Source of the DNA: Paludibacter sp. | GTDB taxonomy: Bacteria > Bacteroidota > Bacteroidia > Bacteroidales > Paludibacteraceae | DNA: 64,000 nt | Direction: 5' to 3' | NCBI GenBank assembly: GCA_010365115.1 | Contig: JAAFGX010000011.1 | Coordinates: 1 to 64,000, forward strand | Part shown: positions 1-64,000 of the stretch, in pieces | Position numbering within the stretch: position 1 is the stretch's first letter | How the letters are laid out: every line of letters starts with the position of its first letter | Translations under genes and position numbers: made by a program | The notes under the pieces: model-generated | Database searches by the model: none | What the model was told of the DNA's origin: nothing | The model's input: only the letters and a program-made list of their open reading frames with translations

Positions 1-27
1 CCCGACCCCTCTCTGACCTCACTTCAG

Positions 28-104
28 CCCTCTCCAACCAATATCAACCTTCGGGTACTTTCTCCAATTGGAGAAAGACAACGGAAAATAGTTTTTGGAG
101 AGGG
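28..104. repeat. nested inverted repeat / palindrome
   Basis: An outer pair of 10-bp arms (28-37, CCCTCTCCAA, and 95-104, TTGGAGAGGG) encloses a perfect 20-bp palindrome at 58-77 centred on CCAATTGG. It is intergenic and downstream of the RhaT gene, so it could be a terminator-like hairpin or a dispersed intergenic repeat. A related sequence (CCCTCTGCATTTGGAGAAGG) occurs near 57160. Confidence 0.6.
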
Positions 105-361
105 AGTAAGAGAAGAGGGGAAAGCGGAAAAATCCATTGAGTTTAACTTTTTGGCATTTTCGTTTAGTTGGGGGATTTCGAGGTTATTACAACCATTCTT
201 ATATTGCTGTGAATAGCTAAAGATAATTGAAGTAGAAATTGAATGATAAGAAGAATATGAATTCGTTTCATTGATATTTTTAAATAATTATCTTGCCGTG
301 GACAAGCTTAAGATTTTGTAGAACAAACAACATAGATCTAACAAAATCTGATTTTCAATAT
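105..361. other. intergenic, no gene seen
   Basis: This AT-rich stretch follows the 3' end of the rhaT-like gene. Short ORFs cross it, but none has coding character. I see no clear terminator for the minus-strand operon here beyond the inverted repeat at 28-104. Confidence 0.5.
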
Positions 362-1393
362 TTAAATTAAATTTGGAATAATTAGTGATATTATCAGGAT
401 GATCATTCCGGTAATTAAAATTGCAATTGTTTTTGCATTCGTTCCCACCCATTCTTTTAATATTATTCCCCAAACATTACTAAAAACGATATTTAACGAC
501 AATAAGATACTCCATGAGAAAGCCATCATTAAGCTATTCTCTTCGAAAAAGCTTTTACCCATTACAAACGGAATAAATTGTGAATACCAAAGTCCTCCTG
601 CAAGAATACAAAATATGAGATTATTAAAAAGCACTGGTTTGCTCAGTTTATAATAATCAGAAAATGATTTATTCTTGTAATTTTGAAATAAACAATACAT
701 CAAATTTGACAAGAATCCACCAAATGTAATAAGTAAAATGGTAGGTAGTCCGGCAAAATATGGATTAGCACCCAAGGTCAATAATTTCAATCTGAAAGCA
801 TCTCCTTCTTCTATTCCCAAACTAAAACAAGCACTCATTACTCCAGCCAACAATGCAACCAACAATCCTTTACTTAATGCAAAATCCTTTACCGCGGCTA
901 TTTTTTGTTCGTGAGTAAGGTTTTTAGATCTTAAACTGCCAGCATAACCGATCACAATAATCCCAGCAATGGAAACACTTACTCCAATTAATAATCCTAA
1001 TCCATCGCCTGACAATAAATCTTTACCCACCATCAGAGCAGGGATTAAAGTTCCAAAAGCCGAGCAAGTTCCAAATCCTATCGACTGACCGAGTGAAACT
1101 CCCAAATATCGCATGCTTAAACCAAAGCCCAATCCGCCAATTCCCCAAAGGAAACCATAAGCTATCACTTTCCACAATGATCCATCCATCATAGAATAAA
1201 GTTGGACTAATGTATAGCCATCAGGAATAGCGAGTAAAGAGCCGAAATAGGGGAAAACTAACCAAGCGAAAATTCCTTGAATGAGCCAAAAACTTTCCCA
1301 CGACCAAGTTTTTACTTTTTTAATCGGAACATACGAACTGCTTTGCAGCATACTTCCAAAACCGATAATCAATAATCCGACGATTGTATTCAT
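362..1393 (-). CDS. rhaT: L-rhamnose/proton symporter RhaT
   Basis: This 343-residue protein matches the length and character of the RhaT family, the L-rhamnose:H+ symporter of the inner membrane. It is almost entirely hydrophobic, with about ten membrane segments starting at residue 3, and has the family-typical glycine-rich stretch GFLWGIGGLGFGLSMRYLG (about residues 84-102) followed by LGQSIGFG. It is the last gene of a minus-strand unit, 51 bp after the UroD-thioredoxin gene. It would import rhamnose released by the GH78 and GH106 enzymes encoded upstream. The family assignment is firm; exact substrate (free rhamnose or a methylated form) is not visible from sequence. Confidence 0.93.
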   Translation of the reverse strand: MNTIVGLLIIGFGSMLQSSSYVPIKKVKTWSWESFWLIQGIFAWLVFPYFGSLLAIPDGYTLVQLYSMMDGSLWKVIAYGFLWGIGGLGFGLSMRYLGVSLGQSIGFGTCSAFGTLIPALMVGKDLLSGDGLGLLIGVSVSIAGIIVIGYAGSLRSKNLTHEQKIAAVKDFALSKGLLVALLAGVMSACFSLGIEEGDAFRLKLLTLGANPYFAGLPTILLITFGGFLSNLMYCLFQNYKNKSFSDYYKLSKPVLFNNLIFCILAGGLWYSQFIPFVMGKSFFEENSLMMAFSWSILLSLNIVFSNVWGIILKEWVGTNAKTIAILITGMIILIISLIIPNLI

Positions 1394-1444
1394 TGTGATT
1401 TTTTTGCAAATGTATTTAAATAGACTAATTCAAGGTGATACATT

Positions 1445-2800
1445 TTATTTCGAATTCAAACGTTCTTCAATGGCCTTTTTTATTTCGCTTACTGGTGGAA
1501 TGTTGGATATAAATTTAATTTCTCCATCGATACATAAAGTGGGAATGTTCCCAGCTCTCATTCCCATCATAAACTCAATTCCTTTTAGGGTTTTGACAGA
1601 TCGTTCATTCCAAACTACTCTATCGCCAAAGGACTCACAAGCACGCTGAGCAGCTTCCAACATATACTGACAGGGAGCACAACTGCCAGCATCCAACGTT
1701 ATTATATCCACAATTACCTTTGGTGAACTTCCATAAGCAGCTTTGTCGATAAACTCTACATTGTTAACTTTCACCTCTAGTGCACGAATTACATCTTGTC
1801 GATATGTATCGGTAATTAGATTTGTAACCGCCAACAAATTTTCCTTTGGAGTAGCATAAGCAATGTCGCAGCCGGGAGCTAAAATAAAGCCTTTTGTACC
1901 ACCAATATCCATGCAATCCAACGCATTACGTTCGCAATCTTCGGGAGTTCCCAACAATAGAGCCATTGTGAGCAGCAAATTTCCGCCAAAACTAATTCCG
2001 TTTTTCAAACAAATATCTCTTACGAATTCCAATGGAATATTTTCATCAATGGAGATATTGTTAGGCTTACAAGCGCACATTACTTCAATATTATGCTGTG
2101 CATGGCCACATACAAAAAAGGAGGAAAACAGACCTTGATCTTTGATATGTGCAAAAACTTCGGTACAATATTTTGATACAAACTGTTCAAACTGTTCTGG
2201 TCCAATTTGTGAAGTCATTGGGTCGACTACAGCCACCACATCGCATCCGGCTTCTTTATAATAGTCGGTCATGGCATTGCACACTTTGGTGCAAAATTCC
2301 ATCAATTTATGCACATACTCTTCATCAATAAACATTTTCATGAATATTTCAGTTCCCAACAAGTGCAATCCCAAGGTAAATGGGCCGGTAATTAATCCGT
2401 ACAATGCTAAATCGGGATACTTTTCACGCAATCGCCGAGTGGCTTCCATCGCCACGGCAATACGACCTTCAGTAGCCAAAGGAATTTTCAACTCTTCAAG
2501 CGTTAAACCCTCCATCAATGGATGAGAATTGACTGCTGGTGGATTTTCGTCAGCCCAAACCAATTTACAACCTAAACATTCAGCTTCTAATTGTAAATCG
2601 AAAACGATTGGAATTCCGTCAGGACTGTAAAGTTCAATGGCTTTTGAAACTCCTTCCACAATTAAATCTGCCGATTTTAAATACTTTTCTGAAGAAACTC
2701 CCAAGAGTGATCCTGCATGAACTCCTACAAAGGGCACCCAAGGCACTCTTGCTGTTTCTTGTAATGCAAATGCTTGCTTTAATAATTCTTTACCTCGCAT
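1445..2800 (-). CDS. UroD/MtaA-like methyltransferase fused to a thioredoxin-like domain
   Basis: Of its 451 residues, about 1-340 form a uroporphyrinogen-decarboxylase-family barrel. This family includes corrinoid-dependent methyltransferases such as MtaA and MtbA. Residues about 355-451 form a small thioredoxin-like domain with a C374-A-P-C377 pair. The third zinc-ligand motif of MtaA-type enzymes is visible as APGC (C311) and the central Cys as C231. The usual HxC histidine is replaced by F229 (FFVCGH), although H233 lies close by. It sits next to CobW, MetH-activation and corrinoid-protein genes, so a methyl transfer role on the corrinoid is much likelier than haem synthesis. The acceptor is unknown. 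The Trx-like extension may supply redox chemistry or only bind the partner. Confidence 0.8.
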   Translation of the reverse strand: MRGKELLKQAFALQETARVPWVPFVGVHAGSLLGVSSEKYLKSADLIVEGVSKAIELYSPDGIPIVFDLQLEAECLGCKLVWADENPPAVNSHPLMEGLTLEELKIPLATEGRIAVAMEATRRLREKYPDLALYGLITGPFTLGLHLLGTEIFMKMFIDEEYVHKLMEFCTKVCNAMTDYYKEAGCDVVAVVDPMTSQIGPEQFEQFVSKYCTEVFAHIKDQGLFSSFFVCGHAQHNIEVMCACKPNNISIDENIPLEFVRDICLKNGISFGGNLLLTMALLLGTPEDCERNALDCMDIGGTKGFILAPGCDIAYATPKENLLAVTNLITDTYRQDVIRALEVKVNNVEFIDKAAYGSSPKVIVDIITLDAGSCAPCQYMLEAAQRACESFGDRVVWNERSVKTLKGIEFMMGMRAGNIPTLCIDGEIKFISNIPPVSEIKKAIEERLNSK

Positions 2801-2826
2801 TTTATTTTATTTTAATAATTTTATTT

Positions 2827-3723
2827 CTAAAAAAGCACCAATTTTCGTAATATAAATTCAAAATCTATCACTTGTTTCCCAATGCAAATAATCTCGGTGT
2901 TAGTCATTGTTTTCTCCACCGACGTCAATGTTGTTTTACCAAATACTGATTGTATCATAATCGCTTCATTATTATCCAACATCATATAACCCTTTAAACG
3001 ATATACATCTTCGTTCAATTGGCTAATCAAATAATCAAGATTTTTTCTTTTTACAGCATAGGGAGTTCTATATACCTGAGTGCGAATATCTTTTATAACT
3101 CCTACCGGCTGACCATTTATTTTATCGCTCTTTTCGCTATCGACCTCATTTACTTCTATTTGACTGAAAGTAGTGAGAAAAACCGTTGCCAAAGGATTCA
3201 TCCTTTTGATTTCTGATTCAATGACTAACTTCTTTTCATTATCAATCAAATCAGTTTTATTAATAATAATATTGTCCGCAATAACGATTTGATTTTTAAC
3301 TGCGGGCAGGGTGCATACTTTTTCGTAATGGAGCGCATCTATTATCGTCCAAATTTGCGATAAATAAACTTGTTGCTGTAATTTTGTGTCCATCAGCAAT
3401 TCGCTTATCGCTATCGGATCGGCTAATCCTGTGGCCTCAAGAAGTATGAGTTCAGGTTGGTGCTTTTCAACAAAATCAGCTAACTGAACTCTAAAATCGG
3501 AAAATAAACAAACGCAAAAAACGGAACCTTTATTTACTTCCAACAAATCAAAACGCCAACCACTGTTTTGTAATTCTTTCCCATCGATACCGGTTTCAGC
3601 AAATTCATTTTGAATGATTGCAATCTTCTTTTTATCAGCATATTGCAACAAAAAACTTTTCAGGAAAGTAGTTTTTCCACTTCCTAAAAATCCGGTTACA
3701 AGATGAAAGGGTATTTTAGACAT
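2827..3723 (-). CDS. CobW/G3E-family GTPase (metal or cofactor chaperone)
   Basis: This 298-residue protein has a clear P-loop (GFLGSGKTT, residues 11-19) and the G4 motif NKTD near residue 155, both typical of the CobW/COG0523 branch of G3E GTPases. The metal-binding CxCC motif is altered: residues read FCVCLF, so the third Cys is Leu. The C-terminal CobW domain is short. Members of this family deliver metals (Zn, Co, Ni) or support cobalamin-dependent enzymes. It is wedged between a UroD-type methyltransferase gene and the MetH-activation gene with 19-26 bp gaps, so a job in loading zinc into the methyltransferases or in corrinoid maintenance is inferred. Confidence 0.85.
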   Translation of the reverse strand: MSKIPFHLVTGFLGSGKTTFLKSFLLQYADKKKIAIIQNEFAETGIDGKELQNSGWRFDLLEVNKGSVFCVCLFSDFRVQLADFVEKHQPELILLEATGLADPIAISELLMDTKLQQQVYLSQIWTIIDALHYEKVCTLPAVKNQIVIADNIIINKTDLIDNEKKLVIESEIKRMNPLATVFLTTFSQIEVNEVDSEKSDKINGQPVGVIKDIRTQVYRTPYAVKRKNLDYLISQLNEDVYRLKGYMMLDNNEAIMIQSVFGKTTLTSVEKTMTNTEIICIGKQVIDFEFILRKLVLF

Positions 3724-3742
3724 AAAATTATCTTTATTGAAC

Positions 3743-4423
3743 TTATGCTAAATTTTTCCTTTTATAGCAAGTTTGCATAGAACAAGTATCGCAACCATAA
3801 GGAGTTTCAACCACCTTTGAGCCCATTCCTACCATTCCACTCACCGATTTCACTGGATGCATAAGACAAGAATCATTCAGTAGTATTCCACATGGCTGAG
3901 TGGGGAAAAGGGAGAAAAGTTGAACTTGCTCCCTGATATTCCAACCACAATAACCAGGACTATAAGGCTTTGTGATTACATAATCCTTTTTTAAACCTTC
4001 TTCTTCAATCTTTTCATTCACATATCTTACAGCGGCTTCGGCAATTTCTGATCCAACTGCATCAGCCAAGAATTCCGCTACTATATCACCAGACAGTTTT
4101 GTTTCTTTCAGATAATTATCGTATTCCTCGCCAGCAGTAGCTACAAAAACAGCATATTGATCTGCTTGCTCTAAATAGCCGCTAATAATGCTGCCAATTT
4201 TCATCTTGACATCATTAAGCTCAATAAAACTTTGGCTTAATAATTTACCTTCACATACAATATAGGCTACTTGAGGTCGGCAAATTTGATATGCTTTATC
4301 AATCACACTTTCCAACAACTGGTTTATATGCTCGTCGGGTTCAGCTCCACCATAACCAAGATTTAAGTAAATATCTTCCCGATTTATCTCTAAATCCGAC
4401 AATTGTAATTGGTAAGTTGTCAT
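3743..4423 (-). CDS. MetH-activation-domain-like protein (corrinoid reactivation)
   Basis: This 226-residue protein resembles the stand-alone vitamin-B12-dependent methionine synthase activation domain. That domain binds S-adenosylmethionine and reductively remethylates oxidised Co(II) corrinoid. The family-like segment KPYSPGYCGWNIREQ lies at about residues 150-165. The C-terminal tail carries a cluster of four Cys (GCDTCSMQTCYKRK), common in stand-alone versions found beside corrinoid methyltransferases. There is no MetH catalytic domain. It lies 6 bp after the corrinoid protein gene, which supports that protein as its partner. The family is well supported; the reductant and reaction details are inferred. 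Confidence 0.82.
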   Translation of the reverse strand: MTTYQLQLSDLEINREDIYLNLGYGGAEPDEHINQLLESVIDKAYQICRPQVAYIVCEGKLLSQSFIELNDVKMKIGSIISGYLEQADQYAVFVATAGEEYDNYLKETKLSGDIVAEFLADAVGSEIAEAAVRYVNEKIEEEGLKKDYVITKPYSPGYCGWNIREQVQLFSLFPTQPCGILLNDSCLMHPVKSVSGMVGMGSKVVETPYGCDTCSMQTCYKRKNLA

Positions 4424-4429
4424 AAAAAA

Positions 4430-5068
4430 TTAGATTGTCGCCATTAATTCTTTGGCTAATTGTACAGCGCTATTTGCATTATCACTAAAACCATCAGCAC
4501 CAATTTGTTGAGAAAATTTGTCATTCACCGGCGCACCGCCAATCATTATTCGTACTTTTCCTTTCAGTCCTGCTTTTTCAACAGCATCAATTACTTCCCT
4601 CATATTCACCATAGTAGTTGTGAGCAAAGCCGACATACAAAGAATATTAGCATCATGCTCAATAAGGGCTTCCACAAATTTTTCTCTGGAAACATCTACG
4701 CCCAAATTAATTACTTCAAAACCACAACCTTCGAGCATGGAAGCTACTAAATTTTTGCCAATATCATGTAAGTCACCTTTTACGGTTCCAATTACGACTT
4801 TGCCCATGGAGTTGGAAGTATCTCCTTTCAACAAAGGTTTCAACAAATCCAATGAACCTTTCATGGCGCGTGCCGACATTAATAAGTTAGGAACATACGC
4901 ACGACCATCTTGAAATCGTTGTCCCATTTCTTCCATTCCTTTTATCATGTAATCGTTTATAATGATCTGTGGACTAACACCTTCTGCTATTGCTTCTTTG
5001 GTTATAGCCACTGCGGCTTCTAATTTTCCGTTTACAATTGATTCATACAATACATTCAAATCTGCCAT
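4430..5068 (-). CDS. corrinoid (B12-binding) methyltransferase protein
   Basis: This 212-residue protein has the two-domain layout of MtaC/MtbC-type corrinoid proteins: a helical cap domain (about residues 1-88) and a Rossmann-type B12-binding domain (about 89-212). The cobalt ligand motif DxHxxG is intact as D99-L-H101-D-I-G104, and the later dimethylbenzimidazole-pocket segment MIGGAPV is present near residue 177. The protein would carry the methyl group as methyl-Co(III) between a substrate-specific methyltransferase and an acceptor methyltransferase. It is followed at 6 bp by its likely reactivator. Only one corrinoid protein is present for three UroD-type enzymes. Confidence 0.9.
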   Translation of the reverse strand: MADLNVLYESIVNGKLEAAVAITKEAIAEGVSPQIIINDYMIKGMEEMGQRFQDGRAYVPNLLMSARAMKGSLDLLKPLLKGDTSNSMGKVVIGTVKGDLHDIGKNLVASMLEGCGFEVINLGVDVSREKFVEALIEHDANILCMSALLTTTMVNMREVIDAVEKAGLKGKVRIMIGGAPVNDKFSQQIGADGFSDNANSAVQLAKELMATI

Positions 5069-5099
5069 AATATTATTTTTAAAAATTTATTCTACATTA

Positions 5100-7889
5100 T
5101 CAATAAACAGCATTTAAGACTTTAAAACTGTAATTTCCTGAACCTAAATTTAGGGTAATACTCTTCGAATTCTGGTCAACTATTTTCATATTGTCCTTTA
5201 CTTTTAATGGTTTTCCATTATAAAGAATATTTGAAATGGAAGAGGTGGGCAAAGTGACATGTGCAGAAGAATTTGCAGGTATCGACACCGACCACAACAA
5301 ATTATCATTCTCCTTATTCCATTCACTTTTTATTAATCCGTAAGGCGATTCGTGTGAAGCATTTACGAAATTCAACCCTATCGGAAAAATTGGATTCATA
5401 ATAATCTTCTTGAAACCTACTTCTGTTTTATCCGTTTTAATGCCACCCAAATTTTCGTAATACCAACTCAGCAAATCACCTAAAAGCATTACGTGATTGC
5501 CCGAATTCATTGCAGGATCGGCCGTATTTCCGTTCCAAAGTTCCCATATTGTAGTAGCACCGTTATCAATCATGTAGCCCCAACTTGGATAGGTTCGATT
5601 GGTAGCAATTTTATACGCTAAATCGCCTCGACCATATTCGGTAAGTCCACGCATAAGAAACTGAATGCCAATGAGTCCGACACTTACATGTGAATTAAAA
5701 TCATTCTCAATTCTTGAAGCAAGGTTTTCAAATACTTTTTGTTCGTAACCGGCAGGAACCAATCCTTGCATTAAAGATATAATGTTGGCTGTAACTGTAT
5801 TATTTCCATATTGAGCCTTTTCAGGTTGGAAAAATTTAGCATTATAAGCGGTTTTTACTTTTTCGGCAAGTGCTAAAAACTCTTTTTTATCACTTTTATT
5901 TCCAACGATATCAGCATTTTTTGCCATAATATTCAGCAAACGATAGAAAAAAGTGGTGGAAAGAATCTCGTCATCGGTAATTCTTAAAGGATCTTTCGAC
6001 CAAATAATATCCAAGGTTTCAGGCGGCATACACCAATCACCATATTGATCTTTGGTAATAATATAATCCTTCATATAATTGGTTTGCATGTAATTAAGCC
6101 ATTTTTTCATCGTATCATAATGCTTAATTACTGACTTTGGATCGCCAAATTGCTCATAAAGCATATTATTAACATGAATATATGCTGATGGCCAAGTAAT
6201 ATTGTCCGAATAAAATTGCCAATAAGCCGGAGCAACATCCGGAAGACTACCACTTGGTAATTGTGAATCCTGAATATCATACGCCCATTTCGAATACAAC
6301 AAATGATTGTTGAACATAAAACTTTCGCCAAAGCACCCAGTAGCACGATCGCCCAACCAACCCATGCGTTCATCGCGTTGTGGACAGTCAGTAGGCATGC
6401 TTCGATAATTACCCATAATACCCCAAACGGCATTACTATAAATCTGATTCAAAGTGGTATCCGAAGTTTCAAACGTTCCAATGTCAGACATTTGATCGTA
6501 ATTTACCTTGCCAATAAAATCATTTACTGAGGGCAAATAATCGATACCAGTTATTTCGACATACCGAAAACCATGGTAAACAAAACGAGGTTCGTAAGTG
6601 AATTTTTCGTTGGACGAAGGAGTATAAATATCGGTTGTTATGGAACCACGCAAATTAGCGGTATATATATTTCCATCTTTTTGAGTGGTTTCGGCATAAT
6701 GCAACTTAACAGGTTTATTTTTCTCCCCTTTCAAGCTTACCGCCAACCAACCGACCATATTCTGACCCATGTCCACCACATATTTACCTTTTTCAATTTC
6801 TTTTATGGCGATAGGTTTCAGCTCTCGCATGGTAACAAGATTCGGATTTAATTGTGCATTTAATTTTCCCGCAGGAGCTTCAACAAGCTCTACATTTCGC
6901 CAATTATTTTCATTAAAACCAAGTTCGTCCCAACCTTTCATTTCTAAATTTGCGTCATATACTTCACCATCAAACTCATTATTTGTCACAATGGGTCCGT
7001 TGGTATTAATTTTCCATGATTTATCGCTGACAATGGTTTTTGAGGTTCCATCATTGTATTTAATTTCCAACTGCATGAGCAATTTTGGAAAGCCGTAATG
7101 CACTTGTACCGGTGAATCGAGCGGATCACCACCCGGAACATTGTCGCGTCGCATCGAGAAAAAGCGACCATTACCAAGTATCACACCAATGGCATTTTCG
7201 TTGGAATTCAACAAGCTTTTTACGTCAAAAACATTGTAATAAACTCTTTTGGTATAATCAGATGCAGTTGGGGCAAAAATATCATTGCTAATTTTTTTAC
7301 CGTTTATGTAACACTCATACAATCCCAGACCAGAAATATACAAAGTGGCATTTTCGATTTTTTTGTCTACTGAAAATTCTTTTCTTAGATAACGTGCCGA
7401 GAGCTTCGTTTTTGTGGTTAATTTGCCTGAATTCAGCATGCTATCCATCCCAATCCACTGTGCTTTTGACAAAGGATTATCCTGAAAAGCCATAGTAAAA
7501 TGTGCCACATCACTCCAAGCAGTTTCGCCTTTATTGGTCCAAACTTTTACTTTACAATAATAGGTTTTTTGCGATTGCAAGGTTTTACCATTGTACACAA
7601 TGAGCACGGACGAACCACTTTCCAATTTATCGGAATTCCACATTAAATCCTTTCCTGCTTTCAATTTATCAGGAGAGTCGGCCACCCAAATTTGCAATGC
7701 ATTTTGCAATACATCCGTTTGTTTGGTGGTGAGTTGCCACGAAAAGCGTGGGTGCAACATATCCAAACCAAGCGGATTTTCGAGAGTTTCCGTTTTAAGA
7801 CTACTAATTTTAATATTTTTACAATTAAACGCAGAAGTCGTTTGAATAATAGTAAAAAAGACAGCAATGAATAGAAATACTTTTTTCAT
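5100..7889 (-). CDS. alpha-L-rhamnosidase, GH78
   Basis: This 929-residue secreted enzyme begins with a signal peptide (about residues 1-20). The order is N-terminal beta-sandwich domains (about 25-330, including a Bac_rhamnosid_N-like part), a further beta domain, an (alpha/alpha)6 catalytic barrel (about 450-800) and a C-terminal beta domain. The GH78 signature DCPQRDERMGWLGD is complete, with the candidate general acid at E507, and TTIWELWNG appears later in the barrel. GH78 enzymes hydrolyse terminal alpha-L-rhamnosides with inversion. The gene lies 31 bp before the corrinoid gene and shares its unit, linking rhamnose release to the methyl-transfer genes. Confidence 0.93.
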   Translation of the reverse strand: MKKVFLFIAVFFTIIQTTSAFNCKNIKISSLKTETLENPLGLDMLHPRFSWQLTTKQTDVLQNALQIWVADSPDKLKAGKDLMWNSDKLESGSSVLIVYNGKTLQSQKTYYCKVKVWTNKGETAWSDVAHFTMAFQDNPLSKAQWIGMDSMLNSGKLTTKTKLSARYLRKEFSVDKKIENATLYISGLGLYECYINGKKISNDIFAPTASDYTKRVYYNVFDVKSLLNSNENAIGVILGNGRFFSMRRDNVPGGDPLDSPVQVHYGFPKLLMQLEIKYNDGTSKTIVSDKSWKINTNGPIVTNNEFDGEVYDANLEMKGWDELGFNENNWRNVELVEAPAGKLNAQLNPNLVTMRELKPIAIKEIEKGKYVVDMGQNMVGWLAVSLKGEKNKPVKLHYAETTQKDGNIYTANLRGSITTDIYTPSSNEKFTYEPRFVYHGFRYVEITGIDYLPSVNDFIGKVNYDQMSDIGTFETSDTTLNQIYSNAVWGIMGNYRSMPTDCPQRDERMGWLGDRATGCFGESFMFNNHLLYSKWAYDIQDSQLPSGSLPDVAPAYWQFYSDNITWPSAYIHVNNMLYEQFGDPKSVIKHYDTMKKWLNYMQTNYMKDYIITKDQYGDWCMPPETLDIIWSKDPLRITDDEILSTTFFYRLLNIMAKNADIVGNKSDKKEFLALAEKVKTAYNAKFFQPEKAQYGNNTVTANIISLMQGLVPAGYEQKVFENLASRIENDFNSHVSVGLIGIQFLMRGLTEYGRGDLAYKIATNRTYPSWGYMIDNGATTIWELWNGNTADPAMNSGNHVMLLGDLLSWYYENLGGIKTDKTEVGFKKIIMNPIFPIGLNFVNASHESPYGLIKSEWNKENDNLLWSVSIPANSSAHVTLPTSSISNILYNGKPLKVKDNMKIVDQNSKSITLNLGSGNYSFKVLNAVY

Positions 7890-7902
7890 AGCAACATATT
7901 TT

Positions 7903-10539
7903 TTATAAGTGAATTAATCCTTTTGCAGCAAAAGGCACCATCGTTTTATTGTTTTTATCTGTAATTTTATACCAACCTTTTGTTTGCGGTTGTAGATAAA
8001 TCGTTTTTCCAGAAACCGAATAGTCGAGTTCCAAAATGCTAGTATCTGGAAGCACTTTATAAATTCTTAAATTATTCACATCCACTGATTTGTGGAATCT
8101 TAGCCCATTGAAATAGCCATTTATGAATATTTTATCCTTCAACAATTCAAAGTTTTTTAACTCTATATTCTCAAAGCTAAATAGTTTGTAAGCCATTTTA
8201 TTCTCCTTGTCAACATAACATCCCACTTTTCCCACTCCATTGTGAAGCTTTATTTCTATCATTTTGGGAATTATGCTTTCCGCTATCGGAAGTACTATAC
8301 TCTCAGCATCTCCTCCGATATAATACTGCTTTTGCGACGCCAATATTTCTTTTCCTTCATTTGCGAAAGTCACCGAAGCCATGATATCTGTTTTTGTTGC
8401 AAAATCCGAGTCACAATACACCAGCTCAACTTTGGCCAATGGTTCTTTGGTATTTAAAATGATTTTTCGAATAATATTATCCGATTTATCCTTCAGTAAT
8501 GCCGTCCGGTTTGTAGATTCCTTTTGATCAACTAGCTTGGTTTTAAATGCATTTAACGATACAAAATCAAGTTCAATTTTACTGATTATTTCTTCGCCAT
8601 CCTGATTGTCATCAATAATTATTTCGGGTTTTTCCTCTTTCCAATTGTCCCAAGCATCAAACTTATGCCCCAACGGAATGGATATAAGTTGGTAAACTCC
8701 CGTATTCTTTTTCTGTATTGCAGCTACATTTTCAACAACTCCGGAAGTTCTGTTCAAAACAGCTACTGTAAAACTATCGTTGCCCGAATCCTTGTATTGA
8801 ATAGTTAATATTGGGTTCGACATGCCATTATACATTCCTCGATCGTCCAGATCAAAAAGGATTTTTGGATTTGAAGGATTGGTTTTTACCGCTTTTAAAT
8901 TCGAAACACTATCTGTTATGTAGTTCACCGTTGCACCCGCAGCATTGTATTGTCTTATTCCTCTCCAAATATTATGATAGGAAATGGTATCCAACAAATG
9001 GAAATATCTTTTCTTTCGATTGGCCAATTTGTATTCTCCTAAATTTGAATAATATTTATTTTGGCTTTCAAATTGACTTATACTGTCAAAATAAGGAAAA
9101 TATTTCTGAATATTAGGTTCTAAAATATCTGATTTATATAAATACAAATTTTTAACACCATCAATGGCTACCCGATTGAATAAGGCAACTGGATGCCCCA
9201 TGGCTTGATGTCCATTATTAAAAATCTGAGCAGCAGTTTCGTAATAGGTTTTTACTGATTTATTATTCCGATACCGATTCATTATATAGGCTGGGTCAGA
9301 AACAGTTGTCCATGTATCAAATTTTTCGCTCATGCCATTTTGCTTAATCGAAACTCCTTTCGAAATAGCCATTGCAGCTGCTCTACGATAAATAAAATCC
9401 TCATTTTGATAGCCATTGTTCATGGGCGAAATTTGCAAAATGTGCTCTTTGTTGGGCATCAATTTTTTCGATAAATCCATCGACCATTCCACCACATTTT
9501 TCAAATAATTCACATCGCTATATCCATAAGCATTCCATTGCCGATAAATGGATTCCTGAACTCTCAAATCACCTTCCTCATTTGCATTCAACAACATTTC
9601 CTCCCAACGACCAATTCCACCTATTATAATTGCCTGCACCGTTGAATTGTTATTATATCTTTTTGCAACTTCTTGGAGAAATTTTTGGTAAGTTTGTTTG
9701 AAATTATTTGAGAAATAGTCGGGAAAACCCACTCTTCGCCTCCTACTGTTCGAAGATTCAATAATATTTACATTATCAATACTACAATCAGAGATATTAT
9801 GAGCTTCAATAACTAAATTATAATCGTCAAAATCAGCCAATGAAATAACTTTGGTAAATAGACTTTTTTCTCCTTCCTTTACCAAAAATTCCTGCTCCAC
9901 TTTTTGGTTCGGATTGCTTTTCGACTGAAAAACCGCCTTAAAGTAACCACGTTCGTTTGTATTAATAAAATGATTAACCGCAAAATCAAATTGAATTAAG
10001 TACTCAGAATTCTTTTTAAAAATTGTAGCATTTGAATTCCGAAGAAGGACAATATTTTCTTTCGTATTGTTATTAAGAGTCAATGTTTTGATGCTTTTTA
10101 CGGATAAATTTGTATTGTCAATCTTACCATTTACAAGCTCAAAACCATCATCTGAGATATTTTTTTCAAAATCACAGAAAAATCCTTCGCTTACAATACG
10201 AATCCGTTGTTGATCAATGAGTTTTTCGGAAGTACAAAAAGTGGCATTGTTGGCAGTCATAAATCGCAGAATAACTGTTTTACCTGCCTTTTTCCACAAC
10301 GCTATATTTTTATCTACAAAACTCCAATCGTATACACCATCACTACTATACACATCGTTCCATTCAATAGAAATTTCGGCTTTTTTGATATACGGAATTT
10401 CAGAGATTTCTTTAATTTCTTCTTCTGTATTAAAAGGATAGCCATAAAAATAAATAAGTGAGTTTTCCACGTATTTCTTTCCAAAAGCAGCAGAAAAACA
10501 CATAATAAAAATTGACAACAAAACACAGTATTTCATCAT
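7903..10539 (-). CDS. secreted putative TIM-barrel glycoside hydrolase (GRWEE family)
   Basis: This 878-residue protein has a signal peptide (about 1-20). The N-terminal half looks like a clan GH-A-type barrel: DGVYDWSFVDKNIALWKKAGK resembles the early strand-helix of beta-galactosidase-like enzymes. GRWEE (residues 310-314) and a later YYE are the best acid candidates. The same motifs occur in the same order in the 1237-residue protein encoded at 21948-25661, so the two are paralogues. The C-terminal half is beta-rich and lacks a type IX sorting domain, unlike the paralogue. I do not recognise a characterised family. A role in cutting the same rhamnose-containing glycan is inferred from its position 13 bp before the GH78 gene. 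Confidence 0.6.
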   Translation of the reverse strand: MMKYCVLLSIFIMCFSAAFGKKYVENSLIYFYGYPFNTEEEIKEISEIPYIKKAEISIEWNDVYSSDGVYDWSFVDKNIALWKKAGKTVILRFMTANNATFCTSEKLIDQQRIRIVSEGFFCDFEKNISDDGFELVNGKIDNTNLSVKSIKTLTLNNNTKENIVLLRNSNATIFKKNSEYLIQFDFAVNHFINTNERGYFKAVFQSKSNPNQKVEQEFLVKEGEKSLFTKVISLADFDDYNLVIEAHNISDCSIDNVNIIESSNSRRRRVGFPDYFSNNFKQTYQKFLQEVAKRYNNNSTVQAIIIGGIGRWEEMLLNANEEGDLRVQESIYRQWNAYGYSDVNYLKNVVEWSMDLSKKLMPNKEHILQISPMNNGYQNEDFIYRRAAAMAISKGVSIKQNGMSEKFDTWTTVSDPAYIMNRYRNNKSVKTYYETAAQIFNNGHQAMGHPVALFNRVAIDGVKNLYLYKSDILEPNIQKYFPYFDSISQFESQNKYYSNLGEYKLANRKKRYFHLLDTISYHNIWRGIRQYNAAGATVNYITDSVSNLKAVKTNPSNPKILFDLDDRGMYNGMSNPILTIQYKDSGNDSFTVAVLNRTSGVVENVAAIQKKNTGVYQLISIPLGHKFDAWDNWKEEKPEIIIDDNQDGEEIISKIELDFVSLNAFKTKLVDQKESTNRTALLKDKSDNIIRKIILNTKEPLAKVELVYCDSDFATKTDIMASVTFANEGKEILASQKQYYIGGDAESIVLPIAESIIPKMIEIKLHNGVGKVGCYVDKENKMAYKLFSFENIELKNFELLKDKIFINGYFNGLRFHKSVDVNNLRIYKVLPDTSILELDYSVSGKTIYLQPQTKGWYKITDKNNKTMVPFAAKGLIHL

Positions 10540-10557
10540 AAGTCGAATTAATTTTTC

Positions 10558-12984
10558 TTAAAATGCAACTCGGAATCCTACCAAACTGAAACCGGCGTCA
10601 GGATAAAAAGCATTTCTACGCGTAACACGACTGTTTGAATCTACTTCGCGGTGCGAACCTCCTCTGAAAATACGGTAATCGCCAGTATCTGGACCTTTCG
10701 GATTAGCAACTGGTTTTTTAGGATAAACATCATACCAATCAGCACACCACTCATTTACATTCCCACTCATGTCGTAAATTCCTAATTCATTGGGCAATAA
10801 AGTAGCCACTTCGTTAGGGCGAGCAATACTGTTTAAACCAATCCATGCCACTTGCTTCACGTCGTTCGAGCCGGAGAATGTATAGTTTTTACTGAGTTTT
10901 CCGCCTTTGGCAGCATATTCCCATTCGGCTTCCGTTGGTAATCGTCCGCCCACCCATTTAGAAAACTCAACAGCTCCCGGCCAAGTAACATTAATCACTG
11001 GATAATTATCGTAGCCTTTTGTTACTTTCCAACCATTATCAACAAACTCTAATCTGTTTTGAGCTCCAGCAGCAAGAACCATTGACTTATTGTTAAACAT
11101 GGTAGAAATATCAATTTTATTTGCATTTAAAAATGCTGCAAATTGATAATTGGTAACTTCGGTTGTCGATATTTCAAAATCAGAAAGAGTAACAACATGC
11201 ATTGGTTGATCGCCATTATTGAAAGGATCGCCCATAATAAAACCTCCACCTTCTACTTTCACTTTTTCCAATTTACGAGGCGCTGAAAGGGTATTATTTG
11301 CTATTTTCTGTTCAACTGTTTCATATTTTAATTCCTCTACATTCATTGTTTTGAGCATTTTACGATAAAATGCACGAGCACTATTCAACCGCTTCACAAT
11401 ACCTGCATCAGTAGTTTCTGCTTCCACATCATCCATCATTTGCATGTGTCTGCTGATTATTTCAGCTGCATTTTCAGGACTCCAAGTAGGTTGATTGTCA
11501 ACCACATAATAAACAGGAGTAGTGTGAGCCACCGCATCGTTATTGCAATATGCCACTGCTACTAACCATTGACTTTTATTGATCGGCAAATCAATATCCA
11601 ATTTAACCGAATGCTTATTATCAAGATTTTTCACTTTCTGAACCAAGCCATCATTATTGTAAATAGCTACTCTGTGGATTGGTGCCACCGCATCTTGTCC
11701 CAAACCTTCCACACGCAATTTGGCAATTTTACCTTTCGCAATTTTCAATTCTGTTCCAGGCAATTTACCATCAGCTTCAAAGAATAACATTGGCCCATTG
11801 CTAACAAAGGTGTTGCCTTTTTTCATCCCTTTGAACCATTTGTCGGGCGTAAATCTTTTTCCGGTGTACACGTATGTTCTTACTTCACCGATCGTAGCTG
11901 CCCATGGTAAATCGCTTCCGGCAGCAGCAGTTATTCTAAATCCAAGATTCAAATAATCATAATATCCTAAGGCATTGATTTTTGTAAGTTGAAGTATTTC
12001 AATAAAATCAATTTCGTTGGTAGTAATAAACCAAGGCAAACCTTGCAAAACTTCGCAACCATTGAAAGCCAAATGCGCAAATCCAACCAAAGCACCCGGC
12101 TGTTTGTGTATATTTTCGAAAACGCGGTCGTAATAGTCATAATTTAAAGTATCACGCTCAAATTTAGAAAGATTCAACCCAATGATATGACCATACTTGC
12201 TTCGTGGATCTTCCTGTCCGGAAACCAACCAGTGATTGCCCGAACGTGTACGGAATTTTTTACCAAATCCTTCTTGTTCAAAATCAATTCCCGATTTTGA
12301 GTCGCCATATTGGTGATGATAGCCCATATTCAACACATTAGCCACGTGTAGATTCTCGGCTTTCGCAAAATTAATTAGGAAATCACGGTATTCAGGTTTA
12401 GTAGTTGGGTGGTGAACGTGCACATCGCCAGAAAACCAACCTCTTGAAGGCATATCAACCCAACGTTTTAAAGTATATTGAATATCAAAATTATGGTCGT
12501 CAGCTGGCACTACAAATTCCTCCATCAGAACGGGAATATATTCGTAACCATGCGAAATACTTATTAACCATTTTCCAGGTTTTAGATTAATGGAAAAGTT
12601 ACCGGAGGTTTGATACAATGCAGGAGCTTTCCAAAAGGGAACGGGTTGCGCCAAATCATATTCGAAACTACGACGTTGATCAACAGCTCCTTTACCTGTA
12701 GTTTTACGTACCGGACCCACCCAATTAGGATCAGAACTAAACATAATGCCTGATACATAATCATCCACAGTAGAAAATTCTTTTACCACTTTACCATAAG
12801 GAGGCACGACCACTTCTTTTGTCTCAGCATTTTGAATACACATCATTACCGGAGTGACTTTTTTGGTATCCGCTTCCACAATTTTCATATTCACGGTTAC
12901 CAGATTATGTGGTAAATCGTGCGCAACAACGGCGCAAGAAATAGCAAGCAAAAGGCTTATTATCACAATTCTAAAAGTTTTCAT
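10558..12984 (-). CDS. CehA/McbA-type metallohydrolase fused to SUMF1/FGE-like domain
   Basis: The ATG at 12984 was chosen. It gives 808 residues starting MKTFRIVIISLLLAISC, a clean signal peptide, whereas the longer frame starts at TTG and overlaps the upstream gene. Residues about 150-480 match CehA/McbA PHP-like metallohydrolases, with a histidine-rich metal motif GDVHVHH near residue 185 and AAGSDLPW later. Residues about 575-808 are a formylglycine-generating-enzyme/sulfatase-modifying-factor (SUMF1) fold, recognisable from GGGFIMGDP, RLPTEAEWEYAA, GNVNEW and FRGGSH. No sulfatase is encoded nearby, so the SUMF1-type domain may be a binding module or have another oxidative role. Substrate unknown. 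Confidence 0.8.
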   Translation of the reverse strand: MKTFRIVIISLLLAISCAVVAHDLPHNLVTVNMKIVEADTKKVTPVMMCIQNAETKEVVVPPYGKVVKEFSTVDDYVSGIMFSSDPNWVGPVRKTTGKGAVDQRRSFEYDLAQPVPFWKAPALYQTSGNFSINLKPGKWLISISHGYEYIPVLMEEFVVPADDHNFDIQYTLKRWVDMPSRGWFSGDVHVHHPTTKPEYRDFLINFAKAENLHVANVLNMGYHHQYGDSKSGIDFEQEGFGKKFRTRSGNHWLVSGQEDPRSKYGHIIGLNLSKFERDTLNYDYYDRVFENIHKQPGALVGFAHLAFNGCEVLQGLPWFITTNEIDFIEILQLTKINALGYYDYLNLGFRITAAAGSDLPWAATIGEVRTYVYTGKRFTPDKWFKGMKKGNTFVSNGPMLFFEADGKLPGTELKIAKGKIAKLRVEGLGQDAVAPIHRVAIYNNDGLVQKVKNLDNKHSVKLDIDLPINKSQWLVAVAYCNNDAVAHTTPVYYVVDNQPTWSPENAAEIISRHMQMMDDVEAETTDAGIVKRLNSARAFYRKMLKTMNVEELKYETVEQKIANNTLSAPRKLEKVKVEGGGFIMGDPFNNGDQPMHVVTLSDFEISTTEVTNYQFAAFLNANKIDISTMFNNKSMVLAAGAQNRLEFVDNGWKVTKGYDNYPVINVTWPGAVEFSKWVGGRLPTEAEWEYAAKGGKLSKNYTFSGSNDVKQVAWIGLNSIARPNEVATLLPNELGIYDMSGNVNEWCADWYDVYPKKPVANPKGPDTGDYRIFRGGSHREVDSNSRVTRRNAFYPDAGFSLVGFRVAF

Positions 12985-13016
12985 TTGAATCATTTTAGTA
13001 GATGTAATTATGAAAT

Positions 13017-14435
13017 TTATTTGTAATAAAACGCTTTTGGATTTACGTATAACCAATCGTAAGCAATTTTTTTAGCGTCACTTTCGGTCATAACGCCTTT
13101 TTTGATTAAATCAGTAAAAGCAAAATAAATATTTTCTTTGGTAAATATCACATTACCATATATTTGCTGCGGAAACAGATAGTCGCCACCAAATGCATGA
13201 ATCTTACTTGTAGGCAGCATTTCAATATATGTTTTCATTACATTGATTGCTTTTTCACGTTCAATAATATGATCCCAAGTCATGTTGATATATACATTTG
13301 GATAATATTTTGCCAATAATGTAGCCTCCTCAAAGAAAGGATAACCAGCATGAAGTATAACAAAATTTATTTTAGGGAAGTTTTTTATCACCCATTCCAA
13401 GCTGGAAGAATGACTGGTAGTTACCGAATTGAAATTCCATGCAAACGGTCCAACATGGAAAATTACATTCATTTTATATTTATCAGCTTGTTCAATCATG
13501 TGCACCGCTAAATAATCATCCAATGGAATGTGATAGTCTTTCAAAGCGTAGACATAATACTTATTGGGAACAACATTTGAATAATCAAAAGGCGTTGACA
13601 TTACTTTTTTAAACGATTCTTCAGCTTCTTCGCGTGTGCGCCGGATATAATTTATTTCCCGATTGTAAGCACTGTTAAACTTTATATTTTTAATGCCGTG
13701 CTCAGCATAGAATTTAAACATTTTATCAATTCCGGCTAACAAATCATCGATATATTTAATGGGCATTTCAGTCATTATGGCAATTTTGTCCAAGCTGGAT
13801 GCATCCAACACTGTCAATTCATTTACCGTAGGCACAAGGGCAATTTTGTTGTCGCCGTAGGTTCTGCGGACTTCAGCCAATGAGCAAGAACGAAAAGTTA
13901 GCATGGATTCAATTTTATTTTTATCCATGAATTTCTGCATAAATCCTTTGGTGGCAAAATCTTTTTTAAACAAGGGCGTCATTCTTTCGCATTCAGCCAA
14001 ACTGAAATCTTTCAGCTGATATTGTTCGTTTAATGACCGTTGTAATGCCAATACATAAGTTGTGTTTTTCAAGGCTGGATAATACTTATTAAAAACTTCC
14101 CAACGACTTTTAAAAGTGGCTTGGCCATTTTTCATCAATGCCATTTCGCTCGCAGTTATTCCGGCAGATTCCAAATTATCCACTATGTAAGGAACAAATA
14201 AATCTAAGATATTGATTTCTAATCCTAATAATTCGGCTTCGCTGCTGATATGTTCGTGGGTATCAATAACAGTTAAACCTTCGATATATTTCCAAAGTGA
14301 GGAAGTTTTATCGGGAACGTAACTATTAATTTCCTGTTTTGCAACAGCCCTCTTAGCATTGGCAGCAGTAGTATTCATTGAACAAAACAGACCAAATGCC
14401 ATTAGAAATAAGATAGAAAATTTTATGTGTTTCAT
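13017..14435 (-). CDS. secreted amidohydrolase-family protein
   Basis: This 472-residue protein begins with a signal peptide (about 1-25). It has the metal motif VIDTHEH near residue 57, a later HAGYPF strand end and GGDYLFP, all consistent with the amidohydrolase-2 (TIM-barrel metallohydrolase) superfamily. Members act as decarboxylases, lactonases or hydrolases, and some resemble glucuronate isomerase; I cannot say which fits here. It is the first gene of the leftmost unit and has the shared operator and promoter (14498-14565) directly upstream. The next gene starts 32 bp after its stop. Confidence 0.75.
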   Translation of the reverse strand: MKHIKFSILFLMAFGLFCSMNTTAANAKRAVAKQEINSYVPDKTSSLWKYIEGLTVIDTHEHISSEAELLGLEINILDLFVPYIVDNLESAGITASEMALMKNGQATFKSRWEVFNKYYPALKNTTYVLALQRSLNEQYQLKDFSLAECERMTPLFKKDFATKGFMQKFMDKNKIESMLTFRSCSLAEVRRTYGDNKIALVPTVNELTVLDASSLDKIAIMTEMPIKYIDDLLAGIDKMFKFYAEHGIKNIKFNSAYNREINYIRRTREEAEESFKKVMSTPFDYSNVVPNKYYVYALKDYHIPLDDYLAVHMIEQADKYKMNVIFHVGPFAWNFNSVTTSHSSSLEWVIKNFPKINFVILHAGYPFFEEATLLAKYYPNVYINMTWDHIIEREKAINVMKTYIEMLPTSKIHAFGGDYLFPQQIYGNVIFTKENIYFAFTDLIKKGVMTESDAKKIAYDWLYVNPKAFYYK

Positions 14436-14497
14436 ATTTATAATTATTATTTCGTAATTTTTAATAGATTTTTAAAGTTGATTTTTAAAACCCGAAA

Positions 14498-14565
14498 CAA
14501 AGATAAAACATTGGTAAGGCATAACAAATCGTAAACGTATCATTTTTATTGCTATTTTGTAACAT
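14498..14565 (-). promoter_or_regulatory. locus operator and promoter, site A
   Basis: Read on the minus strand there is ATGTTAC (14559-14565) and, 22 bp on, ATGATAC (14537-14543). A gap of exactly 31 bp follows, then the -7 box TATCTTTG (14498-14505). A TTTG lies inside the gap where a -33 box is expected. It drives the amidohydrolase-to-RhaT unit. Confidence 0.72.
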
Positions 14566-14589
14566 GAAGTGCTTAATAGTCTATAAACA

Positions 14590-14629
14590 CCAAAACTAAA
14601 ATAGGTATTCAACATATTTTAGTTTTTGG
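14590..14629 (-). terminator. hairpin downstream of the UroD gene at 14696
   Basis: Arms CCAAAACTAAAATA (14590-14603) and TATTTTAGTTTTTGG (14615-14629) pair with one bulged base. The hairpin lies between the stop of the UroD gene and site A, so it separates two transcription units. Confidence 0.6.
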
Positions 14630-14695
14630 AATAGAAAAATATTATAACTCAGAAACGAATAACACAACTTTTGAGAGCATCGATTTCAGTGTTTT

Positions 14696-15829
14696 TCAGA
14701 ATAATTTTGCCAAATTTACAGCATCCACCTTTTCTTCTTCTCCTTGAATTGATAAAATTTTATCATCAATTACTTCGATTAGGCTTCCAGCTTCACGGTA
14801 CATCGCCAAAATATTTTCCAAGGGCGATCCTGCTTGTATGGCATGTGAAGGTCCTAAAAAGAGTCCACCAGTTGGAAACAAATCCAACCTACGACGAACT
14901 TCTTTACGAACCTCATTCGGTGTGCCAAAAGCTATTTCTTTCTGAACATCCATCGAACCTTGAAAAAATAATTTATCTCCAAAATTCCGTTGCAATACGG
15001 CTATGTCCATATCGGGAGTGGTGGGCTGCACTACATCCTGAATATCGAGTCCAAGTTCAATTAATCTAGGAAGAAATTCATTCACAGTTCCACACATGTG
15101 CATCATGGCTTTTGCACCATATCGGTGTACCATATCAAAGTATTCCTTAAATTTCGGTGCAAAATAAGTTTCAAAAAGTTCCATGCTAATCATTGGGCCA
15201 CGTTGATTACCAAGATCTTCGCCAATGTGCGTAAAATCAATTAAGCCTCTGGCAGCTTGCAAAACTCGTTCGTGCATGTCGTAATAAAACTTAAAGCGTT
15301 GATTCATTATTTCGATAAACGCTTCATTGTCAGTCATCATATCAATCATCACTTCCTCCATGCCTTTTGCACGAGAAATGCTATTAATAAAATCCATATC
15401 GCCAGCACCGCCAAAACACACAGCATATTCGCCATTAATTGCTTCACATTGTTCCCGAATTGTTGAGTAATCGAACCAATCGGCACTCGGAAAATGAGAA
15501 CGGTCTAACTTATCCAGCGTGTCAATTCCTGCAAACGGTTGATAGCAGGATTCCATGTATTTGCCAGTGCCAAATTCCATGTATTTGTAGCGTTCGCCCC
15601 AGTAACCTTCAAAACTTCCATCTTCAAAGGTTTTCAATTCTGGTCCTATGTAAATCGCTTCTACATAACGAAAATCATCACCGACTACTTTTAGTAATTG
15701 ATTCATGTTTGTTAATCCAAAATGTTCCATTATGAGGTGATTAACTTCAGGTGTTCCTTCGTGTTTAATAGGAATTCTATCATACCCTGTTCTTTTATAA
15801 GCACTTAATACTCTTTCTCGTGAATTCAT
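14696..15829 (-). CDS. UroD-family protein, putative corrinoid methyltransferase (a)
   Basis: This 377-residue protein fits the uroporphyrinogen-decarboxylase superfamily in length and layout. It has the HxCG metal motif seen in methyltransferase members (H244-M-C246-G). At the place where MtaA-type enzymes have PGC it reads GPSHAIQAGSP, so the third ligand would be His. True HemE differs in its N-terminal Arg motif and is normally placed with haem genes. It is followed by a terminator and preceded at 56 bp by a second UroD paralogue. A role as the substrate-side methyltransferase for a methylated glycan component or its product is inferred. Confidence 0.75.
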   Translation of the reverse strand: MNSRERVLSAYKRTGYDRIPIKHEGTPEVNHLIMEHFGLTNMNQLLKVVGDDFRYVEAIYIGPELKTFEDGSFEGYWGERYKYMEFGTGKYMESCYQPFAGIDTLDKLDRSHFPSADWFDYSTIREQCEAINGEYAVCFGGAGDMDFINSISRAKGMEEVMIDMMTDNEAFIEIMNQRFKFYYDMHERVLQAARGLIDFTHIGEDLGNQRGPMISMELFETYFAPKFKEYFDMVHRYGAKAMMHMCGTVNEFLPRLIELGLDIQDVVQPTTPDMDIAVLQRNFGDKLFFQGSMDVQKEIAFGTPNEVRKEVRRRLDLFPTGGLFLGPSHAIQAGSPLENILAMYREAGSLIEVIDDKILSIQGEEEKVDAVNLAKLF

Positions 15830-15885
15830 AATATTATTTTTTTATAATGAAACAAAATTTTATTGAGATTAAAAAAATGAACACT

Positions 15886-16974
15886 TTATATTGTTTCCAA
15901 TTCCTTTACTGCTTCGAATAAAGCCAGCACATTTTCTACGGGCGTATCGTCCTGAATATTATGGGCAGGAGCTAAAATATAGTTTCCTTTCTCACCCAAC
16001 AAGGCAGCAATACGCTTCACTTCCGATTTAATATGCTCGGGAGTTCCGTTTGGTAATAAATCCTGAACACAGATAGCACCAAAGAAACCGATTTTACCTT
16101 CAAAATTTTTCTTAATATTTTCAGCATCCATATTTTTCGCCATTGGTTGCAGCGGGTTCATAAAATCGAGTCCTAAATCGATAAATTTGGGAATAATAGG
16201 AACAATAGAACCACAAGAATGCCATGCTAACTTGATATTCGGATTGGCAGCACGAAAAGCAGTAAACATTTTTCGGATGCGTGGTTCAAAATACCGATCG
16301 AACATTTCTGGGCTCATTATCAGACTATTTTGCGAACCAAAATCATCGCCAGCCCAAATCATGTCAACACCACACTCTATCAATCGAAGTCCAGTTTTGG
16401 TAGAGATATCAGTAACTTTATCCAACAGAGCATCCACATAAGGTTCTTCCATCATCATATCCATCAGCAGTTTTTCCAAACCCACGAGGTACCATGAAAT
16501 TTCGTAAATGGCACATTCCAAATCGCCAATTATTCCGAAATCCTTTCCATATTTTGCTATTGTTTCTTCGGCAAATCTGAATCGTCCGGGCGCATCTACT
16601 TCGGGAAAAGGATAATTTTCAATTTCCTCCACCGTTTGAACATTTGCCAACGGATGAATGGCAAAATCATCGTACAAACCATGTGGTTTTGTGCCAATTC
16701 CCCATTCGTTTATCGTAATTCCATCTTCCCGCAAAACAGGCTGCCCATTATCGGGAAAACAAGCAGCCACACCAATAGCATCTACTCCCATTCCAGTAAG
16801 CATATTGTTGAATGAAATACGGCTCCCGAGCAATGACGAAACAGGTTCTTCGTAAGGAACACCCAAATGTGAACTCAACCTTTTTGCCAACTGAGGAACC
16901 AAGCTTACATATAGTGGTGGACGATCGGTTAATTCACCATTAATAGTTTTTACAAATCTTTCTCTATGCGACAT
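15886..16974 (-). CDS. UroD-family protein, putative corrinoid methyltransferase (b)
   Basis: This 362-residue paralogue of the neighbour at 14696 has HSCG (H252, C254) and, at the third-ligand site, APAHNIQDDTP. It shares the barrel layout and the HxC...H ligand pattern with its neighbour, and differs from the 451-residue protein at 1445. Two adjacent UroD genes may encode a heteromer or two substrate specificities. It follows the sugar-isomerase gene by 29 bp within the unit that starts at 25661. Confidence 0.75.
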   Translation of the reverse strand: MSHRERFVKTINGELTDRPPLYVSLVPQLAKRLSSHLGVPYEEPVSSLLGSRISFNNMLTGMGVDAIGVAACFPDNGQPVLREDGITINEWGIGTKPHGLYDDFAIHPLANVQTVEEIENYPFPEVDAPGRFRFAEETIAKYGKDFGIIGDLECAIYEISWYLVGLEKLLMDMMMEEPYVDALLDKVTDISTKTGLRLIECGVDMIWAGDDFGSQNSLIMSPEMFDRYFEPRIRKMFTAFRAANPNIKLAWHSCGSIVPIIPKFIDLGLDFMNPLQPMAKNMDAENIKKNFEGKIGFFGAICVQDLLPNGTPEHIKSEVKRIAALLGEKGNYILAPAHNIQDDTPVENVLALFEAVKELETI

Positions 16975-17003
16975 ATTAAACGTATTTTAAAGTGATTGTT
17001 TTT

Positions 17004-17846
17004 TCAAAATTCATGATAACGATCTTTTAATAAATCTTTCATCCAAAGATTCAATCGCCATTGCTCCTGTACAAAAGAAATGTACCTGTTCCCTTTAACC
17101 ATATAAGGTGGCGGACCAAATTCGAGAGTTATTGATAAATATTGCCTGTTGTTTTGTTTTGCCAGTTTCACACATTTATCCCATATCAGCAAATGCTGTT
17201 TCAGGGCTTCTGCATATTCAACATTAGCAGGATCCCAAACTTGGGGACCCTCAGTATGACCTACTCTTGCATGGATATGACGGGTGTGAAGAATAGCTTT
17301 TTCAACAGCAGCTTGCTGATCTTCCAAATAACTCTCCGATACACAAAACCAGTGTGATATATCGAGGGTTAATTTTATATCCTTATTTCTTTCCAATACA
17401 GGACCAACCACATGTGCAGCATAGCTCCATTTATTTCGGTGCGTTTCCTGGTATATTGGAATGGAAAATTTTTCCTGAATATTATCGCAAACATTTAAAC
17501 AGCCCAAAATTTGATCGTAACTAAAAAACTCTCTTCCAGTTTGTGCACTGACGAATAAGGGCGTTTTATTTTCATTGCGAATCTCCATCAATTTAAGCAG
17601 ATCATTTTCGAGTGCGGCTATATAATCCGGGTAGTTTGTATAAGGCTGAATCACAGACATTAAAATGCTAAAATCAAGTTTGTAGTGATGCAACAGATCC
17701 AACACTTCCTGGTAATTATCTTCTTCTGCAAAAGGAAACCACTCTATTCCTGAATAGCCGGCTTGTTTTACAGAATTTAAAAATTCACTCCAAGGAATGG
17801 ATTCAAAACCCCATCGGGGACACATGAATTTAAGTTGGAATTGCAT
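17004..17846 (-). CDS. sugar phosphate isomerase/epimerase-like TIM-barrel protein
   Basis: This 280-residue protein (ATG at 17846; the frame extends two codons to a TTG) resembles the xylose-isomerase-like/AP-endonuclease-2 barrel family. Typical segments are GYSGIEWFPF near the N-terminus, YQETHRNKW, LTLDISHWF and HIHARVGHTEGPQ, which supply the expected metal-binding Glu, Asp and His residues. It has no signal peptide, so it acts in the cytoplasm, probably on a monosaccharide or derivative freed from the glycan. Only 8 bp separate it from the PhyH-like gene, suggesting the two act on the same compound. Confidence 0.78.
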   Translation of the reverse strand: MQFQLKFMCPRWGFESIPWSEFLNSVKQAGYSGIEWFPFAEEDNYQEVLDLLHHYKLDFSILMSVIQPYTNYPDYIAALENDLLKLMEIRNENKTPLFVSAQTGREFFSYDQILGCLNVCDNIQEKFSIPIYQETHRNKWSYAAHVVGPVLERNKDIKLTLDISHWFCVSESYLEDQQAAVEKAILHTRHIHARVGHTEGPQVWDPANVEYAEALKQHLLIWDKCVKLAKQNNRQYLSITLEFGPPPYMVKGNRYISFVQEQWRLNLWMKDLLKDRYHEF

Positions 17847-17854
17847 CCGCAAAT

Positions 17855-18670
17855 TTATGAATGATAGATTAAAGGATTTTGTTCGTCATTATTCAATGAA
17901 TCACCGACCGATAAAGTTTTTAAATAAACTTCCGGCAAAATATTGGGCTCGCCGTTAAACATATTACCGTCAGGCATATACGCACAAGTCATTGCTCTTC
18001 GATACCCGTTGGTCATATTTGCACCAGCACCATGAATGGTTAAGCCATTGTGAAAAGAACAACTACCGGCCTTCATGGCGGCAGATACTGAGGCTACTTG
18101 GGCAAATTGAGGATAAGCTTCAAAAATACCATCCATATTTTTACCAATACCCTTGTTTTCGAAACTTGTTTCTTTAAAAGAGCCGGGAATAAAATACAGG
18201 CAACCGTTTTCCAAGGTAGCATCATCCAATGCCACCCAAATAGAAAGCGCCCTTCTGTCGGTAAAAGACCAGAAAGGTGTATCCAAATGCCAGGAAGTGG
18301 GATTAGCCCATGGACGTTTAAACAAAGCCTGATCATGCCAGATTCTGATACCTTCGGCACCTGAAAGCTGTGCAGCCATTTTTCCAATCCTTTCATCTAA
18401 CATTATCTCCTTCACTTGGTCGTTGGTTTGCCAAAGGTTGAGCAACTGATCAAAGACTTTAGAGAAATACTCCGAGTCTTCGTTGATGCCGTCATCCTTA
18501 CCTACTTGAACATCTTTGCCCGGCATTTTAAGTCCTTTTCGTTCCTTAACCGCCTGCATTACAGCGCTGCGCCATTTTTCTAACTCTTCCGGAGAGAGAA
18601 AATCTTCAATTACAATAAAACCGTTGGTTTGAAAATATTGTATTTGTTCCTGAGTGAGTTCACAATTCAT
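17855..18670 (-). CDS. phytanoyl-CoA dioxygenase (PhyH)-like Fe(II)/2-oxoglutarate enzyme
   Basis: This 271-residue protein has the facial triad expected of PhyH-type oxygenases: H128-L-D130 (SWHLDTPFW) and distal H213 (LTIHGAG), followed by a conserved Arg in NGYRRAM. It has no signal peptide. Family members hydroxylate C-H bonds using O2 and 2-oxoglutarate. In this unit it sits between a GH106 rhamnosidase gene (11 bp) and the sugar isomerase-like gene (8 bp). It could oxidise a sugar or an O-methyl group; the substrate is not evident. Its O2 demand contrasts with the corrinoid system next door. Confidence 0.82.
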   Translation of the reverse strand: MNCELTQEQIQYFQTNGFIVIEDFLSPEELEKWRSAVMQAVKERKGLKMPGKDVQVGKDDGINEDSEYFSKVFDQLLNLWQTNDQVKEIMLDERIGKMAAQLSGAEGIRIWHDQALFKRPWANPTSWHLDTPFWSFTDRRALSIWVALDDATLENGCLYFIPGSFKETSFENKGIGKNMDGIFEAYPQFAQVASVSAAMKAGSCSFHNGLTIHGAGANMTNGYRRAMTCAYMPDGNMFNGEPNILPEVYLKTLSVGDSLNNDEQNPLIYHS

Positions 18671-18681
18671 ATCGTAAAATT

Positions 18682-21600
18682 TTAATTTTCTGTTTCAATT
18701 TGAACCGGACCTAGTAATCCTGCTGGTTGGAGAGGTGCATCTTTTACCCAATCAGATGGAAAAGTCATCCATGTATAAGTTTTGGTTGCATTCGGTTGTT
18801 TGTCACCTACAATGCGGTTCAGCCAAGGATTCGTTACAAAAATTTCTATTGTATTTTCGCCTTTTTTTACTGCTTTTGAAATATCCAATCTATACGGATA
18901 GCACCAAACTGCACCAACTGATTTTCCATTGATATTTATGCGAGCTAATTTTTCTACTCTCCCTAAATTGAGATAAACAGGCGAAGAAAGACCGCCCGAA
19001 TAATTAAATTTTGTAGTGTAAGTAGCTGTACCACTGTAATATTTAATTGCCGGATTGGCATTTGTGGTCCAATCAGTCAGTGTTTCAAAAACTATATTTG
19101 CAGGAGCATCCAATTTAGTGTTGAACGATACGTTCCACTTTCCGTCAAGTGTTTGAACAACAGAATTTTCTACAAAATTATTTCCTTCGGTCTTGTTGCC
19201 TGCTTTATTTCTAAAAACAACAAAGAATGCGTCTGTTTCGTTGAATTGCAAAGGAATAAAAGTCATCCCATTTCTTTCGGAAAATTCTGGTAATACTTTG
19301 ATTTCAGCATTGACTGCATTCCATAATTCGGGTTGCATACCGCTTACATTAAAGCCAAACTCACCTTTATAGGCTTTCGTTGTTTGATTGGTAATATAAT
19401 AAATATCTGTATTTCCATCCTTTCGGTGTGTATAATTAAACTGGTCAGGCAACACGATATCTGCATTTATTTTCAATCGATTAAAAGCTTCTACGAGACT
19501 AATATTGCGGAAAATTCGTCCATTGCCAACCTTTGCTTCGGTTATTTCTATTCCATCCACATTTCCCCATAGTTCCTTGGCCATTTGTTTCACTTGTTGG
19601 TCAGCTTGCGGATAATTCTGTAAACTTGGCGATTGCGTTGGAGGATTTCCTAAAACGGTAGCCCCAGCATTTACTAATTCACTGATTTTACGCAACACCT
19701 CAGGTCGCATTGTTTTCAATGCTGGCAATACTAGAATATTATAACTAATACCAGACTTCAACACAATTTTTCCATCCTTTACTTTTGCATCGCGCAACAG
19801 AATTTCAGCATTTACATAATCATAATCTCTTCCTTCGGGCAATGCTGGATTCAATGTACCCGATTGTTTAGGTGTATCCTCGCCCAAAAAGTACAGAATA
19901 TCAGCTACATGCAAACCACTTTGCAATAAAGCACTGGAACGTTGAACATAATGAAAATACGGTTTGGCTTCGAAAAACCAAGTGTTATTTCTATTTAAAT
20001 CCGTTCCGAACCAAGCATTTACACCCGGACCTTTATCATATGGTTGATGAATATATAAATGAAAAACAAAGTGGTTGATTCCTTGCGAAAACGACCAATC
20101 GCCCAATGATTTAAGATCGCGGGGCATTTGAGTATAGTTCCAATGCGAAGTAAATGCTTCGGCAGAGGTTTTGTTTTTTCCATAGATATTGGCGCAAGAA
20201 GAAGCAATTCTGCACTCCGAAGGACCGAGATCTAAGGAAGAGTTCCAAAACTCACCACCAACTTCATCCAACGCACCACCGTACATCAGCGACTCACCTG
20301 GATAACCGAAACCATAATTTTCGCCCCACAACTTCATTCCATCTTTATGTGCTTTTTCACGCAATCCGGTTACATATTCTGTGGCAATCATATTGGCTAC
20401 TATTCGGCGTAAATCCCAAAGAAAACGATCTGATTTTTCTGCACTTTCCACTACTCGACCTGTTAGCACAGGAAACCAAGGTTCGGGATCATATCCGTAC
20501 ACTTTTTTCCAAATTTCAGTCATTCCATCCGTCCAGTTTTGCGGACCTTGTTCAAAACTATCCATCACCACATGACGCAAAGCAGTACGATCTTTTTTAG
20601 GAATACGTCTGATTATTTCGCCCACAAAATTATCATAATGAAATTCCGTGTGTTTTTTATTCATTTTATCAATCTCAAAACCTTCAGCTTCAGGAGTTAC
20701 TGGACCATTTTTGGATCCTGTTGGAACCATTCCAGTTCGCACTATTGTCCAATCGCCTTCGGGAGCATCCCAAATTAAACGACCATTTTTATCCACTTTG
20801 TCGGTAATGTTAAGTACGGTTGATTGATTTACATTCAACTCTTTCGATTCGGGTTCAGTTGAATTTTTCCATAAATACGTATCCCATGAAATATTGGGAG
20901 TAGCACTCATTTTTGCCAATTGTTTTTCATTGTAATCTTCAATTAAAGCAGCACTTCCCAATTCAATTTCGGAAATACAACCAATGGCTTTATTTTTTGT
21001 CAAATCAATCCAACCTAACAACGGACCTCCATCGGTAATTACCACGCGGAGTTCATTTGTTTTAATCACTGGAAATGTTTCCACAATATCAGCAAACATC
21101 TTAGGGCCGCCCTTTTGATCCACAATTTGACGATCAATTTTTTTGCGAAATATTGTTTTCCAATATTTATTGTAATTTTTGTATTGTACTTCGATATAAG
21201 CATTCATGGGCACTTCCGAAGGCACAAGACGCATACTTCTAATTTCCTCCGTTTTATCTAGCAGAATATCAATAGTCACCGGATAGGAGTGGAACGAAAC
21301 ATAAGTTTCTTTTTTATCGTCAAAAAGCAACTCAGGTTGAGCCAGATTAGGAGTAGAAGTAACCGAACGAATAGATTTATTAATGTTGTGTTGATCGTTT
21401 TTAGGGGTTTTAAAGGCTTGTACTACTACTTGCTGAAAGTCTTTAAAGGGAGTTTCCAATTGAATGTTGATTTTTTGATTTCCTTTCACTTCGATTTCCG
21501 AACTGTTCAAATACCGCATTGTTTTATCCGCAGTTACCCACGGACCGCCAGACATGGACCATCCCGGACAATTAAACATCCCCACTTTAATGCCTATTCT

Positions 21601-21930
21601 TTTTGCTTCGCGGATAGCATGTTCCATTAATTGCCACCATTTTTCGCTTAACACCAACACGTCACCTTGCTTCACATTCTCATCGTTTACATTCGATATA
21701 AATGCCTCGCCTATACCTACTTTATGCATGGCTTCCAAATCTTTGGTAATTCCTTCTTTGGTAATATTGCCGCTTATCCAATACCAATAAACCCACGGCT
21801 TAGTAGCTTCTGGTGGATTTCTAAAATCTGCTTCAATATCTGCTGCCTTTATTGCAATAGTATTAAAAATAATGGCAATAAAAACGATTAAAAATTTCAA
21901 TCCTCTTTTCATGATTTCTAGATATTTCAT
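18682..21930 (-). CDS. alpha-L-rhamnosidase, GH106
   Basis: This 1082-residue secreted protein matches the GH106 layout. The start is the ATG at 21930; an internal ATG at 21912 would give a tidier signal peptide (MKRGLKFLIVFIAIIF). The N-terminal FRNPPEATKPWVYWYWISGN and GIKVGMFNCPGWSMSGGPWV are characteristic of the family barrel. WGENYGFGYPGE and DEVGGEFW carry candidate catalytic acids. The C-terminus (about 960-1082) is a galactose-binding-like beta-sandwich ending NTIEIFVTNPWLNR. GH106 enzymes remove alpha-L-rhamnose, often from pectic or algal side chains. It complements the GH78 enzyme at 5100. Confidence 0.9.
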   Translation of the reverse strand: MKYLEIMKRGLKFLIVFIAIIFNTIAIKAADIEADFRNPPEATKPWVYWYWISGNITKEGITKDLEAMHKVGIGEAFISNVNDENVKQGDVLVLSEKWWQLMEHAIREAKRIGIKVGMFNCPGWSMSGGPWVTADKTMRYLNSSEIEVKGNQKINIQLETPFKDFQQVVVQAFKTPKNDQHNINKSIRSVTSTPNLAQPELLFDDKKETYVSFHSYPVTIDILLDKTEEIRSMRLVPSEVPMNAYIEVQYKNYNKYWKTIFRKKIDRQIVDQKGGPKMFADIVETFPVIKTNELRVVITDGGPLLGWIDLTKNKAIGCISEIELGSAALIEDYNEKQLAKMSATPNISWDTYLWKNSTEPESKELNVNQSTVLNITDKVDKNGRLIWDAPEGDWTIVRTGMVPTGSKNGPVTPEAEGFEIDKMNKKHTEFHYDNFVGEIIRRIPKKDRTALRHVVMDSFEQGPQNWTDGMTEIWKKVYGYDPEPWFPVLTGRVVESAEKSDRFLWDLRRIVANMIATEYVTGLREKAHKDGMKLWGENYGFGYPGESLMYGGALDEVGGEFWNSSLDLGPSECRIASSCANIYGKNKTSAEAFTSHWNYTQMPRDLKSLGDWSFSQGINHFVFHLYIHQPYDKGPGVNAWFGTDLNRNNTWFFEAKPYFHYVQRSSALLQSGLHVADILYFLGEDTPKQSGTLNPALPEGRDYDYVNAEILLRDAKVKDGKIVLKSGISYNILVLPALKTMRPEVLRKISELVNAGATVLGNPPTQSPSLQNYPQADQQVKQMAKELWGNVDGIEITEAKVGNGRIFRNISLVEAFNRLKINADIVLPDQFNYTHRKDGNTDIYYITNQTTKAYKGEFGFNVSGMQPELWNAVNAEIKVLPEFSERNGMTFIPLQFNETDAFFVVFRNKAGNKTEGNNFVENSVVQTLDGKWNVSFNTKLDAPANIVFETLTDWTTNANPAIKYYSGTATYTTKFNYSGGLSSPVYLNLGRVEKLARININGKSVGAVWCYPYRLDISKAVKKGENTIEIFVTNPWLNRIVGDKQPNATKTYTWMTFPSDWVKDAPLQPAGLLGPVQIETEN

Positions 21931-21947
21931 GTTCTATTATTTATATT

Positions 21948-24900
21948 TTATTCCTTAATTATTACTTTTTGATTTATTCCATTTTTATTCTCAACTTCAA
22001 TCAAGTAAGCACCTTTGGCATAACAACTTAAATTCAAGGTGAAATTTCCATTTTCAACAGATTTTGAATAAATGATTCCTGTAATTGACATAATTGTAAC
22101 GTTGAACTTTTCGCTTTCATCATCCGTACAGTCAAATTTTACGAAAGATTTCACCGGATTGGGATATGCGTTAAAGTGTTGTCGGGTAGATGCATCTAAT
22201 TTATCAGTGGCGTTCTTATACATAATAGTGGCATTAACCGCTTTACTTTCGCTGAAATTATCTTTCACTTTAAAATATATTTTCTTTTGACCTGGGTTGG
22301 CACTTAAACTATATGAAAAATTTACATTATAATTTTGCCAACTGGCATCAGAGAAGTCCTCTTTTTCACTAATTATGAATGCTGTTGGAACTCGTCCCGC
22401 AACTTCATTTGTGACAGAAATAGTATTTTTTTCAGTAAACACATTTCCATTGTCCAGTTGAAAATTGGTAACTTCCAGATTCCCAAAAATACTAAAATCA
22501 GTATCAGTGGTCAACAATGGGTCGTCAAATTTTGTAGCCAAGGTTGTTCCTTTTCTTAAATCGAAGGCGTAAATATGAATTTTACCCGCATCGGTATGTC
22601 CAAAAACAGGCATGAATTTCAATTCCATAATTTTATCTCTCCACGTAGGTTCAATACCAATTGGATACGTATATTCACGGTATTGATCGTCGTTTGGTAC
22701 AATCGGTAACAATATCGCATTAGTTTCTGTATAGTCGGTTTTGTCAGTTTTCCAATACAATTTTGCAAGCGACGAATTGGTTTCGTTTTTCATAACAAAA
22801 TGCACTTGATGCAAATTGCTGAAATTCAAATTCATGGGTTTGCTTGTCATCAATACAGGATTTTCGTCCGTCAGTCTGGCATGAAAACCTAATTGGTCAA
22901 CTACACATTTTTTCAACCCCGAAACCACAACCAATGCACTATCTGCTTTAAAATCAAAAACTTTTGTTCCATACTGATTTCTCATGGGTGTTCTCGGCAC
23001 AGATAACCGTTTCAAATAAGTTGGAATTGCTTTTACCGTTTGATTATTGCCATCAACCAATCTGTACATTCCGCTCGGATGTGGTTCAAACATTGCTTTT
23101 CCTGAAGAATAAACAGTCACATCAGAAACCTCGAGATATGATCCGTCAGCAACACGTTTTTTTAATTTCAACGTACTGTTCGCTTGTCCTCCAACCGTAA
23201 GTATACAAAACGGTTTTAATGCCTCTATCTCTTCCATCTTTGGGTCAACATCCGCATCACCTGGCTCTGTAACAAAGGAATACATTCTACAAGCCGGTAA
23301 ATTGTTAGTTCCTAAATTCACAAACGCACTTCCTGTTTTTGCTTTCAAAGTCAAGCGATATGAAGAGGCATTCATCGCATTAGCAATGGGAATATTGAAC
23401 CAATCGTTATCTTGTGGCATGAAATACTCTTTGGTGGTAACTACCTTGTTTTGTCCAAAAACAGTAGCCGTAACAGTCGCTTCAATATTTACGTAACCCG
23501 TAGTTGCCGGGCTCACATTTACAGCAATGGAACTTAAGGGAGAACCATTAACGGGCGAAAAATCATAGGTGTAAATTGAACTTAAAGACGCTTTTTTATT
23601 GGCAGCCGTATCGTTGAACAAAGCCACTTTTTCTTGCCAATCGTTAGCTGGAACATAATTGATTTCCATTGATTTAAGTGTCTCTACACCATCTTTCATA
23701 TCGGCAATTTCAATTTCAACCAAATCATCGGCTCCACTGTTGGCGGATTTAAAAGTCCAACCAGTATCTTTCAATGAAAATGTTTTCCATGCGCCTGTAT
23801 TTGTTTTTTTTACAGTTGCAATTTCACTTAGTCCCGTAGATAATTTTCCATACACTTTAAATTGGTCTAATCCCTGATCCAGGTAATCGAAAGTCAAAAC
23901 TGCACCATACATTCCATTGTATCTTAACCTATCATCAATACTTATGCTGATTCTATCTTTGGCAGAATTTGTTTGAACAGCTTTTTGACCGTTGATAGTT
24001 ACGTAAGTATATTTCGTGCCCGGATAATCATCTTTTTGGTAAAGTCCTAGCCATACATTTTTCAATATAAACGTTTTCATGGCTTTAGGTGAATAATAAT
24101 CGTTACGACTGAACTGATTATACAATTTAGTTATTAAGGCAGAACCAGCCATTTCGTTGGCATAATGTTGGTAACGATTGATATACGTTTGACTTAAATC
24201 GTTATCGTACATCCAAAAATAATCGACATTGTCGACAAGCAACCTGTTGAACAAACTAATGGGATGACCCATATATTCCGAAAAAGTGTCATTATTGATC
24301 TGAGCTTGCTCTTCATAATAAACACTCACATTCTTGTCGTATTTATGTCTATTGGCGATGTATTGGAAACCAGAATTTACAGATCCCCATTCGGTACTCA
24401 TCGATTGCCAACCGTTGTATTTTATGGCAACACCATTATGTGCAGCATACGTTCCAACTTTCCAATCGATTAAATTTTGGTCGCGCCAAGCCTCAGTATT
24501 CCAACCTACAGCGCCTGTAAATAGTTTTTTTGTAGTGAAATGTTTTTTATACGTATCAATGCACCATTTAATATGATCGAAATAATTTTGATTAGAATAA
24601 CCATAAGTTGTCCATTGATCTTCGAACATATTAGGATCATCGCCGCTGATAGTAATTTCTTCCCAACGTCCATAACCATTTATAGCAATTTCATTCAGCG
24701 TTTCTTCGTTTTTGTATCTTTCTGCAACAGCCTTTATAAACAATTCATATTTCTCCTTAAAAATGGGATCAAAATAGTTGGGGAAACACAAAGTTCCAAT
24801 CCAATACCCAGTTACCATATCGCAGATATTAATATTATCTATCGTCAGGTTACCACTTTTAATAATAATCTCCACTTTGTAATCGTCCGAAAGAGGACTA

Positions 24901-25661
24901 AAAGTGAACGTCTTTGTTCCGCTTTCGCCAACATTTGCTGTCCAGATGGTTTCAATTGGCGCATTAGCAGGATTTGATTTTGAATACGCTTTTGCAGAAA
25001 AAGTTGTAGCAGCATTTGCTCTGTAAGAAAATTGCAGGCAAAAACTTGGTGAAGGACGATTCGGATAGAGTGGATTTGGTGGATTGTACGTAGGATTTGT
25101 AATGCCTTTGCTTCGATTAAACACTTGGTTTGTACCAGTTTCAATCATCACTTTTGGAGTAGTTGTACTCATTTGCAACGACTTACCACCTGAAATTGGA
25201 TTTGTCGTACTTTTAGTTCCATATAAAATGTAACCTTTATCGGCAGTTGATTCAAAACTTTCCCAATATCCAGCAACAATGCGGCGAATGTTGTACTTAG
25301 AATACAAGTAATCCGGTGAATCGTTTATTGAAAAGTTAGCCGTTGTGGCAAGGAATGATACTTTTTTTCCAGCAGCTTTATAATCGGCAATCAATTTATC
25401 AACATACGACCAATCATAAACACCCTCACTCGTTTCAATGTCACCCCAAGAAGTGTGAATACTCGCTCCAAAAATTATATTGCTCGATAAAGCCGCATTG
25501 TTAAAGGTTGGATTTACTTCCGGAATTTTATAAAATGTTCCTTTACGCGCAAGTGGATCACTTTCACGATAAATCCTATCATCGGGATGCGTTTGAGCTG
25601 AGATAAATATAAAATTTAAAACAAGGAGAAAAATAGTAAGAAAAATATTATTGCGATTCAT
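21948..25661 (-). CDS. large type IX-secreted putative TIM-barrel glycoside hydrolase
   Basis: This 1237-residue protein has a signal peptide (about 1-22), a barrel-like region (about 40-560) with GVYDWSYVDK, GRWEE (331-335) and YYEEQAQ, several beta-sandwich domains, and a C-terminal type IX sorting domain (AYPNPVKSF ... KGAYLIEV ... KVIIKE). It is a paralogue of the 878-residue protein at 7903, sharing the motif order and MGHP...LFNR, but is about 360 residues longer because of the extra beta domains and sorting domain. It is the first gene of its unit, just after site B. The glycoside hydrolase assignment rests on fold-like motifs only; no named family is recognised. Confidence 0.62.
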   Translation of the reverse strand: MNRNNIFLTIFLLVLNFIFISAQTHPDDRIYRESDPLARKGTFYKIPEVNPTFNNAALSSNIIFGASIHTSWGDIETSEGVYDWSYVDKLIADYKAAGKKVSFLATTANFSINDSPDYLYSKYNIRRIVAGYWESFESTADKGYILYGTKSTTNPISGGKSLQMSTTTPKVMIETGTNQVFNRSKGITNPTYNPPNPLYPNRPSPSFCLQFSYRANAATTFSAKAYSKSNPANAPIETIWTANVGESGTKTFTFSPLSDDYKVEIIIKSGNLTIDNINICDMVTGYWIGTLCFPNYFDPIFKEKYELFIKAVAERYKNEETLNEIAINGYGRWEEITISGDDPNMFEDQWTTYGYSNQNYFDHIKWCIDTYKKHFTTKKLFTGAVGWNTEAWRDQNLIDWKVGTYAAHNGVAIKYNGWQSMSTEWGSVNSGFQYIANRHKYDKNVSVYYEEQAQINNDTFSEYMGHPISLFNRLLVDNVDYFWMYDNDLSQTYINRYQHYANEMAGSALITKLYNQFSRNDYYSPKAMKTFILKNVWLGLYQKDDYPGTKYTYVTINGQKAVQTNSAKDRISISIDDRLRYNGMYGAVLTFDYLDQGLDQFKVYGKLSTGLSEIATVKKTNTGAWKTFSLKDTGWTFKSANSGADDLVEIEIADMKDGVETLKSMEINYVPANDWQEKVALFNDTAANKKASLSSIYTYDFSPVNGSPLSSIAVNVSPATTGYVNIEATVTATVFGQNKVVTTKEYFMPQDNDWFNIPIANAMNASSYRLTLKAKTGSAFVNLGTNNLPACRMYSFVTEPGDADVDPKMEEIEALKPFCILTVGGQANSTLKLKKRVADGSYLEVSDVTVYSSGKAMFEPHPSGMYRLVDGNNQTVKAIPTYLKRLSVPRTPMRNQYGTKVFDFKADSALVVVSGLKKCVVDQLGFHARLTDENPVLMTSKPMNLNFSNLHQVHFVMKNETNSSLAKLYWKTDKTDYTETNAILLPIVPNDDQYREYTYPIGIEPTWRDKIMELKFMPVFGHTDAGKIHIYAFDLRKGTTLATKFDDPLLTTDTDFSIFGNLEVTNFQLDNGNVFTEKNTISVTNEVAGRVPTAFIISEKEDFSDASWQNYNVNFSYSLSANPGQKKIYFKVKDNFSESKAVNATIMYKNATDKLDASTRQHFNAYPNPVKSFVKFDCTDDESEKFNVTIMSITGIIYSKSVENGNFTLNLSCYAKGAYLIEVENKNGINQKVIIKE

Positions 25662-25734
25662 TCTGATTATTTTTAATAAATTTAAGGAATATAACTGCGT
25701 TGTTAATCAATAAAATGTTTTTCAAAACATGTAA

Positions 25735-25801
25735 CAAAGATAATCAGAGAAAATTGATATCAAAATTGTAAATGTATCATATAAATGTCTTTTTGTAACA
25801 T
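25735..25801 (-). promoter_or_regulatory. locus operator and promoter, site B
   Basis: Minus strand: ATGTTAC (25795-25801), ATGATAC (25774-25780, 21 bp away), a 31-bp gap, then the -7 box TATCTTTG (25735-25742). TTTG lies 18 bp before the -7 box, a good -33 match. It drives the unit from 25661 to 14696. Confidence 0.74.
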
Positions 25802-25824
25802 AGCAGTGATTTAAAAGGTTAAAC

Positions 25825-25871
25825 AAAAAAAAGAAACCTAAAAATCAGTAAACAACTGATGTTTAGGTTTC
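25825..25871 (-). terminator. Rho-independent terminator of the mutarotase unit
   Basis: Arms GAAACCTAAA (25833-25842) and TTTAGGTTTC (25862-25871) pair, with an inner ATCAGT/ACTGAT stem. On the minus strand the hairpin is followed by a run of eight T. It lies 35 bp after the mutarotase stop and just upstream of site B. Confidence 0.85.
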
Positions 25872-25905
25872 ATAACTTAATATTATTTGCTGTAATTAAA
25901 ATGAA

Positions 25906-26220
25906 TTAATCCAAATGAAAAACTTCGACAAGTGGTTCGGTCACGGGTGAATTATCAGGGTTTACGACTGAAATATCAGCCATATAGTCCCACCATTTCT
26001 GATTAATTGGGTTACTACCTAAGTCTTGAGAATTTCCGGTGCCATTTATTTTTTGAACGGCAAAAAGAACATTATTGGGCTCATCTAAAAAAGTAGAATA
26101 TTCTGAAACTCCTTCGTTCGATAACAATTGTTTGATTTCCGGCCAAAGTGCATCATGTCGTTTTTTGTATTCGGCAATACAGCCAGACTTTAAATACATT
26201 TTAAACGCAATTCTTTCCAT
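25906..26220 (-). CDS. rhaM: L-rhamnose mutarotase
   Basis: This 104-residue protein is the size of the RhaM/RhaU family, which interconverts alpha and beta anomers of L-rhamnose. It has the conserved N-terminal MYLKSG, Y18 and H22 in YKKRHDALWPEI (H22 is the position of the catalytic His in the E. coli enzyme), and the WWDYMADI motif. It has no signal peptide. It follows the GH110-like gene by 53 bp and ends at a strong terminator. It feeds rhamnose into catabolism after import by RhaT. No isomerase, kinase or aldolase for rhamnose is in this window. Confidence 0.92.
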   Translation of the reverse strand: MERIAFKMYLKSGCIAEYKKRHDALWPEIKQLLSNEGVSEYSTFLDEPNNVLFAVQKINGTGNSQDLGSNPINQKWWDYMADISVVNPDNSPVTEPLVEVFHLD

Positions 26221-26273
26221 ATAATATGATTTAATTGTTTACAAATAAACCATTAATCTTAGTTCTCTTCAAT

Positions 26274-28016
26274 TTATTCTTCAATTTTAATATTGGAAGA
26301 ATTAGTAATCATAAATGGCTTCAAATCTACATTTTTCATCCAATCACTCAATACATAATCATTATTTTTCTCAATTGTATTATTTCTAAACGTTAAATTA
26401 TCGACTGAATACATACTTAAAATACAAGGATTGAAAACCCGAAATTTATTGTTCTCAATTAAGATATTCCGATTGTATCTGCTTTCGGCTCTTTTGCTTT
26501 CTTCGATACCCGAATTTACCTGAATCACTCCTAATCCTAACATAAAGCTATAATTACAATTATCAAAAACGTTATTTCTTATCGTTAAATCACGAACGCC
26601 CGATTGCTCGAACCAGAATCTACCATCTCCTTCTAAGTTAATGGCAGCACAATGTGTATGAAAATAACAATCTTCCACTACAATTTTACCGCGTGAACCT
26701 AATAAAAATCCTCTCGCCCTATTTTTTTGAAGTGTGCAATTTTTGATGTGAACATCTGGATATTCTTGTGTAGAAGCAACCACATCGCCCACTTTTACTT
26801 TTGGTGAAATGGGTTGTTCGAAAGTTACACGCGTATATTCTTTATTGATACGAACCGATTTTTTTACCTTATTCTCTTGGTAAGGTATTAGGCTTTCGGC
26901 TTCCGTAATTTCTACTTTTGTACCAGCAAACAGAAAATCATAACCAAATTGCTGATAATGAATAAGTTTTACAAGTGCCTCATTGGGAGAGATTAATTCA
27001 ATAATCTTTACATATATGCCATGAATATTGGTGGCATCGTCCATCATACTTTCAAATTTGCAATTTTTCAAGCTAATTTCGCCGCCACAACCAATAAAAT
27101 GAGTAGCATCGGCCACCAAGCTCAACATTCTACCTTTGGGCGCTATTACATTAAAATTATCCAGATATATATTTCTGCTGCGCTGCCCCACCACGCCCAT
27201 ACCTCCAGCATGTAATATATCGACGTTGTTCACATAAATATTTTCACTATCAGTAATCGTAATGGCCGAATTTATTCTGTCGCTTGCATTGAAAACCATA
27301 ATATTACCAACGTTTCCTTTTAATCGTGGATAAAAAATGCGAACTATACCTGGACTAAGTTCTTTAACCACCATATTTTGGACATTGAGATAATCGCCAG
27401 CAAAAGGATGCGGCTCTCGTTTATTAATATCGAATTCGAGTAAATGCCAAAATGGGTAAATAACTCGTTTGGGTTCACCAGCATTGTCTTTGCCAATAAT
27501 CTTATCGCCCGTGAAAGTGAGTTTGTTATTTTGAACAATGTATGGATAATCCTTTGAAAATTGGATGTCCAAACTATCAGTATAAGCACCAACAATAGTT
27601 CCTTCGGAATGGAATGTACGTTTGTAATCAATGCTAAGATTGCCAATGCGGATATTGGTGGATTTATCGCATAAAAATGGAGTTACGAAACCATCAAATA
27701 TAAAAGCTGAACCTTGACCATCGACTTCGAAGTTTTTCATTCCTGTCAAATTAAAGACAATGCGTTTCAAGCCTTCATCGTTATTGCTGGTAAATAGGTA
27801 TTTCTCCTCAGCAAATTCTGGTGTAAAATGATACGTTCCTTTTTCAAAAACCAATTTGGTTGCTTTTGAAGCTTTACACTTTTTTATGGCCTCCACGATG
27901 TATGGAGTTGCATCGATTCCACTTGGAAGGAGTTTTACATTAACTGTTTTTGCTTCAGCAAAAATAGTTAATAATACAAGCGCAATGCAGGTGACAATGA
28001 GGGGTCTTTTGTTCAT
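26274..28016 (-). CDS. GH110-like secreted beta-helix enzyme (alpha-galactosidase family)
   Basis: This 580-residue protein has a signal peptide (about 1-22) and a right-handed parallel beta-helix with many N-x-F/I-x-N turns. Its overall length, the N-terminal IDATPYIVEAIKKCK and especially MMDDATNIHGIY (D326, D327) resemble GH110 alpha-1,3-galactosidases of Bacteroides. If this is right, it removes alpha-linked galactose from the glycan. I am confident of the beta-helix and fairly confident of the GH110 relation, but substrate may differ. It is the first gene after site C and shares a unit with rhamnose mutarotase. Confidence 0.72.
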   Translation of the reverse strand: MNKRPLIVTCIALVLLTIFAEAKTVNVKLLPSGIDATPYIVEAIKKCKASKATKLVFEKGTYHFTPEFAEEKYLFTSNNDEGLKRIVFNLTGMKNFEVDGQGSAFIFDGFVTPFLCDKSTNIRIGNLSIDYKRTFHSEGTIVGAYTDSLDIQFSKDYPYIVQNNKLTFTGDKIIGKDNAGEPKRVIYPFWHLLEFDINKREPHPFAGDYLNVQNMVVKELSPGIVRIFYPRLKGNVGNIMVFNASDRINSAITITDSENIYVNNVDILHAGGMGVVGQRSRNIYLDNFNVIAPKGRMLSLVADATHFIGCGGEISLKNCKFESMMDDATNIHGIYVKIIELISPNEALVKLIHYQQFGYDFLFAGTKVEITEAESLIPYQENKVKKSVRINKEYTRVTFEQPISPKVKVGDVVASTQEYPDVHIKNCTLQKNRARGFLLGSRGKIVVEDCYFHTHCAAINLEGDGRFWFEQSGVRDLTIRNNVFDNCNYSFMLGLGVIQVNSGIEESKRAESRYNRNILIENNKFRVFNPCILSMYSVDNLTFRNNTIEKNNDYVLSDWMKNVDLKPFMITNSSNIKIEE

Positions 28017-28051
28017 AATGTTTTTCTGTTGAATTAAATAAAATCACGAAA

Positions 28052-28119
28052 CAAAGATATTCAGAGGGTGTGGATATTAAAATTGCAGGTGTATCATTCT
28101 ATATGTTTTTTTGTAACAT
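28052..28119 (-). promoter_or_regulatory. locus operator and promoter, site C
   Basis: Minus strand: ATGTTAC (28113-28119), ATGATAC (28091-28097, 22 bp away), a 31-bp gap, and the -7 box TATCTTTG (28052-28059). The start codon is about 35 bp downstream. It drives the GH110-like and mutarotase genes. Confidence 0.74.
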
Positions 28120-28453
28120 CCCGCCGATTTCAAATTTAAGACCTAAAAAACTACTAATTTCAGTAAAACTACTGATAATGATAACACCAATTATCGTTTA
28201 GAGATGAAGGATTAGGTAAATTTGGGAGATTGTATACAAAAACCTCAGTTTCGGTGTAGTTTTTAAATACATATCGAATATCAATAAGGTTTTTAAACTT
28301 GGTTTTATGTTGAATCGATATACTATCACCTACCATTGAAGCGATTCTCAGTTGTGAATGCAAAAAAGAAGAAGAACAGTAGATAAAAAGTGATTAACAT
28401 TCATAATCAGAAATTAAAATGCTGTAGAAATGCACATTGTGTTTTTGCAAACT
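28120..28453. other. intergenic, no convincing gene
   Basis: This lies between site C and the terminator of the 28510 gene. A 64-codon minus-strand frame (28169-28363) has no recognisable domain, no signal peptide and no promoter of its own, so I do not call it. Nothing else stands out. Confidence 0.5.
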
Positions 28454-28491
28454 AAAAAGGGTAACAAATTCATTTTGAATCTATTACCCTT
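28454..28491 (-). terminator. terminator downstream of the 600-residue secreted protein gene
   Basis: On the minus strand AAGGGTAA pairs with TTACCCTT, with a further ATTC/GAAT inner stem, and is followed by TTTTT. It starts about 20 bp after the stop at 28510. Confidence 0.8.
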
Positions 28492-28509
28492 ATAATTAGA
28501 TGAAAATAA

Positions 28510-30312
28510 TTAGTTTTTAATTATCGACTTAACTATTTTTCCATTCTCTCCATGTATAATTACCATATAAGTTCCAGCTTGTTGATTGGTCAAATCAAGT
28601 TTTTGGTTCTTGCTTCCAATAACTCCACTAGTAACAAATTGTCCTAGCAAATTGGTTACTCGATATTCCTTACCAACAGCATCCGATGAAATAGTAAAAT
28701 CACCTTTGCTAGGATTTGGATAGACACTTAATGAAGATTGAGTAGGTTGATTGAGACCTGTTGTTACACTAAAATTGGCAACCAACGTTCTTGCTGCAGT
28801 GGCTGAGAAAGTATAAGTTGCAGAAGTAGAAACTTCAACACCACCCTCTGTCCAGTTTACAAATTGATTTCCACCTGTTGCAGTTGCTACTAAAGTTACA
28901 TCGGATGTTTTATCGTAAGTTCCAGCTCCGGTAACCGTTCCTTTTAATTCATCAATAGAAGTTGCAGCAATCGCATACGAATAGTTTGGAAAATAACTTT
29001 TTGCAACAGCACCTTTTTTAGCGATAACATTTTTGAATTTAAAGCCGGTTGCAAATGGAGCAACCATCACAAAAGTATTGGCAAGAACCGTTACATCAGC
29101 CTGATAAGTAGTAGGACAAACAAACGTTCCGAATTTCAAAGAAATAAGTCCCGTTGCACTAATATTTATTTCGTTATTTGCAATTAGACCACCTGCGCCT
29201 AAAACAGTTGTATAATCACCACCAGAACCCAACCAAGTCATACCGCTATAATCGAAGTTTTTCAATGCTCTAACTCCAAATTCAGTATATTCAATAACTA
29301 TCCCTAGTCCACCCCACGTGGCATTAGATCCAAGTATAATAATTGTGCTTTTTCCCGAACCAGGAGCTGGCATTGTAGCATCAAACTTAATGCTCATATC
29401 AGCATAGGGAGCACCTATTGAACCAAGTGTTGTAGCACAGGCAGTTCCTGCAAAAATACTTCCTCCAAAATTCAAACTCTCATCGGAACCATCATAATAC
29501 CAACCGTTAATAGCAGGTGGTGTTGTTCCCTGACCTGCTTGTGGCCACCAATCGCCTTGCATGGCTATAGGTGTGATAGGCATACTATATGTAAAATACT
29601 CCTTTGTTCCACCAGATACGTTTTGAGTAGAAGCATCTGAAGCAACAATTGTTCCTGCTTCCTTAACCACCACTACATTTTTAAGCTTGAAACCAGTAAA
29701 ACTAGTGCAAATTAATGCAGGGCTTCCAGCTGGTGCAGTTGCAACCAATACACTTAATCCACTTGCTCCTGGATAATTAGCTGGGCATTGATAACCATTA
29801 ATAGTTACAGTTATTGTACCATCGGCGGTAACTTTAATTATGAATGAATTATATGCACCTGCAATTACTTTGCTTGCATAAGTTGCATCGTCCGTCGATA
29901 ATTTTACTGGTGTACCCATATTAGTACGAGCTTGCACAGTAGTATTACTTACTTGTACCATAACACCTTTATTTCCACTATAAATCAATGCAGGATCAGC
30001 ACTACCTTTAGCACGAAGAACAACACTTGTCCAATCAGTACCCACGCTCGAAATATAGGCATCAAATGAAAGGGTTAAACCAGCATAGCAATTCCAGTTT
30101 GGAACAGTTGCGCCATTTGAAGTCAGACCACCAAAAGTTGTCGCAATATATGCTGGTGCAGCTGGAGTTGCGGTTCCCGTAAAACTTAACTCATGTGTCG
30201 CTGCGTCTGATGACCAACCAGTAACCACTTTTGTCCAGTCAGTTTCCGGATCAATTGCCATCATCGAAACACTCAGTGCCAAAGCAAAGATAGAGAGAAT
30301 AATTTTTTTCAT
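28510..30312 (-). CDS. type IX-secreted protein with two NGYVC-type modules and an InlB-like repeat
   Basis: This 600-residue protein has a signal peptide (about 1-19). Two related beta-rich modules (about 20-220 and 245-445) belong to the same undescribed family as the 303-residue neighbour and the N-terminus of the protein at 36935. A divergent InlB-like repeat follows (TVTGAGTYDKTSDVTLVA ... FVNWTEGG, about 450-515), then a C-terminal type IX sorting domain (YPNPSKGDF ... GTYMVIIHG ... IVKSIIKN). No catalytic motif is visible, so glycan binding or a structural surface role is likelier than hydrolysis. It has no shared operator of its own and may be reached by read-through from the 31330 unit. 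Confidence 0.72.
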   Translation of the reverse strand: MKKIILSIFALALSVSMMAIDPETDWTKVVTGWSSDAATHELSFTGTATPAAPAYIATTFGGLTSNGATVPNWNCYAGLTLSFDAYISSVGTDWTSVVLRAKGSADPALIYSGNKGVMVQVSNTTVQARTNMGTPVKLSTDDATYASKVIAGAYNSFIIKVTADGTITVTINGYQCPANYPGASGLSVLVATAPAGSPALICTSFTGFKLKNVVVVKEAGTIVASDASTQNVSGGTKEYFTYSMPITPIAMQGDWWPQAGQGTTPPAINGWYYDGSDESLNFGGSIFAGTACATTLGSIGAPYADMSIKFDATMPAPGSGKSTIIILGSNATWGGLGIVIEYTEFGVRALKNFDYSGMTWLGSGGDYTTVLGAGGLIANNEINISATGLISLKFGTFVCPTTYQADVTVLANTFVMVAPFATGFKFKNVIAKKGAVAKSYFPNYSYAIAATSIDELKGTVTGAGTYDKTSDVTLVATATGGNQFVNWTEGGVEVSTSATYTFSATAARTLVANFSVTTGLNQPTQSSLSVYPNPSKGDFTISSDAVGKEYRVTNLLGQFVTSGVIGSKNQKLDLTNQQAGTYMVIIHGENGKIVKSIIKN

Positions 30313-30348
30313 GAAGAGTAAATTTTAAAGTTAGTATTGTTTATAGAT

Positions 30349-30392
30349 AAAAAAAATGGGTAGAAAAATACGAATATACTTTACTACCCATT
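30349..30392 (-). terminator. terminator downstream of the 303-residue protein gene
   Basis: Arms AATGGGTAG (30355-30363) and CTACCCATT (30384-30392) pair perfectly, and the minus strand continues into a T run. It lies between the 303- and 600-residue protein genes, so the latter depends on partial read-through or its own weak promoter. Confidence 0.8.
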
Positions 30393-30418
30393 CTTAAAAA
30401 TTAGGGTTTTTTTATTAA

Positions 30419-31330
30419 TTAGTTTTTAATAATCGATTTAACGATTTTTCCGTTTTTACCTTGAATTGAGATAAAGTAAGTACCTGCATTTTCGTTTTTC
30501 AAATTCAACAGTTGAGTATTACTATTGATAATACCTTTTTGAATTTCTTGTCCCAAAACGTTTGTAATCTGATAGCTTTGTCCAACAGACTCATTGCTAA
30601 GTGTAACACTTCCTTTGGTTGGATTTGGATATACACGGGTATTTTCCTGTGAAACTTGATCAACACCTGCAGCAGGATCTGAAAAATACTTATTAGTCAC
30701 ATCGCCTTTTGTAATTGAAAGGTTCTTCATTTTCCAGTTTGTAAATCCATTTGTCCAAACCGAATAGTATGTTGCTATGGCAGTAGGTTTTAACGTAGCT
30801 AATGGAGCTTGATAGGGCACATCACAAACATATCCATTTACTTTACACGAGATTAATCCTGTAGCACTTACATTAACTTCAATAGTGTTATAACCATTTT
30901 TTACTATTGCTGCCTGATAAGTAGAAGGCGTGGTAATCAGCCATTTGGTAACTTCAGGAGCATACGAAAAATCGACTGTTGCCTGACAAAGCCATTGATT
31001 AAACTCAAGGATTACACCTTTGCCACCCCAAGTACCATCATAGCCCAAAAGAAATTGCGTGTTGGTTGGTTGGTCAAAAATAAAAGCGTCAAACTTGATA
31101 TCGACTCCGGTAAAATCGTTACCACCAATTCCATCAGACACCAAACCTTCGAAAGTGGTGGCAATTGCCGCATTAGGAGCGGGAGCAATGACTCCGGTAA
31201 AAACCAATTCAAATTGTTCATTTACGCTCCATTGAGCATCTTGTCCAAATTGTGGAAAGAATCCATCAACTTGAGCATTTACTGTCATAACCAATGACAA
31301 TACTAGGATTGAGAGACTAATTTTTTTCAT
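30419..31330 (-). CDS. small type IX-secreted protein with one NGYVC-type module
   Basis: This 303-residue protein has a signal peptide (about 1-19), one beta-rich module of about 190 residues (FFPQFGQDAQWSVN ... ATTFEGLVS ... NGYVCDVPYQAP ... KNLSITKG) and a C-terminal type IX sorting domain (YPNPTKGSV ... GTYFISIQG ... IVKSIIKN). The module recurs twice in the 600-residue neighbour and once in the 900-residue beta-helix protein. It has no visible active site. It is preceded by site D and followed by a terminator, so it may be strongly expressed by itself. I do not recognise a named family. Confidence 0.72.
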   Translation of the reverse strand: MKKISLSILVLSLVMTVNAQVDGFFPQFGQDAQWSVNEQFELVFTGVIAPAPNAAIATTFEGLVSDGIGGNDFTGVDIKFDAFIFDQPTNTQFLLGYDGTWGGKGVILEFNQWLCQATVDFSYAPEVTKWLITTPSTYQAAIVKNGYNTIEVNVSATGLISCKVNGYVCDVPYQAPLATLKPTAIATYYSVWTNGFTNWKMKNLSITKGDVTNKYFSDPAAGVDQVSQENTRVYPNPTKGSVTLSNESVGQSYQITNVLGQEIQKGIINSNTQLLNLKNENAGTYFISIQGKNGKIVKSIIKN

Positions 31331-31448
31331 AACTGTAATTTTTTAAAGTGTAAAAATTTAATTCATATTAATATTGATTTAATGAAAGGAATTTATTTGT
31401 AATCAATTAAAATTGTATTTACAGAGTATTGTTCCTTTTTTATGATGT

Positions 31449-31515
31449 CAAAATTACAACATTTCATTTTTTTCTTATTATACGCACGTATCATTTGTAA
31501 CTCTTTTTGTAACAT
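31449..31515 (-). promoter_or_regulatory. locus operator and promoter, site D
   Basis: Minus strand: ATGTTAC (31509-31515), ATGATAC (31488-31494, 21 bp away), a 31-bp gap, then the -7 box TAATTTTG (31449-31456). It drives the 303-residue secreted protein gene with a leader of about 110 bp. Confidence 0.7.
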
Positions 31516-31551
31516 AAAAAAAATAGCATTATTATAATGCTATTTTTTTTT
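31516..31551. terminator. bidirectional hairpin terminator
   Basis: A nearly perfect palindrome: a 16-bp stem around ATAGCATTAT with a single-base loop, flanked by runs of A and T, so it can terminate in either direction. It lies about 150 bp after the BACON-LRR gene and abuts the distal heptamer of site D. Confidence 0.8.
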
Positions 31552-31699
31552 AAAATGATCATTTATAAACCCAATAAATGAGATTTCATCTTGAATTTCA
31601 TAGCACCATGCTTGTTAATTTGATGGGATATTTAGTATACATAACACGTTGGGTTTATGATTCATTCCTTCAAGAATAAGTTATGAATTATAGAAAAAG

Positions 31700-32908
31700 C
31701 TATCTTTCCAAATAATATTTTTTTTCTGGTAAAGGATAAATTTGAATTTTTGGTTCTAGAGATGTTACTCTAAAATATTTTGTTGGATATTTTGAAGAAT
31801 TCACAGCACTCAACGTTGTATTATTTTGTTGAGGCAACACAAAATCTTTCCATTCTAACCAGTGAGTATTATTCAACAAATCGGCAGGAATAGAACCTGT
31901 AAGTTTGTTTTGTTGTAAATATAATTTCAATAAAGAATTTATACTGCCAATGCCCGCAGGAATTTCGCCGGTTAGTTGATTATAGTCTAATGCTAATGAT
32001 TCCAATTTTGAAAATGAAGCTATATAAGCAGGTATTGTACCGCTCAACAAATTGCCATATAAATAAAAATATCTGAGTTTCGTCAACGTACTCCATTCAG
32101 CTGGTATAGAACCAGTTAAATCATTTAATCCCAGATCAAAAACCATTAACCCAGTCAAATCTTTAATTTGTAATGGCAACGCTCCCGATAAGTTATTCTG
32201 ACCAAAACTAATATATGCCAAGGAAATTGGTAATGTTGGAATTACGCCGGTCAATTTATTATTCTTCAAATCAATTACTATCAATTTATTTAAAGTTACC
32301 AACGAAGGTATCGAATTGGTAAGATTGTTGCCTGATAAATCAAGGTAAAGCAATTCTGTAAGGTTCTTAATCGAATCGGAAAAAGCTCCAGTAATGAATC
32401 CGGCAGAAGGTACATTCAATTCAGTAACCCGACGCACGCCATCTATCATTTCAACTTTTACTCCGCTCCAACTATTCATCGACACGGTCTTATCCCATTT
32501 CGTTTCGCCAGTATTTAAGGCTATCAAAGCCATACTATCGCGTTTAGTTTTTGTATAAACCGGAGCTTCCGCAGCTGCTTGCGTCACAGAAACAAATGCC
32601 GTTTTTGTACCTGCCGTTACCGTTATCTTTGCTTTTCGGGATATGGTTAATTCGTTTTTTGAAACAACAATAGTGATATTTTTCTTAGAAATATCGGAAC
32701 TTACAGCACACCAATCTGCATCAGAAAGAGCTGTAAAATCACTCACAGTGGTTGTTACATTTACTTGATATGTATTGGCATCGGCAGATGCAATAATGGA
32801 AGCAACAGAGAGTGAAAGACTGTCTTCTGGTTCGGGTTGTTTACAGCTTACGGCAAGTAAAACGATTGACAACATCAAAAAAAGTCTATAGATATATTTA
32901 TTTTTCAT
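31700..32908 (-). CDS. surface lipoprotein with BACON domain and leucine-rich repeats
   Basis: This 402-residue lipoprotein has a lipobox ending at C22 (LLAVSC). Residues about 30-115 form a BACON domain (FTALSDADWCAVS ... ITVTAGTKTAFVSVTQAA), a carbohydrate- or mucin-associated beta-sandwich of Bacteroidota. Residues about 165-370 are leucine-rich repeats of the plant/bacterial LxxLDLxxNxLTGxIP type. It probably sits on the cell surface and binds glycan or protein. It follows the beta-helix gene at 32932 by 23 bp in the unit from site E. Confidence 0.82.
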   Translation of the reverse strand: MKNKYIYRLFLMLSIVLLAVSCKQPEPEDSLSLSVASIIASADANTYQVNVTTTVSDFTALSDADWCAVSSDISKKNITIVVSKNELTISRKAKITVTAGTKTAFVSVTQAAAEAPVYTKTKRDSMALIALNTGETKWDKTVSMNSWSGVKVEMIDGVRRVTELNVPSAGFITGAFSDSIKNLTELLYLDLSGNNLTNSIPSLVTLNKLIVIDLKNNKLTGVIPTLPISLAYISFGQNNLSGALPLQIKDLTGLMVFDLGLNDLTGSIPAEWSTLTKLRYFYLYGNLLSGTIPAYIASFSKLESLALDYNQLTGEIPAGIGSINSLLKLYLQQNKLTGSIPADLLNNTHWLEWKDFVLPQQNNTTLSAVNSSKYPTKYFRVTSLEPKIQIYPLPEKKYYLER

Positions 32909-32931
32909 TTACAAATAGATTTAGTGCTCAA

Positions 32932-35085
32932 TTATTTTTTTATAACTTTTTTAGTAAAGGTATTTTTTAATCCAACCATTCTTACAAATAATGTCCCTTG
33001 TGGTAAATCGCTAAAATCGAGCGTGAATTCTTTACCGGATTGAGAACTTTGTTTTAATACTTTTCCATCAATCGATGTTACAGTCACCTGATAAACGTCT
33101 TCATTTGCAACGGCATTATTTAAGTTGCTTTCAACATCAGTATTTACAAACGAGAATTTAGCTTGAGAAATAACGGGATTTGGAGCAACAATAACATGTG
33201 TACGACCTACAGCATCCAATTTTTCGGGAACTGGTTTAAATGCCAAATTAACTCTTGCCATGGAAGATTCACCGGCTAGATTCTTGACTTTAAAATAAAT
33301 GGTTTTAAGCCCTACGGTTGATGATAATTGAAAAGGAACGTTTACATTATAGAGTACCCAATCAGCGTTTGAAAAATCATTTTTTTCACTTATTTTATAA
33401 TAAGCAGGTGCTCCTTTTGTCACATTGCTGGCAAGTTGAACTGCTGTTTTATCGGTGAGCAAGTTACCATCATTTACAGTTAATGTATTTATTACCGGAA
33501 TAGCTACAACACTGCCGATAGCTTTATAGGTATACGGATTTCCCATAAAACTCACGGTTACAGGCTGTGCAGAATCATCCAAATAATACACTTCATTGTC
33601 GGTGGCAGTTACATACGTACGGGTAGGATCAATTAAACCAACATCTTTATTTTCTTTGTTTTTCTTAGGTAAAAAACTAATATTATTATTAACTCTGACA
33701 TTTGTATGTCCATCTTCCTTACGTGAGAAATAAAAATCCCAAACAGAAGTGCTACTTTTGATGTTACCGGCAAATATGTTTTTTTGTATCACAATTTTCG
33801 AACAACCACCAAAAGCACCGCCATCCATCATTAATATGGCATGTCCATCATTATTGAAAAACTTAGAATTCTGAATTGTCACTTGATAGACGTTTGTTTC
33901 AAAATCGAAACCACAACCATCAGGATTGCCTTGATTTAAAATATTGGAGAACTCACATTCGTTAAATAAAAAATTTTGACAATTCGAGAGAATCACTCCA
34001 GTTGTTCCATTTGGCCAGGTTCTGCCGGGTTCTGCCGAACCTCGGGTCACCGCCATATTTTGGATCAGTCCCCAACCATCAGCATCGGGTTGCATCACTC
34101 CATCGGCATTGGGAATTGCGCCCCCGTTTACACCATCAAAAGCAATGGCACCATTCACAGCACCTGTAGCTGTACAATTTGTAACACGCACTTTATGAAT
34201 TACTTGTCGCCAAACATTAGAGCCACCACCCGCAACAAAAGGCCAATAAAACACACTCATTATTGAAGCCATACATTCGTTAAATTGGCAATCAGACACT
34301 TCAAATTCAGTTAATACGGTAGTGTGATTACCCGTTACAGTTTGGTTACCGAATGTTGATCCTCCAACAAATATTGCTGCAGGAAAAATATATTCGTTGC
34401 TTCCCCCATTTGAATCACCATAAACCGTTTGCAAATTTCCTTTTACAACTCGCATCTCAGCATTTATTTGAGCATTTTTCTCAGTCATGTTGGCACCTGT
34501 ATTGCAAATTGTCATCACTGTATCGCAATTTATGTTGTTGAAAATAACATTTTGCACTTTAAACCCTGTATTTACAGTACCTGTTACACTTCGATAGTAA
34601 ATTCCCAATCGGGTATTGGCAATTTCTAAGTCTTTAATTTGAATATAACTTATATTTTGAGACTTTGCAGAGCCTGATGTTTTGTCTAAATCACAAATAA
34701 GCAATGCAATATCGTTTCTGGCATTTGTCAACGATATTTTAGGACGAACTTCACCTGAACCATAAGCGCCGACAGAAATCCAGCTTGAAGCTATACCTGA
34801 CCCTCTGATTTCTAAACGTTTATTCCAAACCGAACCACGTTTTAGCATAATCTTAGTACCGGCTGTAAGTAAATTGGCATTAATTTTATCGAAGGATTTT
34901 AAAGGAGCGTCTTCTGTCTTTCCTGAATATGTATCGTTACCATTCACGGCATCAATATAATAAGTACCACTTAAATAACCGGCATAAACTGATTGAAGCG
35001 AGAAAATCAAGAGAAACAAAAACAGTCCGATAAACTTTTGTGTAAAGTTTAAAGGTAGTATTTTAATTTTTTGGATTGAAATCAT
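32932..35085 (-). CDS. type IX-secreted right-handed beta-helix protein (717 aa)
   Basis: An N-terminal signal peptide (about 1-35) is followed by a beta-helix (about 38-520) opening YYIDAVNGNDTYSGK and containing LEIANTRLGIYYRS, NPDGCGFDFETNVYQV and NDGHAILMM. Then come an Ig-like domain (about 530-625) and a type IX sorting domain ending FTKKVIKK. The same core is found in the two following paralogues at 35296 and 36935. Such helices occur in polysaccharide lyases, glycoside hydrolases and esterases; no family-specific catalytic set is clear to me. It is the first gene after site E. Confidence 0.75.
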   Translation of the reverse strand: MISIQKIKILPLNFTQKFIGLFLFLLIFSLQSVYAGYLSGTYYIDAVNGNDTYSGKTEDAPLKSFDKINANLLTAGTKIMLKRGSVWNKRLEIRGSGIASSWISVGAYGSGEVRPKISLTNARNDIALLICDLDKTSGSAKSQNISYIQIKDLEIANTRLGIYYRSVTGTVNTGFKVQNVIFNNINCDTVMTICNTGANMTEKNAQINAEMRVVKGNLQTVYGDSNGGSNEYIFPAAIFVGGSTFGNQTVTGNHTTVLTEFEVSDCQFNECMASIMSVFYWPFVAGGGSNVWRQVIHKVRVTNCTATGAVNGAIAFDGVNGGAIPNADGVMQPDADGWGLIQNMAVTRGSAEPGRTWPNGTTGVILSNCQNFLFNECEFSNILNQGNPDGCGFDFETNVYQVTIQNSKFFNNDGHAILMMDGGAFGGCSKIVIQKNIFAGNIKSSTSVWDFYFSRKEDGHTNVRVNNNISFLPKKNKENKDVGLIDPTRTYVTATDNEVYYLDDSAQPVTVSFMGNPYTYKAIGSVVAIPVINTLTVNDGNLLTDKTAVQLASNVTKGAPAYYKISEKNDFSNADWVLYNVNVPFQLSSTVGLKTIYFKVKNLAGESSMARVNLAFKPVPEKLDAVGRTHVIVAPNPVISQAKFSFVNTDVESNLNNAVANEDVYQVTVTSIDGKVLKQSSQSGKEFTLDFSDLPQGTLFVRMVGLKNTFTKKVIKK

Positions 35086-35117
35086 GGTATTTGAGTTGAC
35101 ATGTAATGTATTTGAAA

Positions 35118-35185
35118 CAAAAGTAAGTTATTTAAGTTGCAGATAAAATTATACATGTATCATTCTGTTTGTCTAATTGTAACAA
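35118..35185 (-). promoter_or_regulatory. locus operator and promoter, site E
   Basis: Minus strand: distal heptamer TTGTTAC (35179-35185, first base deviates), ATGATAC (35157-35163, 22 bp away), a 31-bp gap, then the -7 box TACTTTTG (35118-35125). The start codon follows about 33 bp later. It drives the 717-residue beta-helix protein and the BACON-LRR lipoprotein. Confidence 0.66.
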
Positions 35186-35295
35186 ATTGTTCGTACATCT
35201 TATTACAATGTAAATTTAGGAAATCACTTTCAATACAAAAGATTCATTATTCGTAATCGATAATATTAGTCAAGTTAAAAAATCGTTATTTTCTG

Positions 35296-36849
35296 TTATT
35301 TCTTATTTGCATTAAACGAATATGGAATTCCAAGAAAATGTATGGTTTGTAAAGGAGCTTTTTCATCCAAATAATAGATTTCATTATTTGTGGCTGTAAT
35401 GTATTTCCGATCTGGATTTACAAAACCGATAGGCTTGTCCTCTTTATTGAATGGTCTCAAAAAACTTATATTGTTTCTTACTTTCACATTTTTATTTCCA
35501 TCCCAATCTAACGAGAATAATAAATCGAATTCCGAATCGCTGCTTTTTAGGTTATTCGAAAACAGATTGTTCTGTATTGTTATATCGCTGTTTCCCCCAA
35601 CAGCGCCACCATTCATAAGTAAAATGGCATGTCCATCGTTATTGAAAAACTTGGAATTTTGCAGGGTTACCTGATGATTATTTGTTTCAAAATCGAAACC
35701 GCAGCCATCTGGATTTCCCTGATTTAGTATTCCTGAAAATTCGCATTTATCTATTAGAAAGTTTTGTGTACTGGAAAAGATAACTCCAGTTGTACCGTTT
35801 GGCCAGGTTCTGCCGGGTAATGATGCGCCCCTGGTAACTGCCAAATTTTCAATTAATCCCCAACCATCCTTATCGGGACGCATAACCCCATTTGAGTCTG
35901 GAATGGCACCTCCGTTTACACCATCAAAAGCAAGTGCACCATTCACAGCTCCTGTAGCTGTACAGTTTGTAATTCTAACTTTACTGACGATTTGTCGCCA
36001 AGCATTGGCTCCATCATTTTGTCTAAAAGGCCAATAAAAAAAGGACATAACTCCTGCAATTGCTTCGTTAAATTGGCAATTTGTGACTTCAAACTCAGAT
36101 AAAACCGTTGAGTGAGATCCATTCACCAATTGTCGATCAAGTGTTTTACCGCCTACAAAAATAGCGGCAGGAAAAATAAATTCATTAATTCCTCCATTGA
36201 AATTCTCGCAAACGGTTTGTAAATTTCCTTTTGGCACTTTTAGCTGAAGAGATATTTGTCTGTTTTTTAAATGTTTATCAGTGCCTGCATTACAAGGTAT
36301 CATCACTTCGTCACAATTTATATTATTAAATATTACGTTCGAAACCCTGAATCCAATATTTGAAGTATTCATTACCGAGCGATAATAAATTCCTAAACGT
36401 GTGTTCTCTATTTCCAAATCTTTAATTTCAATGTAACTTATCGGTTGAGCTTTGGCTTCTCCAGTCGTTTTATCTAAATCACAGATTAAAATTGCAATAT
36501 CATCCCGATTATTTTTTAACGATATTTTTGGGCGAACTACAGCATTTCCGTACGAGCCAACTGAAATCCAGTTATTAACAGTTCCTGATCCTCTTATTTC
36601 CAAACGTTTATTCCACACAGAACCTCGTTGCAGAAGAATTTTCGTTCCGGCAGAAAGCACACTTTTATTGATATTACTGAATGATTTCCATGCATCAGCC
36701 TCAGATTTTCCGGTACGTATATCATTTCCATTGACTGCATCGATATAAAAAGTGCCTTTTAAAATCGCAGCATTTATCAGTGAATTATTTGGCAGATTGA
36801 AAAGAATCATTCCCACCAATATCAGTTTTAATAAATTTCGTTTTCTCAT
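35296..36849 (-). CDS. secreted right-handed beta-helix protein lacking a sorting domain
   Basis: The ATG at 36849 gives 517 residues starting MRKRNLLKLILVGMILF; the longer frame begins at TTG. After the signal peptide it carries the same beta-helix core as its neighbours (FYIDAVNGNDIRTGK, LEIENTRLGIYYRS, NPDGCGFDFETNNHQV). It ends right after the strand IHFLGIPYSFNANKK. Both paralogues continue there with an Ig-like and a type IX sorting domain, so this copy lost or never had the export tail. No remnant of that tail is visible between its stop and site E. It may be periplasmic. Confidence 0.73.
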   Translation of the reverse strand: MRKRNLLKLILVGMILFNLPNNSLINAAILKGTFYIDAVNGNDIRTGKSEADAWKSFSNINKSVLSAGTKILLQRGSVWNKRLEIRGSGTVNNWISVGSYGNAVVRPKISLKNNRDDIAILICDLDKTTGEAKAQPISYIEIKDLEIENTRLGIYYRSVMNTSNIGFRVSNVIFNNINCDEVMIPCNAGTDKHLKNRQISLQLKVPKGNLQTVCENFNGGINEFIFPAAIFVGGKTLDRQLVNGSHSTVLSEFEVTNCQFNEAIAGVMSFFYWPFRQNDGANAWRQIVSKVRITNCTATGAVNGALAFDGVNGGAIPDSNGVMRPDKDGWGLIENLAVTRGASLPGRTWPNGTTGVIFSSTQNFLIDKCEFSGILNQGNPDGCGFDFETNNHQVTLQNSKFFNNDGHAILLMNGGAVGGNSDITIQNNLFSNNLKSSDSEFDLLFSLDWDGNKNVKVRNNISFLRPFNKEDKPIGFVNPDRKYITATNNEIYYLDEKAPLQTIHFLGIPYSFNANKK

Positions 36850-36934
36850 ACTCTTATTTTTTATTAGTAAAAATGGGTGACATAAGCCACCCAATTAATT
36901 TTATTGTTGTCAAGACTGTCTTAAAAAGCTACAT

Positions 36935-39637
36935 TCAACGTTTTATCACTTTCTGAGTAAACGATTGTGTATCATTTTTCACTTTTACAATTAAAACTCC
37001 TGAAGGGCACTGACTTAAATCGATACTGAATGAGTTTCCTTTTTCTAAACTGCTGTGTAAAACACTGCCAGTTATAGAAATAACAGAAACATTATATCTC
37101 GTATTTTCAAATATTGAGTTTTCTGTATTCTTAATATGAATCCGTGCTATTGACTTAACCGGATTCGGTTGAATATCGAGCAATGAACTTCCATAGATAT
37201 TTTTATCCAGAGAGGTAGAGTTAAGACTCAATGTGATTGAAGTAGAATAGGAAGGTGATGTGCCTGCCACATTCTTAGTTTTGAAGTAGACTATTTTACC
37301 ACCATCGCCAGCAGAAAGTTGAAAACTGAAATTAGATGTATATAGAACCCAACTTGCACCGGTAAAATTAGAATTTTCACTCACCATATAGCTTGCAGGG
37401 GTTCCATTGTTCAATGAATATTCATTGTAAACATTTATCGTTCTGCTATTTGTAACAAGTGCGCCATTATTCAGCAATAAGTTAGAAACCTGCGGAGCAG
37501 CCACTGAACTTACTACTGCTTTAAAAGTATAAGGTTGGCTCAAAAAGCTGATGGTAATATCGGGCTGTGTATCATCCAAATAGTACAAATCGTTGCTTAT
37601 ATTTGTTAAATAACTGAGATTTGGAAGAAAAGTAATATTTTGGTTTAACTTATTTTTTCTTCGCATAAACACTTGATTATTTCGTACTTTTACATTGCTG
37701 TGCATTGGATCATTTGTAAAGCGAAATTCATACACATTATCACCGTTTTTTACATTTTTGGCAAAAAGGTTTTTTTGTATGTTGATATTTGAATTGCCGC
37801 CAAAACCACCACTTCTCATCAATAGAATGGAATGACCATCATTATTGATAAATTTAGTATTTTGAATGGTGATCTGATGATTATTTGTCTCAAAATCGAA
37901 ACCGCAACCATCAGGATTATTTTGATTTAGAAGTTCAGAGAATTCACAACTGTCCACCAACATGTTCTTACAATTAGACAGAATTACTCCTGTTGTACCT
38001 TCGGGCCAAGATCTGCCTGGAGCAGATGCGCCCATTGTCACATTTACATTTTTAAATACCCCCCAACCATTTGCATCGGGTTGCATCACTCCATTAGCAT
38101 CGGCAACTGCACCACCATTTGTACAATCTAATCCAATTACACCATTTATAATTCCAGTTGATGTACAATTTGTCATTTTTACTTTATTCACGAGTTGTTG
38201 CCATACATTCGTTCCATCAGTATTTGCCACAGGCCAGTAAAATATTGACATTAGACCTGCAATTGCTTCGTTGAACTGGCAATTGGAGACTTCCAATTCT
38301 GTCAGAACCGTTGTATGGTTTCCCGTAATTGTTTGACCTCCGAAGGTTTGACCTCCAACTAATATGCCAGCTGGAAAAAGATATTCGCGTACTCCTCCAT
38401 CCGAATTGCCTGTCAGAGTTTCCAGATTTCCTTTTATGGCTGCAAGTTGAGCTCCGATTTCGGCAGTATAGTTAGGCATAGCATTAAGGATAGCCGTTAA
38501 TACAGGGTCGCAGTTTATGTTGTTAAAAGTAACATTGTTTACATTAAAACCTGTATTTTCTGTTCCTGCTACACAACGGTAATAAATTCCCAATCGTGTA
38601 TTGGCAATTTCTAAGTTCTGGATTTTTATATAGCTAATCGATTGAGCTTTTGGCGTTCCTGAGGTTTTATCTAAATCGCAAATCAGTATTCCGATATCAT
38701 TTGCATTATTTGTCAACGAAATTTTGGGCTTATCGGGACTTGTACCGTAACTATCCACCTGAATCCAATTAGATGCAGTTCCAGCTCCTCGTATTTCCAA
38801 CCGTTGGTTCCAAACACTACCTTTTTTAAGTAAAATTTCAGTTCCTGCTGCAAGTGTTGTTTTATTTACATTCGCAAAAGTTTTCCATGCTTGAGCTTCT
38901 GATTTGCCAGTAGCCACATCACTTCCATTGACGGCATCGATATAATATGTACCGCTAAGTTGTACAACAGGCACATAGGTAGTAAAGTATTGTTTTGAGT
39001 TAACTCCTTTTGTAGCTATTAAATTTTTCAATTTAAAGCCAGTAAATCCGGTACAAAAATACGCAAAACGAGGAACTGGACTTGCTGCTTGAAGTACTGA
39101 AAGTGGAGCAGAATATGTTGTAGGACATACGTATCCGTTTATTTTAACAGTAATGATTCCGGCAGCACTAACATCCAAAATAAATGAATTGTACATGCCC
39201 GTTTTTACAATCGTGTTTTGATAGGTAGATACATCGGTACTTAACATCGTACCTGGATAGGTAAAATTTGCTACCCCTTGAATGGAATATTTATTCATCT
39301 CAATCAGAATACCTTTACTCCCCCAAGTACCATTTGAACTTAAAACAACAGTTGTACTCTGGCCACTGGCAGAAATATAAGCATCGAACATGATTTTTAA
39401 ACCAGTATAATCATTGGAAACTAATCCACCAAAAGTGGTGGCAACAGTAGCTGGACCAAACCCTGGCTGAGTACCATCGAAGCACAATTCGTTGTTCACA
39501 TTAACAGTCCACTGAGCAGTTTGTCCGGCTTGTGGCCAAATATCGGTTGGGAATGCCGCAAAAACTTTTGTAGCAGCAAAAGAAAGGATAATGATCAGTG
39601 TTTTAAGAAATCTTGTATTTGAGTAGTGTGTCTTCAT
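36935..39637 (-). CDS. type IX-secreted protein: NGYVC-type module plus beta-helix (900 aa)
   Basis: The order is signal peptide (about 1-27), an NGYVC-type module (about 30-225; FPTDIWPQAGQTAQWTVN ... ATTFGGLVSND ... NGYVCPTTYSAP), a beta-helix core (about 230-715; YYIDAVNGSDVATGK, LEIANTRLGIYYRC, NPDGCGFDFETNNHQI), an Ig-like domain and a type IX sorting domain ending FTQKVIKR. It is thus a fusion of the two protein types encoded separately nearby. It precedes the 517-residue copy by 85 bp and belongs to the SusCD unit. Function beyond extracellular glycan action or binding is not evident. Confidence 0.75.
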   Translation of the reverse strand: MKTHYSNTRFLKTLIIILSFAATKVFAAFPTDIWPQAGQTAQWTVNVNNELCFDGTQPGFGPATVATTFGGLVSNDYTGLKIMFDAYISASGQSTTVVLSSNGTWGSKGILIEMNKYSIQGVANFTYPGTMLSTDVSTYQNTIVKTGMYNSFILDVSAAGIITVKINGYVCPTTYSAPLSVLQAASPVPRFAYFCTGFTGFKLKNLIATKGVNSKQYFTTYVPVVQLSGTYYIDAVNGSDVATGKSEAQAWKTFANVNKTTLAAGTEILLKKGSVWNQRLEIRGAGTASNWIQVDSYGTSPDKPKISLTNNANDIGILICDLDKTSGTPKAQSISYIKIQNLEIANTRLGIYYRCVAGTENTGFNVNNVTFNNINCDPVLTAILNAMPNYTAEIGAQLAAIKGNLETLTGNSDGGVREYLFPAGILVGGQTFGGQTITGNHTTVLTELEVSNCQFNEAIAGLMSIFYWPVANTDGTNVWQQLVNKVKMTNCTSTGIINGVIGLDCTNGGAVADANGVMQPDANGWGVFKNVNVTMGASAPGRSWPEGTTGVILSNCKNMLVDSCEFSELLNQNNPDGCGFDFETNNHQITIQNTKFINNDGHSILLMRSGGFGGNSNINIQKNLFAKNVKNGDNVYEFRFTNDPMHSNVKVRNNQVFMRRKNKLNQNITFLPNLSYLTNISNDLYYLDDTQPDITISFLSQPYTFKAVVSSVAAPQVSNLLLNNGALVTNSRTINVYNEYSLNNGTPASYMVSENSNFTGASWVLYTSNFSFQLSAGDGGKIVYFKTKNVAGTSPSYSTSITLSLNSTSLDKNIYGSSLLDIQPNPVKSIARIHIKNTENSIFENTRYNVSVISITGSVLHSSLEKGNSFSIDLSQCPSGVLIVKVKNDTQSFTQKVIKR

Positions 39638-39724
39638 TGTATTTTGTATTTGATTTAACAGATAAAATTTATTGAAGCAATACTAAGATATGTCAAAATG
39701 ATAACAACTAAATTTAGATTTTGG

Positions 39725-40993
39725 TTACCTTAAACCTTGCAAATACCCTTTGAAGTCGATAAACTGTTTGTCGGAATTTTGATATGTAATTGGTTTAGGA
39801 TTTAACCAATTCACTAATTTTTCTTTGATAGAGAAAGCGAAAAACAAATTGCCCGCAGGATCATAATGTCCATTGAAGAATTTTGAATAATACTCACTTA
39901 TTGTTAATTTTCTCTTTCTAAAATCCTCGGCATGAACAACATTCATGTCAAAGTAATTAATTTTTTCTTTGGTGAGGTATTTAACCATGTCCTGATCTGC
40001 GCGGGGTTGGTCTTGCATTAATGCCCCAGTTACTATATATGGATCGAAAATAACAACCATCAAGTTTTTTCCGTTTTTTTCTGCGTATTTTTTTAATTTT
40101 TCCAATATGTAAATGTTGGCAGCATAACCGTATTTATCTAGCAGATTTTCTACATTTTTCATCAAATTGGTCTTGTCATTGAAGTCAATTTCCATTTTCA
40201 TCCATTTTGCCAACAAAGTCATTTTTGGCACATCAAAATCTTTGGTATATCCTTGAATATAAAGTAAAGCTTGGAGAGCCAGATTATCCTTTAAGTTTTC
40301 GTACATCCATGCCGAATCGGTCATTTTATAGAGCAATTTGGGCGTATTGAGCTTGTTATCATGTTCGGTAAATTGCCCGGTTTGCAAATCAAAATCCATA
40401 TAAGGCCAAAAATTACCATGAAAACTCAACCCCGGTTCCATTTTGTCGTTCCAGACTTTTATTGCCATATATCGGCATTGCAATAAACTTCGTTGATGGT
40501 CGTCGCCCCAAATATAGAAAATAATATTTTTTGCATTACTTTTCGTGGCTTCTTCTTTCAACATTCGCTGGTACGACTGATAAGTTCCGTAGCCACCCAT
40601 ACCAAAATTACGAATGGGTTCGCCAAACCTAGCTGCCAAAACTTCTTCCCAAGTTTCACCATCCGAAACCTGATGACATTGAGCAAAACTATCGCCGTAA
40701 ACATTAATTCGGCATTTTTTTTCTTTGAAATTTACTTGTGTACGTGCACCATTGGCTTGAACACTGGAAATTGTAAAACTTTTATCATGAGCGTCATGTG
40801 GCATCGAATTACCCAGAATATAACCTAAATCGGGACTAAATTGAGCCCATGTTCCTTTATTGCTTAAAAAAACATCAATTTCTACTTTTTTTGCAATATT
40901 TTGTTTTATATATTGCTCATAAGAGATTTGTCTTTGTCCATAAATGGAAATAGAAATCAAAAAAAGTAAAATTGAGACTTTGAGAAGTTTCAT
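39725..40993 (-). CDS. secreted SGNH-hydrolase-like protein
   Basis: This 422-residue protein has a signal peptide (about 1-19). The GDS block is YGDSFAQ with candidate nucleophile S102, the Gly block is NFGMGGYGTYQS, the Asn/Asp block may be IWGDDHQ, and the C-terminal block is NGHYDPAGN with H376. In many SGNH enzymes an Asp stands two or three residues before the His; here the local sequence is FFNGH, so the triad Asp is unclear. Such proteins are often carbohydrate O-acetyl esterases. Its place in the SusCD unit suggests deacylation of the glycan. Confidence in fold is good, in activity moderate. Confidence 0.7.
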   Translation of the reverse strand: MKLLKVSILLFLISISIYGQRQISYEQYIKQNIAKKVEIDVFLSNKGTWAQFSPDLGYILGNSMPHDAHDKSFTISSVQANGARTQVNFKEKKCRINVYGDSFAQCHQVSDGETWEEVLAARFGEPIRNFGMGGYGTYQSYQRMLKEEATKSNAKNIIFYIWGDDHQRSLLQCRYMAIKVWNDKMEPGLSFHGNFWPYMDFDLQTGQFTEHDNKLNTPKLLYKMTDSAWMYENLKDNLALQALLYIQGYTKDFDVPKMTLLAKWMKMEIDFNDKTNLMKNVENLLDKYGYAANIYILEKLKKYAEKNGKNLMVVIFDPYIVTGALMQDQPRADQDMVKYLTKEKINYFDMNVVHAEDFRKRKLTISEYYSKFFNGHYDPAGNLFFAFSIKEKLVNWLNPKPITYQNSDKQFIDFKGYLQGLR

Positions 40994-41011
40994 TCTTTAT
41001 TCTTAGTTAGG

Positions 41012-41050
41012 AATTATCAATTGTCAATTATCAATTGTCAATTATCAATT
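41012..41050. repeat. 14-bp tandem repeat, 2.8 copies
   Basis: The unit AATTATCAATTGTC is repeated at 41012-41025 and 41026-41039, with a partial third copy to 41050. It lies between the SGNH gene and the small lipoprotein gene within the operon. Confidence 0.8.
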
Positions 41051-41483
41051 ACTGAATTGTAATTGTAAACATTTTTGTAGCTTCATTTCCAGCTACATCA
41101 TTTACAACCAGCATAATTTCAGTATTGCTTTTTGGGAAAAACACACCTTTAACCGTTTGAGTGGTTGCATTAATTTGTCCGCCTACTATAAACTCTTTCG
41201 ATACTCTTTTAGCCGGGTCTTTTATGTCCGTAATTACCGTTTTTACATCTGCAATTGTAGTAGATGCATTTATTTCAAACCGATATTCGACACGTGTTCC
41301 AGAACTAACTGTTATAGAAGGTGCTGCTGTTATGTCATCGTTGTTCACAAAAACTGTCAAAACTGGCGGTGCACTTATTTCATCGGTTTTACAAGCACTC
41401 ATTGTAAAAGTTGCAAGCAATATTACCAGTATAATTAGTTGCTGAATCTGAAACTTTTTCATTTTACTATTATTTATTTTCAT
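41049..41483 (-). CDS. small surface lipoprotein of the SusCD unit
   Basis: Starting at the ATG at 41483 gives 144 residues. An ATG at 41462 would give a shorter n-region with the lipobox-like TFTMSAC. After the lipid anchor, about 100 residues look like a single beta-sandwich. I recognise no family. Position directly after the 320-residue lipoprotein gene (4 bp) suggests a SusE/SusF-like accessory glycan-binding role, which is inference. Confidence 0.6.
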   Translation of the reverse strand: MKINNSKMKKFQIQQLIILVILLATFTMSACKTDEISAPPVLTVFVNNDDITAAPSITVSSGTRVEYRFEINASTTIADVKTVITDIKDPAKRVSKEFIVGGQINATTQTVKGVFFPKSNTEIMLVVNDVAGNEATKMFTITIQ

Positions 41484-41487
41484 ACTA

Positions 41488-42450
41488 TCAATTATTTGTA
41501 CTGAGTTTTTTTTCAACAACCATGGCAAAATTCATTTTTTGAGTATTTTTATCAGACCCGCTTTTTGGATCGACAAACGTTACCTGAATTAAACCATATC
41601 TTCCATCAGCAGTTTTGAAACAAATGACATCTTTCGATTTGATATTTAACGCTACTTTGCTATCAGGAAAAAGTGGAAGAATACTTGGGTAATTGCTGGC
41701 AGCATCGAAAAGAGTTTTTAAATCAGCCGAATTTTTCACTTTGTCTTTTATCCACGTGGTGCTTGTAGATGTAGCTACTGTTGATTTCTTAAATACTGTA
41801 GGTTGATTCAGGTTATTCACCAACGAGGAATAATTTCCTGTATTCCAATACTCATCGAACGAAACCAAACAAGCCAAAACAGTTGGTTGATTTTCCAGAT
41901 AAGCAAATCCAAAATCTATACCTGTAGGATCACCAATAGTATTAGCAATAAAGAATGTTCTTCCTGATTCTACATTCATAAAGGTTTTTGAAGTTCCATT
42001 AGGTAAACCATCGTAAAGTGTTTGTGTTAAGTATCTAGAAATATCTAAATAAGCATTCACTTGCAGGGTTTTGTATTGTCTGTTGTTATCCTCAATGTAA
42101 ACAGAATACCGCATATCCGTTTGGATATTTTTTATTGTATCCACCAACGTCCATGTTGTACCATTCAGACTTTCAACTTTTGATAAAACAACCGGAGCCT
42201 TTTGGTTCACACCTACACCTTCGAAGTTTGAAAACTCTACTTTTGCAATACCATTGGGTGAGTTAACCTCGAATTTATAAACAATAGTATCGCCTAACTG
42301 AAATTGTTTTTCTGTATTGTCCAATACTTGTCCAATTTTTGCAATTCCTGCTGTTATAACAATTGGATTCTCCACTGCATTGGGAGTGCAACCAACCATT
42401 ACAAAAGCTGTAGTGAGTATTATTAATGATATAAACTTATTTTTTTTCAT
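41488..42450 (-). CDS. surface lipoprotein, SusE-position accessory protein
   Basis: This 320-residue protein has a lipoprotein signal with C21 (AFVMVGC). The N-terminal part (about 30-130) looks like an Ig/fibronectin-type sandwich (IVYKFEVNSPNGIAKVEF); the rest resembles the DUF4466-like lipoproteins that follow SusD. It lies 56 bp downstream of the SusD gene and 4 bp before the next lipoprotein gene, the usual site of surface glycan-binding proteins. No enzyme motif is visible. The assignment rests on localisation and position. Confidence 0.62.
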   Translation of the reverse strand: MKKNKFISLIILTTAFVMVGCTPNAVENPIVITAGIAKIGQVLDNTEKQFQLGDTIVYKFEVNSPNGIAKVEFSNFEGVGVNQKAPVVLSKVESLNGTTWTLVDTIKNIQTDMRYSVYIEDNNRQYKTLQVNAYLDISRYLTQTLYDGLPNGTSKTFMNVESGRTFFIANTIGDPTGIDFGFAYLENQPTVLACLVSFDEYWNTGNYSSLVNNLNQPTVFKKSTVATSTSTTWIKDKVKNSADLKTLFDAASNYPSILPLFPDSKVALNIKSKDVICFKTADGRYGLIQVTFVDPKSGSDKNTQKMNFAMVVEKKLSTNN

Positions 42451-42506
42451 AACTAAAATATATTATATTATTGGTCAATTGATTAAGCTTTTCAAGAGAA
42501 ATTTTA

Positions 42507-44240
42507 TTACCACCAATTCTGTATCCATGAAGGATAAAGATGCATTTCGGTATAAGGAATAGGGAATAATTCCATGCCGGCAACAAATTTTCTATTTTCC
42601 ACCACGTAGGATGGATCATAGGTTTTGATTCCGCTATTCAATGTTATATTCATTCCTCGAAGTGGTTTATTTTCGGTAGTATTGGCAATATTCCAACGAC
42701 GTACATCCCAAAAACGATGTCCTTCAAATGCAAGTTCAACCTGTCGTTCTCTGCGAATCAAATCATTCGTAAGTGGAGTTTCAATTGGAATATTTCCAAT
42801 ATTCTTTCCATCTCTGAGGCGAACAATATTGATAGCCTCTTCGGGGCTCAAATCACTTCCACTGGTAATATAACCCTTCTGCACATTTCCATAAGCATTA
42901 AATACGGCTTCGGCATAGTTCAATAATACTTCTGAATACCTGAAAATGTACCAAACATGCGGAGCTGTAGATCCAACAGGCAATGAAACGGTATCGTTTA
43001 CAAATTTTTTGAGGTAATAACCGGTAGTTGTTGAATTTTTATCTCCAATTCCATCCTTTCCTCCACGGTAACTCTCTATGAAACTGCCATTTTCCAAGTC
43101 GCCATCGCAATAAATGGTTTGTTTAAAACGTACATCTCTATTTTCAAATGGAGCAGCATCCGAGTAACCTGAAAGTTTATCATAGGCATCCACTAAATTC
43201 TGTGACGGACAAGTAGCATTGGAACAAACACCAGGCACATTTACATATTTTGCCAAACCGCCTTTTGGATAATTGCTGTATTCCATAAAATTATTGTTCA
43301 ATATATCCGCCCGGTTATCGAGAATATTTTCGGGGTTAGTAGCAGTTCTGTTAAATTGAAGTTTTCGATACCCTATACTTACGCTATATACATTTGAATT
43401 AATAATGCTGGCAGCAGCTTTTGCTGCACTATCACAATAAGCTTTGTTGTAAGATCCTTCGTTGTGTAATGGACTTGCAGCATATAAAAACAGTCGGCAT
43501 TTCAGTGCAAGTGCAGCACCTTTAGTAATTCTACCCAAATTATTGCCATCCCATTTGCCACTTTTATATGCCGAACCGGGTGTATTTTCTAACCCATCAT
43601 ATTCTGCAATAATTTCGTTCAATAATCCCGAAATATAACTTACCATTTCGGTTGTACTTGCTTGTTGAAGATTCTTCGCTTCTTCGGCTGTAATTACTTT
43701 ATCAACAATAGGGACATTTCCATACATTTTCCACAGTTGAAAATGGAAATAGGCTTTAAAAAATTTTGAATCCATTCTATAGGATTTCAAATTCGCTAAA
43801 AACTTATTATATTTTGCCCTGTTGTCGGGATAATTTTTATATTCATGGTAAAAATTAAAATCTTTATTAGTTGTGGTGTCAGAAATTTGTAGAAAATAAG
43901 CAGCATTGTTTACACCCTGATACTGGAAAGCCCAACTCTTATTATAAGGCGTATTGTATGAGTTCCAGCTTCCTTCGTTGAAAAAAGAGGTAGCTCCAAA
44001 AGGCACATTGCTATCGGCTTCATCGGAAGCATTAGCTAGCATCGTAGAACCAACTTCTTGAAATCCATTGTTGAGTGAATGATATAAATTGCTCCAAAGT
44101 CCAGTCATAAATTCTTCGTTTGCAACTACCAAATCACGTCCGATAAGTTCTTTATCATTGACTTGAAAAAAGTCTTCGCACGACGTAAATAACACTAGAA
44201 ACAGTGTTGAAAATCCTATTATTTTATATTTTATTTTCAT
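42507..44240 (-). CDS. SusD/RagB-family outer-membrane lipoprotein (second copy)
   Basis: The ATG at 44240 gives 577 residues with a lipobox at C21 (LFTSC); the longer frame starts at TTG. It has the SusD pattern: an N-terminal helical part with DFFQVND, tetratricopeptide-like helices, NYAEAVFNAYG, and the C-terminal LIRRERQVELAFEGHRFWDVRRW signature. SusD proteins form the lid over a SusC channel and bind the glycan. It follows the matching SusC gene by 27 bp. Confidence 0.93.
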   Translation of the reverse strand: MKIKYKIIGFSTLFLVLFTSCEDFFQVNDKELIGRDLVVANEEFMTGLWSNLYHSLNNGFQEVGSTMLANASDEADSNVPFGATSFFNEGSWNSYNTPYNKSWAFQYQGVNNAAYFLQISDTTTNKDFNFYHEYKNYPDNRAKYNKFLANLKSYRMDSKFFKAYFHFQLWKMYGNVPIVDKVITAEEAKNLQQASTTEMVSYISGLLNEIIAEYDGLENTPGSAYKSGKWDGNNLGRITKGAALALKCRLFLYAASPLHNEGSYNKAYCDSAAKAAASIINSNVYSVSIGYRKLQFNRTATNPENILDNRADILNNNFMEYSNYPKGGLAKYVNVPGVCSNATCPSQNLVDAYDKLSGYSDAAPFENRDVRFKQTIYCDGDLENGSFIESYRGGKDGIGDKNSTTTGYYLKKFVNDTVSLPVGSTAPHVWYIFRYSEVLLNYAEAVFNAYGNVQKGYITSGSDLSPEEAINIVRLRDGKNIGNIPIETPLTNDLIRRERQVELAFEGHRFWDVRRWNIANTTENKPLRGMNITLNSGIKTYDPSYVVENRKFVAGMELFPIPYTEMHLYPSWIQNWW

Positions 44241-44267
44241 ATCAGCAATTATTAGCAATAATTTTAA

Positions 44268-47114
44268 TTAAAATGTAAAGCTTACGCCCAAATTATACGA
44301 TTTCAATGCAGGATACATACTTAAGGTCTCAGGATCAATATGTTTAATATCTTTAGAAAAGGTAAATAAATCGATTCCGCTTACAAAAATTCGTGCCGTA
44401 TTGAAGTTTATGCTTTTTAATATAGTTTGAGGTATTTCGTATCCAATTTGCAAATTACGGATTTTGAAATAATCACCTGACAGTAACCATATTGAACTTG
44501 ATTGAATATTATTAGAGTTTGAGGTGGTTGATAATCGAGGATATTTAGCATTTGTTGAGTTTGCTGGCGACCAGCTATTTTCAACAAAAGTGCTGTATGC
44601 GTTGCCCTGTGTACTGAAAGGAACTGCGTATCCACCCAGCATTATAGAACTATTCATCGTACCTTGTCCCATTGCAGAAAGAAAAACATTTTTATATTTC
44701 AATTCAAACGAGAAAGTATAGGTGTATTGTGGTATGAATGAATAGCCTAATGGCACCATATCCGAAATATCAATTTTACCATCGCCGGTATTATCTTTGT
44801 AAATAACATCGCCGGCTTGTGTATTTCCAAATGTTTGTTTTACAGTGGCATTTTTAGCATCGTCATCAGTTGCATAAAAACCGATAGCTTCATATCCAAA
44901 ATATTGTCCAACAGGCATTCCAATTCCGCTACGGTTATCAACTCCGGGTAATGGAATAACGTCGGGTTTCTTCACAATTTTACTTTTATTGTACCAGATA
45001 CCACCATTGACCAGATAACTAAAATCGTCTTTCTGTCCAAAATAATCAATACTCAATTCGTATCCCTGATTATTAACTTCACCGCCGTTGGCATACGATA
45101 ACCGACCGCCAAAACCCATGGTTGCTGGCATTAAATTGTTATAAGCTAAAATATTGGTTCTAGTATCGTTGAAATAATCAAATTTTATATTAAAGTGATT
45201 CAATAAAGTGGCTTCAAAACCAACGTTCAATTTATGGGATAAATCACTGGAGATATTCGGGTTGGCCAAATTGCCAAGTTGATAAGAAGCAGATCCGGGC
45301 GCAAACGAATTGGTTTCACCAAAACTTACACCACCCAGTTTTTGGTAGAATTGTGAGTACATCAATCTGGTTTTTACATCATATCCCGGGAAAAGTTGAC
45401 CACTTCCACCCCCAACTATACCGTAAGAAGCTCTGAATTTAAGGTAATCAATTTGTGGAATATCATTAATAAAATCTTCTTTTGATGCTACCCAAGCTGC
45501 CGAAGCAGTAGGAAAAAACTTGTATCGGTTAGATGCTTTGTATTGTTCTTGTCCGTAATAACTAGCAGCAATTTCAGCAAAGTATTTATCGCTATATCCA
45601 TAAGCCATTCTAAATCCTAATCCTGCATTGTCGTAATTATATGGATTTGAAGTTATCTGTTGCACAAACCTATCGGCATGGTACATAACCAAAGCATTGA
45701 TACTGTGGTTTCCAAACGTGCGATTATAGGTTGCATTTGCTTCAAAAGTCATTCGTTTATAAGCAATTACATCCGTTGACCAAACCAAATTCGTACTATC
45801 GCCATGTTGTGTGTAGGTGGTAGTGGCTAAATCAGCAGGGTTGTCGATTGAATAAGTTGCATAGTTTCGTGTTTTATTGTCCCACAAAACCATCCAGGTG
45901 GAAGATGAACCAGCAATACCCACTTTTAATCCTTTAAGCGATTTCTCAAAATTATAATCTAATCGAAGATTGACATCGAGTTTTCGTTGTAAATAGGTTT
46001 GATAACCCGATTGTGAAATCATACCCAACGGATTTGTTTTATACGTGGAAGAGCCGCCTAAGGTTCCATTTGGATTTTTTATCGGGAAAGCCTGTGATGG
46101 CAATTGCATGAGCGTACCCATGATACCATCCACACTATTGCCAGGGTAATTTCGGTTATCAAAAGCTAATGCAACATCTATTGCAGCAGTTAAACCTTTC
46201 ATTACATTGACATCCAAATTGGTTCGGATGTTTATTTTATCCATTTCCATTTGGGTCGAAAATTTATTTAAATCGCTAAATTTCAATAAACCTTCATTTG
46301 CCAAATATCCTATGGCAACCATGTATTTCGATTTGTCGTTACCGCCACTTAAATTTATTCCACCTGTCATGATAGGGGCACTACTTTTCAGATAATCGTT
46401 GATATAATTATTGTCGGGATGTGTGTATTGATAATTTCCACCTTGACCGTAAAATGGAATATCGTTTGTAACATCATATTTAACAGGAAGTCCATCATTT
46501 ACGCGGGCTTGATTATAATACGTTGCATATTGTGTTGCATTGAGTAATTCAGGCAATTGATTGGGTTGTTGTATCCCATAATTATAATTTATATCCACTT
46601 TTAGTTTACCAACATTTCCTCTTTTGGTTGTAACCAGCAATACGCCATTGGCAGCATCCATGCCGTACAAAACAGTAGCAGCCGCATCTTTTAATACAGA
46701 AATACTTTCAATTTCATAGATGGAGAGTTGATTATAATCGGCTCTGAAACCATCCACAATTATAAGCGGCTGAGTACCATTGAATGTTCCTTGTCCACGA
46801 ATGATAATATTCGCAAAATTACCTAAATTTCCACCAGTCTTGCGTACAATAAGACCAGGCAATCTGCCGGCTAATGCATCGCTAACAGTTGGCACAATTT
46901 GATTTGTCAACGTGCTTGAATAAACTGAGCTCATTGCCGAAGTAACTGAATTGTATGATTGCTGTCCAAAAGCTATATCAACTTTTTTCGTTTGGGTTGA
47001 ATCAATAGTTGAAGTTGGCTGAGTTGGCATTTCTTGAGCTTGCAAAGCAGCAGCCAGTCCAAATAAATACAAAGCGATAATTGAAATGAAGAATCTTATT
47101 TTCTGTTTTTTCAT
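44268..47114 (-). CDS. SusC/RagA-family TonB-dependent transporter (second copy)
   Basis: This 948-residue outer-membrane protein has a signal peptide (about 1-26), a plug domain (about 60-170; LPGLIVRKTGG, IIIRGQGTFN, IESISVLKDAAAT, LYGMDAANGVLLVTTKRG) and a long beta-barrel ending in an aromatic residue (YNLGVSFTF). It lacks the N-terminal carboxypeptidase-regulatory-like domain that its partner at 49067 carries. It is paired with the SusD gene 27 bp downstream. It imports oligosaccharides using TonB energy. Confidence 0.93.
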   Translation of the reverse strand: MKKQKIRFFISIIALYLFGLAAALQAQEMPTQPTSTIDSTQTKKVDIAFGQQSYNSVTSAMSSVYSSTLTNQIVPTVSDALAGRLPGLIVRKTGGNLGNFANIIIRGQGTFNGTQPLIIVDGFRADYNQLSIYEIESISVLKDAAATVLYGMDAANGVLLVTTKRGNVGKLKVDINYNYGIQQPNQLPELLNATQYATYYNQARVNDGLPVKYDVTNDIPFYGQGGNYQYTHPDNNYINDYLKSSAPIMTGGINLSGGNDKSKYMVAIGYLANEGLLKFSDLNKFSTQMEMDKINIRTNLDVNVMKGLTAAIDVALAFDNRNYPGNSVDGIMGTLMQLPSQAFPIKNPNGTLGGSSTYKTNPLGMISQSGYQTYLQRKLDVNLRLDYNFEKSLKGLKVGIAGSSSTWMVLWDNKTRNYATYSIDNPADLATTTYTQHGDSTNLVWSTDVIAYKRMTFEANATYNRTFGNHSINALVMYHADRFVQQITSNPYNYDNAGLGFRMAYGYSDKYFAEIAASYYGQEQYKASNRYKFFPTASAAWVASKEDFINDIPQIDYLKFRASYGIVGGGSGQLFPGYDVKTRLMYSQFYQKLGGVSFGETNSFAPGSASYQLGNLANPNISSDLSHKLNVGFEATLLNHFNIKFDYFNDTRTNILAYNNLMPATMGFGGRLSYANGGEVNNQGYELSIDYFGQKDDFSYLVNGGIWYNKSKIVKKPDVIPLPGVDNRSGIGMPVGQYFGYEAIGFYATDDDAKNATVKQTFGNTQAGDVIYKDNTGDGKIDISDMVPLGYSFIPQYTYTFSFELKYKNVFLSAMGQGTMNSSIMLGGYAVPFSTQGNAYSTFVENSWSPANSTNAKYPRLSTTSNSNNIQSSSIWLLSGDYFKIRNLQIGYEIPQTILKSINFNTARIFVSGIDLFTFSKDIKHIDPETLSMYPALKSYNLGVSFTF

Positions 47115-47141
47115 AATAGTAGAATCTTTATATTGTTTTAA

Positions 47142-48971
47142 TTACCACCCCGGATTTTGAAGCATTTTGGATTTCTGAACTTCCTCAAGAGGCATAGGGT
47201 ATAAATAAAATTTATTTGAGAAGAAGCGAGGATCACCCATTGGTTTCTTAGTGTAAATCGGAGATGCAGCCGATCCGGTTACGTCCATCATATACATTTG
47301 GCCACCAATATAACCATCTCCCATCTTCCAACGTTTCAGGTCGAAATAACGATGTTCTTCAAAAGCAAGTTCAACAGCTCGTTCTCGTTTAATACGATCA
47401 CGCATAAATGATTGCGTATCTTGAAATCCAGGAATTGATTCGATATTTGGTTGACCGGCTCTATTTCGAACAGCATTTATCATGGTGCGGATATATTGTT
47501 TATGACCATTGGGGTCGTATTCGTTCCATGCTTCGGCCGACATTAAATACAACTCGGCAAGGCGGATGTAAGGCCAAAAACAATTATGGAAAGAAAGTTC
47601 GCCTGTTACTTCCTGATCTTTTATGAATTTTGAATAATAATATCCTGTAAAATTACCAAAATTTCCAGCTGGTGGTCTATTATTTCCTTTGTCATCAGCT
47701 GTTCTGAAAGTCATATCAACGGTAGGTTTAGAATTCCCTTCGAGTTTGTAATTATGATAAAACATGCTTCCCGAAAAACGTGCATCCAAATTGTCATAAG
47801 GATTTGGTGTATCAAAGAGGGTAGGTGATTGGTCAGATCCGTTGGTCATTTCATAATTATCCACGAAGTTTTGTAAGGGTATGGTGGAGCATTGCACCGA
47901 AGCTAATAAGCCTGTACCCACTTTTCCCCAAGGAATTCGGAAATAAACTCCCCAATTGTTTTCGTTCCAAGTTTTAGTTAAACGAGTGCCCCATATGATC
48001 TCGGTATTTTTGATCGGATCGTTAGGAAAATAATACACACTGGCTTTATAGGCATCTTTAAAACTATTTACTCCATTATCTCCTTTTTGAATTAGTTTGT
48101 ATCCATTTGCCAATGCCAAATTTAGTGCTTCGTCGGTTGCTTCGGCAGCTGTTTTCCATCTTTCTTTGCTATAAGTTGGATATTTTATCAAGTCCTGATT
48201 ACTGAAAGCAGGAAAATAAGATTGATTATCTTCGGGGTTAAACAGCGGACTCGCAGCCCACAACAACGTACGTGCTTTTAACGTCATAGCTGCAATTTTA
48301 TTAATTCGTCCAAATTCCAGCCCTTCGGATTTAATTGGGAGGTCGGGTATAGCTTTATCCAACAGACTGTTGATTGAATCCACCGATTGCGAAATGGTCA
48401 ATCGTTCGGTTGAATACGTTTCACCAAGTTTAGTATAGCCTGGTACCCAAGCTAGGCCACCGTAGCGTTTAAAATTCTCATATTGTTTGGTTGCAACAAA
48501 CGCCCTGGCTTCTGCTTTTCTTATTCTAATAATTTCAGGTGTTCCATCTTTTACTCTATCCACTTTATCGATATAAAGGTATGCACTTCGAATAGCCTGA
48601 TAATTAAACATCCATTTATCTTCCAGATATGGATATTGTAAATTAGACGACAAAGTACCTTTCGTATAAAACTCAAGAGCTTCTCTATCCCAAGTATTTG
48701 ATTGCGTTTCGGCCTCATCACAAATGTTGCTTGTATTGTGATTCATTAAACGGATAGCATAATTCCAGTTACCATCGCTTGACATGTAAGTAGAAAAACC
48801 CCAAGGGGCAAATGCGTAAGCAGCAGCAAGTACTTTGTCAGCCTCCTTCATTGATCCAAATACAACATCTTCGGTAAGTCCACTTGCATCGGGTCTTTCC
48901 AAAAAATCGTTGCACCCTGCAATGGCTACAATAAAACTAATTAAAGTTATTTTTGCAATTTTATGTTTCAT
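47142..48971 (-). CDS. SusD/RagB-family outer-membrane lipoprotein (first copy)
   Basis: This 609-residue lipoprotein has C20 in its lipobox (VAIAGC) and begins NDFLERPDASG. SusD-family marks include AALYLMSAEAWNEY-like helices (LAELYLMSAEAWNEY) and the C-terminal RERAVELAFEEHRYFDLKRWKMGD, ending LYPMPLEEVQKSKMLQNPGW. It pairs with the SusC gene at 49067 (gap 95 bp) and precedes the second SusC gene by 27 bp. Confidence 0.93.
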   Translation of the reverse strand: MKHKIAKITLISFIVAIAGCNDFLERPDASGLTEDVVFGSMKEADKVLAAAYAFAPWGFSTYMSSDGNWNYAIRLMNHNTSNICDEAETQSNTWDREALEFYTKGTLSSNLQYPYLEDKWMFNYQAIRSAYLYIDKVDRVKDGTPEIIRIRKAEARAFVATKQYENFKRYGGLAWVPGYTKLGETYSTERLTISQSVDSINSLLDKAIPDLPIKSEGLEFGRINKIAAMTLKARTLLWAASPLFNPEDNQSYFPAFSNQDLIKYPTYSKERWKTAAEATDEALNLALANGYKLIQKGDNGVNSFKDAYKASVYYFPNDPIKNTEIIWGTRLTKTWNENNWGVYFRIPWGKVGTGLLASVQCSTIPLQNFVDNYEMTNGSDQSPTLFDTPNPYDNLDARFSGSMFYHNYKLEGNSKPTVDMTFRTADDKGNNRPPAGNFGNFTGYYYSKFIKDQEVTGELSFHNCFWPYIRLAELYLMSAEAWNEYDPNGHKQYIRTMINAVRNRAGQPNIESIPGFQDTQSFMRDRIKRERAVELAFEEHRYFDLKRWKMGDGYIGGQMYMMDVTGSAASPIYTKKPMGDPRFFSNKFYLYPMPLEEVQKSKMLQNPGW

Positions 48972-49066
48972 AATATCTATTATTTATCGACTTATTTTGT
49001 GGTTAACTTTTTTACAATTTTGTTTTTTGATTTTAAATTGTATCCAATCATTTAAAATTATTTGAA

Positions 49067-52000
49067 CTAAAATGTAACATCAATTCCTAAATTAAATATT
49101 TTCATAATCGGATAATAGGATTCTACTCCACCGCCTCCCGACCATGCTTCCGGATCGTAATTTTTCATACGATCATCCAGTGTCCATGTTGCGAGATTTT
49201 GTGCGGTGATTGAAACACGTAAATTACTAATAGCTAACTTCGATGTTATTTGTTTTGGAATCACATATCCTACCTGAACATTTTTTAGACGAACATAGGT
49301 ATCATCGTAAGCCCAATAAGTGGAAGGTACAAAATTTGACGAACTTGCAGAAAATGTATGCAGAACCGGATAATTTCCGTTTCTATTATTTGGAGTCCAC
49401 CTATCGGATATCCAATCGAATACAGCTCCACGAGCACCTAACTTCTGCGAATATCCACTTGGCATATATATCATTCCGGTTACACCTTGGAACAATAACG
49501 AAACATCGAAACCTTTATACGAGAAACCAAACGACCCGGCAAAATTTGTTCGTGGAGTTACCGCACTATAATCTAATGGAACTAAATCGTTATTGTCAAT
49601 TTTCATGTCTCCATTAATATCTTTGTATTTTACATCACCCGGAATTGGATTTGGACCATAGGTATTGTAAGGATTGTTCAAATTATTAATCTCAGCATAA
49701 CTATTCCAGTATCCTTCTGCTATTAAGCCTCTTGTCATTTGTAATGGTAAGCCCTGATTGTATAACCATGGATAGTCTTTACGAGATTCCGACAACAAAA
49801 CAGCTTTATTTTTGGAATAAGCCATTGTAAGTTTTCCAAAATAATTGAAATCTTTTCCAATGAAATCATTCCATCCCAATTCAATCTCTATACCTCTATT
49901 TTGTACTTTTGCATAATTTACAGGAGTTGTGTAGGATTTGGTGAGTGGTGAAGGACCCCAGGAATCAGGAAAATTTGGAAATAAGAAACCAGGTAATGTC
50001 TCCATATTTGTCAAGATATTATCGCGGTCTTCTTGAAATAAATCTAGCACAAGGCTTAATCTATCTTTAAAAAACTTGCTATCGAAACCGATATTTGTTT
50101 TCCTTGCGGTTTCCCATGTCACATTCTGATTAGCGGCAGATCCTTCTTGAACTCCTCGTATTCCGTTCGAACCGCCATAAATATTATTTCCTTCTCCAAA
50201 AAGACCTACATATTGTTCTGGGAAGTTAACATAATTTCCTGGGATATATAAAAACCTATTATTACCTATTCTATCACTACCCACTTCGCCGTATGAAGCC
50301 CTAAATTTAAACGAGCTTATAGCTTTCACGTTTTTCATAAATGGTTCATCGGTCAATAACCAACCTGCTGAGAATGCTGGAAAAGTTCCAAAACGTTGAC
50401 CTACCGGAAAATTTTCAGACCCATTTATACCCAAATTAAATTCAGCAAAATACCTACTTTTATAATCATAAGTTAACCTGCTCACAAACCCTATGTATGC
50501 TACTGGAACATCGGGAAATGAAGTTTCAAAATAATGTCGTTTTTCCTGATTGTAAAGTGCCAGTGCAGTTACATTGTGATTGCCAAAAGTTCGGGAATAA
50601 TTCAATGAAGTTTCAAAATAATATTTTTTCCGTTTATCAGGTGCTTGTCTGTTAATTATCATCTCGCCATCAAATCCAGATTTAATGGATATGGGTTCAT
50701 TGGTTACCGGATCACGGCCGATATCAACTCTGGCATGTGCTTGAGTAGTGTTAAACCAGCTTTCGGAATATGAATCAAAAGAAAAACGAGAAGCTACCGA
50801 AAGACCTTTTGTAATTTGATCTAAATCGTATTTTGCTGAGAACAAAGTATTTGCAGTTATTTGCTCACGTTTATACATTCCACCACTTTGTATGGCAACA
50901 AAAATTGGATAACCATCGGCTGTAGGTGTATTTGAAATAATCATATGTCCGTTTTCATTAAAACCTGGTGATGTCCAAGGCAGTGACATATACATTTGTG
51001 TCCAGAAAATATTGTTTCCCGGATTTCGAGCACCCTGTCTTTCTTCGTATCGAGCATCAATATTTATACTGGCCGAAAGACGTTTTGTAAATTGAAAGTC
51101 AAGATTCGAACGAACATTTGTACGATTGTATTTATTATTGGGATCAAAACCATAGGCGGAATTTTGCTTTACCAAACCCGACTCATCATAATACCCTGCA
51201 GAACAAAAATATTTTACTAACTCGCTACCACCACTAATGCTGAAATTATGAGATGATTTAGGTGAATAATCCAAAAGCATATACTTATTGATATTCATAT
51301 CTGGATACAATAAATCGTTTGTATGATATCTATAATTATTCATATCATCGTAACTCTTAATTTGCGGTAAACCATCATTGGAATTTGCCTCGTTTGAATA
51401 CCTTATGGTCTCATAGGAATTAAGGGTTTGCTTTAGACTGGTTGGATTCGATAATCCATAATTAAATGAATAGGAAACCACAGGTTTGCCGGTTTTTCCT
51501 CTCTTAGTGGTTATAATTATAACACCATTGGCTCCTTTCACACCATACACAGCAGTAGCCGAAGCATCTTTCAATACAGAGATGGATTCAACATCATTGG
51601 GATTAATTGCTTCCCAACCAGACACATTTCCCATTGTACCGCCCGAAATATCTTTTGGGTCTCCACTAGCTCTACCTCCACCGGTACGCTCTACGCCATC
51701 CACAATTACTAGTGGGCTTGCATTATTCAGTGTACTTACACCTCGAATATTGATACGAGGAGTTTCACCACCGGGAATGCCAGTTTCCTGAACCGAAACC
51801 AATCCATTCAGACGACCAACCATAGCATTTCCTAAACTCCCTTGTGGCGATTTTACCAAATCCTTCCCAGATGTGGTTGAAATGGAACCTACAACCGAAA
51901 CCTTTTTTTGTTGACCATATCCTACTACTACGACTTCGCTCAATGTTTTAGAATCTTCTTCTAATTGAATTTTCATCAACTTATTTTCTTCTACTTTTAT

Positions 52001-52306
52001 TTCTTGGTCTAAATATCCAATGTACGAAATTTTCAAAACAGATCCAATCGTGGCTTTCAGTTGAAAATTTCCTTCAACATTTGTTATCGTACCCAAAGTA
52101 GTTCCTTTAATTGTAATATTTGCACCAATTACGGCCTGTCCCTTTTCATCTATCACAATTCCTTCAACATTAACAGTTGAGGATTGAGCCTGAATTTGAA
52201 AAATTACAAAGCACGAAAAAAGCAATACAAAAAATGGCTTCCAACTAAAATACATTTTTTTCCTGTTAATCGAGAAAGATGACAGGTCATTTAAGTAATG
52301 ATTCAT
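49067..52306 (-). CDS. SusC/RagA-family TonB-dependent transporter (first copy)
   Basis: This 1079-residue protein is the first gene after site F. The start is the ATG at 52306; an internal ATG at 52255 would give a tighter signal peptide. It has a carboxypeptidase-regulatory-like domain (about 45-120; VEGIVIDEKGQAVIGANITIKG), the SusC box LSEVVVVGYGQQKK, a plug domain (IESISVLKDASATAVYG) and a C-terminal barrel ending LGIDVTF. It would import oligosaccharides with the SusD encoded next. The two SusCD pairs in one unit suggest two sizes or kinds of oligosaccharide. Confidence 0.94.
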   Translation of the reverse strand: MNHYLNDLSSFSINRKKMYFSWKPFFVLLFSCFVIFQIQAQSSTVNVEGIVIDEKGQAVIGANITIKGTTLGTITNVEGNFQLKATIGSVLKISYIGYLDQEIKVEENKLMKIQLEEDSKTLSEVVVVGYGQQKKVSVVGSISTTSGKDLVKSPQGSLGNAMVGRLNGLVSVQETGIPGGETPRINIRGVSTLNNASPLVIVDGVERTGGGRASGDPKDISGGTMGNVSGWEAINPNDVESISVLKDASATAVYGVKGANGVIIITTKRGKTGKPVVSYSFNYGLSNPTSLKQTLNSYETIRYSNEANSNDGLPQIKSYDDMNNYRYHTNDLLYPDMNINKYMLLDYSPKSSHNFSISGGSELVKYFCSAGYYDESGLVKQNSAYGFDPNNKYNRTNVRSNLDFQFTKRLSASINIDARYEERQGARNPGNNIFWTQMYMSLPWTSPGFNENGHMIISNTPTADGYPIFVAIQSGGMYKREQITANTLFSAKYDLDQITKGLSVASRFSFDSYSESWFNTTQAHARVDIGRDPVTNEPISIKSGFDGEMIINRQAPDKRKKYYFETSLNYSRTFGNHNVTALALYNQEKRHYFETSFPDVPVAYIGFVSRLTYDYKSRYFAEFNLGINGSENFPVGQRFGTFPAFSAGWLLTDEPFMKNVKAISSFKFRASYGEVGSDRIGNNRFLYIPGNYVNFPEQYVGLFGEGNNIYGGSNGIRGVQEGSAANQNVTWETARKTNIGFDSKFFKDRLSLVLDLFQEDRDNILTNMETLPGFLFPNFPDSWGPSPLTKSYTTPVNYAKVQNRGIEIELGWNDFIGKDFNYFGKLTMAYSKNKAVLLSESRKDYPWLYNQGLPLQMTRGLIAEGYWNSYAEINNLNNPYNTYGPNPIPGDVKYKDINGDMKIDNNDLVPLDYSAVTPRTNFAGSFGFSYKGFDVSLLFQGVTGMIYMPSGYSQKLGARGAVFDWISDRWTPNNRNGNYPVLHTFSASSSNFVPSTYWAYDDTYVRLKNVQVGYVIPKQITSKLAISNLRVSITAQNLATWTLDDRMKNYDPEAWSGGGGVESYYPIMKIFNLGIDVTF

Positions 52307-52378
52307 AGCTTATATTATTTATTTTTAAAATACGCCTATAAATTAATTTTCAAAAAAAATTTATCTAAGATTACGACA

Positions 52379-52446
52379 CAAAGATAATGTCGCCATTATG
52401 AATTAAAAATTCCAGATGTATCATTCGAAATGTCTTTTTGTAACAT
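52379..52446 (-). promoter_or_regulatory. locus operator and promoter, site F
   Basis: Minus strand: ATGTTAC (52440-52446), ATGATAC (52418-52424, 22 bp away), a 31-bp gap, and the -7 box TATCTTTG (52379-52386). It drives the SusCD unit through the beta-helix genes. Confidence 0.75.
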
Positions 52447-52623
52447 AACTATACTAACTTAGATATAAAGAGTATTGCAAAGAATTATTGGTCAACAAAA
52501 TAAAAAAATAATTTTTGAATTAACAATATAGATTTAAAACTATTTTCATCCTACTAAACGATTTGATTTATTTTATAAGAGTGTTTTTTTTAAATGAAAT
52601 GAATTTAGTCATTTTGCTGGACT

Positions 52624-52665
52624 ACAAATAAAGGTTTATTGATTTCTCAATAAACCTTTATTTGT
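52624..52665 (-). terminator. perfect 19-bp hairpin downstream of the hybrid sensor gene
   Basis: Arms 52624-52642 and 52647-52665 are exact reverse complements around a 4-base loop. It starts 17 bp after the sensor gene stop. The T run is weak, but the stem is long, so it likely ends transcription before site F. Confidence 0.75.
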
Positions 52666-52681
52666 AATAGTTATCAATCAA

Positions 52682-55600
52682 TTAATCAGTTTTATTCAAG
52701 CTTCGTATAAATTCATGAATAGTCATTCCAAATCTTGCTTTGAAGTTTTTGTTAAAATGAAAACTGCTGTTTAAACCAATCATAAGCATTACGCTTTCAA
52801 TATCTCTTTCTCCTTTTTCAAAGTACCGTTTAGCTTCGTCTAATTTTATTTCACGAATATATTCTGAAGTAGATTTTCCTAATAAAGCTCCAATTTTCCG
52901 ATGAAGTTGCATACGACTTATACTTATTTTTTCACAAATAAAGTCGATACTAAATATCGGATTTTCTAAATTATCAAGTATTATCTGATTCATTTGATTT
53001 AAAAACTGCTGTTCTCTATCTACAATTTTCACCTCTTTTGACTCACTTTCTGTTTGTTTTTTTCCTGATAAATTGCGAACATAATTATTTACTTTCAAAA
53101 CAAGTGATTTAGTTGAAAAAGGTTTTGAAATAAAGTCTTCGGCACCAGCTTCCAACGCTTTTATTTCTTCATAATCATCAGCTTTAGCAGTTAAAACAAT
53201 AATTGGAATATGACTTGTTCGATAGTCATTCCTTATTAATCTAATCAAAGCAATACCATCTACTTGCGGCATCATCACATCTGTCAGAATAACATCCGGT
53301 GTATAGCGCAATGCTTTATCAAAACCATCCTGACCATTTATAGCTTGAATTACAGTGTAATTATTTTTAAAACTTTTAACAAGATACGAACGTAAATCAT
53401 CATCATCCTCCACTACCAAAACAATTGCTTTTTTACCTTCATTTACTGTATTAACTGTATCTTCTACTTCCTTTTCCTGCTCAATTTCCTCAGTCATTTC
53501 GGTATGAAATACTTCTGTTGGTATTTCACATGGTAATAAAACTACAAACTCAGTGCCCTCATTTAATTCCGATTTTGCCTCGATCTTGCCTTTACATAAA
53601 TCAACCAACTGCTTCACAAGGGCCAAGCCAATGCCAGTGCCCGAAGCTGATACCGATGAGGTAGACTGGAAAAACCGATCAAAAATATGAGGAAGGTCTT
53701 GATTTGAGATACCACAGCCTGTATCCTGCACTTTTATAACCAACATATTATTGTTTTGCTCTACAAAAACAAAGACATCACCTCCATTATCAGTATATTT
53801 AAAAGCATTTGAAATTAAATTATATAAAATCTTCGTAAATTTATCTACATCGAAAATTAAAAATTTATCGCTAATATCTATTATAAATTCGAAGTGTATT
53901 TTTTTAGATGCAGCAATGCCATCGAATGATTTTTTTATATCATTGAAAACACTTGACACCACATGAACGTCTGGATGTAATACACTACCATCGTTCAATA
54001 ACCTTCGAAAATCTAAGAATTGATTTACTAAATAAAGCAACCGGGTTACATTTTTGTCGACTATGCCAATTCGATCATTCAAAAAAGGATTTGTCACAAT
54101 AATACTATTGTGTTTAATATCTTCCAATGGGCCAGCAATAAGTGTAAGCGGAGTTCTAATATCATGAGCTATATTGGTATGAAATCGAAGACGAATATTA
54201 TTTATTTCGGTTTCATGTTGGTTTTCAAGCTCTTTAATTACTAATTGTTGTTTCAATTTTGTTTCACGACTTAAATAGCGATATACAACATACATAATCC
54301 CTAGAATCAATAAAAAATAGGCAGAATATGCCCAAATAGTTAACCAAGGAGCAGACTTTACGACAATAGTTAAGTATCGTTTTTCACCTCCCCAAACATT
54401 TTCGTTGTTCGATGCTTTAACCCAAAAACGATATTTGCCTGGTGGCAACCGATTGTATATAACAGTTCTGTTTTTACTATCTGTCGTTATTGAATCTTTA
54501 TCAAATCCTTCCAACTGATATTCATAAGCATTTTCATCAAAATCGTTATATTGAGTCGCTAAAAAATGTATGTTTATATTATTTTCATTATATTTTAATA
54601 CAATTTTTTTTGTTTCGGTAAGTGGCTCAGATAATTTTTTTGATAAATTAGGGTCACTTTTAATAGAACGACCTGAAATTGTAATATCAGTAATCTGTAC
54701 GTTCGAAAGAAATGGATTATGTGGTTGTGGGCTAGTATTGATAACATTGAGTCCATTGATAGTGCCCACGTAAAGCAAACCGCTATCCATATACATACCT
54801 TCGAGGGCTGCATTGGCATATAAACCATTCGAAATGGTGTATTTTTTTTCTTTACCAGTTTTATAATTATAACTAAACAACGCTTGCGAAGTACCTGCCC
54901 ACAAACTATTTGATTTATCTTCTATCAACGACATTACTTTGTTGTTCCCAATTTTTTGTAACTCGTTAAGTGGACTAACAATTAAATTATTTCCTGAAAC
55001 AACACATTTATTCAACCCTGAGTCAGAACCAAACCAAACCGAAGAATCGGAAGCTACAATTACCGACCATACATGATTGCTGCTCAAGGAGTTTTCTTTT
55101 TTATTGTGTTGAAGGTATTTGATTTTCTGAACTTTACCCGATTTGTTTAAAAAAATGGCTGCTACACCATTATCTTTAGTACAAGCCCAAATCATATTAT
55201 GAATTTTATCATATTTAATACGACTTATTTGCTCTGATGAAAGCATATCCGACAAGTTTCCAATAGAAATAAATTCGTTTTTAAACTTTTTATCATTCAG
55301 GTATATTCGTATCAAACCGTTTGCACAACCAATCCAAATACTATTATAAGCGTCTATTTCCAACGAAAACGGACTGTTTAGTTTAATACTTTTAGGGTAA
55401 AGTTGCTCGAAAGGAATAAGCTGATTCGAAGTATAATCGTAACAGAAAATCCTGGAATTTATTGAGAACCAGATTTTACCGGTTTTGTCTTCTACAATAG
55501 AAGGTGAAATAAGTATAAATTGCGGTGGTATTCCCGGCACAACTATCGATTTTATAATACCATTTGTATCATAATAGAACAACCCCTGATAGTTAGTACC

Positions 55601-56704
55601 AACCCAAACTCTTTCATGGCTATCTTTGAAAACCGATTTTACAAACATACCCTCGGTCCCTGGTATTTTACTAATAATTTTAGGTATCTGATGTAAATCT
55701 AATTTTGCAATGCCTTTTTGTTGTGAAGCAATCCAAACATTTTTAGTTTTATCAACTAAAGTAGAATTAACCATATTGTTGTTAAAAAAAGAATAGTTCG
55801 AAAACTTTAGTTCTTTAATTATTTTTGTTGGCAAATGTAGAATATAAACCTTTTGCATTGAGAATACAATATAATTATTAGGATCAACTTCTGTAATCGT
55901 TCTTATATTCCTTTCGCTAAAACCATTAAACAATATTAAATCAGTCGGTTTCACTACACCTTTTAGGTTTAAATTGTCGTTCGACAAATAAAAAAGACCT
56001 TCAGTGCTGCAAATCCAAATTGTTTGATTGTGATCCTTAAATACAAGATTAATCACCAAATTGCTTAAGAATTTATAGGGCGAAAAGACTTGTCCACCTT
56101 TGTTCGTTAATAAAATTGCACCTGAAGTTGTTCCTACAATTAAACCCTGTTTACTATTTTCAACTACAGAAGTAACATAATTTTCTAAACCAGGGTTACT
56201 CGAATTTAAAAAAACACTTTCAACTTCGAATCGATTTTCTTTTTTTGAAGTTTTATACAAACCATTAGTTGTTCCAATCCAATAGTTATTATTAGTATCG
56301 TTGTAGAATACAGTAACTATGGAATATTTTAGAGGGTCAAATTCAAAATGCTCAAACTGGTCGGTTCTATAATTATACTTATCAACAGCACCATTCTCCG
56401 TTACTACCCATAAATTTTCATCTTTATCAATATACAATTCTATAACTCTGTTACCACTTATCGATGATTTAACGTATGGATTATGACGATACTTTACAAA
56501 ATCATTACCATCGAATCTATTTAAACCATCGTAAGTACTAACCCAAATAAAACCATACCGATCTTGCACAACCTTACTTGTAGTAAATTGAGACAATCCT
56601 TCGTTTACAGAAAAAGTCTTTATATTAAATGTTTGATCGAAATTAATTGCATTACAGTATAGTGATATAATGACATTTACAAATAATATGACGTTTTTTT
56701 TCAT
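52682..56704 (-). CDS. hybrid two-component system sensor/AraC-type regulator
   Basis: This 1340-residue protein combines sensor and regulator. The order is: signal peptide (about 1-19); periplasmic two-component-propeller sensor blades (about 25-690, many GxIWVSTxxGL-type repeats); Y_Y_Y domain (about 700-782); membrane segment (about 785-808); HisKA with H847 in NIAHDIRTPLT; HATPase with DTGCGIS and GTGIGLALV; receiver with D1142 in LTDVMMP; and a C-terminal AraC-type helix-turn-helix (about 1250-1340). All phosphotransfer residues are present. Such proteins sense glycan oligosaccharides and activate the adjacent locus. Its own promoter carries a variant of the shared operator (56732-56799), suggesting autoregulation. 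Confidence 0.95.
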   Translation of the reverse strand: MKKNVILFVNVIISLYCNAINFDQTFNIKTFSVNEGLSQFTTSKVVQDRYGFIWVSTYDGLNRFDGNDFVKYRHNPYVKSSISGNRVIELYIDKDENLWVVTENGAVDKYNYRTDQFEHFEFDPLKYSIVTVFYNDTNNNYWIGTTNGLYKTSKKENRFEVESVFLNSSNPGLENYVTSVVENSKQGLIVGTTSGAILLTNKGGQVFSPYKFLSNLVINLVFKDHNQTIWICSTEGLFYLSNDNLNLKGVVKPTDLILFNGFSERNIRTITEVDPNNYIVFSMQKVYILHLPTKIIKELKFSNYSFFNNNMVNSTLVDKTKNVWIASQQKGIAKLDLHQIPKIISKIPGTEGMFVKSVFKDSHERVWVGTNYQGLFYYDTNGIIKSIVVPGIPPQFILISPSIVEDKTGKIWFSINSRIFCYDYTSNQLIPFEQLYPKSIKLNSPFSLEIDAYNSIWIGCANGLIRIYLNDKKFKNEFISIGNLSDMLSSEQISRIKYDKIHNMIWACTKDNGVAAIFLNKSGKVQKIKYLQHNKKENSLSSNHVWSVIVASDSSVWFGSDSGLNKCVVSGNNLIVSPLNELQKIGNNKVMSLIEDKSNSLWAGTSQALFSYNYKTGKEKKYTISNGLYANAALEGMYMDSGLLYVGTINGLNVINTSPQPHNPFLSNVQITDITISGRSIKSDPNLSKKLSEPLTETKKIVLKYNENNINIHFLATQYNDFDENAYEYQLEGFDKDSITTDSKNRTVIYNRLPPGKYRFWVKASNNENVWGGEKRYLTIVVKSAPWLTIWAYSAYFLLILGIMYVVYRYLSRETKLKQQLVIKELENQHETEINNIRLRFHTNIAHDIRTPLTLIAGPLEDIKHNSIIVTNPFLNDRIGIVDKNVTRLLYLVNQFLDFRRLLNDGSVLHPDVHVVSSVFNDIKKSFDGIAASKKIHFEFIIDISDKFLIFDVDKFTKILYNLISNAFKYTDNGGDVFVFVEQNNNMLVIKVQDTGCGISNQDLPHIFDRFFQSTSSVSASGTGIGLALVKQLVDLCKGKIEAKSELNEGTEFVVLLPCEIPTEVFHTEMTEEIEQEKEVEDTVNTVNEGKKAIVLVVEDDDDLRSYLVKSFKNNYTVIQAINGQDGFDKALRYTPDVILTDVMMPQVDGIALIRLIRNDYRTSHIPIIVLTAKADDYEEIKALEAGAEDFISKPFSTKSLVLKVNNYVRNLSGKKQTESESKEVKIVDREQQFLNQMNQIILDNLENPIFSIDFICEKISISRMQLHRKIGALLGKSTSEYIREIKLDEAKRYFEKGERDIESVMLMIGLNSSFHFNKNFKARFGMTIHEFIRSLNKTD

Positions 56705-56731
56705 AATGATTGATTAATACATAGTATGTTG

Positions 56732-56799
56732 CAAATATACAAATATAAATAAATCAGATACAGCCCAAACGTAACATAATTTTTTAATTAATGTAACAT
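56732..56799 (-). promoter_or_regulatory. locus operator and promoter, site G (variant, autoregulatory)
   Basis: Minus strand: ATGTTAC (56793-56799) and a second ATGTTAC (56771-56777), 22 bp apart, then exactly 31 bp and the -7 box TATATTTG (56732-56739). Here the proximal heptamer is ATGTTAC rather than ATGATAC. The sensor gene starts about 28 bp downstream. Confidence 0.65.
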
Positions 56800-57011
56800 T
56801 TAGTAGTTATACTTTTATTTTTTCATAAATGTCAGACGAAATATTGGCAAGTTTCTTTATTCATCAATTTAACTTTTATGAGTATAGGGTGTTGTACCTT
56901 AAGTTTAAAATAAAAAAATATAAACGTTTGCAATACACTAATCCTCTCATATTAATTCTATTTTAAATTGTTTTTTGCACAATGTTGCTTTTACGACCGA
57001 CCTCGTCCGGT
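56800..57011. other. intergenic, no gene seen
   Basis: AT-rich sequence upstream of the hybrid sensor promoter. A 67-codon minus-strand frame near 56947-57150 runs through the long inverted repeat and has no domain character. Confidence 0.5.
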
Positions 57012-57124
57012 GAGCCGAAAAATGGAGTGAAGTAGGCGTAGAAAACTTTTGTGTTTGAGTGCCAACGTATTTCGTTGGTGTGAGTTTAAAAGTTTTCAGC
57101 CTACGAACGACTAATTTTTCGAGC
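57012..57124. repeat. long imperfect inverted repeat (about 113 bp)
   Basis: The centre CCAACG/CGTTGG lies around 57062-57076. Outward, GAAAACTTTT pairs with AAAAGTTTTC and GTAGGC (57032) with GCCTAC (57099), and the outermost parts around GCCGAAAAAT and ATTTTTCGAGC also pair imperfectly. This is a non-coding hairpin of the dispersed-repeat or MITE type. GC content is higher than the surroundings. Confidence 0.6.
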
Positions 57125-57437
57125 GAAGCGGCATAAACGTCTTTATCCACTTTCCCTCTGCATTTGGAGAAGGTTTCCGAAAGACGGGTGAGGTTACTTA
57201 ATTTTTAATGACTATCGGCTTTTGCACCCAATGTTCATCTTTGCTAATTGCTAATTTCAAATATTATTAATATAATTGAATTTGATTATTCTAAAACAAA
57301 TTATTTTGTAAATGTAAAATCTTACAAAATTCTTAAAAAAAATAAGTGAAAAGAATAGATTCATCAAGTGTTTTTTAATATACTAACTTTAGAGTTGAAT
57401 TTATTTCAATTCATTGGGTGCAAAAACGGATAGTCAT

Positions 57438-57467
57438 TTACTTTTTTGCGTCAAAGCAAAAAAGTAA
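57438..57467. repeat. 12-bp perfect hairpin
   Basis: Arms TTACTTTTTTGC (57438-57449) and GCAAAAAAGTAA (57456-57467) pair exactly around a 6-base loop. It could act as a terminator or be a dispersed repeat; no intact gene adjoins it. Confidence 0.6.
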
Positions 57468-57632
57468 GTGGAGTTTTAGGGGCAAAGCCGCTATTTTTAA
57501 AATTTAAAGGTTTTGTGTTCAACACCCGATAATCATTTTAACTTTATACTTTCCGAAGATGATGATGAAAAGTTAGATTCTACTTGTTTAGAAAAAACGT
57601 GCAGTTAAAACATTTTAATGGAGTTTAACGGT

Positions 57633-57803
57633 TTATATATAGTTAAGACTATTATCTATATCTATTGAAAACCTTTTAGTACGATTGAGTAGAAGCATTA
57701 AAGTGGTACCTCCTTTGAATATGAACTCCAGTTCCGATTCTTTCAGACCTTCTAATAGCAATAATGCCCTAATTAGCTTCTGAAGGACATTTGGGGACGA
57801 AAA
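57633..57803 (-). pseudogene. fragment of an AbiEii/AbiGii-type nucleotidyltransferase toxin gene
   Basis: Translating the minus strand from just after the stop of the helix-turn-helix gene gives about 56 codons: VLQKLIRALLLLEGL, then FIFKGGTTLMLLL, then RFSIDID, ending at a stop after LNYI. The GGT(T/S)L and (R)FSxDID pattern is the nucleotidyltransferase core of the AbiEii toxin family. Those proteins are usually 230-300 residues long, so both the start and about three quarters of the C-terminus are missing. There is no start codon in frame. I read it as a decayed remnant. Confidence 0.6.
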
Positions 57804-58076
57804 TTAATTTTTCAATTTTTGGCTGAAAAGAGAATTTTCTTTTTCCTCAATTAACTCTTCTACTGTTTGGACACGGTTGGTTAATAACCATTCTAAAATC
57901 TCACTTTTTTTGAAAATAACCTTGGCATTTCTCTTGTAAAAAAAAATGGCTTTCTCACAAATCATTTTACTTATTGTGTTCACGGCGTATCCTGTTAACT
58001 GACTACATTCATTTTTACCGAATGTTTCGGGGAAATCGGAGTTTGTTGATTGTTGAATTGACTGCGGTGAAATCAT
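57804..58076 (-). CDS. excisionase-like helix-turn-helix protein, 5' end doubtful
   Basis: From the only in-frame ATG (58076) the protein is 90 residues with a MerR/excisionase-type DNA-binding segment (about 20-68; CSQLTGYAVNTISKMI ... VIFKKSEILEWLL), as in Bacteroidota HTH_17 proteins. The open frame continues upstream through PLAALTIGQFKELLGEM, which looks like the genuine N-terminus of this family. It has no ATG before it. An ATG at about 58167 (METK) lies in another frame, so a frameshift or a lost start is likely. The gene stop directly abuts the AbiEii-like fragment. Confidence 0.5.
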   Translation of the reverse strand: MISPQSIQQSTNSDFPETFGKNECSQLTGYAVNTISKMICEKAIFFYKRNAKVIFKKSEILEWLLTNRVQTVEELIEEKENSLFSQKLKN

Positions 58077-58240
58077 TTCGCCAAGTAATTCTTTGAACTG
58101 GCCAATGGTAAGAGCTGCTAATGGAGTTTCGTTTGTTGGTTTGGTATTTTGTTTCCATGACTGTATGTTTTTGAATTTTTTGAATCCAATAGCTGCGCAG
58201 TCTATCGTATTCTTGAGTGCAAATGTATCATCAGAATATA

Positions 58241-58349
58241 AGAAACTGTTTAAAAATAAACGTTAATCCAGTATTTCTTCTGGTTTTCAGTTGTATATAA
58301 AATTTTCAGTTTTTGCAAGCTGAAACTATCTTATTTTTAAACAGTTTCT
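58241..58349. repeat. 109-bp MITE-like element with 19-bp terminal inverted repeats
   Basis: AGAAACTGTTTAAAAATAA at 58241-58259 is matched exactly in reverse complement at 58331-58349, with 71 bp between. There is no coding capacity. The upstream reading frame of the helix-turn-helix gene runs into its left arm. No clear target-site duplication is visible. It may be a MITE or the collapsed ends of an insertion sequence. Confidence 0.6.
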
Positions 58350-58601
58350 AAGGATATATCATGAAATCAACCCTAAAAACAGGGTCGTTAACGAATCGGA
58401 ACAGGTCGGGAATTGGGTCGGGAAATTAGCTGTTTTTTTGTTTCGAAATAGTAATAATCTGTTCTAATTATTTATATATTTTGCTTGCTTCATATTCATT
58501 TCGGGTTGGTTTGACCGAATTTTTATATAAAATGCTGTTTTTACAGTTTCCGATAGATTATAGCTGGCAAAAGGCTTACATTAACAACAAATATCGTTTT
58601 T
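58350..58601. other. intergenic, no gene seen
   Basis: Non-coding sequence between the inverted-repeat element and the end of the NfeD gene. A 64-codon plus-strand frame (58481-58675) overlaps the NfeD 3' end and has no domain character. Confidence 0.5.
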
Positions 58602-59999
58602 TTAAGCCTGTTTTTCAACGTGTAGTTGACCGGTTTCATAGCTTGCCACTTTTATTTTCGTCCCTTTGTCGATAAATCCTTCTTCTGATACAGCATCAAA
58701 TATTACTCCATCAACACTAACTTTTCCAGATGGTCTTAAAACGGTATAAGCGAAACCAGTTTTTCCTACCAGTTTAAGTTCATCCATTGAAACACCTACA
58801 TACCCTTTTTCCGTATCCATAGTAGTTTCCAGTGCCATTTTTCTAAAAAGACCTTTTGATCCTATTTTACTACTTAAATATATAATGAACCCGAAAGCTA
58901 ATACAATACCTGCTATGACGGTTAACAGAGCTTTTCCGGCATCATCGGTTTTAACTCCTTCAAAATTAAAATCTACATTGTTAATTAAACTTAAGGTAAG
59001 TCCGGCCACAATCAGTGTTATACCGGAAATGCCTGCAATTCCAAAGCCGGGTATAACAAATAATTCGAGTCCCAACAGTACCAGTCCAATTATAAACAAC
59101 AGAATTTCCCAGTTAGAAGCCAATCCGTCCATATAAAGTGGTGCAAAATATAAAATTGCGGCTGTTATGGCTACTCCTAGCGGGAAACCTATTCCGGGTG
59201 TTTGTAATTCAAAATAAATTCCACCAATTATCAACATGATTAAAAGACTCTGAATTATCGAACTCATTAGAAAACCTTTAATATTATCCCACGAACTAGG
59301 CTTATAAGCAACAATTTCGTAATTATCGTATTTTAATTGCATATCAATTACCTCATCTACAGTTTGAGCAATTCCATCACAATAGCCATATTTTAGGGCT
59401 TCCTGAGCGGTAAATGTTAGTGTTTTTCCTGAATCAATTATATTGGGTATTACAGTTCTATCATCCACCATTGCTTCAGCTATGAGTGGATCTCGCTTCC
59501 ATTTGAATGTTGTATCAGTTGCGTTTATTATGGTATCTTTCCCATGAGCTTCGGCGGTGGCACGCATAGTTGCACGCATATACGACTGGTATTTGTCGGG
59601 CATTTGTGCGCCGGTTTCGTTCACTACTGTGGCTGCACCAATACTTGCCCCTTGACGCATGAAAATTTTATCGCATGCTATTGCAATTAAGGCACCGGCT
59701 GATGCAGCATTGTTATCTACGAAAACAAAAACAGGTGTTTTGTTGTTTAATATTTTAGTTCGAATAGAATCGGCATACAATACTTCACCTCCATACGTAT
59801 TCATGTGAATTAAAATTGCATCGGCATGTAAAGTATCAGCTTGTGCAAAACCTTTTTGAATATATATCCAGGTGGTGCTTCCAATTTCTTTTTTCAGGTC
59901 AATTTTAAAGACAATTTTTTTATTGTTTTCGACCCCGAAAACCGGCAAAAAACCATTTGTAATGATTACAAATATTAAAAGATTATAAATTATTCTCAT
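58602..59999 (-). CDS. NfeD-family membrane-bound serine protease (ClpP class)
   Basis: The ATG at 59999 gives 465 residues with a signal peptide (MRIIYNLLIFVIITNGF); the longer frame begins at TTG. Residues about 25-230 form a ClpP-like domain with HMNTYGGEV and the serine motif NNAASAGALIAIACD. Several membrane segments follow (about 240-370). A C-terminal OB-fold NfeD domain (about 390-465; GKTGFAYTVLRPSGKVSVDG) completes the layout. Such proteins cleave membrane partners such as stomatins and act in membrane quality control. No stomatin gene is in this window. It is separate from the glycan locus. Confidence 0.9.
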   Translation of the reverse strand: MRIIYNLLIFVIITNGFLPVFGVENNKKIVFKIDLKKEIGSTTWIYIQKGFAQADTLHADAILIHMNTYGGEVLYADSIRTKILNNKTPVFVFVDNNAASAGALIAIACDKIFMRQGASIGAATVVNETGAQMPDKYQSYMRATMRATAEAHGKDTIINATDTTFKWKRDPLIAEAMVDDRTVIPNIIDSGKTLTFTAQEALKYGYCDGIAQTVDEVIDMQLKYDNYEIVAYKPSSWDNIKGFLMSSIIQSLLIMLIIGGIYFELQTPGIGFPLGVAITAAILYFAPLYMDGLASNWEILLFIIGLVLLGLELFVIPGFGIAGISGITLIVAGLTLSLINNVDFNFEGVKTDDAGKALLTVIAGIVLAFGFIIYLSSKIGSKGLFRKMALETTMDTEKGYVGVSMDELKLVGKTGFAYTVLRPSGKVSVDGVIFDAVSEEGFIDKGTKIKVASYETGQLHVEKQA

Positions 60000-60017
60000 T
60001 TGTTTAATATTTTTTGT

Positions 60018-60025
60018 CAAATATA
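60018..60025 (-). promoter_or_regulatory. candidate -7 box for the NfeD gene
   Basis: The minus strand reads TATATTTG, matching the Bacteroidota TAnnTTTG -7 consensus, 19 bp upstream of the ATG at 59999. No convincing -33 box is spaced correctly, so this is tentative. Confidence 0.35.
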
Positions 60026-60251
60026 CGAAAGATTAAAAAACAATTCATATATTTGTCACGAAAATCTAGAACAAAATTTTCGAGAGAGTTCTTTTTAATT
60101 TCATTCTTCAGTATAGACAACTGACAATCACAAATATATTTCAAAAACAGAAATATATTTCAAAAAAAAACGATTCGTTTTAGATGAGCAATTGCTAGCG
60201 TAGTGAAATATCACTAGGTTTTAATTTATTCACACATAAAACTTCAAAGTT

Positions 60252-60758
60252 ATGAAAAACGTTCAATTTGAAAATGATTTAGTTGCTTTACAAAGTAATA
60301 TGCGAAATTTCGCATTCTCACTAACATTAAACCGTGACGATGCAGAAGATTTATTACAAGACACAACGCTTAAGGTGTTGGATAATCAGGAAAAATTTAC
60401 TGACAATGTAAATTTCAAAGGTTGGGTTCTTACAATAATGAAGAATATCTTCATAAATAATTACAGAAAAATTGTTCGCAATCAGACTGTAGTAGACAAA
60501 ACTGAAGATTTACATCATCTTAATTTACCACAAAACTCTGGATTCGATAGTCCCGAAGGTTCATATGCCATTGGCGAAATTACCAATAGTATTGCTTCAT
60601 TTACAGATGAATATAGGGTTCCTTTCTCCATGCATATACAAGGTTTCAAATACGAGGAAATTGCGCAATCAATGAATCTACCAATAGGAACTGTAAAAAG
60701 CAGAATATTTTTAGCGAGAAAAAGACTTCAGGAACAATTAAAAGATTACCGTTATTAA
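60252..60758 (+). CDS. ECF-type RNA polymerase sigma factor
   Basis: This 168-residue protein has sigma region 2 (about 10-75; DAEDLLQDTTLKVL and FKGWVLTIMKNIFINNYRK) and region 4 (about 110-160; FKYEEIAQSMNLPIGTVKSRIFLARKRLQ). No anti-sigma gene adjoins. It resembles the stand-alone ECF factors common in Bacteroidota. A terminator follows at 60795. Confidence 0.93.
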   Translation: MKNVQFENDLVALQSNMRNFAFSLTLNRDDAEDLLQDTTLKVLDNQEKFTDNVNFKGWVLTIMKNIFINNYRKIVRNQTVVDKTEDLHHLNLPQNSGFDSPEGSYAIGEITNSIASFTDEYRVPFSMHIQGFKYEEIAQSMNLPIGTVKSRIFLARKRLQEQLKDYRY

Positions 60759-60794
60759 TTGGGGATTAAAAATAACACATTAACTTTTCAAAAT

Positions 60795-60827
60795 AAAGCC
60801 GGAGAATTTTTCACTTCGGCTTTTTTT
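60795..60827 (+). terminator. Rho-independent terminator after the sigma factor gene
   Basis: Arms AAAGCCGGA (60795-60803) and TTCGGCTTT (60815-60823) pair with one mismatch and are followed by TTTT. It starts 36 bp after the sigma factor stop. Confidence 0.8.
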
Positions 60828-60865
60828 CACTTTAAACCAATACTGACATACTAAATTTAAAAACT

Positions 60866-61234
60866 ATGAATACTGCTATCGTAATGTTAGGAAGTAATTT
60901 TAATCCTGAGCAGAACCTGGAAATTGCAAAAGATAAACTCTCGGAATATTTTGAGCTGGTTACCCAAAGCTCGCATATTATCAGCAAGCCCGTGGGGAAA
61001 AAATACAAATATGACTTTCACAATGAATCGGTTAAATTACTTTCGGCAGATACAGCTGAGGAAACAAAGATCATTTTTAAACAAATTGAAAAGGATTTGG
61101 GAAGAACTCCCGAAAGCAAACAATTGGGAGTAATGCCCATTGATATTGATTTGATTTTTTGGAATGAAACCTTAATTGATGATGATTATAACAAGTTTGA
61201 TTTCGTAAAAACCTGTGTGGATGAGATTAAATGA
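60866..61234 (+). CDS. folK: HPPK-like protein (folate pathway pyrophosphokinase)
   Basis: This 122-residue protein resembles 6-hydroxymethyl-7,8-dihydropterin pyrophosphokinase: it begins with the LGSN motif, and LGRTPESKQLGVMPIDIDLI contains the family's R-x(n)-PIDIDL signature. At 122 residues it is shorter than typical folK products (about 160), mostly at the C-terminus, which stops soon after the IDIDL strand. It could be an active short form or a specialised relative. It is plus-strand and stands alone between a terminator and a 376-bp gap. Confidence 0.75.
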   Translation: MNTAIVMLGSNFNPEQNLEIAKDKLSEYFELVTQSSHIISKPVGKKYKYDFHNESVKLLSADTAEETKIIFKQIEKDLGRTPESKQLGVMPIDIDLIFWNETLIDDDYNKFDFVKTCVDEIK

Positions 61235-61552
61235 TTTGAATAAACATATCATAAAGTATAGGAAAAGAATTAGTTTATAGAAAAATAGTACTTCATTTAT
61301 TTATCAGACCTAACATCGGTCACAGACGTAGAAGCCGAACAACAACTTTATGCGGTTTGTAGGATGAAGCATAATTAATATAAACTAATATAAATCATTT
61401 ATTTAGTACTAACAAATATCCTTTGTTTTTATACCGCGCTTTATCGTGGAGCTACAACCGGCTAACTTTCGTTCAACAAAGATGGCTTATTTAATTTTCT
61501 ATATTTCTTTGTATCTGATTTTTGAATTGTAAATTTTTAAATTATAAATGAG
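61235..61552. other. intergenic, no gene seen
   Basis: This stretch between the HPPK and nucleoside phosphorylase genes has no credible ORF, tRNA or obvious RNA structure. Confidence 0.5.
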
Positions 61553-61560
61553 TATATTTG
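61553..61560 (+). promoter_or_regulatory. candidate -7 box for the nucleoside phosphorylase gene
   Basis: TATATTTG matches TAnnTTTG and lies 50 bp before the ATG at 61611. A TTG at 61527-61529 could be a loosely spaced -33 element. Confidence 0.4.
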
Positions 61561-61610
61561 TAGTCCTTTTTATAAAAATTCACACTGCTCATATTAATAC
61601 TTTATAAGTT

Positions 61611-62480
61611 ATGAAACATTTCCCCCCATCAGAATTAATTATAAACAGCGATGGAAGTATTTTCCATTTGCACCTGAAACCCGAACAACTGGCAGATAAT
61701 GTGATTTTGGTAGGCGATCCAGGACGTGTGGAATTAATTGCGGCTTATTTCGATTCAAGAGAATATTCGGTTTCCAGCCGCGAGTTCAATACCATCACAG
61801 GGACCTACAAAGGCAAGCGCATTTCAGTTATTTCTACGGGTATTGGCACCGATAATATTGATATTGTAATGAATGAGCTGGATGCATTATCGAATATTGA
61901 CTTTGAAACTCGTACAGAAAATTCCCAATTTCGCCAGTTGACAATCATTAGAATTGGCACTTCGGGAGGTATGCAACCTGATATTCCTCTGGGTTGTTTT
62001 CTTATTTCTGAAAAATCAATCGGGTTTGATGGTATGTTGAATTTTTATGCCGGCAGGGATAAAGTGAGTGACCTAAAGTTTGAAGAAGCCATGAAAAAGC
62101 ATCTAAACTGGAATAAACAACTGGCAGCCCCTTATGTTGTAGAAGCAGATGTGGAGTTAGTAAACCGAATAGGGAAGGATGATATGTTGCGCGGCGTTAC
62201 CATTTCTGCCAATGGTTTTTACGGACCTCAGGGACGTGTTTTACGCATCGATTTAGCAGATATGCATTTGAATGATAAAATTGAATCGTTCCGGTATGAT
62301 AATTATAAAATTACAAACTACGAAATGGAAGGTTCGGCCATTGCAGGTCTTTCGAAATTGATGGGACACAAAGCAATGACTGTGTGTTGTATTATTGCAA
62401 ATAGACGTGTAGAAGCTGCAAATACAGACTATAAATCGTATATTGAGAAATTAGTGACAACGGTTTTGGATAGAATTTGA
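61611..62480 (+). CDS. nucleoside phosphorylase (uridine phosphorylase type)
   Basis: This 289-residue protein has the PNP/UDP family marks: ILVGDPGRVELIAAYF-type phosphate site (VILVGDPGRV, about residues 30-40), ISTGIGTDNIDIVMNELDAL, IRIGTSGGMQPD and the ribose-site NYEMEGSAI. It would split nucleosides with phosphate in the cytoplasm, salvaging bases. The IGTSGG and EMEGSA pairing fits uridine-phosphorylase-like members better than trimeric PNP. The exact base preference is uncertain. Confidence 0.88.
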   Translation: MKHFPPSELIINSDGSIFHLHLKPEQLADNVILVGDPGRVELIAAYFDSREYSVSSREFNTITGTYKGKRISVISTGIGTDNIDIVMNELDALSNIDFETRTENSQFRQLTIIRIGTSGGMQPDIPLGCFLISEKSIGFDGMLNFYAGRDKVSDLKFEEAMKKHLNWNKQLAAPYVVEADVELVNRIGKDDMLRGVTISANGFYGPQGRVLRIDLADMHLNDKIESFRYDNYKITNYEMEGSAIAGLSKLMGHKAMTVCCIIANRRVEAANTDYKSYIEKLVTTVLDRI

Positions 62481-62487
62481 AAGCGAT

Positions 62488-62515
62488 GATTAGTGATTAA
62501 CGATTAGTGATTAAC
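62488..62515. repeat. 14-bp tandem repeat, two copies
   Basis: GATTAGTGATTAAC occurs twice in direct succession, in the gap between the phosphorylase and acetyltransferase genes. Confidence 0.85.
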
Positions 62516-62550
62516 AGAAAACAGCATAAGTCATTACATAAAATATAGCA

Positions 62551-63123
62551 ATGATTACAGACAAGGCATCCTATACGTATTATTTAGAACGTGATTTAAA
62601 GGCCTATCAGCTCGATAAATTATCATTCTATAATTATTGTTGGATGGATTGTGTGAGGTTTCAGCGCCGGTTAAGAAAAATTGAATACATTCACAACGTC
62701 CGGCGCAAGAATATTTTCTGTCGTATTTATCTTATATTACTTGAAGTAATGAATCATCGACTGGCAACCCGACTTGGATTATCCATCCCGAAAAATGTTT
62801 TTGGTGCAGGTTTGTGCATAGTGCATTATGGCACGCTGATAGTGAGTCCGAAAGCAAGAATTGGAGAAAACTGCCGCATTCATCCTTCCACATCCATTGG
62901 TGAATATAACGGAACACCTGTAATTGGCAACAATGTATATATTGGTCCCGGAGCCAAGTTGTTTGGAAATATTAAAATTGGCAACAATGTTACCATCGGG
63001 GCGAATGCGGTAGTGAACAGGGATGTGCCGGATAATGTTACAGTAGGTGGAATTCCTGCAAAAATTATTTCGAACAAGTCTTCCATTGAAAATGATTTTT
63101 ACCCTAAAAACTTTATCAAATGA
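62551..63123 (+). CDS. serine O-acetyltransferase-like (left-handed beta-helix) protein
   Basis: This 190-residue protein has a helical N-terminus (about 1-75) and hexapeptide repeats (about 90-175; IGENCRIHPSTSIG, IGNNVYIGPGAKLFG, IGNNVTIGANAVV, then VGGIPAKII). The length and GGIPAKII end resemble CysE-related serine acetyltransferases, though the N-terminal domain is shorter than in classical CysE. It acts in the cytoplasm, transferring acetyl from acetyl-CoA. Its TGA stop overlaps the mnmE start by 4 bp (ATGA). Confidence 0.75.
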   Translation: MITDKASYTYYLERDLKAYQLDKLSFYNYCWMDCVRFQRRLRKIEYIHNVRRKNIFCRIYLILLEVMNHRLATRLGLSIPKNVFGAGLCIVHYGTLIVSPKARIGENCRIHPSTSIGEYNGTPVIGNNVYIGPGAKLFGNIKIGNNVTIGANAVVNRDVPDNVTVGGIPAKIISNKSSIENDFYPKNFIK

Positions 63124-64000
63124 TACATGAATCAACCATAACCGCCATCTCCACTGCGCCCGGTATAGGCGGAATAGCAGTGATTCGTGTGTCTGGATCC
63201 GACGCTCTGAAAATATCTGATTCCATTTTCGAACCTCAAAAAAAAGGATCTTCAGTACTCACCCAAGAGGCTAATACAATTAGTTTTGGACGAATTACAA
63301 ATGGTGGCAATGAAGTACTTGACGAGGTGTTACTGGCCGTTTTCCGTGCTCCACATTCGTTTACAGGTGAGGATGTAGTTGAGATATCCTGTCATGGTTC
63401 CATTTATATTCAACAACAAATTCTACACGTTTTGCTTAAAAACGGATGCGTTTTGGCTCAGCCGGGCGAGTTTACCCAACGTGCTTTTATGAATGGCAAA
63501 ATGGATCTTTCGCAAGCGGAAGCAGTGGCTGATTTAATTTCATCAACTTCAAAAGCATCGCATCGCATGGCTATGAGCCAAATGAGGGGTGGATTTTCGA
63601 ATGAATTGATGAAACTCCGCACCCAATTGCTCAATTTTGTATCGTTAGTAGAACTGGAACTGGACTTCAACGAAGAAGATGTGGAATTTGCCGACCGCAC
63701 ACAACTCAAATCGTTGGCAACCACTATACAGCGATTGATAGAAAGGCTTTCTGATTCATTCAGAGTGGGAAATGCACTTAAAAACGGCATTCCGGTAGCA
63801 TTGGTAGGTGAAACAAATGTTGGAAAATCAACTTTACTAAATGTATTGCTCAACGAAGAAAAAGCTATTGTTTCAGACATTCATGGCACAACGCGCGATG
63901 TGATTGAAGATTCGATAAATATTAATGGAATCCATTTTCGATTTATTGACACGGCAGGCATCCGCGACACGAAAGATAAAATTGAAAGTATGGGTATTGA
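63120..64000 (+). CDS. mnmE: tRNA modification GTPase MnmE (5' part, runs off window)
   Basis: The frame opens at ATG 63120, overlapping the preceding stop as ATGA, and runs to the window end as 293 codons of an expected 450-460. It begins MIHESTITAISTAPGIGGIA, which is the MnmE N-terminus. PHSFTGEDVVEI, QPGEFTQRAFMNGKMDLSQAEAV and the G-domain P-loop GETNVGKSTLLN, then GTTRDV and DTAGIRDT follow. MnmE with MnmG modifies the wobble uridine of several tRNAs. The overlap suggests translational coupling with the acetyltransferase-like gene. Confidence 0.95.
   Translation, partial: MIHESTITAISTAPGIGGIAVIRVSGSDALKISDSIFEPQKKGSSVLTQEANTISFGRITNGGNEVLDEVLLAVFRAPHSFTGEDVVEISCHGSIYIQQQILHVLLKNGCVLAQPGEFTQRAFMNGKMDLSQAEAVADLISSTSKASHRMAMSQMRGGFSNELMKLRTQLLNFVSLVELELDFNEEDVEFADRTQLKSLATTIQRLIERLSDSFRVGNALKNGIPVALVGETNVGKSTLLNVLLNEEKAIVSDIHGTTRDVIEDSININGIHFRFIDTAGIRDTKDKIESMGI

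Follow-up and report, generated by a model that had tools for sequence, protein, structure and literature searches.

How are the separate transcription units of a large glycan locus brought under common control? In the window, meaning the whole stretch of 64,000 nucleotides analysed here, a direct-repeat motif stands before seven units, one of which encodes a hybrid kinase-regulator of the HTCS type, and the question is whether the motif is the operator of that protein.

Seven promoters with one geometry

A sequence check of the window found all seven direct-repeat sites on the minus strand, with heptamers 21-22 bp apart exactly as an earlier note had described. The distal heptamer is ATGTTAC at six of the operators and TTGTTAC at 35157-35185, while the proximal heptamer is ATGATAC at six and ATGTTAC at 56771-56799. 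The repeat period is 22 bp at five operators and 21 bp at two, in line with the period of about 21 bp between tandem sites that is typical of HTCS operators. In every promoter exactly 31 bp separate the proximal heptamer from a TAnnTTTG -7 box, which bears out the fixed distance claimed in the same note.

All features that follow lie on the minus strand. Operator 1 (ATGTTAC-N15-ATGTTAC, period 22; 56771-56799) precedes the HTCS gene, with its -7 box TATATTTG at 56732-56739, 31 bp away. Operator 2 (period 22; 52418-52446; -7 box TATCTTTG at 52379-52386, 31 bp) stands before the susC/susD/susC/susD run (ORFs 35296-52306), and operator 3 (distal TTGTTAC, period 22; 35157-35185; -7 box TACTTTTG at 35118-35125, 31 bp) before a protein with a T9SS tail (32932-35085) and the ORF at 31700-32908. 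Two further T9SS-tail proteins (30419-31330 and 28510-30312) follow operator 4 (period 21; 31488-31515; -7 box TAATTTTG at 31449-31456, 31 bp), and a GLAA-B/GH110-like gene (26274-28016) with rhaM (25906-26220) follows operator 5 (period 22; 28091-28119; -7 box TATCTTTG at 28052-28059, 31 bp). Operator 6 (period 21; 25774-25801; -7 box TATCTTTG at 25735-25742, 31 bp) heads a unit of 21948-25661, a GH106 gene (18682-21930), PhyH and two URO-D genes, extending to 14696. Operator 7 (period 22; 14537-14565; -7 box TATCTTTG at 14498-14505, 31 bp) precedes the gene run at 362-14435, which includes an amidohydrolase, a GH78 rhamnosidase, B12-type genes, CobW, URO-D and RhaT.

The conserved half-site is 17-18 bp long, and the proximal one begins 38 bp ahead of the -7 box and ends about 21 bp ahead of it. 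Because of this length it overlaps the -33 region, presumably placed at its usual distance from the -7 box, in the manner of a class II-type site, and the earlier description of half-sites lying just upstream of -33 has to be corrected accordingly. A TTTG at the normal -33 distance is present in just two of the seven promoters; this scarcity would be compatible with activation of the promoters but is no proof of it.

Copies of this quality are rare. The pattern of two heptamers and a -7 box, scanned with a heptamer gap of 13-16 and a proximal-to--7 gap of 30-32, has six exact matches in the 4.79-Mb genome, every one inside the window, where the seventh site differs by one mismatch; the reversed pattern has none. 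With up to three mismatches and two fixed gaps, the genome outside the window yields one site with a single mismatch (C41:11341) and three sites with three, compared with one and three matches for the reversed controls. The earlier note had proposed a genome-wide motif search in which many hits elsewhere would speak against the operator, and neither the exact nor the relaxed scan turned up such a crowd. The probability that all seven sites would share one fixed distance to TAnnTTTG is roughly 4e-21, using the rate of that box in the same gaps with the seven boxes excluded. Each of the seven intergenic gaps of at least 210 bp holds one operator; the other 24 gaps, at most 106 bp long, hold none. 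Heptamer pairs alone, counted in the window at up to three mismatches, are weak evidence: one count gave 11 where shuffled sequence averaged 10, and a second gave 16 where it averaged 9.9, with 4 of 100 shuffles reaching 16. The case for an operator rests on the near-perfect copies together with the geometry.

The regulator and its relatives

The candidate owner of the operator (52682-56704, minus strand) is a protein of 1340 amino acids, described here from its translation, Pfam matches and an AF2 model. Pfam domains above cut-off comprise a Reg_prop/Y_Y_Y sensor, HisKA, HATPase_c, Response_reg and HTH_18, giving a periplasmic propeller sensor, a kinase and receiver on one chain, and a C-terminal AraC-type DNA-binding domain with two helix-turn-helix motifs (HTHs). 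Two SusC-like and two SusD genes lie directly downstream. The AF2 model of the receiver and DNA-binding domain has a pLDDT of 91.8 and places the HTH helix pairs at 164-171/175-186 and 213-220/225-236 (numbering of the 251-residue fragment), the first recognition helix containing SRMQLHRK. The receiver carries the motif SHIP; the accessible part of PMC11253607 states that an S/CHIP motif is found in most HTCSs and that SHIP accompanies an inhibitory contact between receiver and DNA-binding domain. By sequence, the best-matching solved chain is 12aw, named as an HTCS protein. A Foldseek comparison with the PDB, in which the 50 matches listed were mostly receiver domains, was uninformative about DNA binding, and among the 25 of 169 matches listed no NCBIfam model was above its cut-off for this HTCS.

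Operator and regulator occur together in the family. The exact motif was found in only G000, which carries this HTCS, and G002, which carries its ortholog, among 358 family genomes, plus one match in G399 at another spacing (d=30), and a match to the HTCS at E<=1e-150 was likewise confined to G000 and G002 among the 199 genomes searched. For the family listing of HTCSs a Reg_prop search was too weak, and a query with the receiver and DNA-binding domain was used in its place. The G002 ortholog is 60% identical, and the operator stands at its own promoter (period 21, register 32) and before its susC, so that operator and cognate HTCS are conserved together in another species, albeit in this one species only. 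A third G002 copy precedes a separate GH39/SusCD locus. The HTCS at 52682-56704 is thus very probably the regulator for which the seven sites serve as operator. The earlier proposal that this protein governs all seven units through the motif gains support from the family co-occurrence, the G002 promoters, the rarity in the genome and the helix link described below, all of them comparisons at the level of sequence.

Recognition helix and box in other genomes

When hybrid kinase-regulators were picked by the recognition helix RMQLHRK alone, TGTTACA repeats in the operator geometry were present in 11 of the resulting 15 genomes, compared with 1 of 78 loci without the helix (Fisher 2.6e-10). The core TGTTACA was picked after viewing the result of a written prediction with WTGWTAC, under which 5 of 12 loci passed with at most one heptamer mismatch; at four of these the -7 box was matched exactly. 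Wider flanks were read after misses had shown up. Among the 15 helix-positive genomes, the flanks read were 3 kb for G650, G987 and G997 and about 20 kb or more for the other 12; the G987 operator has one mismatch in its -7 box, and the G783 frame is interrupted by a stop, so that only its DNA-binding piece was scanned. Several positives are kin (G681, G987 and G997 form one genus, as do G450 and G650, and G530, G562 and G700), and helix-positive groups with an operator number 7 of 10 by genus and 3 of 4 by family. Places that were not HTCS-type reading frames had been dropped, 4 of 18 in the first sample (L120, L132, L133, L134) and 4 of 10 new ones in the second (L138, L139, L140, L146). Outside both the 15 and the 78 stand L046, with the helix and no operator, and L094, with the helix and an operator at both of its HTCSs; L094 and the locus on contig C16 are those from which the idea of a helix-box link was formed. 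Since the top scorers in one permutation run were slid copies of the motif, these were excluded from the final permutations, which gave no operators in the 15 genomes over 40 permuted cores. An earlier run had a mean of 0.08, yet one core reached 4 of 12.

The link has misses. No operator was found in the stretch read for G637, G676, G1097, L046, L202, L207 and L208, all with the helix, and all four GAF-bearing helix-positive proteins (L152, L202, L207, L208) are without one. The sole positive among the 78 controls, L067, has the helix SRVHLHRK, and L061 and L085, with SRSQLHRK, lack an operator. Sensor type is a confounder, as the 78 controls are propeller HTCSs and most positives have TPR sensors, and for this reason 20 loci were fetched by similarity to a TPR-type protein. 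In this matched set the operator is present at 2 of 5 RMQLHRK loci (L198 and L200; not L202, L207 or L208) and at 0 of 12 loci with other helices, SRMQLYRK and SKMQLYRK among them; the three unclassified loci also have none. The matched new loci alone give p 0.07, and together with the earlier short-frame genomes 7/10 vs 0/12 loci (p 7e-4). Propeller-type new genomes give 3/5, with L046 counted, vs 1/78 (p 4e-4). A Mantel test of operator against similarity of the DNA-binding domain in 22 loci (24 minus two that hold several HTCSs) gave rho 0.08, with 820 of 5000 permutations as high. What these comparisons of sequence demonstrate is a helix-box link for a single helix class, not a general one.

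The geometry was also scanned at 80 HTCS loci with no repeat sequence presumed. Periods of 21/22 were found at 24 of 169 genes, compared with 0-8 for 17 control period pairs, and the geometry was commoner at genes adjoining an HTCS (12 of 34) than at those more than 6 kb off (3 of 41; Fisher p 0.0035). In an 86-locus version of the scan period 31 occurred at 13 promoters, equal to period 22; with 80 loci, 4 genes showed it. Both the rigid spacing and the one-helix link recur in many related bacteria. A broader reading is evenly balanced between true and false. On this reading the AraC-type hybrid kinase-regulators of Bacteroidota, with propeller and TPR sensors alike, would have one rigid promoter architecture in common: the half-sites are 21-22 bp apart, the proximal box stops 31-32 bp short of TAnnTTTG, and the letters of the box are largely given by the recognition helix of the first HTH, SRMQLHRK and its near-variant SRVHLHRK going with TGTTACA. 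The reading had been somewhat favoured before the sensor confounder and the misses lowered its standing. If it is true, a helix-box table would let the regulon of an uncharacterised glycan sensor be read from protein sequence.

These results bear on other explanations of the seven sites. Cross-talk, in which the operator is shared by two glycan sensors, is made conceivable by a paralogous HTCS on C16 that has an identical SRMQLHRK helix, 42% identity over receiver and DNA-binding domain, and a susC preceded by ATGATAC-N14-TTGTTAC and, 31 bp on, TACATTTG; GLAA-B genes of that locus are up to 35% identical to those of the window. However, the second HTH sequences and second sub-boxes of the two systems are unlike and the C16 site has three mismatches to the window pattern, which leaves cross-talk unlikely. 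Much less probable is binding of the boxes by a global regulator of the CRP family such as BT4338/Cur, which governs carbohydrate genes in Bacteroides according to the consulted portion of PMC6989115. Its consensus, wwwTATGTTnTAnAACATAwww, likewise contains ATGTT, but the site is inverted and the operator repeat direct; the 14 half-sites depart from the CRP-type palindrome TATGTTnTAnAACATA at 5-10 of 14 positions, and the best BT4338-type matches within these seven gaps differ at 3-5 positions, a commonplace level in the window. A global regulator would moreover leave sites across the genome, a spread that the pattern searches did not show, and BT4338/Cur-type sites were rejected on mismatch counts, repeat direction and rarity. 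A further explanation does without a regulator: the repeats would be a mobile repeat, or have arisen by chance or as a structural property of AT-rich promoters. This would fit the abundance of heptamer pairs at up to three mismatches, which is at or little over chance in the window. Against this stand the near confinement of near-perfect, fixed-geometry copies to the window in its genome, their placement one to each separate long gap, their conservation in G002, and the tracking of the box with one recognition helix in other genomes, where permuted cores yield nothing. Rarity, gap placement and the helix link thus leave this explanation a negligible probability, and it was rejected.

Proposed mechanism and comparison with known systems

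With the HTCS as owner of the operator, the seven transcription units, a gene set of 56 kb with 31 ORFs counting the HTCS, would form a compact regulon for a rhamnose-containing glycan, corrinoid-type genes included, defined under one sensor. An oligosaccharide derived from the glycan would bind the periplasmic propeller, upon which the kinase would phosphorylate the fused receiver and free the AraC-type domain. An HTCS dimer would then place its two DNA-binding domains on the half-sites in head-to-tail orientation, on the same face of the DNA and separated by two helical turns, the first HTH reading (A)TGWTACA in each half-site and the second a weaker CAWTT-like box about 11 bp further on. 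Since the proximal half-site covers a poor -33 region, the bound regulator may take over the role of this element in bringing RNA polymerase to the -7 box, much like AraC at araI1-I2. Through operator 1 the HTCS would also regulate itself; none of 28 own promoters of other HTCSs showed the repeat geometry, and autoregulation of this form would therefore be unusual.

Polysaccharide utilization loci are very numerous in Bacteroidota, and only a minority of HTCS targets are known. The constant distance to the -7 box offers a filter for which no motif has to be known beforehand, and the helix-to-box link a prediction from protein sequence that came true in the majority of the genomes tested, though not in every one.

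The window operators resemble the E. coli araI1-I2 site of AraC, where direct-repeat half-sites also lie about 21 bp apart and the proximal one overlaps the upstream promoter element. AraC is a cytoplasmic sugar-binding protein, whereas the window HTCS is a membrane protein acting at a Bacteroidota -7/-33 promoter. In a sequence alignment RMQLHRK falls on KWHLQRM of MarA (PDB 1bl0), the helix in contact with the first box. MarA likewise has two HTHs per DNA-binding domain but, unlike the proposed HTCS dimer, binds a single box as a monomer.

The operator is of the published HTCS kind. Fragments comprising receiver and DNA-binding domain of BT0366, BT4124 and BT4663 bind promoters of polysaccharide utilization loci in gel shifts, and BT0366 also boosts its own transcription, as the parts available of PMC5061871 and PMC11253607 describe; these are other regulators for other glycans. 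PMC12125979, from its accessible portion, concerns a XylR-type regulator. In Bacteroides thetaiotaomicron, motifs were predicted for 16 of 36 HTCSs (Ravcheev et al. 2013, PMC3878776), and as far as the available text of that study goes these operators, like those of the window, are direct repeats of two conserved sites, on average 21 bp apart, in front of susC/D and other units of polysaccharide utilization loci. There, too, more than one unit of a locus can be under a single HTCS, as proposed for the window. The same text describes no -7 register and no helix-box link, and the window differs further from the systems treated there in having seven operator copies for one locus.

Operator sites and the gene run behind them

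Seven pairs of heptamers had been claimed on the minus strand between 14498 and 56799, and direct reading of the sequence confirmed all of them, together with the constant 31 bp between the proximal heptamer and the TAnnTTTG -7 box (7/7). The heptamers are as the earlier note described when a close variant is allowed, with one deviating copy for each position: the distal TTGTTAC at 35157-35185 (minus strand) and the proximal ATGTTAC at 56771-56799 (minus strand). The heptamer-to-heptamer period is 22 bp in five sites and 21 bp in two, hence the half-site spacing shifts by 1 bp while the proximal register stays constant. Alignment of ten sites (seven from the window and three from G002, a relative with a 60% identical regulator) showed a nearly invariant heptamer and, about 11 bp further on, a second, weaker box, so that the half-site measures 17-18 bp, the size expected of a two-HTH AraC domain. 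The two direct half-sites thus stand, but their proposed placement just upstream of the -33 region does not: the proximal half-site begins 38 bp and ends about 21 bp upstream of the -7 box and therefore covers the -33 region. TTTG is found at the normal -33 distance in just two of the seven promoters.

The minus-strand gene run spans 56704 down to 362 and encodes the hybrid two-component regulator (HTCS), two SusC-like/SusD pairs, T9SS-tailed proteins, a GLAA-B (GH110-like) enzyme, rhaM, GH106 and GH78 rhamnosidases, an FGE-domain protein, RhaT, and URO-D, B12-binding, methionine-synthase-activation and CobW proteins. Exactly one operator lies in each of the seven longest of its 31 intergenic gaps (1897, 493, 375, 369, 260, 244 and 210 bp), and none in the next longest (106 bp) or any shorter one, suggesting that every probable transcription unit, the regulator's included, begins behind one operator.

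RhaT, three URO-D-type proteins, CobW, B12-binding and methionine-synthase-activation-domain proteins (362-5068 and 14696-16974) are encoded alongside the GH78/GH106 rhamnosidases, a gene content that suggests corrinoid-dependent O-demethylation of a methylated rhamnose glycan. Four predicted regulon proteins of 878, 422, 159 and 320 aa (7903-10539 and 39725-42450) lack a Pfam match, the 422-aa protein having only weak GDSL-esterase matches, and may be new glycan-active proteins. The 1.8 kb upstream of the HTCS promoter (56799-58602), without an ORF of at least 100 aa, looks like decayed coding remnants; a minus-strand piece near 57700 resembles the start of an AbiEii-type protein.

Probable assignment of the operator to the HTCS

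A genome-wide motif search of the kind proposed in the earlier note returned six exact matches to ATGWTAC-N13..16-ATGWTAC-N30..32-TANNTTTG in the whole 4.79-Mb assembly, all within the window, and none to the reversed pattern. When up to three mismatches were allowed at the two fixed gaps, the window's seven sites showed 0-1 mismatch, and beyond the window there were one site with one mismatch (C41:11341) and three with three mismatches, with one and three matches in the reversed controls. Heptamer pairs alone, at three mismatches, occurred at chance level for one gap (11 vs 10 expected) and slightly above it for the other (16 vs 9.9). The exact pattern was found only in the window's genome and G002 among 48 genomes of the genus, with one further match, at 30 bp in place of 31, in G399 among 358 genomes of the family. 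A whole-HTCS search of 199 genomes, with three candidates scored per genome, likewise gave matches at E<=1e-150 only in the window's genome and G002. G002 carries the operator upstream of its HTCS gene, with 32 bp to the -7 box, and again upstream of the next gene, which is 64.5% identical to the window susC over 200 residues; a third copy precedes a different locus with GH39 and SusC/D genes. Genome rarity, co-occurrence in the two genomes and promoter placement in G002 support the earlier attribution, and the seven sites are very probably the operator of the HTCS at 52682-56704, as predicted from sequence.

A paralogous regulator might share these sites. Six HTCS-length proteins of the window's own genome match the receiver-DNA-binding-domain query, and the closest to the window's is encoded on contig C16, where susC is preceded by the related operator ATGATAC-N14-TTGTTAC-N31-TACATTTG. 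This locus (L016), with the same recognition helix and similar operator, also encodes a sulfatase and GLAA-B enzymes, and cross-talk with the window locus is possible. The near-perfect operator at C41:11341-11407 (L015; one mismatch, period 21, register 31), whose -7 box ends 30 bp 5' of a sulfatase ORF, may be an eighth unit of the window regulon or belong to that of the C16 paralog. As the assembly has a listed contamination of 7.2%, it is uncertain whether this site lies in the same genome.

Recognition helix and box

In the receiver-DNA-binding-domain alignment, SRMQLHRK stands at the first HTH of three HTCSs, that of the window, its paralog on C16 and one from Maribacter (L094), and WTGWTAC repeats occur at all three. 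At L094 (Maribacter halichondriae), HTCS-labelled genes at 8014 and 13901 each lie directly before a gene whose TTGTTACAT-type operator has the same geometry. In the AF2 model (pLDDT 91.8), SRMQLHRK lies at the start of the second helix (175-186) in the first HTH. By sequence it aligns with KWHLQRM of MarA, the helix that contacts the first box.

A helix-box prediction was set down before 395 genomes of the class were searched with an RMQLHRK codon pattern. The pattern occurred at 18 places: the window and C16, four without an HTCS-type reading frame, and 12 real ones, with the WTGWTAC repeat of the prior rule at 5/12. With the core TGTTACA, chosen after a first look at these results, and an exact -7 box within 3-kb regions, the rule held at 5/12 new helix places, at four of five earlier ones with the helix and at 0/90 HTCS-labelled ORFs without it; permuted cores averaged 0.08, with one at 4. 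Another 296 genomes, searched as a second sample, yielded 10 new places, six of them real, of which two satisfied the rule and a third did so with one -7 box mismatch. With wider flanks, the operator was present in 11/15 helix-positive genomes vs 1/78 loci without the motif (Fisher, 2.6e-10), and none of 40 permuted cores, from which slid copies had been removed, matched in the 15 genomes. All 12 operator matches in helix-positives have period 21 and register 31 or 32, and cover 7/10 genera. The sole match among the 78 negatives (L067) has the helix SRVHLHRK, near-identical to the window's.

Sensor type was a confounder. By Pfam, 10 helix-positive proteins comprise seven in which a TPR sensor sits on the same kinase-receiver-AraC chassis, two propeller HTCSs and one broken frame (G783). 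Because most helix-positives are TPR type but the 78 control loci are propeller type, 20 loci were retrieved for their similarity to a TPR-type protein, with no selection on the helix. RMQLHRK was present in five, two of which carry the operator (one in three copies); the operator was found at 0/12 loci with other helices, including SRMQLYRK and SKMQLYRK, and at 0/3 unclassified ones. This set alone gives p=0.07, and together with the earlier short-frame genomes 7/10 vs 0/12 loci (p=7e-4); three of the 12 control proteins are, by Pfam, one TPR and two periplasmic-binding-protein sensors. Among propeller-type new genomes the counts were 3/5 vs 1/78 (p=4e-4). None of the four helix-positive proteins that contain a GAF domain has the operator, making the helix a strong but insufficient predictor, and a whole-set Mantel test was null. 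The link between RMQLHRK and the box is thus supported, at the level of sequence, for one helix and with clear exceptions. At L198 (G1140), the 20-kb locus of a TPR-sensor hybrid kinase with RMQLHRK has TGTTACA-type operators at three places, all with period 21 and register 32, which would make it a further small regulon like the window's.

Spacing among HTCS loci and known operators

Scanning of named genomes gave 80 HTCS loci from across Bacteroidota, in which direct-repeat identity of 16-bp blocks was scored upstream of TAnnTTTG near gene starts, with no repeat sequence assumed. In a first version with six loci added from the window's genome and G002 (86 loci, 212 candidate promoters, 40 x 17 position-period grid), the maximum was at period 21 and offset 37-38 bp, with 27 promoters at 38/21 reaching at least 9/16 identity (grid mean 6.7). 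At offsets 34-42, period 21 passed in 26 promoters (shuffles 5.0, coding 3.2) and period 22 in 13, a number equalled by period 31. In the 80 independent loci, of which 67 supplied 169 genes whose promoter was usable, period 21/22 at offset 36-39 was seen for 24 genes vs 0-8 for 17 control period pairs. The signal is concentrated beside HTCS genes: 12/34 genes within 600 bp, 3/29 at 0.6-3 kb, 6/37 at 3-6 kb and 3/41 beyond 6 kb (adjacent vs >6 kb, p=0.0035), and 0/28 at the HTCSs' own promoters. The window operators have offset 38, and other HTCSs carry different sequences within the same frame, indicating that the family shares the frame and not the word. A wider regularity of spacing is therefore well supported. 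Three HTCS loci (L059, L065, L070) lie in records titled Calditrichia, Williamsia and Rickettsiales, probably mislabelled or mixed bins, or transfer.

Neither a fixed register to the -7 box nor a recognition-helix-to-box link was found in the literature searched, which comprised listings and passages of PMC3878776, PMC11253607, PMC12125979, PMC10994844, PMC7366714, PMC5061871, PMC10766802 and PMC6989115. The legend to a supplementary figure in PMC5061871 indicates that -7 boxes are marked there along with the HTCS sites of B. thetaiotaomicron, hence the register may have been noticed by others. Passages of Ravcheev et al. 2013 (PMC3878776) predict motifs for 16 B. thetaiotaomicron HTCSs, each a direct repeat (21 bp on average) interpreted as dimer binding with two helical turns between the sites, and gel shifts are on record in passages of PMC5061871 and PMC11253607 for BT0366, BT4124 and BT4663. 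The window operator, a direct repeat with a period of 21-22 bp against about 21 bp in the motifs so described, therefore belongs to a known kind. It is ordinary in kind and unusually clean, and served as the starting point for the wider spacing regularity and the helix-box link.
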